Shown piece after piece: positions 1 through 45,459 of a DNA stretch of 45,459 nucleotides. The translations under genes were made by a program, and so were the position numbers. The notes beneath the pieces were generated by a model. The model was not told the origin of the DNA. It searched no databases and saw nothing but the letters and a program-made list of their open reading frames with translations. The stretch's first letter is position 1, and each line of letters opens with the position of its first letter. Source of the DNA: a bacterium (lineage in GTDB: Bacteria; Lindowbacteria; 2-12-FULL-62-27); NCBI GenBank assembly GCA_016202645.1, contig JACQOF010000146.1:64620-110078 (forward strand). Direction: 5' to 3'.

Positions 1-2012
1 TCGTACCTCAGGGCGTCGATGGGACTCAGGGCGGCGGCTTTCCGCGCCGGCCAAAATCCAAAGATCATGCCGACGGCGGCGGAGAAGCCGAAGGCGAGGA
101 AGACCGCGTCGGGCGATACTGCGGCGGCCCAGCCGGCGAGTTTGGACATGCCGACGGTGATGAGCCAGCCGAGGAAAATACCGGCGAGGCCGCCGAAGAC
201 GCTGACGACGACGGCTTCGATCAGAAACTGCCACAGGATGTCCCGGGGTCGTGCGCCGAGAGCTTTTCGGAGGCCGATTTCCCGCGTCCGTTCCGTGACC
301 GACACCAGCATGATGTTCATGATGCCGATTCCGCCGACGAGAAGCGAGATGGCGGCGATGGAGGCGAGAAGCGTCGAGAGGGTGCGGCTTGTTTCGGTGA
401 GGGTTTCTTGGAGCTCCGCCATGTTGCGGATCTGGAAACTCTCCTGCAGGCTTGGCGGCAGGCGGTGGCGCTTGATGATCGTCCGTCGGACCGCCTCCTC
501 GACGTCCGGAATGTCCTCCGCCCGGGAAACTTCGATGTCGATGTTGTCGACGTATTCTTTTCCAAAGAGACGTTTCATCGCGGTGCTGAGCGGGACCGCC
601 ACGCGGTCGTCCTCGTCGCGCCATGTCGTCGCGCCTTTTTCCGGGAGAATGCCGATGACCTGAAAGTTCACCCGGTTGATCTTGACCGATTCTCCGATGG
701 GATTTGGCGACGCTCCGCCATCTGCGCGGCGTTCCGCCACCTTGCCGAAAAGTTCCCGCACGACGGTCATTCCGATCACCGCGACTTTCGCGCGGGACTG
801 TTCCTCATCGGCCGTGAAAAACCTCCCGACCTCGGGCCGGGCGGCGCGCATGTCGGCGTATTCCGGAAGAACGCCCGTGATCTGCGTGTTCCAGTTCAGG
901 TTTCCGGCCGCGACCTGTCCGCGTCCGGTAACGCTGGGGGAGACCCGCCGGACGCCCGGGATCCCGAGGATCTCCTCGGCGTCGGCCGTCGTAAACCGCG
1001 TGACACTGCCGGCTTCGAGCGCGACGCCGTGAGACTGCCGCGATCCGGGCCGGAGAACCAGGAGATTCGATCCCATCGAAGCGAGCCGCGTTTCGATGGA
1101 TGCCTTCGCGCCCTGCCCGAGCGCCAGCATGGCGATCACGGCCGCCACGCCGATGAGAATGCCGAGAACCGAAAGCAGGGTCCGGACTTTGTTTGCGAAT
1201 AGCGCCCGCACGGCCTGGAGAACATGCTCGCGGAATTCCCGCGCGACCAATTTCCATCCGATCCGGGGAATTTCCCCAGACCCTTCTGATTCGCCAGACG
1301 CGGTCCCCGGTGCGGACTGGGAGAAATCCCGTCCTGGGACTTTTCGGTCGTCGCTGATGATGTGCCCGTCCCGCATCCGGATGATCCGCCTCGCCCGCTC
1401 GGCGACCTCCTCCTCGTGCGTCACCATGACGATGGTGATGCCGCGCGCGTTCAGGTTTTGCAGAATCGACATGATTTCGTTTTGACTTGCCGTGTCGAGG
1501 TTGCCGGTCGGCTCGTCGGCCAGGATGAGGCTGGGCCGGTTCATCAGCGCCCGCGCGATCGCCACGCGCTGCTGCTGGCCGCCCGACAGTTTGTTCGGCG
1601 CATGGTGCATGCGGTCGGCGAGGCCGACCTCGGAGAGAAGGTCCTCCGGGCTGGCCCGGCCGCCGTTTCCGTTTCCGGAATAGATGACCGGGAGCGCCGT
1701 GTTTTCGAGGGCCGTCAGGCGCGGCAGGAGCATGAACTGCTGAAAGATGAATCCAAGCCGCCGGGACCGGAGAGCGGCGAGATCATTTTCAGATACCCGC
1801 GCGACGTCGCGGCCCAGCAGTTCATAGACGCCGCGGTCGGGAGAATCCAGAAGCCCGAGCACGTGCAGAAGCGTTGACTTGCCGGACCCGGACGGGCCCA
1901 TGACCGCGACGAATTCGCCGGCGTCGATGCGGAGACTCACGCCATCCAGGGCCCGCACGACGGTGTCGCCCATGTGGTAGGTTTTGTAGAGATCAATACA
2001 GTTGAGAAGCAT
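1..2012 (-). CDS. macB: MacB-like ABC exporter: ATPase fused to permease (3' end cut by window edge)
   Basis: Inner-membrane, ATP-driven part of a tripartite exporter with the MacA-like and TolC-like proteins encoded just upstream. The N-terminal ABC ATPase has Walker [10 protein letters not shown] (residues 39-47), signature [15 protein letters not shown] and Walker [13 protein letters not shown]. From about residue 265 the chain becomes an FtsX/MacB permease: a first membrane helix ([18 protein letters not shown]), a periplasmic domain of roughly 200 residues, then three helices, the first around [15 protein letters not shown]. The frame is open for 670 codons down to base 1. MacB is about 650 residues, so only a short tail is missing. 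The ATG (2010-2012) overlaps the TGA of the upstream gene as TGATG, implying translational coupling. The substrate (macrolide, peptide, lipoprotein or siderophore) cannot be told from the sequence. Confidence 0.93.
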
Positions 2013-2986
2013 CAGCGGCTCTTGGAGGACGACCGTCCCCGTCCGAATGGAGTAAAGGGACTGGACGCTTCCTGTCTCTTGTTCTCAATCATGCGCGACC
2101 GTGCGACCAGAACTTCATCGCCGTCGGCAAGACCTTCCAGGACCTCGATCCGCTTGCCGTCCGTGAGTCCCGTTCGCACTTCACGGCGCACAGGTTTTTT
2201 GCCGGACGGATTCGGCGCCATCACCCATTTTTCCCCGTCTTCACTCTTGACCGATTCGGCCGGCACCCACAAGACGTTTTCCCGGAAGGCGATCCGGAAG
2301 GTCACGTTGGCCGTCATGCCGCTGCGCATGAACGCCGGGACTTCGACTGGAAGAACATCAACGCCGTAGACGGTGACGTTGTTCACGGTCTGGGCTTCGT
2401 AGGCGATGTGATCGACGATCCCAGCGATGGGGTCCCGCGGATAAGCGTCGAGCGTCACGACGGCCGTCTGCCCGATTTTGGCCATGCCGATGTCCGTCTC
2501 GTCCACCTGGGCTTTGACGATAAGCCGGTCGGACATCACGATCACCGCGTCAGCCGTCGTCACAGACTGGCCGGACTCGACGTTCCGGGCGATGACGGTG
2601 CCGTCGATCGGCGCGACGAGGGGCGCGGGCTTGTAGAGTTCCGACCAGCGGGCGACTTCCCCCGCGCCTTTCATCCGCGCCGCGTCGAGCAGGGCCGCGC
2701 GCTCGGTCGAACTCATCCAGGCGACGATGTCGCCCTTCCGGATCCGGTCGCCCTCCCGCACGACCACGTCTTCGATCCGGCCGCCGATGGGCGGCTTGAT
2801 CTCGACGCGGTTCTGGGGTTCCACAACCCCCGTGGTGAGCAGAGTCTGTTCGATGTTTCCCCGCTCCACGCGGACCGTCCGAACCTCCACGCCGTCCTTC
2901 CGGCCGTCTCCGCGGCCAAAAATGCCCCAGCCTACCGCCAGGCAGGCCACCGCCGCAACGATCCAAATCAACTTTCGCCGTTTCAA
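2012..2986 (-). CDS. macA: MacA-like periplasmic adaptor (membrane fusion protein)
   Basis: Membrane-fusion protein expected to link MacB to the outer-membrane channel. It has an N-terminal membrane anchor (LIWIVAAVACLAVGWGIFG), two lipoyl half-motifs (around VEIKPPIGGRIEDVVVREGD and APIDGTVIARNVESGQ) and beta-barrel and membrane-proximal domains, for 324 residues. I chose the TTG start at 2984-2986. It overlaps the TGA of the tolC-like gene as TTGA, has an AAGGA eight bases upstream, and puts KRRK directly before the anchor. A start at 3019 would add 11 residues inside tolC. The segment between the lipoyl halves is only about 35 residues, far shorter than the long alpha-hairpin of E. coli MacA, so docking to the channel may differ. 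That last point is inference. Confidence 0.9.
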   Translation of the reverse strand: MKRRKLIWIVAAVACLAVGWGIFGRGDGRKDGVEVRTVRVERGNIEQTLLTTGVVEPQNRVEIKPPIGGRIEDVVVREGDRIRKGDIVAWMSSTERAALLDAARMKGAGEVARWSELYKPAPLVAPIDGTVIARNVESGQSVTTADAVIVMSDRLIVKAQVDETDIGMAKIGQTAVVTLDAYPRDPIAGIVDHIAYEAQTVNNVTVYGVDVLPVEVPAFMRSGMTANVTFRIAFRENVLWVPAESVKSEDGEKWVMAPNPSGKKPVRREVRTGLTDGKRIEVLEGLADGDEVLVARSRMIENKRQEASSPFTPFGRGRSSSKSR

Positions 2987-4263
2987 GGTTCCAGTCCTTT
3001 CCCGATGGCTTCGTCCCACGCGGCTTCCGCGATCACAGCGTCGCGCCGCGCGGCCAGCATGAATTTTTCCTGGGCGATCAAATCGTTTTCGATGATATCC
3101 CAGTCCTGATAGGTGAGAAGTCCGCTCGTATATTGAGCCTGCGCGATCTCGGCCCGGAGCCGCGCGGCTTCCAGAAAGTCCGACCGGATATCGACGCTTT
3201 CCACCGCGTCGACATGCGCGGCAAGTTTGTCTCTCAAGTCCAGCGCCGCCGCGTTCCGGGTGCTCTGTTCGAGAAATTCCTGCCGCCGAAAATCCTCCGC
3301 GGCCGCCGCCACGTCATATCGTTCACTGCCTCCGGAAAAGAGCGGCACGGACAAAGACAGCGCGCTCGACCAGTCCCCGGCCGTCGACGGTGGCGGCCAT
3401 CTTCCGGCGGACCGGGTCGCGGAACCAGAGAGGCTGACCGTCGGATAAAATTTCCGGCGCTCGATCGTGAGGCCCAGTTCGGACGATTGACGGCTCGCGG
3501 CGGCCTTCCGAACCGCGGGCGTCCGGTCGGCCAGGGTTTCCACGGCGGCGTCCTCGACCGGCGTATCTGTTTCAAACGTGCCTGAAACCAGGATGTCCTC
3601 GTGGGCCGACCGGCCCATCGCCTCGATCAGTTCCTGCCGGGCGACACGGACGGCCCGCCGCGCCTGCCGCACATCAAAATCGGCTTCGCCGGCCTGGGCC
3701 CGCGCCCGGAGAAACGACCCGCGGTGCTCGCGGCCGGCGTCGAACCGCGCCTTCACGAGGTCCACGTTCTTCCGCCGCCGGCCCGAGATTTTTTCCGCCA
3801 GCGTGAGGAACTCCTGCGCGTGCAGGAGCCCGACGAACGCCGTCCGGAGGTCGCTTCGGACAGCGGCGGAGACGGCGGCCAACTCGGCCCGGTCCGCTTC
3901 GAGATTCAGTTTCGCCTGCGCCACCTCGGGCTGATCCGCGAGACCCGGAAACAGCCGCTGGCTGGCGGACAGGCCATACGAATATTTATCGCCGGTTGAA
4001 GTCGAGTGAGGCCGCGAATAATCGACCGACCCGTCCAGGTCCGGCAGATACGCCGCGCGGCTCCCGCCGACGCCCGCCTCACCCGCCCGCACCGCCGCGC
4101 GCGCCGCGAGAATATCCGGGTGAGCCTCCCGCGCCATCCGGGCGCAGGCCTCCCAGGTCAGGGGCGATTGCGCCTGCGCGGCATGTCCCGGAATGACAGT
4201 TGTCCAAGCCAGACCCGCAAAAAAAATCCAGGACGTGGAGGTCCTCCAAATCATTCGATCCAT
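2983..4263 (-). CDS. TolC-family outer membrane efflux protein
   Basis: Outer-membrane exit duct of the exporter, first gene of the tolC-macA-macB set. A signal peptide (ISWIFFAGLAW-like stretch ending near AAQAQ) precedes two TolC repeats of long helices with LTWEACARMAREAHPDILAA at the start of the mature protein and a second repeat around residue 230. At 426 residues it has the usual TolC-family length. The ATG at 4263 has AGAAGGGA seven bases upstream; a second in-frame ATG lies three codons in. I see no convincing promoter in the 104 bases upstream, so the operon may be driven from there by a weak or alternative-sigma promoter. Substrate unknown. Confidence 0.9.
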   Translation of the reverse strand: MDRMIWRTSTSWIFFAGLAWTTVIPGHAAQAQSPLTWEACARMAREAHPDILAARAAVRAGEAGVGGSRAAYLPDLDGSVDYSRPHSTSTGDKYSYGLSASQRLFPGLADQPEVAQAKLNLEADRAELAAVSAAVRSDLRTAFVGLLHAQEFLTLAEKISGRRRKNVDLVKARFDAGREHRGSFLRARAQAGEADFDVRQARRAVRVARQELIEAMGRSAHEDILVSGTFETDTPVEDAAVETLADRTPAVRKAAASRQSSELGLTIERRKFYPTVSLSGSATRSAGRWPPPSTAGDWSSALSLSVPLFSGGSERYDVAAAAEDFRRQEFLEQSTRNAAALDLRDKLAAHVDAVESVDIRSDFLEAARLRAEIAQAQYTSGLLTYQDWDIIENDLIAQEKFMLAARRDAVIAEAAWDEAIGKGLEP

Positions 4264-4367
4264 CCGTATCCCTTCTCCATTTGATCGATGGATTCACCAT
4301 CGGAACCAAGCCTATCTCAGAAACATCCCCCGGAACACTCCCATATGAGACGCCCGAGAGAGCGATT

Positions 4368-4553
4368 TTATTCCCGAATCCCGCGTCTCTTCATCAGCCG
4401 GGCGGCCGGAACTTCCTCGACTCTGCCCTGCCGGTAGATCACGACCTTGTCCCCGGTCCGCGCGTGATCGCGGATCGCGTCATAAACGGCCTTCTTCAGC
4501 GCCTCCTCCCCCAAAACGGCCAGCGGAGTTTTCTTCGTGGATGTCCGTTTCAT
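4368..4553 (-). CDS. Small 61-residue partner of the zeta-like kinase (candidate antitoxin)
   Basis: Small charged protein whose ATG overlaps the TGA of the zeta-kinase gene (ATGA at 4550-4553), so the pair is translationally coupled. The sequence (LGEEALKKAVYDAIRDH, then KVVIYRQGRVEEVPA) resembles in layout the 60-70 residue proteins commonly encoded beside COG4185/zeta-type kinases: a helix with alternating Ala and charged residues, then a short strand pair with an R/K-x-G-x-V core. That similarity is recalled, not searched. The gene lies downstream of the kinase, whereas the small gene more often comes first. An antitoxin role is inference. Confidence 0.65.
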   Translation of the reverse strand: MKRTSTKKTPLAVLGEEALKKAVYDAIRDHARTGDKVVIYRQGRVEEVPAARLMKRRGIRE

Positions 4554-5428
4554 CCCGTACCCGCCTGTCTTAAGATCACATCATACGTCTCTTTCTGGAC
4601 CACGGATTCCTGATCTTCCGCGCGGCTGGCCACCAGCTTCGGATCATCACCGGAATTGTCGTAAATGGCCCAGCTGGCGACCAGCGGCGCATAGAGCGTG
4701 AACAGATTCGTCAATCCGCGTCGAAATCGCCTTCGGATGTCGGGCTCGGGAATGGAATGACCGCCGCGTCTCACCCGCTCACGCACGCGCTTGACCGAAA
4801 GGTCCACATTCGGGATCCACAAAAAAAATAGATGGATGGCATACCCCATTCCGATCAATTCCTTGAAGAGATGAACGAAGCTCCGGCCGGAAAGCGTTGT
4901 TTCAAAAGCAAAATCGATCCCTTTCCGCGCGGCCAGACCGATCTCCTCCAGGAGAAGCCTGCCCGCCCGCATGGCCGCGCCCCCGGCATCCAGGGGCGAT
5001 ATGCCGGCGGCAATGAGATCGGCGTTGATGAAGGTCTTGAGCCCCAGCGTTTCCGGAAGAAACCGTTTCGCGAATGTCGTCTTGCCGGAACCGTTCGGAC
5101 CCGCGATCACGTAAACCTGCCGCGCCGCCTCTCCCCCCCGCGCGAGGGCCGCCAGCAGGTCTTTTTCGACAATCGTCTTGAGTTCGTCATGCAGGATATA
5201 TCCGGGATTCAGCGAGAAGAATTTCTGCCTGCCTTTGGACTGCGCCCTGAATATCCCCTCCCGGCAGAGCCGGGCAAGCTCTCTGGACAGATTGGCGGGG
5301 TCCACCTGGAGAAGGAGCGCCAATTCCCGAAGGTAATGCTCCGCGCGCGGCCGCGTAAAATAGTGGCAGAGCAGTTTGTGCCTGAGGGACGGCCGCCGGG
5401 GCCCGAACAGATCGACGATTGTTGTCAT
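4550..5428 (-). CDS. Winged-helix DNA-binding domain fused to a zeta-toxin-like P-loop kinase
   Basis: Two-domain protein of 292 residues. Residues about 15-78 form a winged helix of the sort often fused to minimal nucleotidyltransferases (HYLRELALLLQVDPANLSRE, then a wing ending KFFSLNPGY). Residues about 103-290 form a zeta/COG4185-type kinase with Walker A GPNGSGKTT (110-118), an INADLIAAGISP segment, FAFETTLSGRS, an RVRERVRRGGHSIPE lid and a late YDNSG. Zeta toxins phosphorylate UDP-sugars; many relatives have unknown substrates. I start at ATG 5426-5428. An in-frame TTG at 5437 lies upstream of the predicted transcription start and is unlikely. The DNA-binding domain could give autoregulation of the adjacent promoter. 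Fusion and partner suggest a toxin-antitoxin module, not proven. Confidence 0.8.
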   Translation of the reverse strand: MTTIVDLFGPRRPSLRHKLLCHYFTRPRAEHYLRELALLLQVDPANLSRELARLCREGIFRAQSKGRQKFFSLNPGYILHDELKTIVEKDLLAALARGGEAARQVYVIAGPNGSGKTTFAKRFLPETLGLKTFINADLIAAGISPLDAGGAAMRAGRLLLEEIGLAARKGIDFAFETTLSGRSFVHLFKELIGMGYAIHLFFLWIPNVDLSVKRVRERVRRGGHSIPEPDIRRRFRRGLTNLFTLYAPLVASWAIYDNSGDDPKLVASRAEDQESVVQKETYDVILRQAGTG

Positions 5429-5439
5429 AATATACAATA

Positions 5440-5468
5440 ATTATAGTCTATTCATACAACAATATCAA
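5440..5468 (-). promoter_or_regulatory. Sigma70-type promoter for the zeta-kinase module
   Basis: On the minus strand TTGATA (5463-5468) and a perfect TATAAT (5440-5445) are separated by 17 bases in a locally AT-rich stretch. Transcription should start near 5433, only about five bases before the ATG at 5428, so the mRNA is predicted to be leaderless or nearly so. There is no Shine-Dalgarno sequence. Confidence 0.75.
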
Positions 5469-5535
5469 CCGGGCCGGAGTCCCCGGGCTGTTGATGGAAG
5501 GGAGTATTGCATTCGGCGCCCGCGACAGGCACGAT

Positions 5536-5720
5536 CCCCGGTGCCAAATGACCCTCCTTCGCCCGCGCCGCCTTCGGCTCCGGGCGCCGCGGAGGGTCAG
5601 CGGGGGACCGGAATGTTGACCGGGGCGAACCGCCGCCAGGAGCGCGTGATGCGCTGAGGCGGCGGCGGGCATCCTCTCCAGCCCGAGCCCGACAACTAAC
5701 CTCGCAGGCGACGCACGGAA
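5536..5720 (+). ncRNA. ydaO/yuaA-type c-di-AMP riboswitch
   Basis: The leader of kup carries the conserved core of the c-di-AMP (ydaO) riboswitch in order: GGGGGACC (5602 region), GGGGCGAACC, a GC-rich paired region, GGGCATCCTCTCCAGCCCGA, then CCCGACAACTAACCTCGCAGG near 5689-5709, matching the family hallmark AGCUAACCUCGUAGGC. A strong variable hairpin pairs tgaccctcc (5549-5557) with ggagggtca (5591-5599), and a closing stem can form between about 5538-5545 and 5712-5718. The 3' end runs into the kup ribosome site GAGGTGA (5721-5727), so ligand-dependent masking of translation is possible. In this family c-di-AMP turns potassium uptake genes off. Confidence 0.88.
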
Positions 5721-5731
5721 GAGGTGAGTGG

Positions 5732-7633
5732 ATGTCGATTGACGTGAAGGAATCGTCCGAACCCGTCTCCAGGGAAAAACTCTGGCCGCTCGTGCTGACC
5801 GCCCTCGGCGTCGTCTACGGCGACATCGGCACCAGCCCTCTCTACGCGATCAAGATCAGTTTCACCGGCGGCGGGGGACTTGCGCCGACGGAGCCGAACG
5901 TGCTGGGCGTCCTCTCGCTGGTGTTCTGGTCCGTGACGTTTGTCGTCTCGTTCAAATACCTGTTTCACATCCTGCGCGCCGACAACCACGGCGAGGGCGG
6001 CATTCTGGCCCTCCTGTCCCTGGCCGCCCGCGGGCTGACCAAAAACGGGATGCCCACCACCGGCCCGGTCTTGATCCTCGGACTTTTTGCCGCGGCCCTT
6101 CTCTTCGGCGACGGAATCATTACCCCCGCGATTTCCGTCTTGAGCGCGGTGGAAGGTCTCAGCGTCGCCACTCACGCGTTTGAACCCTTCGTCCTCCCGA
6201 TCACCACGCTCATCCTCGTGGCCCTCTTCATGGTCCAGCGCAAAGGCACCGCCAGTGTCGGCAAATTTTTCGGGCCGGTGGTTCTGGTGTGGTTCATAGC
6301 GCTTGCGGTCACGGGAATCGCGCAGATCATCCGTCAACCTCAAGTCCTATTCGCCCTGAATCCCGTGCATGCCGTCCGATTCGCGTTGACCGCGCCCTCC
6401 GCGCTCTTCTGGGTCCTCGGCGGCGTCTTTTTGTGCGTGACGGGGACCGAAGCCATGTACGCGGACATGGGGCATCTGGGCCGCCGGGCGATTCAGGTGG
6501 GGTGGTACGTACTCGCGATGCCGAGTCTGGTGTTGAATTACTTCGGCCAGGGGGCGCTCCTCCTGAGCCGCCCTGAAGCCATCTCCTCCCCGTTTTTCGA
6601 AATGGTCCCCCGCTGGGGGCTTTACCCGATGGTGCTTCTCGCCACCGCCGCGACCGTGATCGCCTCGCAGGCGCTCATCTCCGGCGCCTTCTCCCTCAAC
6701 CGCCAGGCGATCCAGCTCGGCTATTGCCCCCGGATGACCATCATCCACACTTCGAGCGAAATCGAAGGGCAGATTTATATTCCCGAAGTGAACTGGACGC
6801 TGATGGTCGCCAGCATCGCGATGGTCTGGGGGTTCAAGTCTTCCGAAAATCTGGCGGCTGCCTACGGCATCGCGGTGGTCGGCAACATGTTGATCACATC
6901 CTGTCTCTTCTACATCGTCCTGACCAAAACATGGGGATGGACCGTCCGGCGCGCTGCGCCGCTGGTCTTGGCGTTTCTGATTGTGGACTTCACGTTTCTG
7001 GCGTCGAACTCCCTGAAATTTCTGCAGGGCGGCTGGGTGCCTATCCTGATGGCCTTCGGACTCTTCACGCTCATGACCACTTGGAAGGAGGGCCGCCGGC
7101 GCCTCGCCGGGTATTTTGCCGGGAAAATCATGCCGCTGGATGAGTTTTTGGATAAAGTCGCCGCGCGAAAAACCCCGCGGGTGCCCGGCACCGCCGTCTT
7201 TCTCACCGCCAACCCGGCCGGCATCCCGCCGATCCTTGTCCACCACTGGCAGCACATCGGCTCCCTCCACGAGCGCGTGGTGCTCCTCTCCATCGTGAAC
7301 ACCCACATCCCCCGGGTGCCGGCCAAAACCCGCCTGACGGTCAAGGACATCGGCCAGGGCTTTTTTCAGGTCTCGTCCGTCTACGGATACATGCAGTCTC
7401 CCAACGTGCCTGCGATTCTCCGCGGGTGTGAACAACTGGATCTTCGCATCGACCTGAAAACCATCACGTATTTTCTGGGCCGGGAAACCCTGATGCCGTA
7501 CGGCCGGTCCGGGATGCCGTACTGGAGGAAAGTCCTCTTCATCCTCACCTCCCGCAACTCCCGCAGCGCCACCGCCTACTTCGGCATCCCGCCGGACCAG
7601 GTCGAAGAACTTGGAATGCAGGTGGAGTTGTAA
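5732..7633 (+). CDS. kup: KUP-family potassium uptake permease
   Basis: Inner-membrane K+/H+ symporter of 633 residues, normal for the family. The family signature LGVVYGDIGTSPLYA sits at residues 22-36, followed by about twelve membrane helices to near residue 450 and a cytoplasmic C-terminal domain (TAVFLTANPAGIPPILVHH onward). GAGGTGA lies four bases before the ATG. The riboswitch directly upstream implies repression when c-di-AMP is high, the usual link between this messenger and potassium. It is transcribed away from the zeta module and followed by palindromic repeats, so it is probably monocistronic. Confidence 0.96.
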   Translation: MSIDVKESSEPVSREKLWPLVLTALGVVYGDIGTSPLYAIKISFTGGGGLAPTEPNVLGVLSLVFWSVTFVVSFKYLFHILRADNHGEGGILALLSLAARGLTKNGMPTTGPVLILGLFAAALLFGDGIITPAISVLSAVEGLSVATHAFEPFVLPITTLILVALFMVQRKGTASVGKFFGPVVLVWFIALAVTGIAQIIRQPQVLFALNPVHAVRFALTAPSALFWVLGGVFLCVTGTEAMYADMGHLGRRAIQVGWYVLAMPSLVLNYFGQGALLLSRPEAISSPFFEMVPRWGLYPMVLLATAATVIASQALISGAFSLNRQAIQLGYCPRMTIIHTSSEIEGQIYIPEVNWTLMVASIAMVWGFKSSENLAAAYGIAVVGNMLITSCLFYIVLTKTWGWTVRRAAPLVLAFLIVDFTFLASNSLKFLQGGWVPILMAFGLFTLMTTWKEGRRRLAGYFAGKIMPLDEFLDKVAARKTPRVPGTAVFLTANPAGIPPILVHHWQHIGSLHERVVLLSIVNTHIPRVPAKTRLTVKDIGQGFFQVSSVYGYMQSPNVPAILRGCEQLDLRIDLKTITYFLGRETLMPYGRSGMPYWRKVLFILTSRNSRSATAYFGIPPDQVEELGMQVEL

Positions 7634-7683
7634 GTTAAATTCCTCCTCCCCCCTTGAGGGGGAGGCTGGGAGGGGGGTTACAA
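7634..7683. repeat. CCCCTCAAGGGGG palindromic repeat, copy 1
   Basis: A C-rich/G-rich palindrome centred on cccccttgaggggg, flanked by ggctgggaggggggtta. Its reverse complement matches the segment at 30288-30330 (accccccatcc, then ccccctcaagggggg), so this is a two-copy dispersed family in opposite orientations. It lies just after the kup stop and could end its mRNA, but lacks a clean T-tract. Confidence 0.7.
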
Positions 7684-7700
7684 CTCCGAAATATACTGGT

Positions 7701-7817
7701 TTTCCGTTACTATTCAGCCCTCTCCGTCATTCCCGCGAAAGCGGGAATCCAGATTATCGCCGGGCGGACTGGATTCCCGCTTTCGCGGGAATGACGACCT
7801 GAATAGTTACGGTTTTC
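7701..7817. repeat. Long palindromic repeat with 27-bp perfect arms
   Basis: A perfect 27-bp inverted repeat (7726-7752 with 7769-7795; core attcccgcgaaagcgggaat) with a 16-base loop. Flanking bases extend the symmetry imperfectly (gttactattcag and ctgaatagttac). The left part, 7710-7752, matches 42568-42610 at 42 of 43 bases. It is the family that encodes the familiar SVIPANAGIQ peptide in one frame. It separates kup from the convergent toxin-antitoxin pair and probably acts as a two-way transcript end. Confidence 0.9.
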
Positions 7818-7841
7818 CTTCGGAACCCCCCCCATCCACAT

Positions 7842-8306
7842 TCAGCCTTCGCCGACCGATTCCAAGACCTCCGTTTTCAATTTGTCCGTCATCCAGAATC
7901 CGGCTACAGATTGGAGACGTTCCAGCACCGGTTTCAGGGGGCCGATTTTCTTTTCTTGTCGCGCCTCAATGAGAACGCCCAATAGCCCGACGACCCGGAG
8001 CCCTTCCCGGACGGCCACTCGCCGGCCTTCTTGTTCGTCCATCAACAGGACATCCGCATTGAGTTCCTTCGCCAGCACTACCGCCTCGGCTTCGCCCAGA
8101 TCCAGCTCCGCCTTCAACCGTCCTACTGCGCGCTCATCCTGAATTTTTTCAACCCGGAGAAATTTCGGCAGGTTCGGATGAACCTTGCGCAATTCATCAT
8201 GGACAGCATGGGGCACAATAACTTCCCCGTACATTTCAACGAGAAGCCGATCCAGCCCGATATCGATCAGATTCGAAATGGGAGAAGTGTCACTGACAAC
8301 AATCAA
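7842..8306 (-). CDS. DUF3368 PIN-like toxin
   Basis: A 154-residue protein of the DUF3368 family, a PIN-related ribonuclease fold usually paired with UPF0175. It opens with SDTSPISNLIDIG (first acidic residue of the PIN-like site), continues with VIVPHAVHDEL, has the acidic helix LDLGEAEAVVLAKEL, and LLMDEQEGRRVA for the third acidic position. The ATG overlaps the TGA of the upstream UPF0175 gene (ATGA, 8303-8306), the usual order antitoxin then toxin. RNA cleavage is inferred from the family. Confidence 0.88.
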   Translation of the reverse strand: MIVVSDTSPISNLIDIGLDRLLVEMYGEVIVPHAVHDELRKVHPNLPKFLRVEKIQDERAVGRLKAELDLGEAEAVVLAKELNADVLLMDEQEGRRVAVREGLRVVGLLGVLIEARQEKKIGPLKPVLERLQSVAGFWMTDKLKTEVLESVGEG

Positions 8307-8548
8307 TGTGCGCGCAACAATTCAAGAGTCTTCAAATCCTGCCGAAAATCTTCGACCCCATAATTCATGGGAATCTGTCGCTTGCCCAACTCCTTCTGAA
8401 ACTGGATCACACCCATCTTGGCTACTGCGGCCGCCTTGCCGAGGCTGACACTCTTGTTGACATAAAGCCCCACGGCCAGATCAAAGCGGAGTTGCTCGTC
8501 CGTCAGATTCAGCTTGTCAATCGCCACGTCATCGATTCGGATGTTCAT
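8303..8548 (-). CDS. UPF0175-family antitoxin
   Basis: An 81-residue UPF0175 protein. The core LRFDLAVGLYVNKSVSLGKAA-like helix pair (split here around KSVSLGKAAAVAKMG) and the following FQKELGKRQIPMNYG are typical of the family, which carries a small DNA-binding N-terminal domain and neutralises DUF3368 partners. It is the first gene of the pair, so it is made first. The start codon ATG (8546-8548) coincides with the predicted transcription start, and no ribosome site is visible. Confidence 0.87.
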   Translation of the reverse strand: MNIRIDDVAIDKLNLTDEQLRFDLAVGLYVNKSVSLGKAAAVAKMGVIQFQKELGKRQIPMNYGVEDFRQDLKTLELLRAH

Positions 8549-8554
8549 GACTTA

Positions 8555-8583
8555 AATTTACCGCAGAATTCGACTTTGGGCAA
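8555..8583 (-). promoter_or_regulatory. Promoter of the UPF0175/DUF3368 pair
   Basis: On the minus strand TTGCCC (8578-8583) and TAAATT (8555-8560) are 17 bases apart. Transcription should begin at about 8548-8549, at or next to the ATG at 8548, predicting a leaderless mRNA. Confidence 0.6.
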
Positions 8584-8616
8584 GCTCGATGGCCCGCAGG
8601 GGAAAGAAAGTAAATG

Positions 8617-8690
8617 GGTGGCTAACGGGATTTGAACCCGCGACCCCCTGAGCCACAGTCAGGTGCTCTGCCAGCTGAGCTATAGCCACC
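8617..8690 (-). tRNA. tRNA-His (anticodon GTG)
   Basis: A full cloverleaf on the minus strand: acceptor GTGGCTA/TAGCCAC, TA, D stem GCTC/GAGC, anticodon stem CCTGA/TCAGG with loop CTGTGGC (anticodon GTG), T arm with loop TTCAAAT. An extra G precedes position 1 and can pair with C73, the G-1:C73 pair that identifies histidine tRNAs. The terminal CCA is not fully encoded. Confidence 0.96.
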
Positions 8691-8754
8691 ATGGAGGTGA
8701 GCATCCCCGACGATGACAGGGATGTCATGCGTCGTCGGGGACAGCCACCGTGGA
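8684..8754. repeat. Hairpin bracketed by a direct repeat of the tRNA-His end
   Basis: agccaccatgga (8684-8695, covering the tRNA-His 5' end) recurs as agccaccgtgga (8743-8754), one mismatch in 12. Between them a hairpin pairs tccccgacga (8704-8713) with tcgtcgggga (8732-8741), with tgaca/tgtca extending it across a bulge. It looks like a small insertion at the tRNA end with a duplicated target, or an upstream regulatory hairpin. Confidence 0.6.
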
Positions 8755-8763
8755 TGGAGATTC

Positions 8764-8846
8764 AAGGCTCAATATTCAATATTCAATGTTCAAGTCTCAA
8801 GTCAGAAACTTGAAAATGGAGCATTGAATATTGAATATTGAGCCTT
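8764..8846. repeat. AT-rich inverted repeat, 25-bp perfect arms
   Basis: Arms 8764-8788 and 8822-8846 (core ctcaatattcaatattcaa) are perfect reverse complements. An inner stem pairs ttcaagt (8789-8795) with acttgaa (8808-8814). The cruciform lies between the tRNA and the pil-operon promoter, 17 bases before its -35 box. It may insulate the two divergent units. Confidence 0.85.
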
Positions 8847-8862
8847 CGAAGAATATACCCAA

Positions 8863-8891
8863 TTGACAGAAGGGGTCAATGCCCATATAAT
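8863..8891 (+). promoter_or_regulatory. Perfect consensus sigma70 promoter for the pil operon
   Basis: TTGACA (8863-8868), exactly 17 bases, then TATAAT (8886-8891). The predicted start site is near 8898, two bases before the ATG at 8900, with no Shine-Dalgarno sequence, so a leaderless transcript is expected. It is the strongest promoter-like sequence I see in the window. Confidence 0.85.
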
Positions 8892-8899
8892 TTTTTAAT

Positions 8900-10489
8900 A
8901 TGGCGATGACTAGGAAAATACGGGGGGCAGCTTCCCTGAAAAAGCGCGCGGATGTCCGGCGCGCCGGCGGCCGGAGTGTCGGCCGAAAGAACGCGGCGGG
9001 CGCTTCCCTGCGCCTGGCCGGCGGGAACCTTCTGGCGGAAAACGAGCGTCTCTACACTCTTCTCGAACTTTCAACCCTTCTCTCATCCGTCCACGACGTC
9101 GACCAGCTGTTGAAACTTCTCACCCTTCAAACCTCCATCCTGCTCGGCGCAGCCCGCACGAGTATCTTCCTGTATGACGAGGGAAAAAACGAATTCTGGT
9201 CGAAGGTGGCGGAAGGGGAGGGCCGCAAGACCATCCGGGTGCGTGCGGATCAGGGGATCGTGGGGCTGGTTTTCCGGCGGAAGAAGCTCATCAATGTCGA
9301 GGACGCCTATCGCCATCCCTCGTTTAATCAGACCGTCGACCGCAAAACGGGATTTCGGACTCGCAACATTCTCGCCTGCCCGATGACGCTTCGGTCGGGG
9401 GGGCTACTGGGCGTCATGGAAGTCCTCAACAAAAAATCTGGATCTTTCATGTCCCAGGACGAAAAAATGCTGCCGGCTATCGCGGCGGTCGCGGCGGTCG
9501 CGCTTGAAAACTCGCTCCTCCTCCAGGACCAGGCCACCCTCTTTGAGGCCGTCATCGAGTCCTCCATCCACGCCCTCGGCGAGCGCGACCGCATCACCTA
9601 CGGCCATACCGTCCGGGTGGCTTTCTATGCCGACCGGATCGCCCGCGCCGTCAGCGCGGCGTCCCGGCCGCCGTTCAAGTCCATCCACTATTCCCCGGAA
9701 GACCTGCGGAAACTCCGTTTCGCGGCCCTGCTTCACGACATCGGCAAGATCACGGTGCCGGAGGCGATTTTGAACAAGAAGGACAAGCTGGAGCCCCACG
9801 AAGTCGAGAACATCCGGCTCAGGTTCGAGCACGTCAAGCTGTCCGAAAAAATACGCGTGATGTCGAACGGAGGCGGCAATACCGCCGATCACCGCCGGCT
9901 GTGCGAGGGTCTCGACCGGGACTTTGACCTGGTCAGCCGTAAAATCGCGCCGGGCCCCCTGACGCCCGGGGAAGTGAACGATCTTGACCGGCTCCGCCGG
10001 ACCACCTACCGGATCGAAGGCCGGGACATGCCGCTCCTGACCGAACAGGAGCACGCCCATCTGGCCTTGGCCCGGGGGAACTTGACAGAAGCCGAATTTG
10101 GAATCATGAAGGCGCACGTCAAAAAGACATGGGACATCCTGAACAAGATATACTGGCCGAAGGACCTCAGGGAAATTCCGTTCTGGGCGGCGACGCACCA
10201 CGAGCGGCCCAATGGCACCGGATATCCGCTGGGCCTGAAGGGCGCCGAAATTCCGCTCGAGGGGCAGATCCTGGCGGTGGCCGATATTTTCGACGCGTTG
10301 ACAGCCGCCGACCGGCCCTACAAGAAACGGATACCGATCGATGAGGCCATGGATATTCTCCGGAAAACCGCGGAGGAGGGGCACGTGAACAAGGACATTG
10401 TCGATCTCTTTTTTGAACAGAACATCGCGGACCTGACGCCGCCCGGCATGTCGGAGCCGGCGACGGCGGCCTCCGGGAAGGGCGTCTAA
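8900..10489 (+). CDS. GAF/HD-GYP c-di-GMP phosphodiesterase
   Basis: Cytoplasmic 529-residue sensor-enzyme. A basic N-terminal tail of about 45 residues precedes a GAF domain (about 55-205, with GIVGLVFRRKKLINVEDAY) and an HD-GYP domain. The catalytic H279-D280 lies in LLHDIGKI, and HHERPNGTGYP starts at H433. HD-GYP enzymes hydrolyse c-di-GMP. In typical members HD and HHE are about 55 residues apart; here the gap is about 154. The helix normally reading LTxEEFxIMKxH appears twice, as LEPHEVENIRLRFEHV and LTEAEFGIMKAHV, with about 85 residues between. It heads the pil operon, four bases before the first ATPase gene, suggesting local c-di-GMP control of pili. No SD sequence; predicted leaderless. 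Confidence 0.92.
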   Translation: MAMTRKIRGAASLKKRADVRRAGGRSVGRKNAAGASLRLAGGNLLAENERLYTLLELSTLLSSVHDVDQLLKLLTLQTSILLGAARTSIFLYDEGKNEFWSKVAEGEGRKTIRVRADQGIVGLVFRRKKLINVEDAYRHPSFNQTVDRKTGFRTRNILACPMTLRSGGLLGVMEVLNKKSGSFMSQDEKMLPAIAAVAAVALENSLLLQDQATLFEAVIESSIHALGERDRITYGHTVRVAFYADRIARAVSAASRPPFKSIHYSPEDLRKLRFAALLHDIGKITVPEAILNKKDKLEPHEVENIRLRFEHVKLSEKIRVMSNGGGNTADHRRLCEGLDRDFDLVSRKIAPGPLTPGEVNDLDRLRRTTYRIEGRDMPLLTEQEHAHLALARGNLTEAEFGIMKAHVKKTWDILNKIYWPKDLREIPFWAATHHERPNGTGYPLGLKGAEIPLEGQILAVADIFDALTAADRPYKKRIPIDEAMDILRKTAEEGHVNKDIVDLFFEQNIADLTPPGMSEPATAASGKGV

Positions 10490-10493
10490 ACAG

Positions 10494-12221
10494 ATGTCCA
10501 TGCCCCAGCGCAAGCGGCTCGGCGACATCCTGGTCGATGCGGGTCTGCTTTCGGAGGAAGCGATCGTGCAGGCCATGGCGCGCCAGAAGGAAACCGGCCA
10601 CCGCCTGGGCCAGACTCTCGTTGAACTTGGCCTCGTCACACCCGAACAGCTCGCCGCGGCGCTGTCCGCCCAGCTCGGCATCCCCTACGTCCGTCTCTCC
10701 GATTACTCCATCACGCCGGACCTCATCACCAAAATTCCAGAGAGGGTTGCCCGTCAGCACAAGCTCGTCCCGATCGAGGAGGTCGCCGGAAAACTGGTGG
10801 TCGCGGTCGCTGACCCGCTCGACATCACCGCCCTCGATGATTTGCAGCTCATGCTGGGCCTTGAGATCGAGCCGGTGATTGCCGCGGAGTCGGACGTCAT
10901 CCGGTCCATCGACCAGTACTACGGGACCCCGACCCAGACCGTGGAGGAAGTCCTTCAGGAAATGACGGGGGACGACATCAAGCTCATCACTGACGTGGAC
11001 GGGGTCCTGGGCGGCGGGACGGAGCAGGTGGGCAGCGAAACTCCGGTCATCCGTCTCGTGAACATGGTCATCCTCCAGGCCCTGCGGGACCGCGCCAGCG
11101 ACATTCACATCGAGCCCTTCGAGCACCGCTTCCAGGTCCGGGAACGCATCGACGGCGTTCTCAAGGATCTCCCATCGCCGCCCCGCGCGTTGCAGGCGGG
11201 GATCATATCCCGGGTCAAGATCATGGCGGACCTCAACATCGCCGAAAACCGCCTGCCGCAGGATGGCCGCATCCGCGTGAAGCTTGCGGGGAAGGAAATC
11301 GACATCCGCGTGTCGTGTCTTCCGACGATGTTCGGCGAAAGCATCGTGCTCCGCCTTCTGGACCGCACCGCCGCCATCCTGTCGATCAATGATCTCGGAT
11401 TCCAGGAGGACGACGCCAAAAAATACCGGGACAACCTCGGCGCCTCCAACGGCATCGTCCTCATCACCGGCCCCACCGGCAGCGGGAAAACCACGACGCT
11501 CTACGCGGGCGTCACGGAAGTCAACTCGCCCGACGTGAAGCTCATCACGGTGGAGGATCCGGTGGAATACGAAATCAAGGGACTCATCCAGTGCCCCGTC
11601 AACGAAAAAGTCGGCATGACCTTCGCGTCGGCTCTTCGCGCCATCCTCCGCCAGGACCCCGACATCATCCTCATCGGTGAAATCCGCGACGCCGAGACCG
11701 CCTCCATCGCGATCCAGTCCGCCCTGACCGGTCACCTGGTCTTGTCGACGACCCACACCAACGAGGCCGCCGGCGCCATCACGCGCCTGATCGACATGGG
11801 CTGCGAACCCTTTCTCCTCACCTCCAGCATCCGCGCCATCGTCGGCCAGCGGCTCGTGCGGCGGATATGCCCGGCCTGCCGGGAACAGTTCGATCCGAAG
11901 CCGGACGATTTGAAGAAACTGGGCAAGCGCATGGAGGATTTCCGCGCCCAGCAGTTTTTCCGCGGCCGCGGCTGCGCCGAATGCGCGATGACGGGATACC
12001 GGGGCCGGGTCGGCGTCTACGAAGTCCTCGTTCTCAACAACGAGATCAACGACATGATCGTCGAGAAACAGCCGGCGAATCTGATCCATAAAAAGGCCAT
12101 GGAACTCGGCATGAGGCCGCTTCGCGAGGACGGCTGGGCGAAGATTCTGCAGGGCATGACAACCATCGACGAAGTCCTGCGGGTCTGCCCCATCGAGACC
12201 GGCGTGGCCATTCAGGACTGA
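10494..12221 (+). CDS. GspE/MshE-type secretion ATPase with an intact c-di-GMP-binding MshEN domain
   Basis: Hexameric ATPase of the type II secretion/type IV pilus assembly family, 575 residues. The N-terminus has two 24-residue MshEN motifs, R8-Q31 and R37-Q60, joined by exactly five residues (KETGH). The second fits RLGxxLVxxGLVxxxxLxxxLxxQ at every conserved position; the first differs conservatively at two. This is the published c-di-GMP-binding signature. The motor has Walker A GPTGSGKTT at 326-334, ILIGEIRDAETA, the histidine box STTHTNEAAGA, and a CxxC...CxxC zinc motif (CPAC, CAEC). It precedes a second homologous ATPase. It could be the c-di-GMP-gated extension motor or serve a separate pilus or secretion system. 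Confidence 0.93.
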   Translation: MSMPQRKRLGDILVDAGLLSEEAIVQAMARQKETGHRLGQTLVELGLVTPEQLAAALSAQLGIPYVRLSDYSITPDLITKIPERVARQHKLVPIEEVAGKLVVAVADPLDITALDDLQLMLGLEIEPVIAAESDVIRSIDQYYGTPTQTVEEVLQEMTGDDIKLITDVDGVLGGGTEQVGSETPVIRLVNMVILQALRDRASDIHIEPFEHRFQVRERIDGVLKDLPSPPRALQAGIISRVKIMADLNIAENRLPQDGRIRVKLAGKEIDIRVSCLPTMFGESIVLRLLDRTAAILSINDLGFQEDDAKKYRDNLGASNGIVLITGPTGSGKTTTLYAGVTEVNSPDVKLITVEDPVEYEIKGLIQCPVNEKVGMTFASALRAILRQDPDIILIGEIRDAETASIAIQSALTGHLVLSTTHTNEAAGAITRLIDMGCEPFLLTSSIRAIVGQRLVRRICPACREQFDPKPDDLKKLGKRMEDFRAQQFFRGRGCAECAMTGYRGRVGVYEVLVLNNEINDMIVEKQPANLIHKKAMELGMRPLREDGWAKILQGMTTIDEVLRVCPIETGVAIQD

Positions 12222-12228
12222 TGTCACC

Positions 12229-13914
12229 ATGATCGATTCTCCGGAACTTCTGAAAATCCTCGGAACACAAGGGTATCTCACGCCCGAGCAGGTCGACGCG
12301 GCCACGGTCACCTCCCAGGCCGAAAACAAATCCGTCGTGGTGGCCCTTCAGGACATGGGACTTCTGGAGGAGGAACAAATCTACGAGGCCTACGCCCAGC
12401 ATATTGGCCTCCCGTACGAGAATGTTGACGACTACAAGCCGGCCCAGTCTCTTCTGGACCGGATCGAAACCATGCTGGCGCAGCAGTTCCAGATTTTCCC
12501 TCTCTCCTTCGACAACGGATTTCTGAAACTCGCCTGCGCAGACGTGCTCGATCTGAAAAGCCAGGAAGATCTCCGGCACAAACTGGACGTGAACATCGAT
12601 TTGGTGATGGTCAATCCCCGCAAACTCACCGTCCTGATCGACACCTACTACGCCATGGCCCAGGAAAATCTGGAGGATGTGATCGGAGATTTGCAGGACG
12701 TCCAGGGCGACACCTACAACAAGGAGCTGTCGGCGGCCGACGAGGCGACGGCGGCGGAGCAGGCCCCGATCATCCGCCTCGTGAACATGCTGCTCATGCA
12801 GGCCCTCAAGAACAAGGCCAGCGACATCCATTACGAGCCTTCCGAGAAAGATTTCTCCGTGCGGTTCCGCCAGGACGGGGTGCTGGTCCATCAGCCGAAA
12901 ATTCCCAAAAAATTCCAGGGCGCGGTCCTGGCCCGCGTGAAGATCATGTCCTCGATGGACATTTCGGAAAAACGCATTCCGCAGGACGGCCGGATCAAGA
13001 TGAAGATGCTCGGCAAGGAAGTCGACTTCCGCGTGTCGGCCCTCCCGTCCCTCTACGGCGAAAGCATCGTCCTCCGTCTTCTGGACAAGGCCTCCGTGTC
13101 TCTGGGACTTGAGCAAGTCGGCTTCATCGAGGACAATCGGCGCATTTTTAACGACCTGATCCGAAAACCCAACGGCATCATCCTCGTCACCGGCCCGACC
13201 GGCTCCGGTAAAACGACGACCCTCTATTCGGCGCTCAACGAAATCAACACGCCCGACCGGAAAATCATCACTGTCGAGGATCCCGTCGAGTATCAGCTCG
13301 ACGGCATCAACCAGATGCAGGTCCACGCCAGCATCGGCCTGACCTTCGCCGCGGGCCTCCGGTCGATCCTCCGCCAGTCTCCGGATGTCATCCTCGTCGG
13401 GGAAATCCGCGACATGGAAACCGGGTCGATCGCGATCCGCGCCGCTCTCACCGGCCACCTCGTGTTCTCGACCCTCCACACCAACGACGCGCCCAGTTCC
13501 ATCACCCGTCTCATCGACATGGGCGTCAGCCCCTTCATGATCGCCTCGTCCCTCCAGGCTGCCATGGCCCAGCGGCTGGTGCGGACCATCTGCAAAAACT
13601 GCAAGCAAGTCTACCAGCCGAGCGAAAAGACGCTGAAGGAACTGAATTTCCCGATGGACATCGCCGCCAAGACGACCTTCTACAAGGGCGCCGGCTGCGA
13701 AATTTGCAATTTTACCGGTTACAAGGGCCGGTCCGGCATTTTCGAGCTGATGGTCGTGAACGAGGAAATCAAGGAACTGATCCTTCAGATGAAGCCCTCC
13801 TATGTCATCGAGGAAGCGGCCGTCCGGGCCGGCATGCGGAAACTCCGGGACGACGGATTCCGCAAAGTCGCGCTCGGGATGACGACCATGGAAGAGGTTG
13901 TTGCGAACGCCTGA
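12229..13914 (+). CDS. pilB: PilB-type pilus assembly ATPase
   Basis: Second GspE/PilB-family motor, 561 residues. It has Walker A GPTGSGKTT near 322, Walker B ILVGEIRDMETG, the histidine box STLHTNDAPSS and a tetracysteine motif (CKNC, CEIC). It is next to pilT and pilC, the usual pilB position. Its N-terminus has the same two-repeat fold but lacks the RLG triplets of MshEN (KILGTQGYLTPEQ, then SVVVALQDMGLLEEE), so c-di-GMP binding is not expected. The gene starts at ATG 12229, eight bases after the previous stop. Family knowledge gives the reaction: ATP hydrolysis drives PilC rotation and pilin polymerisation. Confidence 0.92.
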   Translation: MIDSPELLKILGTQGYLTPEQVDAATVTSQAENKSVVVALQDMGLLEEEQIYEAYAQHIGLPYENVDDYKPAQSLLDRIETMLAQQFQIFPLSFDNGFLKLACADVLDLKSQEDLRHKLDVNIDLVMVNPRKLTVLIDTYYAMAQENLEDVIGDLQDVQGDTYNKELSAADEATAAEQAPIIRLVNMLLMQALKNKASDIHYEPSEKDFSVRFRQDGVLVHQPKIPKKFQGAVLARVKIMSSMDISEKRIPQDGRIKMKMLGKEVDFRVSALPSLYGESIVLRLLDKASVSLGLEQVGFIEDNRRIFNDLIRKPNGIILVTGPTGSGKTTTLYSALNEINTPDRKIITVEDPVEYQLDGINQMQVHASIGLTFAAGLRSILRQSPDVILVGEIRDMETGSIAIRAALTGHLVFSTLHTNDAPSSITRLIDMGVSPFMIASSLQAAMAQRLVRTICKNCKQVYQPSEKTLKELNFPMDIAAKTTFYKGAGCEICNFTGYKGRSGIFELMVVNEEIKELILQMKPSYVIEEAAVRAGMRKLRDDGFRKVALGMTTMEEVVANA

Positions 13915-13938
13915 CCTTTGAGGTAGCCTCCCAGTTTC

Positions 13939-14988
13939 ATGTACATCCACGACGTGATGGAACTCGCAATCGAGCGCGGATCCTCCGATATCCACATCTG
14001 CGTGGGCCGCCCCCCCGTCCTTCGCGTCGACGGGGAACTGGTCAATATCGAGGCGCCGCCCCTCACGCCGGACGACACCCAGATCATCGTCAAGTCGATT
14101 ACCCCGGACGAACATCTCACGCGTCTTGAACAGCACGGCGGGTCCGACTACGGATACGCGTACGAGGGCAAATGCCGGTTCCGCGTCTCCATATTTAAAG
14201 AGCGCGGATTTCACGGCATGGTCTGCCGCCTCATCCCCAACAAAATATATAATTTCGAGGAGCTGGGACTGCCCAAACAGATTGTCACCCTCCTCACGAA
14301 ACCCCGCGGAATGGTTCTCGTGACAGGGCCGACCGGGTCCGGCAAGACCACGACCCTGGCGGCGATGATCGACTGGATCAACACGGAGCGTTCGACGCAC
14401 ATCATTACGGTTGAGGATCCAATCGAATTCATCCATCCCCACAAGCAGAGTGTCGTCACCCACCGGGAACTCGGGGTCGACGTTCCATCGTTTAAGGAAG
14501 CCCTGAAGCGCGCGCTCCGGCAGGACCCCGACGTGATCCTGGTCGGCGAAATGCGGGACTTGGAGACGATCGAGGCCGCGATCTCAGCGGCCGAAACCGG
14601 GCATCTCGTCTTCGGAACCCTTCACACCAACAGCGCCTCCCAGACCGTCGACCGGATCATCGATGTCTTCCCGACCGACCAGCAGGACCAGATCCGCACC
14701 CAGCTGTCGGTCGCCCTGGAGGCGGTCATCTCCCAGACCCTGATGCCCAAGGCCCGGGGCGCGGGGCGCGTGGCCGGATATGAAATCATGATGGTGACCC
14801 CCGGAATCCGGAATCTCATCCGGGATCAGAAGACCCATAACATCATCTCCGCCATACAAACCGGCGGCCAGCAGGGGATGCAGACCCTGGACCAGCACCT
14901 GCTCGCGCTGTATCAACGGGGAATCATCACCTATCAGGAAGTCCTTCTGCGGGCGCAGGACCGCGAAGAAATTCAGAAGCAGATGTAA
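13939..14988 (+). CDS. pilT: PilT pilus retraction ATPase
   Basis: 349-residue retraction motor, normal PilT length. It begins at the PAS-like domain without a GspE N-terminal extension (MELAIERGSSDIHICVGRPP). Walker A GPTGSGKTT is at 130-138, Walker B ILVGEMRDLETI, and the histidine box GTLHTNSA follows. The C-terminal GIRNLIRD corresponds to the AIRNLIRE retraction motif. It depolymerises pili for twitching motility. The gene lies 24 bases after pilB. Confidence 0.96.
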   Translation: MYIHDVMELAIERGSSDIHICVGRPPVLRVDGELVNIEAPPLTPDDTQIIVKSITPDEHLTRLEQHGGSDYGYAYEGKCRFRVSIFKERGFHGMVCRLIPNKIYNFEELGLPKQIVTLLTKPRGMVLVTGPTGSGKTTTLAAMIDWINTERSTHIITVEDPIEFIHPHKQSVVTHRELGVDVPSFKEALKRALRQDPDVILVGEMRDLETIEAAISAAETGHLVFGTLHTNSASQTVDRIIDVFPTDQQDQIRTQLSVALEAVISQTLMPKARGAGRVAGYEIMMVTPGIRNLIRDQKTHNIISAIQTGGQQGMQTLDQHLLALYQRGIITYQEVLLRAQDREEIQKQM

Positions 14989-15009
14989 GGGAGGCCGGGA
15001 CAAAGCACC

Positions 15010-16218
15010 ATGGCGGTATTCACCTACAAGGCGATGGACGCGCAGGGCAAGGACGTGAACGGGACCCTGGAGGCCGCGAGCGAGAAAGTCGCCTCCACGC
15101 GGCTCCGGGAGATGGGCCTGCGGCCGTACGAGATCAAGGAAAAAGCCGAGACAGGCGGGGGCGGCCTGAGCTTCATGAAGAAGGGCATCACGCCGGAGGA
15201 ACTGACCCTCTTCACGCGCCAGCTCGCAACCCTCCTCGACGCGGGCCTGCCGCTTTTGCGCGCGCTCAACATCCTTCAGGAGCAGTCGGAAAATCCGAAA
15301 CTGAAGGAGATGCTGACGGCGGTCAATTCCGACGTTCAGGGCGGAAGTTCCTTTTCGGACGCCCTCTCCAAGCACAAAAAATATTTTCCCACCCTGTACG
15401 TGAGCATGGTCAGGGCCGGCGAGGTCGGCGGTGTTCTGGACAAGGTCTTGAACCGCCTGGCCGAGTTCGCCGAAAAGGACGCGGCTCTGCGGACCAAGAT
15501 CAAGGGCGCGATGACCTACCCGGCCGTCATGGCCGTCATCGCCATCGTGGTGGTGAGCTTCCTGATGATCAAAATCATCCCGACGTTCATCAGCATGTTT
15601 GAGGGCATGGGGGTTGAACTGCCCCTGCCGACCAAGGTCGTCATCGTGTTCAGCGATTTCCTCGTGATCTACTGGTGGATGATCTTGATCGGCGCCATTG
15701 CGTTTGTCTTCGCGTTCAATTGGTACGACGTTCCCGAACGCGGCAAGATGAACGTGGACAAGATGCGGCTTAAAATTCCGGTATTCGGGGACCTCATTCT
15801 CAAGGTCGCCGTGTCACGCTTTACCCGGACTCTCGCCACCCTCATCACCAGCGGCGTGCCGATTTTGCAGTCGATCAAGATCGTGAAGGACACCATCGGG
15901 AATGAGGTGCTGTCCAAGGTCATGGACGAGGTGACCGCGTCGATCAGCGAGGGCGAAACCATTTCGAAGCCTCTTCACCGCTCCAAGGTGTTTCCGCTCA
16001 TGGTTGTCCACATGATTGCGGTCGGGGAGGAAACCGGCGCGCTGGACAATATGCTCATCAAGATTGCCGACAACTACGACCTCATCGTGGACGAGACGGT
16101 GGCGGCGCTGTCCTCCCTCATCGAGCCCCTCATGATTCTCTTCATGGGCGGCGCTGTCGGCATGATCGTGATGGCGATGTTCCTGCCCATGTTCGAACTC
16201 ATCAACGTGGTCAAATAA
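15010..16218 (+). CDS. pilC: PilC/GspF inner-membrane platform protein
   Basis: 402-residue polytopic platform on which the PilB and PilT motors act. It has two T2SSF repeats of about 120 residues (from LTLFTRQLATLLDAGLPLLR and from FTRTLATLITSGVPILQS), each followed by membrane helices (VMAVIAIVVVSFLMIKIIP; MILFMGGAVGMIVMAMFLP), plus a middle pair around WWMILIGAIAFVFAF. AGGGAGG lies upstream of the ATG. Length and layout match PilC. Confidence 0.95.
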   Translation: MAVFTYKAMDAQGKDVNGTLEAASEKVASTRLREMGLRPYEIKEKAETGGGGLSFMKKGITPEELTLFTRQLATLLDAGLPLLRALNILQEQSENPKLKEMLTAVNSDVQGGSSFSDALSKHKKYFPTLYVSMVRAGEVGGVLDKVLNRLAEFAEKDAALRTKIKGAMTYPAVMAVIAIVVVSFLMIKIIPTFISMFEGMGVELPLPTKVVIVFSDFLVIYWWMILIGAIAFVFAFNWYDVPERGKMNVDKMRLKIPVFGDLILKVAVSRFTRTLATLITSGVPILQSIKIVKDTIGNEVLSKVMDEVTASISEGETISKPLHRSKVFPLMVVHMIAVGEETGALDNMLIKIADNYDLIVDETVAALSSLIEPLMILFMGGAVGMIVMAMFLPMFELINVVK

Positions 16219-16220
16219 CC

Positions 16221-18257
16221 ATCGTCGAATTCTTTCGCCGGGTTTACCGGTATATTCGGACGGAAACCAAGCGGGAGACGTGGGGGTGGTTTCTCTTCCT
16301 GAGCCTCTTCGGGCTCGTCTTGTTCCTCGTGATTTCCTTCACCTACTTCCAGGAACTCCCCACCCAGTTCTACGGCCTCTTCATGGGCGCCGTGGTCCTG
16401 TTTTTCTTTATCGAGCCCTCGGTCCGGAAGCGCTTTCCCTACACGGAGGCGAACCTGACGGTCCTGCTGATGTATATTTTCTTCTCCCATTTTTCCGTCA
16501 TGGCCAGCCACGAATACCAGCGATATGCCTTCTGGCTCTATTTCTTCGCGGTCTTCTCCGGCGGCCTGTCCTTCGGCCTCGTCGGCAGCGTCGGCACGAC
16601 GTTTTTCATCACGATCCTCTATTTCCTCTCGTCCGTCGGCGCCGCGCCGGAGTTCGAACTCTTCACCCCGGCCAATTTGACCCTTCTCATTCCGCTCTAC
16701 GCGTTCGCCATCATTCTCGGATTTCTCGTCGAGCAAAAAATGCGGCAGGAACGGGAGACCTTCCAGAAAATCGCCCAGGTGACGACTCTCAAACGGCTCC
16801 GGAACGTCTCCAACATCGAGGGCCGGGCGGACCCCGGCGTTTTTCTTCAGGAGATATTTCAGCAGATGGTGGAGGTCTTGCGCCCGGTCGCAGCGGCCAT
16901 GGCGCGCCTGGAGACTGACGGATTTTCGATCAGCCATTCCTTGAACGTGCCCGCCGACGATCCGCTTGTGGCGTGGATGCGGTCTGGAGAGTTGACGGGC
17001 GAGGTCCGGGTTCTGCGGCGCCGGCGGGACATCCCCTCCGATTACCATTCCATCATGATCGTCCCGATGCGGGTCCGGGACATATCGGTGAGCATCGTCC
17101 TGGCGGACCGGCGGGAGGAAATCTGGTTCAAGGACGAGGATCTGGAGATTGCGCGGGCGATGCGGGACTATTCGCTCCTGCTCATGGAAAACCGGCTGAT
17201 CCACGACGACATCCGCCAGACCCGGGATTTTCTCGACCGGGTCCTCTCCGCGAGCCAGGCCGCGGTCATCGCGGTGGACGGCGGCGGACGCATCCGGATG
17301 GTGAACCGGAACGCGCTTCTGCTCACGGGCCACATCTCGGCGGACGGCCTGATCGAAAAGCGGCTTTGCTCGGACGTCTACCTCTTTCCCAGCCGCCAGC
17401 GGGACCCCATCCTCCGGTGCTTGGACCTCGGGGATGAAGTCCGGATCGCCGAGGGGACATTGCTCCGGGGAGATCACAGCCAGATTCCGATTCAGTACGC
17501 CACGACCCGCTTCGTCCACGGCGACGGCACTACCTGGGTGCTCTTCACAGCCCTCGACATTTCGGAACTTCAACGCCTGCGCGCCGAGATCGCGCGGAAA
17601 GAGCACCTGGGCATTTACCGGAGACTGATGGCGGAATTCGCGCATGAGATCAAAAATCCCCTGGGCGGGATCGAGGGCTTTGCGTCGCTCCTGAAAAAGG
17701 AGCTGGAAAAAGACGCGCGGCTCGCGAAGATGGCCGACCGGGTGATCGAGGGTGTCTCCAGCATTTCCGGGACCATCAACCAGTTCCTCGAATTGTCGCT
17801 GGAGCGTCAGCCGCAGAAGGAGAGGAAATTCAGCGTGAGGGAGGTGGCGCAGAAGGCCGGCGCGGAGGTCTCCTTTCTGGCGGACAGCCGCGGGGTGGGG
17901 GTTGCCATTGAATCTCCGGGCATCAGCCTGTCGGGTTCGCCGGAACATTTCCAACGCGCGCTGGTGAATCTTCTCAAGAACGCCATCGAAGCCTGCCGAA
18001 TGGGCGAAGGCAGGGTGCGCCTGACGGCGTCGGAACAAAAAGGCGAGATCCAGGTGCAGGTGTCCGACAACGGGATTGGCTTTCACGAGGAACCGTCCCG
18101 GATATTTGATCCATTTTTCACGACCAAGGAAAAGGGACTCGGCTTGGGTCTGCCGATTGTCCAAAAAATCATCGAAGAGGAATTTTCCGGAAAATTGCAG
18201 GTTGAAAGCGCCCCCGGCGGCGGCGCGACCTTTCGGATCGTTCTGCCCGCGGCATGA
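16221..18257 (+). CDS. pilS: PilS-like sensor histidine kinase (non-canonical start proposed)
   Basis: Membrane histidine kinase paired with the next gene. It has about six membrane helices in the first 190 residues, a GAF-like stretch, a PAS domain (FLDRVLSASQAAVIAVDG), the H box AEFAHEIKNPLGG (phospho-acceptor H475 if counted from 16221), N box NLLKNAIEAC, DNGIGF and GLGLGLPIV. The first standard start codon, TTG 16320, lies inside helix 1. The frame stays open upstream to ATC 16221, two bases after the pilC stop, and encodes EFFRRVYRYIRTETKRETWG, a convincing cytoplasmic lead-in. I therefore propose an ATC or ATT (16254) start, or a base error. Family role: senses pilin in the membrane and phosphorylates PilR. 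Confidence 0.85.
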   Translation: MVEFFRRVYRYIRTETKRETWGWFLFLSLFGLVLFLVISFTYFQELPTQFYGLFMGAVVLFFFIEPSVRKRFPYTEANLTVLLMYIFFSHFSVMASHEYQRYAFWLYFFAVFSGGLSFGLVGSVGTTFFITILYFLSSVGAAPEFELFTPANLTLLIPLYAFAIILGFLVEQKMRQERETFQKIAQVTTLKRLRNVSNIEGRADPGVFLQEIFQQMVEVLRPVAAAMARLETDGFSISHSLNVPADDPLVAWMRSGELTGEVRVLRRRRDIPSDYHSIMIVPMRVRDISVSIVLADRREEIWFKDEDLEIARAMRDYSLLLMENRLIHDDIRQTRDFLDRVLSASQAAVIAVDGGGRIRMVNRNALLLTGHISADGLIEKRLCSDVYLFPSRQRDPILRCLDLGDEVRIAEGTLLRGDHSQIPIQYATTRFVHGDGTTWVLFTALDISELQRLRAEIARKEHLGIYRRLMAEFAHEIKNPLGGIEGFASLLKKELEKDARLAKMADRVIEGVSSISGTINQFLELSLERQPQKERKFSVREVAQKAGAEVSFLADSRGVGVAIESPGISLSGSPEHFQRALVNLLKNAIEACRMGEGRVRLTASEQKGEIQVQVSDNGIGFHEEPSRIFDPFFTTKEKGLGLGLPIVQKIIEEEFSGKLQVESAPGGGATFRIVLPAA

Positions 18258-19585
18258 AATACGCGTTTATCGTTGACGACGAGAAGATCATGGGGGATTT
18301 TCTCGAGGAGGCCGCCCAGCTCGAAGGATTCGGGGTGACACGGGTCGCGTCGGTCCGGGCCGCCCGCGATCAGATCGGGGCGCATGCGTTTGATGTCGCC
18401 TTCATGGACATCCGTCTTCCCGACGGCGACGGGTTGAGCATCGTGTCGGACGTCCGGGCGAGGCACCCGCGGTGTCACATCTGCGTCATCACCGCCTACG
18501 GCACGGTCGACACGGCCGTCTCGGCCATGAAACTCGGCGCGGACGATTTTCTGATGAAACCGTTCTCCGTCACCGACGTGAACCGCATTCTGGGCCGCGC
18601 CCTGGACGCGGTCCGGCGGCCGCCTGGCGGATTCACGCTGACCCTCCTGACGGACGATCCGAAGATGAAGGGAATTTTGGATCTTGTGACGCGGGTGGCG
18701 CCGACCGACGCGAGCATTCTGATCACCGGAGAAAGCGGCACGGGCAAGGAACTGATCGCGCGCAGTCTTCACCAGCTCAGCCGCCGCAATGACTTCCCCT
18801 TCGTCGCCCTGAACTGCGCGGCCATTCCGGAAAATCTTCTGGAAGCGGAACTCTTCGGCTACGAGAAAGGCGCTTTCACCGGCGCGGAGCGGCGCAAACT
18901 GGGCCTCGTGGAACTGGCCGGCGGCGGAACCCTCTTCCTGGACGAAATCGGGGAACTCCCGTTCGCGCTCCAGCCGAAACTCCTGCGGGTCCTCGAAGGC
19001 GGCGAGTTCCGCCGGGTCGGCGGCCAGGATACCCTCCGGGCCGACATCCGCGTGATCGCGGCGACGAACAAAAACTTGCTGGACTTGTCGAAAAAGAAAC
19101 AGTTCCGGGAGGACCTCTACTACCGTCTCAACGTCATCCCGGTCGAAATCCCCCCGCTCCGGGACCGCCCGGGCGACATCGAACTTCTGGCGAAATTCTT
19201 TCTGGGAGAATACGCGGACCGCTACGAGAAGCCCGGCCTGGCGTTTGATCCGGCCGCTTTGGAATCCCTCAAGCGTTATCCCTGGCCGGGCAACGTCCGC
19301 GAACTCGAAAACACCGTCCAGCGCGCCGTCGCCCTCGCGGAAGGAACCCACATCCATTCGGTTTTTCTGACCCCCTCCGCCCCGGCGGAATCGTCCCCCA
19401 CGGAAATCACGGATGGCGGCCCAACCTTCGACGAACTGGTGGAACAATACGAGCGCCGCCTCCTCACGGAAGCCTTGGCCCGAGCCGGCGGCAACCAGAC
19501 CGAAGCCGCCCGCATCCTGGGGCTGAAACGCACGACGCTGTTTATGAAACTGAAAAAATTCGGGTTGGACAACCCGGGGGATTGA
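18254..19585 (+). CDS. pilR: PilR-like NtrC-family response regulator
   Basis: 443-residue sigma54-dependent activator. The receiver domain has D8, D9, phospho-acceptor D52 (FMDIRLPDGDG) and K102. The AAA+ domain has Walker A GESGTGKE (159-166), the sigma54 loop GAFTGA (206-211) and FLDEIGELP. A Fis-type helix-turn-helix closes the chain (NQTEAARILGLKRTTLFMKL). The ATG overlaps the pilS TGA (ATGA). In other bacteria PilR activates pilA from a -24/-12 promoter. No pilA is present here, so its target lies elsewhere. Confidence 0.94.
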   Translation: MKYAFIVDDEKIMGDFLEEAAQLEGFGVTRVASVRAARDQIGAHAFDVAFMDIRLPDGDGLSIVSDVRARHPRCHICVITAYGTVDTAVSAMKLGADDFLMKPFSVTDVNRILGRALDAVRRPPGGFTLTLLTDDPKMKGILDLVTRVAPTDASILITGESGTGKELIARSLHQLSRRNDFPFVALNCAAIPENLLEAELFGYEKGAFTGAERRKLGLVELAGGGTLFLDEIGELPFALQPKLLRVLEGGEFRRVGGQDTLRADIRVIAATNKNLLDLSKKKQFREDLYYRLNVIPVEIPPLRDRPGDIELLAKFFLGEYADRYEKPGLAFDPAALESLKRYPWPGNVRELENTVQRAVALAEGTHIHSVFLTPSAPAESSPTEITDGGPTFDELVEQYERRLLTEALARAGGNQTEAARILGLKRTTLFMKLKKFGLDNPGD

Positions 19586-19614
19586 GACCGGGACCCGAGG
19601 AGGGGCCGCAACGC

Positions 19615-19866
19615 ATGGGTGTGCCGCATCCCAATTGTTCAGAGGAAGGGTCCACCCTGCTCGTTATTTTGGCGGTCGCGCTTATCGCCGCTGTATTGTG
19701 GATGATTCGTTTTGGCGGGTCTGTCAAAAAGGATGTATCGGACGTCCCGGAATTCGCAACACAGAAACTTCCGGCCAAAGATATTAAGAGGGCCCGGGAG
19801 GCCGAACGGGAGCTGGACGACCGAGCGCGAGAAGTCAACCGACAGATGGATGATATCCACGAATAG
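19615..19866 (+). CDS. Small single-span membrane protein at the end of the pil operon
   Basis: 83 residues: a short lead ending EEG, one hydrophobic helix (STLLVILAVALIAAVLWMI), then a charged tail with a predicted helix (KDIKRAREAERELDDRAREV). I start at ATG 19615 because GAGGAGGGG (19597-19605) lies nine bases before it. A TTG at 19582 overlapping the pilR stop is the alternative. The glycine-then-helix layout recalls a prepilin cleavage site, but the lead has no basic residues and position +5 is not Glu, so minor-pilin status is weak. I do not recognise the family. Confidence 0.6.
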   Translation: MGVPHPNCSEEGSTLLVILAVALIAAVLWMIRFGGSVKKDVSDVPEFATQKLPAKDIKRAREAERELDDRAREVNRQMDDIHE

Positions 19867-19895
19867 AAAAATGATCGGGTAACGGAAGGTCATTC

Positions 19896-21272
19896 ATGCT
19901 GGATGCGGGGCCATTCATCAAAGGCCTGTTCAAGGAGTTTCGGCCTGGCTTGGCCTTTCCTTGGACGTTGGCCTGTGGGTTGGGTGTCGGCTGGGTCTTG
20001 TCGAGCGATCTGCCCCTTGGAGAAACTCGCGTCGGTCTTCTGATCGGCGTCCTCGTCGCTTCAATACCGTGGGTGCCGCTTCTGGTCGACGCTCTTTCCC
20101 GGAGACTCTCATCGGAAATTTTTGGCCATCGCGCCGCCGTTCATCGGGATTTTCACACTGCGGTTAAACTGCTCGCTGAAAAAAACAGGTGGGGGGCGGC
20201 CGCCGAGTTCGACCGGCTCTTCCGAGAGCGTCCGACCGATCTTGAGAGGTTATATCGGCTCGCCGAGGTCACGTGGACGGACTTGGGGGATGCACGGCGG
20301 GGGCGGGATATGTATCTCCAGCTGTGGGATAAAGTCCGTTGTCCGGAAGAACGCCATGCGGCAGGCGATCTGGCGTCCGCCGAGCGTCTTTTGTCGATTG
20401 CATCCCGCCTGGCTGACATCCATCATGCCTGCAGGGATTTCCCCTCCGCTGAACGGGTCTTGGCGTCCCTGTTGGATTCGGCCGGGGGGGAACTTCGGGA
20501 AAAGGCGGATTCGGTTCGAGTCCGACTGCAAAGTTTAAAATCTCTCCGAGACCTGCGGCCGGCCGCTCTCGTCCTGTTTGATATCGACGGCACGCTATGC
20601 AACAGCGGCGGAGCCGGCGGCCGCGCCGTTGCCGCGGCGTTTGAGGAGATTTATGGCCCCAAACTGGATCTGGCGCCCATTGATTTCCGGGGGCGAACGG
20701 ATATCTCCCTGTGGCGGGAGATGATGTCGACTCACGGCCTTTCCTATTCTCCCGATGATGTCTTTCTCGATGCTTTTCGAGCCGCCTATATCTCTCATCT
20801 CCGGAGGATGCTGATCGCGGCCGATCCATCGGCTTGCCCAGGTGTCAGGCCACTTTTGGAACGCCTCGAACGTGAACCGTCCGTGGCACTCGGCCTCCTG
20901 ACAGGCAACATCGAAAGCGGCGGCCGCACGAAGATTCAGGCCGTCGAATTGAACCGATTTTTCCCCGTCGGTGGGTTTGGTGAGGACGGCGAGGACCGGT
21001 CAGACATTGCCCGGGCGGCAGTTCATCGATGCCGGACTTTCTATAAAAGCGATATCCCGTCTGAAAGAATCTTTGTCGTCGGCGACGCCGAATCGGATAT
21101 TGCCGCGGCGCGGGCCATCGGGGCGCGCGCAGTCGCGGTTGGCACCGGCTGGACGCCGATAGAAGATCTACGCTGCCATAACCCGGACTATTTTTTTGAG
21201 GACTTGCGTCAGATGGCTTCCTTCCTCAAGATTCTCGGTATTGACGACCCCACCGGTCACCGTCTGGGGTAA
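19896..21272 (+). CDS. Membrane-anchored protein with helical repeats and a C-terminal HAD phosphatase domain
   Basis: 458 residues in three parts. Residues about 18-65 hold two hydrophobic helices (LAFPWTLACGLGVGWVL; VGLLIGVLVASIPWVPLLV). Residues about 85-220 are helical repeats of TPR type (AAEFDRLFRERPTDLERLYR; ACRDFPSAERVLASLLD). Residues about 224-450 are a Gph-like HAD hydrolase: motif I LFDIDGTL (D229, D231), motif II LLTGN, and VVGDAESDIAAARAIGA for motif IV. The substrate is unknown; phosphoglycolate-type phosphatase is the nearest class. Hydrophobic segment, TPR and HAD in one chain is unusual. It sits 29 bases after the small membrane protein and may end the pil transcript. Confidence 0.75.
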   Translation: MLDAGPFIKGLFKEFRPGLAFPWTLACGLGVGWVLSSDLPLGETRVGLLIGVLVASIPWVPLLVDALSRRLSSEIFGHRAAVHRDFHTAVKLLAEKNRWGAAAEFDRLFRERPTDLERLYRLAEVTWTDLGDARRGRDMYLQLWDKVRCPEERHAAGDLASAERLLSIASRLADIHHACRDFPSAERVLASLLDSAGGELREKADSVRVRLQSLKSLRDLRPAALVLFDIDGTLCNSGGAGGRAVAAAFEEIYGPKLDLAPIDFRGRTDISLWREMMSTHGLSYSPDDVFLDAFRAAYISHLRRMLIAADPSACPGVRPLLERLEREPSVALGLLTGNIESGGRTKIQAVELNRFFPVGGFGEDGEDRSDIARAAVHRCRTFYKSDIPSERIFVVGDAESDIAAARAIGARAVAVGTGWTPIEDLRCHNPDYFFEDLRQMASFLKILGIDDPTGHRLG

Positions 21273-21285
21273 GGGAAAGCAAGAG

Positions 21286-21306
21286 GGAAACAGGAAACAG
21301 GAAACA
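21286..21306. repeat. Three 7-bp direct repeats abutting the transposon end
   Basis: ggaaaca occurs three times in a row and ends at the base before the left terminal inverted repeat (21307). It may mark the insertion site or slippage at it. Confidence 0.8.
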
Positions 21307-21333
21307 GGGTCATTCTTCCTCTTTTACACTTTC
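21307..21333. repeat. Left terminal inverted repeat
   Basis: 27 bp, exact reverse complement of 22326-22352. Confidence 0.92.
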
Positions 21334-21357
21334 GATCAAATGATGTAGTGTAGCTTC

Positions 21358-22335
21358 ATGCCACGAGGGCCGCGCATCTCGTATCCGGATGCCATTTTTC
21401 ACGTGCTCAATCGGTTTGTCGACCGCCACCCGTTTTTTCGCACGGATGACGATTACCGAGAGTTTCGCGATATTTTCTTTGAAGAGTCCAAGACATTTGG
21501 GGTGCGAATATTCGCATACGATCTGCTCCCGAACCATTTCCATTTTGTTCTTCAAACCCCGTCCGGCGACATATCCCGTTTTCTTCAGCGCTTCCTATCC
21601 AGGGCGGCCTTCCGTCTCAACCGCCGATACGGTCGCGTCGGACACCTTTTTCAGGGGAGATCGAAGACGTTACTCGTCGAAAAGGAGGCCTATTTTGCAT
21701 GTGTGATGGGATATGTCCTTACGAATCGTGTCCGTGCCGGCTTGGCGAAGGACGTTTTCTCCGATAAGTGGAACAGCGTTGCCGAGATGCTCAGGCGGGG
21801 TCCCAGTCGAATCGCGCGCGGCCCGCTGTGGAATTATCTTTTTGGCGTCAAATTTAGTGAGGACGAGATTTGGCGAGCCCGCGAATGGCTGAGATCCATC
21901 GATCCTTCTGCAAATTACAAGCATTTCAATGATGGACATCGAGGAAGTTTTCTTTCGAGTCCGGAGTTTCGGAGGTCGGTGCTCGACCGACAGGAGCGCC
22001 GGCGCAACCGAGGTGAGGGGAAAAAACGAAAAATGGATCGGCGGCCGAAAGAGTGGAATTGGGCCATGATTTGTAAGACGGCGAGGGCTGTAGTGGAGAA
22101 GCGTGAATGGCAAGGTATTTGGAAGAGCCGCGAAACTGCCATAAGACAACTGTCATGGTACGTCGCGTTTGTTGGTGCTGGGTGGTCTCTGAGACGGATA
22201 TTGGAGACATCATCGGAGGTGAAGCACCTGACAATCTCTGGAATCTCGAACGCGGTGCATAGAATCCGGAAAGACAAATATAGGAAGTCCATAGCGGATG
22301 CGATGATCAACATCGTTCAGAGGGGGAAAGTGTAA
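21358..22335 (+). CDS. Y1 (HUH) transposase, REP-associated/TnpA_REP type
   Basis: 325-residue single-strand DNA transposase. Residues 1-150 are the Y1 domain: PRGPRISYPDAIFHVLNR, the metal-binding HUH pair H60-F-H62 in LPNHFHFVLQTP, RYGRVGHLFQGR, and the probable nucleophile Y119 in GYVLTNRVRAGL. The C-terminal 150 residues are basic and helical and probably bind DNA (WSLRRILETSSEVKHLTISG). Most members are 150-230 residues, so the tail is long. The stop codon (22333-22335) lies in the right terminal repeat. All catalytic residues are present, so it may be active. Only one copy is visible here. Confidence 0.92.
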   Translation: MPRGPRISYPDAIFHVLNRFVDRHPFFRTDDDYREFRDIFFEESKTFGVRIFAYDLLPNHFHFVLQTPSGDISRFLQRFLSRAAFRLNRRYGRVGHLFQGRSKTLLVEKEAYFACVMGYVLTNRVRAGLAKDVFSDKWNSVAEMLRRGPSRIARGPLWNYLFGVKFSEDEIWRAREWLRSIDPSANYKHFNDGHRGSFLSSPEFRRSVLDRQERRRNRGEGKKRKMDRRPKEWNWAMICKTARAVVEKREWQGIWKSRETAIRQLSWYVAFVGAGWSLRRILETSSEVKHLTISGISNAVHRIRKDKYRKSIADAMINIVQRGKV

Positions 22336-22352
22336 AAGAGGAAGAATGACCC
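22326..22352. repeat. Right terminal inverted repeat carrying an outward start codon
   Basis: 27 bp, exact reverse complement of 21307-21333. Read outward it holds AGAGGA, a good ribosome site, five or six bases before an ATG (22346-22348) that opens the peptidase gene. Confidence 0.92.
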
Positions 22353-24430
22353 CTTTTTCTTTTTCTTTGTTGATTTTGAATTTGGTTCTCGGCGCTCCGG
22401 GGGATTATGGCTGGCCGCTTGGGAAGGAGTCGGCTGTGAGCGGGGTATTTGGGGAATACAGGGAGGGGCATTTTCACAGCGGGGTTGATTTTTCGACAGA
22501 CGGGGTTTCTGGCTGGCCGGTGTATGCGGTGGCGGACGGATTCGTGTACCGAATCGCGGACAGCCTGACGGGGTTTGGGAAGGCGGTTTATCTCAAGCAT
22601 CCGGACGGGAATATCACGGTCTACGCGCATCTGGACGGGTACACGGGGAAGATTGCGGAGGAAGTCCGGCGGCGCCGGACGGGGATGGCGTTTCGGGAAC
22701 GGCTGAATGTGTATCTTGAACCCGGGGTGATCCCGGTGCGGAAGGGAGATCAGATCGGCCTGAGCGGCGAGAGCGGCGCGGGGCTTCCGCATCTACATTT
22801 TGAGGTCCGGCGAAACGAGGAGACGCCGGTCCAGCCGTTTGAGTTTTTGCCGCGTCCCAAGGACGACCAACCGCCCCAGATTCTATCCGTGCGGTTTGAT
22901 CCGGCATCGGAAGACGCCGTGATCGACGGACATCACCGGGCCGCGGTCGTGAACTTGATTCTTGCCGGTGGCGGTTACGCCGCGACCGAGACGCCGCATC
23001 TTGCGGGGCGCTTTCATGTGTCGGTAACGGCGCGGGACTATACGGTGAACGGCGGCGTCTACCGGCTTTCCCCGTCGCGTCTGGGATTTTCCATCGACGG
23101 GGAAAAATGGAAGACCATCGACTTTGATCGGGTCAGCTACGCGCAGGGTGAGAACAAGAAAATCGGACTCTTGTATGACCCAACGGCCAGTTCCGCCGGG
23201 ATGGGGCTTTACACCTACAGGCTCTACACAAATTTTCCGCGGCCGTCGCCCCCGGCCTCTGATCCGACCGCCGCCCTGGATGCCGGCAAAATGGGAGAGG
23301 GCCTTCACGAGCTGGGACTCCGCGTCGAGGATGTGAACGGCAACCACGCGTCCGGTCGTTTGATTTTCCGTGTTGGCCGCCCGCAGCCGTCGGCCGGCAT
23401 CCCGGCCGATTCGCCGGGTCTGCGTCTTTCGCCTGAAGGAACTCAGTTGGCCGTCAGGTATGCCGCCCCGCCCCCTTCGCGGATTGAAGGAAATCCCGTC
23501 CTGGGATTTCCCGAGTCTGGAGCTTCGGGGACAGGACATCCCTGTCCGCCGGGGGATGATGCGCGGCGGGCAGAACTGGTCATTCGCGGAAAGACGTGGG
23601 CTCTGATGGGAGTCCATGCCGTGTTTTCCGGCTGGCTGCCGTTTTCGGAACTGCCTGCCGGCCGGGTCGAAGGCGCGGTGCGGACGGAAGACGCGGCCGG
23701 CAACGCGCTCGAGAGGAAATTCACGCTCGCGTTTGTTCGGCCGCCCTCCAAAAAAGATACTTCGATTCTCGTCAGCGCCGACGGCCGCCTGGCTTGCGAG
23801 ATCGGCCCGGCCTCGCCGTACCGCCTCGATGGAATTTCCTACTACGTCCTTCCCGCGGATGTCCCGACGCCTCCTGAGGAATCGTCGCTGAATCTCCGGC
23901 AGATGTATGGCCTTTATCCGGCGGACGAAGTCTTCTCCGCGCCGGTGAGGCTGAGCGTTGCCGTGCCGGATTCCTATCAGCCGCAAAGATCTCCATCGGG
24001 CGTTTATCCCCGCCTCGGGATCTATCGGCACGATCCGCTCCGCCGCCGGTGGATTTTCGTCGACTCGGCCCCGGACACGGGCGTCCTCGCCGCCGACTAC
24101 CGGTTCGCCACCCCCATCGATCGCTTCGGGGTTTACGGACTCTTCGATGACGCCGCGCCGCCCGCCGTCGAGCATCCCCGCCGCCGGTCGTACAAGCGGG
24201 GCGAAGAGATGCTGTGGAAAGCATCCGACCGGGGATCGGGAATTTCGGAGGAGGAGAGCCGTCTGACGGTTGACGGCGAGAATTACGACGATTGGTATTA
24301 TGACGCGGACCGCGGATGGTTCCGGGTGTCGCTGGGGAATGTCCCGCGGGGCAAACATACATTCAGTCTGACGGTCAAAGACCGCGTCGGCAACAGTTCG
24401 GGGCGATCGGGGGTGTTTGAAATTAGATAG
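22346..24430 (+). CDS. M23-family peptidase with long C-terminal beta-rich extension
   Basis: 694-residue exported protein. A hydrophobic N-terminus (FSFSLLILNLVLGA) may act as a signal peptide, although it lacks basic residues. Residues about 25-165 form an M23/LytM metallopeptidase: H44-S-G-V-D48, AHLDG around H95, and H149-L-H151 in LPHLHFEVR, so the zinc site is complete. M23 enzymes cut peptidoglycan cross-links. The remaining 530 residues look like beta-sandwich repeats (DVNGNHASGRLIF; DAAGNALERKF; DRVGNSSGRSG). The first two codons after the ATG come from the right transposon end, so the original N-terminus was probably replaced. Convergent with metF, 18 bases apart. Confidence 0.87.
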   Translation: MTPFSFSLLILNLVLGAPGDYGWPLGKESAVSGVFGEYREGHFHSGVDFSTDGVSGWPVYAVADGFVYRIADSLTGFGKAVYLKHPDGNITVYAHLDGYTGKIAEEVRRRRTGMAFRERLNVYLEPGVIPVRKGDQIGLSGESGAGLPHLHFEVRRNEETPVQPFEFLPRPKDDQPPQILSVRFDPASEDAVIDGHHRAAVVNLILAGGGYAATETPHLAGRFHVSVTARDYTVNGGVYRLSPSRLGFSIDGEKWKTIDFDRVSYAQGENKKIGLLYDPTASSAGMGLYTYRLYTNFPRPSPPASDPTAALDAGKMGEGLHELGLRVEDVNGNHASGRLIFRVGRPQPSAGIPADSPGLRLSPEGTQLAVRYAAPPPSRIEGNPVLGFPESGASGTGHPCPPGDDARRAELVIRGKTWALMGVHAVFSGWLPFSELPAGRVEGAVRTEDAAGNALERKFTLAFVRPPSKKDTSILVSADGRLACEIGPASPYRLDGISYYVLPADVPTPPEESSLNLRQMYGLYPADEVFSAPVRLSVAVPDSYQPQRSPSGVYPRLGIYRHDPLRRRWIFVDSAPDTGVLAADYRFATPIDRFGVYGLFDDAAPPAVEHPRRRSYKRGEEMLWKASDRGSGISEEESRLTVDGENYDDWYYDADRGWFRVSLGNVPRGKHTFSLTVKDRVGNSSGRSGVFEIR

Positions 24431-24448
24431 GGGGATGGTGTTTGCGGT

Positions 24449-25312
24449 CTAGATGTTCAGCCTTGAAAAAATCGCGCGGGTCGAGGGGGATTTGTTGAGG
24501 GTGTAGAAGTGGATTCCCGGGGCGCCTCGATCCAGGAGGTCCTGGCACTGGCGGACGGCGTGGTCGACGCCGTACGTTTGGACGGCCGATTCGTCTTCGT
24601 GGATCGCATCCAGCCGGTCCGTCATTTCCTTCGGCAGGTGCGCGCCGCACATCTGCGTGAATTTTCGGATCTGGGCGTAGTTGGTGACGGGCATGATGCC
24701 GGGGATGATGGGAACACGGATGCCGATGTCCCGCGCGCGTTTTACGAAATCGAAGTAATCGCGGTTGTCGAAGAAAAGCTGGGTGATCACGAACGACGCT
24801 CCCGCGTCGACCTTGGTTTTCAAATGCGCCAGGTCCTCGTCCCGGCTCCCGCACTCCACGTGTCCCTCCGGATACCCGGCGACGCCGATCGTGAAATCGT
24901 GATCTCCACGGATCGCGCTCACGAGTTCGCTTGCGTACCGGAACCCGTCCGCGTGCGCCACAAATTGCGTCTGCCCCTGGGGCGGATCGCCCCGGAGGGC
25001 CAGGACATTTTCGATGCCTTCGGTTTTCAAGTGGTCCAGCACGGAAGAAATTTCCCCGCGCGCCGCGCCGACGCAGGTGAGGTGCGCCATCGCCTCGATA
25101 CCGATTTCCTTTTTGATGCGGGAGACGATCTCGACGGTCTTGTGGCGCGTACTGCCGCCGGCCCCGTACGTGACCGAAACAAACGACGGCCGATGTTGAC
25201 GGAGGACTTCCACCGTTTCATACAACTTCCGTTCGCCCTCCGGGGTCTTGGGCGGAAAAAATTCAAACGAAAACGTCCGCCCGTCCCGGGCCAGCATGTC
25301 CGAAATGCGCAT
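24449..25312 (-). CDS. metF: Methylenetetrahydrofolate reductase
   Basis: 287-residue flavoenzyme that reduces 5,10-methylene-THF to 5-methyl-THF for methionine synthesis or the acetyl-CoA pathway. It opens with the catalytic-Glu motif FSFEFFPPKT and has VSVTYGAGGSTR, MAHLTCVG, NVLALRGDPP, GVAGYPEGH and FFDNRDYFDF. Length matches MetF (about 290-300). It starts four bases after the rnhA stop and is probably last in a ppdK-rnhA-metF unit. I see no MetV or MetH partner here. Confidence 0.96.
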   Translation of the reverse strand: MRISDMLARDGRTFSFEFFPPKTPEGERKLYETVEVLRQHRPSFVSVTYGAGGSTRHKTVEIVSRIKKEIGIEAMAHLTCVGAARGEISSVLDHLKTEGIENVLALRGDPPQGQTQFVAHADGFRYASELVSAIRGDHDFTIGVAGYPEGHVECGSRDEDLAHLKTKVDAGASFVITQLFFDNRDYFDFVKRARDIGIRVPIIPGIMPVTNYAQIRKFTQMCGAHLPKEMTDRLDAIHEDESAVQTYGVDHAVRQCQDLLDRGAPGIHFYTLNKSPSTRAIFSRLNI

Positions 25313-25316
25313 CAGG

Positions 25317-26048
25317 TCAGCTCATAGCACGAAGGCCCCATTTTTCCAACGTGTAATCGAATTCTTTCCGGGTCTTGCATTTCTTGTACCGCGCGCCCCG
25401 GCGGCCTTCGACGTCGGTCTTGCAGTCGTCCCAGGTTCTATAAGCGGTCAGGCTCCCGCCCCGGAACACGATGTAGGCCGGAAAGACAAGGTGTGCAGGC
25501 GCGTTCACATCCCGCAGTTTTTTCCGGGCCGGAGCATCGGCCGTGCCGGAATGAAGACTCACGCGCGCTCCCTTCGAAAACGCCTGCGCGATATCGTTGG
25601 CGCGTTCATTCTCTGGGTCGCCCGCGTGGGCCTCGACCTTGATGTATCGGACGCGGCGTTTCCCGGAAAGATCGTCGAGGGTTTCCCACAGGTCCCGGTT
25701 TTCGACCGGTTTTTTGGCCGCCGTCAAAAATCCGTTCCGCCGCCAGGTGTGAATGTACTGCGTGATGCCGTTCACGACGTAAGCGCTGTCGCTGTGGACG
25801 TCGGCCCCGGCGTTTTCAGGAACGCGCCGGAGGGCCTCGATGACGGCGGTAAGTTCCATCCGGTTGTTCGTGGAATGCGCTTCGAACCCGCCGATCTCCT
25901 CCCGCCGTCCCTCCGAAATCAGAACCGCGCCCCAGCCTGACGGGCCGGGGTTTCCGGAGGTGGCGCCGTCCGTGTAAATTTGAAAGTATCGGAGTGTCGG
26001 AGTATCGGGGTATCGGTGAGTCGGAGCATTGCCGTTACACCGATACAC
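25317..26048 (-). CDS. rnhA: Ribonuclease HI with a C-terminal viroplasmin-like domain
   Basis: 243 residues. The RNase H domain has the catalytic set: D in IYTDGATSGNPGPSGWG, E in NNRMELTAVIEAL, D in VHSDSAYVVNGI, H in VEAHAGDPENERAND and the following D. It removes RNA from RNA-DNA hybrids. The C-terminal 45 residues (AYIVFRGGSLTAYRTWDDCK, then YKKCKTRKEFDYTLEKWG) resemble the caulimovirus viroplasmin/RNase H1 hybrid-binding domain, normally at the N-terminus. The only in-frame start is GTG 26046-26048, inside TATCGG repeats, so about 20 residues (YRCNGNAPTHRYPDTPTLR) are repeat-encoded. Confidence 0.9.
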   Translation of the reverse strand: MYRCNGNAPTHRYPDTPTLRYFQIYTDGATSGNPGPSGWGAVLISEGRREEIGGFEAHSTNNRMELTAVIEALRRVPENAGADVHSDSAYVVNGITQYIHTWRRNGFLTAAKKPVENRDLWETLDDLSGKRRVRYIKVEAHAGDPENERANDIAQAFSKGARVSLHSGTADAPARKKLRDVNAPAHLVFPAYIVFRGGSLTAYRTWDDCKTDVEGRRGARYKKCKTRKEFDYTLEKWGLRAMS

Positions 26049-26071
26049 CGATACCCCGATACTCCGATACT
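25985..26071. repeat. TATCGGNG tandem/inverted repeat block
   Basis: Degenerate 8-base units (agtatcgg, agtgtcgg, agtatcgg, ggtatcgg) on the left are mirrored by ccgatact-type units on the right around a short centre (gagcattgccgttac). The block fills the gap between ppdK and rnhA and supplies the rnhA start and first codons. Confidence 0.8.
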
Positions 26072-26077
26072 CTCAGA

Positions 26078-28780
26078 TCAAGAGAGGGCGGCGTGCGCCG
26101 CGGCCAGGCGGGCGATCGGGACGCGGTAGGCGCTGCAGCTGACGTAGTTCAGGCCGGCGCGGAAACAGAACGCGACAGACGCCGGGTCTCCGCCCTGCTC
26201 GCCGCAGATGCCGACCTTGAGGTCCTTCTTCGTGGCGCGGCCTTTCTTGACCGACATCTCGATGAGCTGTCCGATGCCGTCCTGGTCGATGGTCTGGAAG
26301 GGGTCCGCGGCCAGGAGTTTTTTGCCCAGATAGTCCTGCAGAAATCCGCCGATATCGTCTCGGCTGAATCCGAATCCCATCTGGGTGAGGTCGTTTGTGC
26401 CGAACGAAAAGAAATCGGACTCGGCCGCCATGCGGTCCGCGAGGAGCGCGGCGCGGGGGATCTCGATCATCGTGCCGTACAAATACGGGATCGCCTTGAT
26501 GCCTTTTGCCGCGCAGACCTCCGCGTAGACCTTCCGGCAGATCGCTTTCTGATGCGTGAGTTCCTTCACGTCGCACGTCACCGGCACCATGATTTCGGGA
26601 TGGCATTTCCTGCCGGCCTGGATCAGTTCCGCCGCGGCTTCGAAAATGGCGCGGACCTGCATTTCCGATATCTCCGGGTACGTGACGCCGAGCCGCACGC
26701 CCCGGTGGCCCATCATGGGGTTCGACTCGTGGAGTTCCTCGCCGCGCTTCTGGACGTCCGCCGGCTGGATGCCGAGTGCGTCCGCGAGCGCTTTCTGTTT
26801 CCCGGGGTCCTGCGGGACGAACTCGTGGAGAGGCGGATCGAGAAGGCGGATCGTCACGGGCAGGCCTTCCATAGCCTCCAGGGTCGCCTTGATGTCCTTC
26901 TTGACATGCGCGAAAAGTTCCGACAGGGCTTTCCGCCGTTCCGTTTCGTCCGCGCTCAGGATCATCTTGCGCAGTAAAAACAGCGGCTCGTCGCTCCCCT
27001 TGCCGTAAAACATGTGTTCGGTCCGAAAGAGGCCAATGCCTTCCGCGCCGTAACTGCGGGCTACACGCGCGTCCTCCGGCGTGTCGGCGTTCGCGCGCAC
27101 GCCAAGCGTGCGGAATTCATCGGCCATTTTCATGAACTGCTGGAACCTGGGATTTTCCGTGGCGTCGATCATGTTGAGCCTGCCGGCGTAGACAAGCCCC
27201 CGCGTGCCGTTCAGCGTGACGACGTCGCCCTCCTTGAACACCCGTCCGTCGGCTTTCATCTCCCGGGCGTGCGCGTCGGCGTGAATGTCGCCGGCGCCTA
27301 CGATGCAGCACTTGCCCCAGCCGCGCGCGACAAGCGCCGCATGGCTGGTCATGCCTCCGCGGGCCGTGAGAATGCCGACGGCGGCGCGCATGCCTTCAAC
27401 GTCCTCGGGGTTGGTTTCCTCGCGCACGAGAATGACCGTTTTGCCCTGCCGGGCCCACTCGACCGCCGTGGCCGCCGAGAAGACGATCTGGCCGGCCGCG
27501 CCGCCGGGTCCCGCCGGGAGGCCCCTGCCGATCGGTTTGGCGTTTTTTTCCGCGGCGGGATCGATGATGGGATGGAGCAGTTCATCGAGCTGATGGGGCT
27601 CGACCCGAAGGACGGCCGTTTTCCGGTCGATGAGTTTTTCCCTCAACATGTCCATCGCGATGTTGAGCGCCGCCGTTCCCGTGCGTTTGCCGCTGCGGGT
27701 TTGAAGCATGTAGAGTTTGCCTTCCTGGATGGTGAACTCGAGGTCCTGCATGTCGCGGTAGTGTTTTTCAAGTTTCCGCCGGATGCCGTCGAGTTCCTTG
27801 TAAAGTTTCGGCATCGCCTTCTCGAGAGACTGGAGTCGCCGGTTCTGGTCGTTCTTGGTCGCCTCGTTGATCGGAGAAGGCGTGCGGATGCCGGCGACGA
27901 CGTCCTCGCCCTGCGCGTTGGCCAGCCACTCGCCGTAGAATTGGGAATCGCCCGTGGCCGGGTTCCGCGTAAACGCCACGCCGGTCGCGGACGTGTCGCC
28001 CATGTTGCCGAACACCATCGCCTGAACGTTCGTGGCGGTCCCCCACTCGTGCGGGATGCCTTCGATGTTCCGGTACGCGATGGCGCGCCGCCCGTTCCAG
28101 CTCTTGAACACGGCGCCGATCCCGCCCCAAAGCTGTTCGACCGCGTCGTCCGGGAAGGCCTTGCCGAGGATATCCCGGATGCGCTTCTTGTACGCGTCGC
28201 ACAGTCCCTTCAAATCGGCCACGGTCAAATCCGTGTCCTGCCGGTAATTCTTTTTCTTCTTGAGATCCTCCAAGATGCGGTCCAGTTGCTGGCGGATTCC
28301 CCTGCCCTCAGCCGGCTCGACGTCCTCGGCTTTCTCCATGACCACGTCCGAGTACATCGTGATGAGCCGCCGGTAGGCGTCGTAAACAAACCGCTCATTT
28401 TTCGTTTTGGCGATGAGACCCGGGATGGTGGACGAACAGAGCCCGACGTTGAGAACCGTTTCCATCATGCCGGGCATTGATTTTCTGGCGCCGGATCGGC
28501 AGGAAACGAGCAGGGGATTTTTCGGATCGCCAAATCCCATCCCCATCCCTTTTTCCACCCGCTTCATGGCCTTCGCGACTTCGGCCTTCAAACTGGCCGG
28601 AAACTTCCCGCCGCGGGCGAAATATTCCGTGCAACAGTCGGTCGAGATCGTAAATCCGGCCGGGACCGGAACTCCGATGTTCACCATCTCGGCAAGGTTG
28701 GCGCCTTTTCCGCCCAGCAGGTTTTTCATCTTGGCCGATCCCTCGGCTTTCCCGCCTCCAAAATAATAAACGTATCGCAT
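26078..28780 (-). CDS. ppdK: Pyruvate, phosphate dikinase
   Basis: 900-residue cytoplasmic enzyme interconverting pyruvate, ATP and Pi with phosphoenolpyruvate, AMP and PPi. The ATP-grasp N-terminus has YFGGGKAEGS, LLGGKGANLAEM and VSCRSGARKSMPGMM. The phospho-histidine domain has GGMTSHAALVARGWGK (H480). The C-terminal TIM barrel has GIGLFRTEHMF and FGTNDLTQMGFGFSRDD. I start at ATG 28780 because AAAGGAG lies seven bases upstream; a TTG at 28816 would add 12 unrelated residues. It probably serves gluconeogenesis or PPi-based glycolysis. Confidence 0.96.
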   Translation of the reverse strand: MRYVYYFGGGKAEGSAKMKNLLGGKGANLAEMVNIGVPVPAGFTISTDCCTEYFARGGKFPASLKAEVAKAMKRVEKGMGMGFGDPKNPLLVSCRSGARKSMPGMMETVLNVGLCSSTIPGLIAKTKNERFVYDAYRRLITMYSDVVMEKAEDVEPAEGRGIRQQLDRILEDLKKKKNYRQDTDLTVADLKGLCDAYKKRIRDILGKAFPDDAVEQLWGGIGAVFKSWNGRRAIAYRNIEGIPHEWGTATNVQAMVFGNMGDTSATGVAFTRNPATGDSQFYGEWLANAQGEDVVAGIRTPSPINEATKNDQNRRLQSLEKAMPKLYKELDGIRRKLEKHYRDMQDLEFTIQEGKLYMLQTRSGKRTGTAALNIAMDMLREKLIDRKTAVLRVEPHQLDELLHPIIDPAAEKNAKPIGRGLPAGPGGAAGQIVFSAATAVEWARQGKTVILVREETNPEDVEGMRAAVGILTARGGMTSHAALVARGWGKCCIVGAGDIHADAHAREMKADGRVFKEGDVVTLNGTRGLVYAGRLNMIDATENPRFQQFMKMADEFRTLGVRANADTPEDARVARSYGAEGIGLFRTEHMFYGKGSDEPLFLLRKMILSADETERRKALSELFAHVKKDIKATLEAMEGLPVTIRLLDPPLHEFVPQDPGKQKALADALGIQPADVQKRGEELHESNPMMGHRGVRLGVTYPEISEMQVRAIFEAAAELIQAGRKCHPEIMVPVTCDVKELTHQKAICRKVYAEVCAAKGIKAIPYLYGTMIEIPRAALLADRMAAESDFFSFGTNDLTQMGFGFSRDDIGGFLQDYLGKKLLAADPFQTIDQDGIGQLIEMSVKKGRATKKDLKVGICGEQGGDPASVAFCFRAGLNYVSCSAYRVPIARLAAAHAALS

Positions 28781-28823
28781 GTGTGGACTCCTTTGACAGT
28801 TGTAATGATCAAACAATCCCGGG

Positions 28824-28852
28824 ATGCTAAGTCAGTGTGGGCGGATCGTCAA
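28824..28852 (-). promoter_or_regulatory. Promoter of ppdK
   Basis: On the minus strand TTGACG (28847-28852) and TAGCAT (28824-28829) are 17 bases apart. The predicted start, about 28817, gives a 37-base leader ending in the ppdK ribosome site. Confidence 0.65.
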
Positions 28853-28890
28853 GGCGAGATTCGGCGCGAGAAAAACCGCCGCCGGGCAAA

Positions 28891-28925
28891 TTTCTTAACT
28901 TTAGGACAATCTGTAAGTTAAGAAA
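28891..28925. promoter_or_regulatory. 11-bp inverted repeat, possible operator
   Basis: tttcttaactt (28891-28901) and aagttaagaaa (28915-28925) are perfect reverse complements with a 13-base spacer, between the divergent ppdK and small-RNA promoters. The size suits a dimeric regulator's site, but the regulator is unknown. Confidence 0.5.
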
Positions 28926-28940
28926 AATGGCCTTCCGCTG

Positions 28941-28962
28941 GATTGTGACCAAGAACACAATC
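28941..28962. promoter_or_regulatory. 7-bp inverted repeat, possible operator
   Basis: gattgtg (28941-28947) and cacaatc (28956-28962) flank eight bases, ending eight bases before the -35 box of the candidate small-RNA promoter. Confidence 0.4.
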
Positions 28963-28969
28963 ATTCTTC

Positions 28970-28997
28970 TTGCCATTTGAGGAAACTGCGGTAGGAT
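28970..28997 (+). promoter_or_regulatory. Promoter of the candidate small RNA
   Basis: TTGCCA (28970-28975) and TAGGAT (28992-28997), 16 bases apart. The predicted start is near 29004. Confidence 0.5.
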
Positions 28998-29003
28998 AGG
29001 GTC

Positions 29004-29104
29004 AAGTTACGGGTGGAGTGAGCAACGTCCGACACAAAAAAATACCAACCCTCTAAGCGCCCAGGGGCCTGGTTCCAGACAACGGAATTGGGCCCCATTT
29101 TTTT
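29004..29104 (+). ncRNA. Candidate small RNA with its own promoter and terminator
   Basis: About 100 bases with no plausible reading frame lie between a promoter-like sequence and a strong intrinsic terminator. Its middle part (gtccgacaca, within 29028-29038) is perfectly complementary to tgtgtcggac, which occurs once in each unit of the tandem repeat directly downstream. I do not recognise it as 6S, SRP, RNase P or tmRNA. The existence of the transcript is inferred from its signals. Confidence 0.45.
29064..29104 (+). terminator. Intrinsic terminator
   Basis: GGGGCC (29064-29069) pairs with GGCCCC (29091-29096) and TTCC (29073-29076) with GGAA (29084-29087) around a seven-base loop, followed by A and seven Ts (29098-29104). 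Confidence 0.8.
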
Positions 29105-29110
29105 GGTCAG

Positions 29111-29291
29111 TTGAGGCAACAGGGATTATCTGGCCGTGAGGATCCCTGTTGCCTGTGTCGGACTGTTTTGCCGTCCTTGGCAAAACTTTGGTTGAGGCAA
29201 CAGGGATTAACTGGCCGTGAGGATCCCTGTTGCTTGTGTCGGACTGTTTTGCCATCCCTGGCAAAACTTTGGTTGAGGCAACAGGGATTAT
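29111..29291 (+). repeat. 81-bp tandem repeat with two hairpins per unit
   Basis: Two full units (29111-29191 and 29192-29272) and a 19-base partial third (29273-29291), nearly identical. Each has a 12-bp hairpin (ggcaacagggat with atccctgttgcc; the outermost pair is a mismatch in unit 2) and an 8-bp hairpin (gttttgcc with ggcaaaac, loops of six). There are no variable spacers, so it is not a CRISPR array. The minus strand is open through the repeats only because 81 is divisible by three; I do not call it coding. Confidence 0.9.
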
Positions 29292-29310
29292 CCATCCATG
29301 GATAAAAAAA

Positions 29311-29432
29311 ACGATGCCGGCGCCCTGTCGGGCCGAAGCGGGAGGTGGCGTCGTCTGCTTTTCGAATCCTTCGCGATCCGATAAAGCGGCCTTCGGTCTC
29401 CGACTTCGCGCCTAGCAGGTCGCAGGCATCGT
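29311..29432. other. Structured non-coding segment A
   Basis: An 8-bp stem acgatgcc/ggcatcgt closes a 122-base segment containing gccctgtcgggc and other short stems. No convincing frame. It may be a structured RNA or remnant DNA; I recognise no family. Confidence 0.35.
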
Positions 29433-29463
29433 GTCAGTCTGATGCGTCCGGGCCGTTGAAGGG

Positions 29464-29533
29464 GTTGTGTTCCCGCGCGTCAAGGGGGGGAGACGCGAAA
29501 GAACGCTGGCCGTCGGTACAGTCCGAACACAAC
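29464..29533. other. Structured non-coding segment B
   Basis: A perfect 9-bp stem gttgtgttc (29464-29472)/gaacacaac (29525-29533) encloses a 6-bp hairpin cgcgtc (29476-29481)/gacgcg (29492-29497) with a G-rich loop. The 70-base cloverleaf-like fold matches no family I know. Confidence 0.4.
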
Positions 29534-29561
29534 TCTGATATGGAATTGTTCGAATAATGGT

Positions 29562-29780
29562 CTAGTTCGTTTTTCCAACTCCCCGCTGAAGTTTATACTC
29601 GTGCTTGACGCGCACACTCGAAACGCCTCGCTCCCGCAGTCGTTCGATCTTGGTCTCGTCCAGCGTGATTTCAGAATTCAGGAGTCGATTGCCATTTCGA
29701 TCAAGAACCGGTTCCGCCAGGACCATCCCGGGCCTGAGTGCCTGCAGGTAAATGGTTTCTCTTCCTTGAAGCGAGTACAT
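29562..29780 (-). CDS. Stand-alone HD-GYP-associated N-terminal-type domain
   Basis: 72-residue protein consisting almost entirely of the small domain that usually precedes HD-GYP enzymes: LQALRPGMVLAEPVLDRNGN, then a segment ending in ERLRERGVSSVRV. I start at ATG 29780 because AAGGAGG lies about eight bases upstream; a start at 29870 would add 30 residues without support. A c-di-GMP or adaptor role is only an analogy. It has a GC-typical coding region beside an AT-rich island. Confidence 0.7.
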   Translation of the reverse strand: MYSLQGRETIYLQALRPGMVLAEPVLDRNGNRLLNSEITLDETKIERLRERGVSSVRVKHEYKLQRGVGKTN

Positions 29781-29870
29781 GAGCTGTGCCTCCTTCCCTA
29801 ATCGGTCTCTAAGAAAAAAATTTAACCTTGTCATTTCTCGTGACGTCTTCATGTCAAATATGTAAAGCAA

Positions 29871-29898
29871 ATTATATACCGAATAATAAAACAGTCAG
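29871..29898 (-). promoter_or_regulatory. Probable promoter of the small domain gene
   Basis: On the minus strand CTGACT (29893-29898) and TATAAT (29871-29876) are 16 bases apart, in AT-rich DNA about 90 bases before the ATG. An extra TTGACA (29851-29856) without a good -10 box lies further in. Confidence 0.4.
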
Positions 29899-30062
29899 AT
29901 GAAATTATATAACTATTAGTAATACTACATGTTAAATATATTATCAGAATTTTATATTTTATTAGTATGTGTAGAGAAAAGATCATACTAAGGCAATATT
30001 TACCCATTATATGTTGAATAAAACATCGTTTTCTATTAACAGGGTGCTGAAAGACCCACTAA

Positions 30063-30154
30063 TTAGCCGCAAAGGTCACGGAGAAGATAAGCCCTGTTTT
30101 TGTAAGTTTCTGATTTACAGACAATTTTTAATTCTCCGCGACCTCTGTGGCCAA
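30063..30154. repeat. Imperfect inverted repeat of the GCCGCAAAGGTC type
   Basis: 23-base arms (30063-30085 and 30132-30154) match at about 18 positions, separated by 46 AT-rich bases. Confidence 0.7.
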
Positions 30155-30260
30155 TTTGACTCTATTAAATCTGAAAGTAAGAAAGTAGGCACTCCTCCAT
30201 ATATTATATATACGCGTCTGGAGGGCATGGCCACATTGGTGTAGTTTAAGGACTGACCCC

Positions 30261-30287
30261 AACTCAACTAACTCAACTAACTCAACT
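30261..30287. repeat. Three 9-bp direct repeats
   Basis: aactcaact three times without interruption, just before the second C/G-rich palindrome. Confidence 0.85.
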
Positions 30288-30330
30288 ATACCCCCCATCC
30301 GCCTTCCCCCTCAAGGGGGGAAGAGGTTAG
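30288..30330. repeat. CCCCTCAAGGGGG palindromic repeat, copy 2
   Basis: Hairpin cttccccctcaaggggggaag with the flank acccccca; inverted relative to the copy at 7634-7683. It lies upstream of ilvE. I see no convincing promoter between it and the ilvE start. Confidence 0.7.
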
Positions 30331-30447
30331 ATACCCCCCTCCACAGACCGGGTCACCACCCTTGAACTTTTGCCGTGCGCAAGACACACTTGCCGCCTTT
30401 ATTTCGGGAGTGGGGATCCGCGATAACGAAACGGAAGGGAACGGGCG

Positions 30448-31329
30448 ATGGCCGGGAAGATTTTTCTGAATGGAAAATGGGTTGACCGTGCCGATGCGGT
30501 GATTTCGGTTTTCGATCACGGTCTTTTGTACGGGGACGGCGTCTTCGAGGGCATTCGGTCCTACGGGGGCAGGATTTTCCGTCTGGCTGGGCACATCGAG
30601 CGTCTGTACGATTCAGCCCGTGCCATCCGTCTGACCATTCCCTACGATCCGGCCGCCCTGTCGGGGCATGTGAAAGCCTCGGTGCGGGAGAACGCCCTGA
30701 AGGATGCTTACATCCGTCTCGTGGTGACCCGCGGCGTCGGGGACTTGGGCCTGGATCCGGACAAATGTCCGACGCCTTCGGTCTTCATCATCGCCGGTAC
30801 GATTGCGCTTTATCCGCGGGAGTACTACGAGAAAGGCTTGGATATCGTGACGGTGCCGACCCGGCGCAACGTCCCGGAGGCGCTCAACGGCCGGATCAAG
30901 AGTTTGAACTATCTGAACAACATCCTGGCGAAGATCGAGGGCAAGCTGGCGGGGTGCGTGGAGGCGCTCATGTTGACCGATTCGGGGTTTGTATGCGAAT
31001 GTACGGGCGACAATATTTTCGGAATCCGCCACGGACGGCTCTTCACGCCACCGACCTACCTGGGGGCGCTCAAAGGCATCACACGGGACGTGGTCATGGG
31101 CTTGGCCGGGTCGCGGGGGCTCAAGGTGGAAGAGGTGCCGTTCACGCGCCACGAGCTGTTCACGGCCGAGGAGGTTTTTCTGACCGGCACGGCCGCCGAG
31201 ATCGTTCCGGTCACGAAGATTGACGGCCGGCCGATCGGCTCGGGCGCGCCGGGCGTTCACACGCGGGGGTTGATGGCGGAGTTTGAGAAGCTCGTTCATC
31301 GGGAGGGAGAGGACGCGTATGCTGTGTAA
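30448..31329 (+). CDS. ilvE: Branched-chain amino acid aminotransferase (class IV)
   Basis: 293-residue PLP enzyme transferring amino groups between glutamate and branched-chain 2-oxo acids. It has the class IV landmarks ISVFDHGLLYGDGVFEGIR, the PLP lysine in IKSLNYLNNILAK, an ALMLTDSGFVCECTGDNIF segment (20 residues at most shown), and EVFLTGTAAEIVPV. GGAAGGGAA precedes the ATG. It overlaps mcsA by 11 bases, so it heads the mcsA-mcsB-clpC operon, an unexpected metabolic first gene. D-amino acid transaminase is the main alternative. Confidence 0.9.
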   Translation: MAGKIFLNGKWVDRADAVISVFDHGLLYGDGVFEGIRSYGGRIFRLAGHIERLYDSARAIRLTIPYDPAALSGHVKASVRENALKDAYIRLVVTRGVGDLGLDPDKCPTPSVFIIAGTIALYPREYYEKGLDIVTVPTRRNVPEALNGRIKSLNYLNNILAKIEGKLAGCVEALMLTDSGFVCECTGDNIFGIRHGRLFTPPTYLGALKGITRDVVMGLAGSRGLKVEEVPFTRHELFTAEEVFLTGTAAEIVPVTKIDGRPIGSGAPGVHTRGLMAEFEKLVHREGEDAYAV

Positions 31330-31843
31330 GCGGTGCAACAAGCAGGAAGCGAAGATTCATTTCGCGAAGATCATCAACAACCAGACGACGGAGTTTCATC
31401 TGTGCGAAGCCTGCGCGCAGCAGATGAACATCATGGGCGAAAACCATGAGTTTCATCTCGAGAACCTCATCACGGGCCTGCAGGACCAGCCCGAGGGCGC
31501 CGCCGTCGAGACGACGGGCCTGGCCTGCCCGGTCTGCGGCCAGACTTCCGGCACGTTCAAACGCACCGGCCGGCTTGGATGTCCGCGCTGTTACACCACG
31601 TTCCATGACGAACTCATCCCGCTTCTGCGGAAAATCCACGGCAGCGCGCACCACACCGGCAAGTCCCCCGCGCGGGCCAAGCCGGCCGCCGCGTCCGTCC
31701 GCGCGCGCGACATCAAGCGCCTCCGGCGGGACCTGCGCGAGGCGATTTCGCAGGAGGACTACGAACGCGCCGCCGAGATCCGCGACGAGATCAAGCGGAT
31801 CGAGGTTGAGTTGAAGACCGAGGAAGGGGCGAACCGATCATGA
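31319..31843 (+). CDS. mcsA: McsA-like zinc-finger activator
   Basis: 174-residue partner of the McsB arginine kinase. Four CxxC pairs bind zinc: CKRC, CEAC, CPVC and CPRC. The C-terminal UVR motif (ISQEDYERAAEIRDEIKRIE) is characteristic. In Bacillus McsA activates McsB. I start at ATG 31319 inside the end of ilvE; the CxxC begins at residue 3, as in the family. Its stop overlaps the mcsB ATG (ATGA). Confidence 0.92.
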   Translation: MLCKRCNKQEAKIHFAKIINNQTTEFHLCEACAQQMNIMGENHEFHLENLITGLQDQPEGAAVETTGLACPVCGQTSGTFKRTGRLGCPRCYTTFHDELIPLLRKIHGSAHHTGKSPARAKPAAASVRARDIKRLRRDLREAISQEDYERAAEIRDEIKRIEVELKTEEGANRS

Positions 31844-32901
31844 GTTTGCCGCTCAACATCGACGCCAGCGGAAGGTGGATGCGGACCGAGGGCGCCGCCG
31901 ACAGCGATGTCGTCGTTTCCAGTCGTGTCCGGCTGGCCCGGAACCTCAATGAACTGCCTTTCCCGCATGTTGCCGCCACCGACGTCCTCAAGGCGGTCCG
32001 CGAGCAGGTCACGCAGGCGGCCCAGTCGAGCAAGCTTCTTCAGAAGGCCCATCACATCCGGCTGGAGGATTTATCGGACGTGGAAAAGCAGGTGTTGATC
32101 GAGCGGCACCTGATCAACCAGCGCCTGCTCGAATCCAAAATCGCCTCCGTGATCGTCGAGCAGGAGGAGATCATTTCGGTCATGGTCAACGAGGAGGACC
32201 ATCTGCGGATGCAGGCCCTCGAACCCGGCCTCGCGATGATCGACACCTGGCGCCTGACTGACACCCTCGACAACGAGCTCGAAGGCGCTCTCGACTATGC
32301 CTTCCGGCCCGACGTCGGATACTGCACGGCGTGTCCGACCAACGTCGGCACCGGCATGCGCGCCAGCGTCCTCGTGCATCTGCCCGGCCTCGTGGAGACG
32401 AAGCAGATCGACAAGGTCCTCAAGGCCGTTTCGCATCTGGGCTTGGCCGTCCGCGGCTTTTACGGGGAGGGAACGGAGCCGATGTCGAACTTTTTTCAGA
32501 TCTCAAACCAGATTACGCTCTCCCGCGCGGAAGAGGAGATCGTCGACAACATCGAGAAAATCACCAAGCAGATCGCCTCGAAGGAGCGCGAGGCGCGCAA
32601 GTGGCTTTATTCGGAGAATCATCTTCGCGTGGAGGACACCATCTTCCGGGCCTGGGGCATTCTCCGGCACGCAAGGCTTCTCTCCTCCAAGGAATCGATG
32701 AACCTCCTCTCGTCCCTGCGGCTCGGCGTCTATTACAAACTCATCCCCGACATCACCCCGCAGATGCTCAACGAACTCTTCGTCCTCATCCAGCCCGCGC
32801 ACCTCTGCGTCGCCTCCGGCAAGGACCTCCAGGCCGAGGACCGCGACGTCGCGCGAGCGGAACTGATCCGCGCCCGCCTGCGGATGAAGGCGGCGGGATG
32901 A
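31840..32901 (+). CDS. mcsB: McsB protein-arginine kinase
   Basis: 353-residue kinase of the guanido-phosphotransferase fold that phosphorylates arginines on proteins to mark them for ClpC/ClpP. Family landmarks are SSRVRLARNLNELPFP, the catalytic loop VMVNEEDHLRMQ, CTACPTNVGTGMRAS and the C-terminal SLRLGVYYKLIP. Length matches McsB (about 350-360). It overlaps mcsA, and clpC follows 21 bases later, as in Firmicutes. The ctsR repressor gene that usually leads this operon is absent here. Confidence 0.95.
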   Translation: MSLPLNIDASGRWMRTEGAADSDVVVSSRVRLARNLNELPFPHVAATDVLKAVREQVTQAAQSSKLLQKAHHIRLEDLSDVEKQVLIERHLINQRLLESKIASVIVEQEEIISVMVNEEDHLRMQALEPGLAMIDTWRLTDTLDNELEGALDYAFRPDVGYCTACPTNVGTGMRASVLVHLPGLVETKQIDKVLKAVSHLGLAVRGFYGEGTEPMSNFFQISNQITLSRAEEEIVDNIEKITKQIASKEREARKWLYSENHLRVEDTIFRAWGILRHARLLSSKESMNLLSSLRLGVYYKLIPDITPQMLNELFVLIQPAHLCVASGKDLQAEDRDVARAELIRARLRMKAAG

Positions 32902-32922
32902 AACAGTTCGAGGTTGAGACAT

Positions 32923-35395
<2,473 letters not shown>

Positions 35396-35403
<8 letters not shown>

Positions 35404-38400
35404 ATTTTCCGCCCGCGCCGCTCTCTGCCTCCTCGCCGCCGCCCTCCTTCTGTCCGCTGCCGGCCCCGCGGCTGCCGACATTGCCCGGGATTTCAACACG
35501 GGCGTGTATCTTTACAAGAAGGGCGAGTACGACCTTGCGGCGAAAACTTTTGAAATGATCCTCGACAAATTCCCGGGGGACGAGCGGACAGACGAAGTTC
35601 TCTACTGGTACGGGGAGTGCCGGTACTATCAGGACAAATTTCCGGATGCCCTCGGGATCTACAAGAAACTCGCCGCGGAATACCCGAAATCCAAGTTTAC
35701 GCTCAAGGGCCTGTTCTCGGCCGGATATGCCGCCATGAAGTTGAACAAATACCGCGACGCCGCCGCGTTTTTCAAGGAGGTTGCCGCGGACCCCGGGACT
35801 GACCGGGAGCGGGTTGTCGATTGCCGGATCCAGATCGCGCAGTGTTTCCTCAAGGAGGGCGACGACCGCGAAGCTGAAAAAGCCCTGCGCGAAATTCTGG
35901 CGACGCCGAAACTTCCGTCGGCCGGCCGCCAGGAGGCCGAATTTGAACTCGGCAGGGTCCTCGTCCGGACCGGGCGCTCCGCTGAGGCGCGGTCGGCGTT
36001 CACGCGGGCCTCTGAAAAAAGCGGCCCCCATCAGGCCGAGGCATTCATGGCCCTCGGGGACGCCGCGTACGCCGAAGGAAAATATCCGGAAAGCATCGAG
36101 TGGTATGACAAGATCATCCGGAAGGTCCGCGGCGTGCCGCAGGCGTTCCGCGCCCGCGCGGTCTACAATTCCGCCTGGTCCCTCCTCGCCCTGGGCGAGA
36201 CCGACAAGGCCCTCAGCCGGTTCGGAGAAGTGGTTGAGGACAAGGAGGCGTCGCAGGACATCCGCGGGGACGCGGCGATCCGGCAGGCGATCCTGTACCG
36301 GGAGAAAGGCGCCGACAAATTGGCGGGGGAAAAGTCCGAGGCGGCGGAAAAGATCGCCGAGGAAAGCGCCCAGCCAAACCTCCGGAATGAAGTCCTGCTC
36401 TTCCGGGCGGAATCGGCTTTCCTCGCAAAAAAATTCGACGTGGCTCTCGCGCACCTCGCGCAGGTGACCGACAAGGGATACCGCGTCCTCAGGCTTACCG
36501 GACAGATTTTCTTCGAAAGCGGACGCACGGCGGACGCGGCGCTCTATTTTGACCGCGCGGCGGTCGCGGCCCCGAACCGCTCCGCGATCAATCTCTGCCT
36601 CTTCGACATGGCCCAGAGCCATTTCCTGTCGGGCGCGTTCGACACCGCGGTCCTCGCGCTCGGCCGGATCAAGGATCCGGAACCGGATTTGAACGCGCGC
36701 CTCCAGCCGTTTCTGGCCGAGGCCCTGCAGAGCGCCGGCAAATTCGTCGAGGCAGCCAGGCAGTACGAGGGGCTGGTTGCGGCGGCAAGTCTCGATACGT
36801 TCGCGGCCCAGCGGTATAGATATTTCGCCGCGCTCGCCTATTTTCAGGCCGACCGGCTGAACGAATCCTCGCGGATTCTCCGCTCCTTTGTGGATGCCCT
36901 TCCGGACATTCGCGATCCCAGATCGAGGGACGCCATTGCGGGGATCGCGGGCGACAGCGTGCAGGCGGGAGCTCTCCTCCTGCATGCCGACGTTCTGACC
37001 CGGCAGGGCCTCCACAAGGACGCGCTCGTGGCTTATCTCCGGGCGGTCTTCGCCGCGCGGACGGTCGGACCGGACGTCCTGTACCTGGCCTACACCCACC
37101 TCATCGACTTCGCGCTGGAACACGCGCCCGGCCGGGTCGCCGAGAACGCCGACGATTTTGTGGAGGCCCTCGGAGACACGCGGACGTACCGGTTTGTCAT
37201 CGAGCGCCTCTACGACGCCAACCACTACACGAACTTGTTGAAATATTCCGAGGACATCGCGTCGAAGTTTCCCAAGTCGTCGGAGTTGTACGGCCGCGCG
37301 CTCTATTACCGGATGATGACGTTTTACCAGCGCCGGAAGTTTTCAGCGGCGTCGGGGAAACAGGAGGAACTGGCGAAGTGGCTTGCGGATCATCCCGTGC
37401 GGGACTTGGCCGAAGGGTCGGATTTCTGGCGGGCCAGGATCAGTCAGGAACAGGGCGACCGGGCCGCAGCCAAGGGCGCGTTTCTTTCGTACCTCGATCT
37501 TCATCCGACGGGAAGATATACGGCTGAAGCGCGGTTCAACCTCGGGCTTCTGGCCCTCGACGACCGGGAGCTTCAAGACGCCGAGCGGGAATTTCTGAAA
37601 CTCCTGGCCGGCAAATCCCAGTCTGACATTCTCGCCGCTCCACTCCTCGCTGACGCCCAGTACAACCTCGCCTCCGTCCGGATCCTCCAGGACCGATTCG
37701 CCGACGCGCTGGCCCTCCTGGAAATTCTTGCGGCGCACAAGAGTTTCAAAAATGATCCGGACTATCTGTACAAGATCGGGTATGTTTACGTCGCGGTCGG
37801 GCGATTCCAGGAGGCCGAAGCGCATTATAGAAATATTATCGGGATGGGCGACGTCCCGGGCGGCACGATGGACAACGCCGTCTACGCGCTGTTCTCCCTG
37901 CTCTACCGGTCCGAGCGGTACCCGGAACTCGAAGCCGACTTCAACCGCTACAGCGGCCGGATCAAAGACAAGACCCTCCAGGCCCGGGCCAAGTATCTCA
38001 TGGGAATGACGCTGTTTGACGCCGAGCGGTACAACGATGCGATGGTTTTTTTCAAGGCGGTCAAGACCCCGAAAGACACGGAGCTGGTGCTCGACGCCGG
38101 CATGCGGCTGGCCGATTGCGATTACAACTTGAAACGGTACAAAACCGCCCTCGAACGATACACGGAGATCGCCGAGGATTATCCGGCCACCCACTGGGGC
38201 CGCGAGGCCTTGTACGCGTCCGGACTCTGCAAAATCAAGCTCGGATTTCCGGAAGGGGCACTCTCCGGGTTTGAGCGGTTCCTTCAGCAGAATCCCGACG
38301 AGCCCCTGGCCATGGACGTGGCGCGGGAGGCCGCGCGGCTTTATCTCAGCCTCGGAGATCTGGAATCCGCGGAACAGAAACTGGATTTTCTCGAAAAACG

Positions 38401-40195
38401 GAAAGTGGAAGGATCCATGCTGGAGGAAATCATGCGGATGCGCATCCGCATCTGGCATCGGCGCGGGGACGCCGACAAGGTCCTCACGCTCGCCAAATCC
38501 CACCGCGGGGCCTACGGGCCGAACGTCGAAGTGACGCTGGCGGCGGCCGAATCGGCCATCCGGCTCGGGCGGGCCCAGGAGGCGCTCGACGCGATGGAGG
38601 GGTTTGACAGCCGGGAGGTCGACACGCACGACCGGGCGTTCATGGATTTTTACCGCGCGGAAGCCCTCCATAAACTCGGCCGGGACGGCGCGGTCGAACT
38701 CTACCGGCGGCTGGCCGATTTCGGCGACACCGAAATCCGCCTCTCCTCCCGGTATCGCTACGGCATGTTTTTTCTGGGCCGCCGGGAATATGCGCCGGCC
38801 CGGGAGATGTTCGTTTCCGTGATCTCGGATCCGGCCGCGCCGCTGATGAGCTTTTTTCAGGAGTCGATCCTCTCGGCGCTTGGGGCGGCGAAGGAAGCGA
38901 ATGAACCGGAGCAGACCCGGAAAATATACGCGGCCTTCAAGGACCGGATCTCGGCCGAATCGAACCGCATCGCGTCGGCGGAATACAACCTGTGGGCGAA
39001 TCTCGCGATCAAGGACAACGCCAAATCCCAGGCGGCCATCCAGGAACTTCTGGCCCTCCATCTCGACCCCCGCCGACGCGCGGAAATTCTGATGGTGTCC
39101 GCCCAGCTTCACGAGGCGGCGGAGGACTACGCCGGCGCCGACGCAATTTACGGCGGCGTCATGGACAACCCGGATGCGCCCGAGGAGATCCGGCGGAAAG
39201 CCGAGGCGCGGAAAGTCGAACTGGGTATTTTGCGGGGCGAGACCGGCCGGCCGATCCTCGAGGCGTATCTCGAGGCCGGCCACCGCGGCGAGTGGGCCGG
39301 CCGCGCGGCGGAGTCTCTGCTGGCGGCGGCCGTCGCGGACAAACGCTACGCCGACATCATCCGCACCGTGGACCTCATCCAGAGGAAACTCGATACCGTC
39401 CGGCCCGCGGCGCGGTACGCGTCCGCGCTCGCGCATCTCTCCCTGTCCGATACGGCGGGCGCCCTGGAGGATTTTCGGCGGGTCGTGGCGGAAGGATCCT
39501 CGGAAACATTTTACATCGCCTGGTCGGCCTATCGCCTGGCTCAGGACGAACTTATCCAGAGGCGTATGCCGGAAGCCGGAAATTTTCTGAAGCTGGCGTG
39601 GCGTCATCGCGTCAATCTCGATACGCCCGCCGCCCTCAATACGTACGGCCAGCTTGCCGAAATACTGGTTGAGAGCACCGATTTCGCGGGCATTCAAGCG
39701 CTCGCGGCTGACGCTCCGCCGGAAGGCCTCGGGTCCGAGCCGCATCTTCTCATGGGCCTGGCCGCATGGGCTTCGAATGATAACGCCGCGGCGGTCCGGC
39801 ACCTCAAGGAGGCCGTCACGACAACCGAACGCGTCAGGCCCCGCTATGCGGAGGCGCTCGTGCGCACCGGCGACACCCTGTCGGCGATCGCGGAATATGA
39901 ACGGCTCGCGGAAGGCCAGGGACCCGACGCAGGCCGCGCCCAGCTGACCGCGGCGACCCTCCTGGATTCGATCGGGAAATCCTCGGAGGGACTGATCGCC
40001 TATTACAAGGTCCTCGCCGTCCACGAATCGGATACCCAGTCGGAACTGGGCGCGGAGGCGCTCCTCGGAATCTCCCGGCTCTACGCCAGGCTCGGGGATG
40101 TCCAGAAATCAAAGGATGCCGCCTCCGAACTCATTAAAAAATATCCAAACAGCCGCCCGGCCAAAGAAGCGCAGGCGCTTGCGGGCGGGCCATAG
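35396..40195 (+). CDS. Giant periplasmic TPR-repeat protein (1599 residues)
   Basis: Exported scaffold made almost wholly of tetratricopeptide repeats. TTG 35396 overlaps the end of clpC by eight bases (frame ttg-gtt-aaa) and opens a clear signal peptide (KFSARAALCLLAAALLLSAA, cleavage after PAAA). Repeats run from YLYKKGEYDLAAKTFEMIL to AKDAASELIKKYPNSRPAKE near the end, many with the YPxS/FPxS turn typical of YbgF/BamD-like TPRs (KFPGDERTDEVLYWYGECRY). No catalytic motif is visible. Its place before ExbB/ExbD/TonB suggests a periplasmic scaffold for that energised system. The eight-base overlap implies co-expression with clpC. Confidence 0.85.
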
Positions 40196-40223
40196 TTCAA
40201 TCAAACTGGAGGAGATGCCAATC

Positions 40224-40592
40224 ATGAAAACGGGGATTTGGATTTTGTGTTTGACGGTGCTGGGACTGGGAATGCTGACGGCGGGATTCTGCGCGACCGC
40301 GTCCGCCGCGGAGCGGACGGAAGAGGCAACCGTGCTGGGCAAGGACCGGTCGAAGCAGGCCGGGGTCGTGCCTTCGGACACGCGCGCGGCGGAAGTCGAC
40401 TCCAAGCTGAAACAGGAGGAGACGCCGTCCGGCCTGAAATCGGGCGCGCCGGGCGTTCGGACTTCGCAGAAAATGGAAAAACCGAAAATGGCCGAGCCGG
40501 AGCGCAAGAAGCCGGAGGGCCGGAAGGGATTCGGCGGGAATATCTGGATATGGATTCTGGTCATCGGGGGCATTGCCGCCGCGGCCGGATAA
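40224..40592 (+). CDS. Small exported protein with C-terminal membrane segment
   Basis: 122 residues: signal peptide (WILCLTVLGLGMLTAG, cleavage near SAA), a charged, low-complexity middle rich in Lys, Glu and Pro (EKPKMAEPERKKPEGRKG), and a C-terminal helix (NIWIWILVIGGIAAAAG) ending at the last residues. I start at ATG 40224, nine bases after GGAGGAG; ATG 40215 lies within that site. Not recognised. The position between the TPR protein and exbB suggests an accessory subunit spanning the periplasm. Confidence 0.75.
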   Translation: MKTGIWILCLTVLGLGMLTAGFCATASAAERTEEATVLGKDRSKQAGVVPSDTRAAEVDSKLKQEETPSGLKSGAPGVRTSQKMEKPKMAEPERKKPEGRKGFGGNIWIWILVIGGIAAAAG

Positions 40593-40625
40593 GGGCCGCC
40601 TGACGACTGAAAGGAGTCACGACCT

Positions 40626-41189
40626 ATGGGTGCGATAGTGGATTTGACGGCCAAGGGCGGTTTCATGATGGGGCCGCTCTATTTGACTGCCGTCGTCTGC
40701 CTGTTTTTCATCATCGAGCGGATTCAGGCGCTCTGGAAGTTCCACCAGCGTGAAGCGGCCTTTCTGGCTGACGTCGAGTCGGACGGGCTTGGAGCCGCGG
40801 CCGCGCGCGCCGGGGATTTCGGGCCGGCGCGGGTCATCGCCGGCGGCCGGGGCGTCGACGCGACTCTCGCGGAACTGACGGCCATCCTTGAAAGGGATCT
40901 TGGCAGGTTTTTGCACGGCCTCGCCGCCATCTACAAAGGCGCTCCGCTCATGGGACTGCTCGGGGCGACGCTCGGGATCATCAAGGTCTTCCGGAAACTC
41001 TCGGTGCAGGGCTTGGAACAGATGGAATACTTCGCCGGCGGAATTTCGGAAGTCCTCGTTACAACGGCAACGGGACTGCTGATTGCCATCCCCGCGCTGT
41101 TTTTCACGTTTTACCTGAATGGCCTGGTCGCGCGGAAAATCAGCCAGTACGAGACCCTCTACCTCACGGAAATCGAGAGGGGCCGGTAA
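40626..41189 (+). CDS. exbB: ExbB/TolQ/MotA-family proton channel subunit
   Basis: 187-residue inner-membrane protein with three helices: near YLTAVVCLFFIIERIQAL, around MGLLGATLGIIKVF and at LVTTATGLLIAIPALFF. The last two are the family's conserved pair with GLLGTVxGM- and TAxGLxxAIPA-type motifs. ExbB pentamers surround an ExbD dimer and pass protons. AAAGGAG precedes the ATG. It is shorter than E. coli ExbB (244). TolQ is the alternative, but the TonB gene two places downstream favours ExbB. Confidence 0.92.
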   Translation: MGAIVDLTAKGGFMMGPLYLTAVVCLFFIIERIQALWKFHQREAAFLADVESDGLGAAAARAGDFGPARVIAGGRGVDATLAELTAILERDLGRFLHGLAAIYKGAPLMGLLGATLGIIKVFRKLSVQGLEQMEYFAGGISEVLVTTATGLLIAIPALFFTFYLNGLVARKISQYETLYLTEIERGR

Positions 41190-41191
41190 AC

Positions 41192-41614
41192 ATGGGCGCG
41201 CCGCGCCGCCGCAAGACCCGGCTCCAGCTGACCGATCTCGATTTCGAGATCGTTCCGCTGGTGGACATGATTATTCTTCTGCTGATGTTCGTCGTCGTCA
41301 CCACCTCCTTCCGCGGCCAGCCGGGCATCAAGGTCGACCTGCCGGCTTCCGCTGCGACGCCGGCGGACATACCGCAGTACACCGAGGTGTCCATAGCGGC
41401 GGATGGGAAGATGTATCTCGGCCACGAGGAAATTGAGGACATTTCGGCCCTCGGGGCTGTCCTCCAGGAACGCGCCGCCGCGTCGCCTTCGAAAATCCTT
41501 TTCGTCCGCGCCGACCGCAGCACCCGGCACGGTCTCGTGGTGGCCGTGATCGACGTGGCGAAGCGCGCCGGATTTCTGGAGGCCACGATCGCGACGGTCA
41601 GCGCTCAGGAGTAG
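41192..41614 (+). CDS. exbD: ExbD/TolR-family protein
   Basis: 140-residue partner of ExbB, two bases after its stop codon. A basic N-terminus is followed by one helix carrying the proton-path aspartate D25 (IVPLVDMIILLLMFVVVT) and a periplasmic domain (IKVDLPASAA; RADRSTRHGLVVAVIDVAKR) typical of the family. Confidence 0.93.
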   Translation: MGAPRRRKTRLQLTDLDFEIVPLVDMIILLLMFVVVTTSFRGQPGIKVDLPASAATPADIPQYTEVSIAADGKMYLGHEEIEDISALGAVLQERAAASPSKILFVRADRSTRHGLVVAVIDVAKRAGFLEATIATVSAQE

Positions 41615-41634
41615 CGAGGAAGGGAAAATCTGAT

Positions 41635-42555
41635 ATGACGGCGGCGTTTCAGGACATCCGGGAATCGATCGAGGCTTGGATCCAGGATTATCTTTCCGTC
41701 GAGGAAAACCGCCGGGACGCCCGAAGCGCCGCGGCGTCGATGCTGATGTTCGTCGGCCTGCTCTTTTTTATCGCGCGCGGAAACATCGTGTCCTACATGC
41801 TCATCGAAAATCCCGGCCGCACGCTCACCGTTCGCTTTTCGCCGGCGCCCCAACCTCAGGTCGCCGAACTTGCCCAGACCCGGATCCAGCAGTCCCGGGC
41901 CGCGCCCAGGGCTGTGGAAGTCCCTCCGCCGCCTGAATCCGAACGGCCGCCCAGACTTCAGTCCCTGGCCTCCATGGCCGCCGCCCGGCCCGATTACTTC
42001 GGTAAACATCCCATCCTCCCGCCTCAGCCCGCGGACCGGCCGGTCGTCTCGGACGCGCCGGCGAGGTGGCGCGAGAAACCGACGCCCCAGGAGGCGAAGT
42101 CCGAGCGGCGCGCGTTCGGGTCCGCGTCGGTGGATATGCCGGAAGCGAAAATCGGCACGCCAACCGGGACGGCCGACCCATCCGCGTCGGAAGTTTCTTT
42201 CGACGTTCAAGTCACGCCGGGAACCGATGGAAAAGATTTCATTACCTTGTCCGGCCGCGCCGTGCCATCCTCCGTCGGCCGCCCCGGCGGAAAAGAGATG
42301 TCGTCCCGTCGTCCCATTTTGAAATCGCCTCTGCCGACCGTGCCGGAATGGTTCGAGCGCAAGGGTCTCGACAGTTTCGTGACGCTCCGGATCGTGATCT
42401 CGGCGTCCGGGAAGGTCGAATCGGCCGAAGTCGAAAAGACGAGCGGCTTCAAGGAAATGGACGGGGAGGCGCGCGAGAAGATTCTGCAGTGGGTATTTCA
42501 GCCGACGGGGTTTCGGGAGTCGATGGTGGTGAAGATCAATTATCGCCTCCGGTAA
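41635..42555 (+). CDS. tonB: TonB-type energy transducer
   Basis: 306 residues: a cytoplasmic lead of about 35 residues, one membrane helix (SMLMFVGLLFFIARGNIVSY), a Pro-rich periplasmic linker (RAVEVPPPPESERPPR and onward) and a C-terminal TonB domain (LDSFVTLRIVISASGKVESA; FKEMDGEAREKILQWVFQP). It carries proton-motive force from ExbB/ExbD to an outer-membrane partner. The gene directly downstream encodes an Omp85 protein rather than a TonB-dependent receptor, and I cannot see which protein it contacts. Confidence 0.9.
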   Translation: MTAAFQDIRESIEAWIQDYLSVEENRRDARSAAASMLMFVGLLFFIARGNIVSYMLIENPGRTLTVRFSPAPQPQVAELAQTRIQQSRAAPRAVEVPPPPESERPPRLQSLASMAAARPDYFGKHPILPPQPADRPVVSDAPARWREKPTPQEAKSERRAFGSASVDMPEAKIGTPTGTADPSASEVSFDVQVTPGTDGKDFITLSGRAVPSSVGRPGGKEMSSRRPILKSPLPTVPEWFERKGLDSFVTLRIVISASGKVESAEVEKTSGFKEMDGEAREKILQWVFQPTGFRESMVVKINYRLR

Positions 42556-42559
42556 GATC

Positions 42560-44959
42560 ATGAGTCGCTATTCAGCCCTCTCCGTCATTCCCGCGAACGC
42601 GGGAATCCAGTCTGCTGTGCGATTGATTTGGCTCGCCGCCGCTCTCCTCTGTCTCGCCGCGCCCGCCGCGGCCATCGACGTCTACCGGGTGGATCGGATC
42701 GACTTCGAGGGGAACCGCCAGCACACGTATAACGAACTCCGGCTCTCGGTCCAGTTGCTCGAGGGCGCGGTCCTGACGAAGGAGGCGTTGAAAACGGCCT
42801 CGAGCGAGGACGTTCACCGCCTCTACGCCACCGGATTTTTTTCGGACGTCCGCGTCGACGTGAAATTCGGGCCGGAATCGACGGCGGGCGTTACGTATCT
42901 CTTGACCGAACAGCCCCAGATCGTTGAAGTGGCCTTTACGGGACTCGATAGACTCGACGAGAAGACCCTCAAGGACGTCCTCCCCACCAATTTTTCAGCG
43001 GGGAATTTTCTCAATGAATTTATGCGGAAACGCGCCGAACAGGCGATCCTGGGGCGATATCTCGAGGAGGGATTTTATTTCGCGAAGGTGACGACGGACC
43101 TGGAGACCGTGGAGGAGGACAAGGTCCGGGTGAGGTTCGTCGTGGAGGAAGGGGACAAGCTCAAGGTCGGCCGGTTCGACGTCAAGTTTGACCGGCGGCT
43201 CGGGCCGTTCGAGGGGTGGCGCCGGAAAATGCAGATCAAATGGCACTTCAGCACGGGTCGCGGCGCGGTCTTCTCGAAGGAACTCCTGAACAACGACATC
43301 AAGCGGTTCATCGACATCCTGAAAGAGAAGGGATACCTTCTCGCGGCGATCGAGCCGCGCACGCGGGTGAACGAGAAAAAACGCAGGATGGACGTCGAAC
43401 TCGTCGTCCACCTCGGGCCGCGCCTTCGCGTCGGGCATATCTCCTTTGAGGGATATGATGTCCTCGACGAGAAAACCCTCAGGGCACAGCTCGCGCTCAA
43501 GACTGGGGAGATTTTTGATCTTAAGAAATTTTCCAAAACCCTCGACAACATCCGCGCGGCTTACGAGAAGGAGGGTTACCTCGAGGCCGAGGTGATCCAC
43601 CGGCCGACCATCCTCGAAGAGGCGGCCCGGGTCGATTTTATGGTCAGCATCACCGAGGGGCAGATGATTTACGTCGAGCAGATCGTGATCGAAGGACTCA
43701 CCAAGACCCGCGCCAAGATCGCGCGGCGGGAGATCGTGCAGGAGGAGGGACAGCGGTACGACGGGGAGAAAGTTGACCTGTCGAAACGAAACCTCAACAA
43801 CACCGGGTATTTTGAAAACGTGATCGTCCTGACCGAACGCGGCTCCAAGCCGAACGCGCGGGTCCTTGTCTTTCGGCTCGCGGAGGGCAGGACCGGCACG
43901 CTTCAGCTCGGGATGGGATTTTCCTCCCTCAGCGGATTCGTCGGGTTTACGGCGATTCAGAAAAGAAATTTTGATTTTTTCGACCACCCATTTAAAAAGG
44001 ACAGCCAGAGCCCCTATTTCACCGGCGCCGGGCAGAACATTTCCACGTCAATTGAGATCGGATCCAAACGGACCAACTTCGATGTCTCTTGGACCAACCC
44101 CTGGATCAATGACCGACTGCGGTCCGACCGGCCCAGTCCCAAATTCCCGACGTCCCTCACGACGCGGGTGTTTCGGTCGGGAAACGAGTTCGACGAATAT
44201 AAGGAGGAACGGGCGGGCGGGCAGTTCCGTTTCGGGCGGCGCTTCGGGAATTATCTCTCCGGAACGATCGGGTACCGGCTGGAGGGAGTGTCGCTGTCGG
44301 ATATCACGATCAACGCGCCGACATCGGTTCTCCTCCTCGGCAACCGGGACGACAAGGTCTCCGCGCTCTCGTTTGGGCTCAGCTTCGACCGGACGGACAA
44401 CGTCTTCTGGCCGACGCGGGGATTCCGCGTGTCCCTGGATGACGAGGTCGCGGGTCTCGGCGGCAACGTCAAATTCAACCGGCCGACCTTCGATTTCCGC
44501 GCCTATCGTCCGGGCGGTTGGAAGAACGTGATTGCCTTCCAGTCGCACTTTGTGACGGTGTCCAATCCTTTCAATGATGATCTGCCGCCTGACTACGAGC
44601 GATTTTATCTCGGCGGGCCGAGCACCATCCGCGGATATGACGACCGGGAAATCAACATTCGGAACGCCAAAGGCCAGAGAGAGGGCGGCCGGACGGCGGC
44701 CTACTACCGGCTCGAATACCGGATCCCGGTCGTCGAACAGACCTTCAGCGTCATTCTCTTCAACGACGGCGGATTGGTCAGCGAAAAATCCTACGACTTT
44801 GACGCCGACTTCAAACCCAGCCTCGGCGTCGGCATCCACGTCCAGAGCCCCATGGGCCCCCTCCGGCTCGATTTCGGTTACAGGATGGCGGACACGTACA
44901 AGGGCGCGAACGACAAGGGCCAATTCGAACCGCACTTCTCTTTTGGATCGCAATTCTGA
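42560..44959 (+). CDS. BamA/Omp85-family outer membrane protein
   Basis: 799 residues: signal peptide, five POTRA-like repeats (about 35-430; each with an FxGxxxxxEKTLR-type start such as ISFEGYDVLDEKTLR), then a 16-strand-type barrel with the family's loop-6 motif as STIRGYDD. Omp85 proteins insert outer-membrane proteins or translocate polypeptides. ATG 42560 gives a first 19 residues that include SALSVIPANAGIQ, encoded by a dispersed palindromic repeat. GTG 42617 would start the signal peptide cleanly (RLIWLAAALLCLAAPAAA). BamA, TamA or a specialised paralogue cannot be separated here. Confidence 0.9.
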   Translation: MSRYSALSVIPANAGIQSAVRLIWLAAALLCLAAPAAAIDVYRVDRIDFEGNRQHTYNELRLSVQLLEGAVLTKEALKTASSEDVHRLYATGFFSDVRVDVKFGPESTAGVTYLLTEQPQIVEVAFTGLDRLDEKTLKDVLPTNFSAGNFLNEFMRKRAEQAILGRYLEEGFYFAKVTTDLETVEEDKVRVRFVVEEGDKLKVGRFDVKFDRRLGPFEGWRRKMQIKWHFSTGRGAVFSKELLNNDIKRFIDILKEKGYLLAAIEPRTRVNEKKRRMDVELVVHLGPRLRVGHISFEGYDVLDEKTLRAQLALKTGEIFDLKKFSKTLDNIRAAYEKEGYLEAEVIHRPTILEEAARVDFMVSITEGQMIYVEQIVIEGLTKTRAKIARREIVQEEGQRYDGEKVDLSKRNLNNTGYFENVIVLTERGSKPNARVLVFRLAEGRTGTLQLGMGFSSLSGFVGFTAIQKRNFDFFDHPFKKDSQSPYFTGAGQNISTSIEIGSKRTNFDVSWTNPWINDRLRSDRPSPKFPTSLTTRVFRSGNEFDEYKEERAGGQFRFGRRFGNYLSGTIGYRLEGVSLSDITINAPTSVLLLGNRDDKVSALSFGLSFDRTDNVFWPTRGFRVSLDDEVAGLGGNVKFNRPTFDFRAYRPGGWKNVIAFQSHFVTVSNPFNDDLPPDYERFYLGGPSTIRGYDDREINIRNAKGQREGGRTAAYYRLEYRIPVVEQTFSVILFNDGGLVSEKSYDFDADFKPSLGVGIHVQSPMGPLRLDFGYRMADTYKGANDKGQFEPHFSFGSQF
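42568..42610. repeat. Palindromic VIPANAGIQ repeat inside the Omp85 gene
   Basis: 43 bases matching 7710-7752 at 42 positions. It lies eight bases after the ATG and is read through in frame. Confidence 0.92.
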
Positions 44960-44968
44960 AGTGCGGGC

Positions 44969-45459
44969 GTGAAATCCGCAATCCGCACTCTGCAATCCGC
45001 AATCCCACTGGCCTTCGTCCTGTGCGCCGGCATCGGCCGGCGGCTCCGGCCGCTCACCCTGCATTATCCGAAAGCGCTTCTGCCCCTGTGGGGGAGGCCC
45101 ATGGTGTTTTACGTCCTCGACGCGCTCCGCCGGGCGGGCGTCCGGAGATTTCTCGTGAATCTCCACGCGCATCCCGAGATCGTACAGAGAGCGCTGGCGG
45201 ACTACGGAAAGCGTCATGGCGTGAGGTTTACGTTCCTGCTTGAAAGAAAATTGCTTGACACCGGCGGCGCGCTGAGAAACGCCCGCCGGATCCTGACGGA
45301 ACCCTTCTGGCTGGTCAACTGCGATTTTTTCCCGGAGGGATTCTCCTTTCAAAAAATGGAACGGGCCCACCGCCGCTCCGGCGCGATCGTGACGCTGGCC
45401 GTCCGCCCCAAATCTCCGGGTGAACCGTACAACCCTGTTGGCGTGGACCGGCGGGGCCG
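44969..45459 (+). CDS. Sugar-phosphate nucleotidyltransferase, MurU-like (cut by window end)
   Basis: First 163 residues of an NTP-transferase: AFVLCAGIGRRLRPLT (nucleotide-binding loop), YPKALLPLWGRPMVFYVLD, FLVNLHAHPE, LLDTGGALRNAR and FWLVNCDFF. These fit the N-acetylmuramate-1-phosphate uridylyltransferase (MurU)/HddC group more than GlmU, but the missing half prevents a firm call. The only in-frame start is GTG 44969, within AATCCGC repeats, so residues 2-14 (KSAIRTLQSAIPL) are repeat-encoded. No clear ribosome site. Confidence 0.82.
   Translation, partial: MKSAIRTLQSAIPLAFVLCAGIGRRLRPLTLHYPKALLPLWGRPMVFYVLDALRRAGVRRFLVNLHAHPEIVQRALADYGKRHGVRFTFLLERKLLDTGGALRNARRILTEPFWLVNCDFFPEGFSFQKMERAHRRSGAIVTLAVRPKSPGEPYNPVGVDRRG
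44972..45006. repeat. AATCCGC repeat cluster
   Basis: aaatccgcaatccgc, then ctctgcaatccgcaatcc: four aatccgc-type units, a common dispersed repeat. It supplies the start of the last gene. Confidence 0.8.

What the first reader, a model, noticed from the sequence alone, without database searches (positions are those of the whole stretch)
22346..45006. Four genes start inside dispersed repeats
In 45 kb, four unrelated genes take their start codon or first codons from repeat DNA: the M23 peptidase from a transposon terminal repeat (22346), rnhA from TATCGG repeats (26048), the Omp85 gene from a VIPANAGIQ palindrome (42560) and a nucleotidyltransferase from AATCCGC repeats (44969). The repeats and frames are seen directly. 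That repeats act as portable translation starts in this genome is inference.
Basis: partly seen in the sequence, partly recalled or inferred. Interest (0 to 1): 0.68.

Follow-up and report, generated by a model that had tools for sequence, protein, structure and literature searches.

The report
Repeat DNA read as protein N-termini
In this uncultured Lindowbacteria-family genome, short palindromic DNA repeats sit at gene boundaries and are translated; the repeats seldom supply the start codon, but one octamer family appears to build the export signal of about eleven secreted proteins and another element is spliced in frame into dozens of genes.

Summary
In two of the four genes the start codon lies inside a repeat: the M23 ATG, with its Shine-Dalgarno, is in a 27-nt transposon end, and the rnhA GTG is in an octamer hairpin. 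The Omp85 ATG is one base outside its element and the nucleotidyltransferase GTG abuts its array; there only the next codons are repeat DNA. Portable starts are not supported as a general rule. In 1.28 Mb of the same genome, repeats cover 14 gene starts and 17 stops. The rnhA GTG is buried in a -66 kcal/mol stem. The family most often translated near N-termini (GGGAGAAA...TTTCTCCC hairpins) never holds a start codon. Its arms are read as the basic and hydrophobic parts of signal peptides in about 11 exported proteins; three tested orthologues have unrelated signal peptides. Because the unit is 8 nt and the element palindromic, any frame and either orientation gives the same basic-then-hydrophobic order. 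A separate ~86-nt palindrome is in frame in 33 gene hits (45 copies), including valyl-tRNA synthetase, as in Rickettsia palindromic elements. Known kind (RPE, RU-2), new variant. Translation and export are inferred, not shown.

The parts
21307..21333 (-). left inverted end of the Y1-transposase element (GGGTCATTCTTCCTCTTTTACACTTTC)
   Evidence: the repeat finder; third copy of the end at L127 (~772, minus)
21358..22335 (+). IS200/REP-associated type (Y1_Tnp) transposase gene
   Evidence: Pfam PF01797 1.5e-8
22326..22352 (+). right inverted end of the element; carries GAGG and the ATG of the M23 gene
22346..24430 (+). M23 peptidase gene; ATG inside the transposon end
   Evidence: Pfam PF01551 1.3e-17; orthologues in G001 and G002
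23468..23552 (+). in-frame copy of the ~86-nt palindromic in-gene element inside the M23 gene (PPPSRIEGNPVLGFPESGASGTGHPCPPG)
   Evidence: lies in a region that does not align in the G001/G002 orthologues
25317..26048 (-). rnhA (RNase H, C-terminal Cauli_VI-type domain); only ATG/GTG/TTG start is GTG in the hairpin
   Evidence: PF00075 1.5e-37
25981..26075 (-). TATCGGAG octamer hairpin between ppdK and rnhA, holding the GTG
   Evidence: MFE -66.1 kcal/mol, z -11.3; 61 matches in own genome
42564..42621 (+). 58-nt VIPANAGIQ palindromic element, read as Omp85 codons 2 to 21
   Evidence: consensus; left border
42560..44959 (+). Omp85 gene; ATG one base before the element, alternative GTG at 42617
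   Evidence: PF01103 2.8e-51; G001 orthologue starts MKLLPLGGGRALLGCVLSILTFLSPAAA
44972..45006 (+). AATCCGC heptamer array, read as the first codons of the nucleotidyltransferase
44969..45459 (+). nucleotidyltransferase gene (runs off the window); GTG abuts the array, CTG at 45008 is an alternative
   Evidence: PF00483 3.3e-15; orthologue

Best explanation
The genome is littered with short palindromic elements: octamer- and heptamer-armed hairpins, a 58-nt REP-like palindrome and an ~86-nt in-gene palindrome. They lie at gene junctions and, for the last one, inside genes. Because their arms are stop-free and their repeat period is not a multiple of three, they can be read through in several frames. 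At a junction where the start codon overlaps the preceding stop codon, an element behind the start becomes the N-terminus. Signal peptides tolerate this best. GGGAGAAA...TTTCTCCC hairpins yield a basic stretch (GRKGEREK) then a hydrophobic stretch (LPFSLSPF) in any frame and orientation, so they replaced the signal peptides of about eleven exported proteins. The four window genes are ordinary cases of the same boundary invasion; only M23 clearly takes its start codon from a repeat. Shown: positions, frames, orthologue comparison, counts. Inferred: the insertion process, translation and export.
For: Eleven genes in nine protein families (SurA-like, S55 peptidase, three alginate-export porins, subtilase, HlyD, TPR and others) have octamer arms in the signal-peptide region. 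Arms are always ordered GGGAGAAA then TTTCTCCC (18 of 18 inverted pairs). Eight of the eleven starts overlap the upstream stop by 1 or 4 nt, against 14.8% of genes (p 2.5e-5). Orthologues of three of them in G001/G002 have unrelated signal peptides at the same place, and strong homology begins at or near the cleavage site. Period-7/8 arrays: 2.2 per 10 kb in the first 120 nt of genes, 0.34 in interiors, 0.66 in the last 120 nt (28 vs 8 at the two ends, p 0.001). In-gene element: 45 copies, 33 in-frame gene hits (one copy lies in two overlapping gene calls), four of six frames used. G001 valyl-tRNA synthetase lacks residues 621-646 and the flanking matches are contiguous. Repeats cover 14 starts and 17 stops.
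Against: There is no expression, proteomic or export data, and no dedicated signal-peptide predictor was available. LPFSLSPF is only mildly hydrophobic (Kyte-Doolittle 1.05) and has prolines. The crude signal-peptide score rejected two of the eleven, and for the others it is circular because the arms themselves supply the hydrophobic stretch. Gene calls are home-made longest-ORF calls, and the sample was partly chosen by repeat content. Only two same-family genomes were available. Some of the eleven may share one event (two porins have near-identical leaders).
Confidence: 0.68

Rival explanations
1. The repeats are portable translation-initiation signals: elements carry SD and/or start codons and confer translation on the gene behind them.
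For: M23: SD and ATG both lie in the transposon end. The VIP-type palindrome has an ATG in GCGGGAATGAC that is a called or possible start in five genes. The rnhA frame has no other ATG/GTG/TTG.
Against: 14 starts vs 17 stops covered; no start codon in 67 CTCCCTTT arms; rnhA GTG inside a -66 kcal/mol stem; only one of four transposon ends is at a gene start; Omp85 and nucleotidyltransferase start codons lie outside the repeat.
Confidence: 0.12
2. Start-site misannotation: true starts are non-canonical (CTG or ATT) or downstream, and the repeats are untranslated 5' leader.
For: rnhA of G001 and G002 also lack ATG/GTG/TTG, and both have CTG exactly at the conserved start; the nucleotidyltransferase has CTG at the domain start; Omp85 has GTG 42617 giving a good signal peptide.
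Against: It cannot apply to the octamer signal-peptide genes, where the next start lies at or beyond the mature protein (or leaves no leader) and the called start overlaps the upstream stop.
Confidence: 0.3
3. The octamer leaders are drift of ordinary low-complexity signal peptides, not inserted elements.
For: Signal peptides are low-complexity, and 4.4% of all octamers give a hydrophobic strand and a basic strand.
Against: The period is 8 nt, not a multiple of 3; identical hairpins occur between genes and at C-termini; arms are complementary with fixed order; no such arrays in 135 kb of other genera.
Confidence: 0.06

Closest known systems
Rickettsia palindromic elements (RPE; Ogata et al. 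2000, described in PMC2229807)
   Same: Palindromic elements of about 100-150 nt inserted in frame in many protein genes as well as between genes; the in-gene element here behaves alike.
   Different: Different element (sequences not compared), shorter (~86 nt), four frames used, non-rickettsial genome; the octamer hairpins concentrate in signal peptides instead of being scattered through proteins.
Enterobacterial RU-2/YPAL MITE in Y. pestis YPO1552 (Delihas 2007, PMC2759123)
   Different: One gene there, about eleven here; there one frame of a 168-bp element, here tandem octamer arms that give the same basic-then-hydrophobic layout in every frame and both orientations.
Pneumococcal BOX elements (PMC3049150)
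   Same: Modular repeat element at gene ends and in operons; overlaps annotated genes, mostly supplying stop codons (36 of 58); boxC can hold a start codon.
   Different: No signal-peptide role found in the passages read.
REP/RAYT systems (Y1 transposase with inverted flanking repeats)
   Same: Y1-type transposase gene flanked by inverted copies of a short repeat.
   Different: Only four matches to the end in 1.28 Mb; the abundant repeats here are not shown to depend on it.

Membership tests
RPE-like in-frame palindromic elements (for the in-gene element) | palindromic, forms a stem-loop | tested here: met
   MFE -37.6 kcal/mol, z -2.59
RPE-like in-frame palindromic elements (for the in-gene element) | inserted in frame in otherwise conserved protein genes and absent from orthologues | tested here: met
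   33 in-frame gene hits for 45 copies; ValS insertion absent in G001, flanks contiguous
RPE-like in-frame palindromic elements (for the in-gene element) | sequence kinship with the Rickettsia elements | not tested
   no RPE sequences compared; independent origin assumed
Portable translation starts | element carries the start codon of the downstream gene more often than expected | tested here: not met
   14 starts vs 17 stops covered (p 0.72); 14 vs 6 without the CTCCCTTT family
Sec signal peptides (octamer leaders) | basic n-region, hydrophobic h-region, A-x-A-like cleavage site, followed by an exported mature protein | tested here: inconclusive
   layout and cleavage-like sites seen; protein families of exported kinds; crude score accepted 9 of 11; no dedicated predictor, no experiment
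REP/RAYT element (Y1 transposase) | HUH Y1 transposase with flanking inverted repeat copies | tested here: met
   PF01797 match and 27-nt inverted ends
REP/RAYT element (Y1 transposase) | many dispersed copies of the same repeat mobilised by the transposase | tested here: not met
   4 matches to the end sequence in 1.28 Mb

The most novel reading that the evidence does not exclude
The GGGAGAAA...TTTCTCCC hairpins are frame- and orientation-independent signal-peptide modules: a spreading non-coding-like element whose insertion behind any start codon creates a working export signal, and which selection has retained at secreted proteins.
Probability: 0.35. Interest if true: 0.8.

Novelty: new variant of a known kind. 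Interest (0 to 1): 0.58.

Why it matters
It gives a concrete route by which selfish repeat DNA becomes a protein part. A palindrome built of units whose length is not a multiple of three needs no reading frame and no orientation to encode a charged-then-hydrophobic leader, so signal peptides can be replaced wholesale. It also adds a Lindowbacteria-family genome to the very few lineages with in-frame palindromic inserts in housekeeping genes, and it warns that N-termini in such genomes are easily misannotated.

Tried and rejected
Portable starts as a genome rule: rejected on the start/stop counts and on the rnhA hairpin. The octamer family is not a family-wide trait: no match in G001 and one weak match in G002; those genomes show other, sparser arrays. 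A direct literature search for VIPAKAGIQ gave nothing, and no paper on Lindowbacteria repeats was found.

Full report
Source. The window is G000:C124:64620-110078, a 2.9-Mb genome in 146 contigs, 82% complete. The only named relative found is Candidatus Lindowbacteria bacterium RIFCSPLOWO2_12_FULL_62_27. Its contig MFPR01000028 matches the length (392036) of G001:C28, so I take it to be G001. G001 and G002 are the only two same-family genomes in the set searched.

The four sites. M23: the ATG at 22346 is in the right end of a Y1-transposase element whose 27-nt ends are perfect inverted copies; GAGG lies 4 nt upstream inside the same end. In G001 and G002 the M23 gene follows the ntrC-like gene within a few tens of bases. 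In this genome 2.7 kb with a small ORF, a HAD hydrolase and the transposase separate the two. The element therefore most likely replaced the gene's own start (inference). rnhA: GTG 26048 is the only standard start before the domain, but it is in the stem of a -66.1 kcal/mol octamer hairpin. The orthologues in G001 and G002 also lack ATG/GTG/TTG and both have CTG at the expected place; the G001 5' end lies in a different dispersed repeat (CCGGCCGGCGTCGGAGACGCCGGCAC...) and the G002 one in a heptamer-like CGAGTAA array (the G002 array was read by eye). Omp85: the 58-nt element begins about 42564, one base after the ATG; either it lengthens the n-region of the signal peptide or the gene starts at GTG 42617 in the element's last bases. 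Nucleotidyltransferase: the heptamers begin directly after GTG 44969, and CTG 45008 is possible; the G001 N-terminus has different CCCTTGAA-like repeats.

Genome-wide test. I sampled 1.28 Mb of the same genome (later 1.54 Mb) and called 983 (1172) genes with a codon-usage caller. Repeats cover 14 gene starts and 17 stops. Without the CTCCCTTT family the figures are 14 and 6, where longest-ORF calling inflates the first. The genome does use Shine-Dalgarno sites moderately (24% against 11% in a control interval). So start codons are not what the repeats mainly provide.

What the repeats do provide. Tandem arrays of period 7 or 8 occur at 4.0 per 10 kb between genes, 2.2 in the first 120 nt of genes, 0.34 in interiors and 0.66 in the last 120 nt; none in 135 kb from 27 other genera. 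The 5' excess over 3' is 28 to 8 (p 0.001). The octamer family GGGAGAAA/TTTCTCCC forms hairpins with fixed arm order, 18 of 18 inverted pairs. In eleven genes the first arm is read as GRKGEREKGRK and/or the second as LPFSLSPFLP, followed in several by sites such as AHAQ, AQAQ, SQAE, ANAQ and AHAD. The proteins are mostly of exported kinds: SurA-like, S55 peptidase, alginate-export porins, subtilase, HlyD, TPR and surface domains. Eight of the eleven starts overlap the upstream stop by 1 or 4 nt against 14.8% of genes (p 2.5e-5), so these start codons do not come from the repeat, and translational coupling may help ribosomes through folds of about -70 to -80 kcal/mol (the coupling role is inference). 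In G001 and G002 the SurA-like, S55 and TPR orthologues carry other leaders (for example MSRRILSMIFILCLLPLRPSHA and MGLAVCLVLTAFLIVSHA), and strong homology begins at or near the cleavage site.

Why it works in any frame. Three octamers are 24 nt, eight codons, so every frame of an array gives the same cyclic peptide: LPFSLSPF on one strand, GRKGEREK on the other. The element is palindromic, so either orientation gives the basic arm first. This holds for the arms; loops can contain stops in some frames, and the CTCCCTAT variant unit has a stop on its other strand. About 4.4% of octamers have such a strand pair, so the unit is not unique in this.

In-gene element. A consensus of ~86 nt (MFE -37.6, z -2.6) has 45 copies of at least 40 nt in the larger sample. 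There are 33 hits in frame inside gene calls (one copy lies in two overlapping calls) and 12 copies lie between genes; four of six frames are used. One copy is in the window's M23 gene (23468-23552). In valyl-tRNA synthetase, G001 lacks residues 621-646 and the two flanking matches are contiguous on its contig. This is the behaviour of Rickettsia palindromic elements (PMC2229807).

Known precedent. Delihas (PMC2759123) described one Yersinia gene whose signal peptide is partly a RU-2 element while its homologues have unrelated leaders. BOX elements overlap gene ends in pneumococcus (PMC3049150). I found no report of a tandem-octamer hairpin serving as many signal peptides; the library searched is only the open part of the literature.

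Limits. There are no expression data, the genome is a draft in 146 contigs and read as a metagenome assembly, the sample was partly chosen by repeat content, gene calls and the signal-peptide score are home-made, and few relatives exist.

Noticed in passing
L085:4194-7040 (residues ~621-650); window 23468-23552: An ~86-nt palindromic element is inserted in frame inside many genes, including valyl-tRNA synthetase and the window's M23 gene; 45 copies in the 1.54-Mb sample.
   Followed up: yes
L014, L081, L086, L102, L109, L114, L116, L127, L185, L186: Octamer hairpins GGGAGAAA...TTTCTCCC form the signal-peptide region of about eleven exported proteins.
   Followed up: yes
L074 and L070 (rnhA of G001 and G002): rnhA has no ATG/GTG/TTG start at any likely position in these two genera; both have CTG at the conserved start, which suggests weak non-AUG initiation.
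   Followed up: partly
L085:14265-14816: A type IV prepilin-like leader (MRLRIVDCGLRIEYARG-FTLIELL) is coded by reversed AATCCGC heptamers.
   Followed up: partly
L106:14300, L116:17590, L130:15372: Octamer arms are read as PLSLSPSLPFSL at the same place in a recurring surface-protein domain ending in YPNP.
   Followed up: no
L095:3427, L095:5973, L111:9411, L024:2537: The basic arm GRKGEREKGR also ends several proteins as a C-terminal tail with its stop codon nearby.
   Followed up: no
L193:5442-7292; L211:1667-2803: Hairpins of period-10 units also appear to code signal peptides, here (a secretin-domain protein) and in G002.
   Followed up: no
window 19617-22345: About 2.7 kb including a small ORF, a HAD hydrolase and a Y1 transposase lies between the ntrC-like and M23 genes, which are adjacent in two related genera.
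   Followed up: partly
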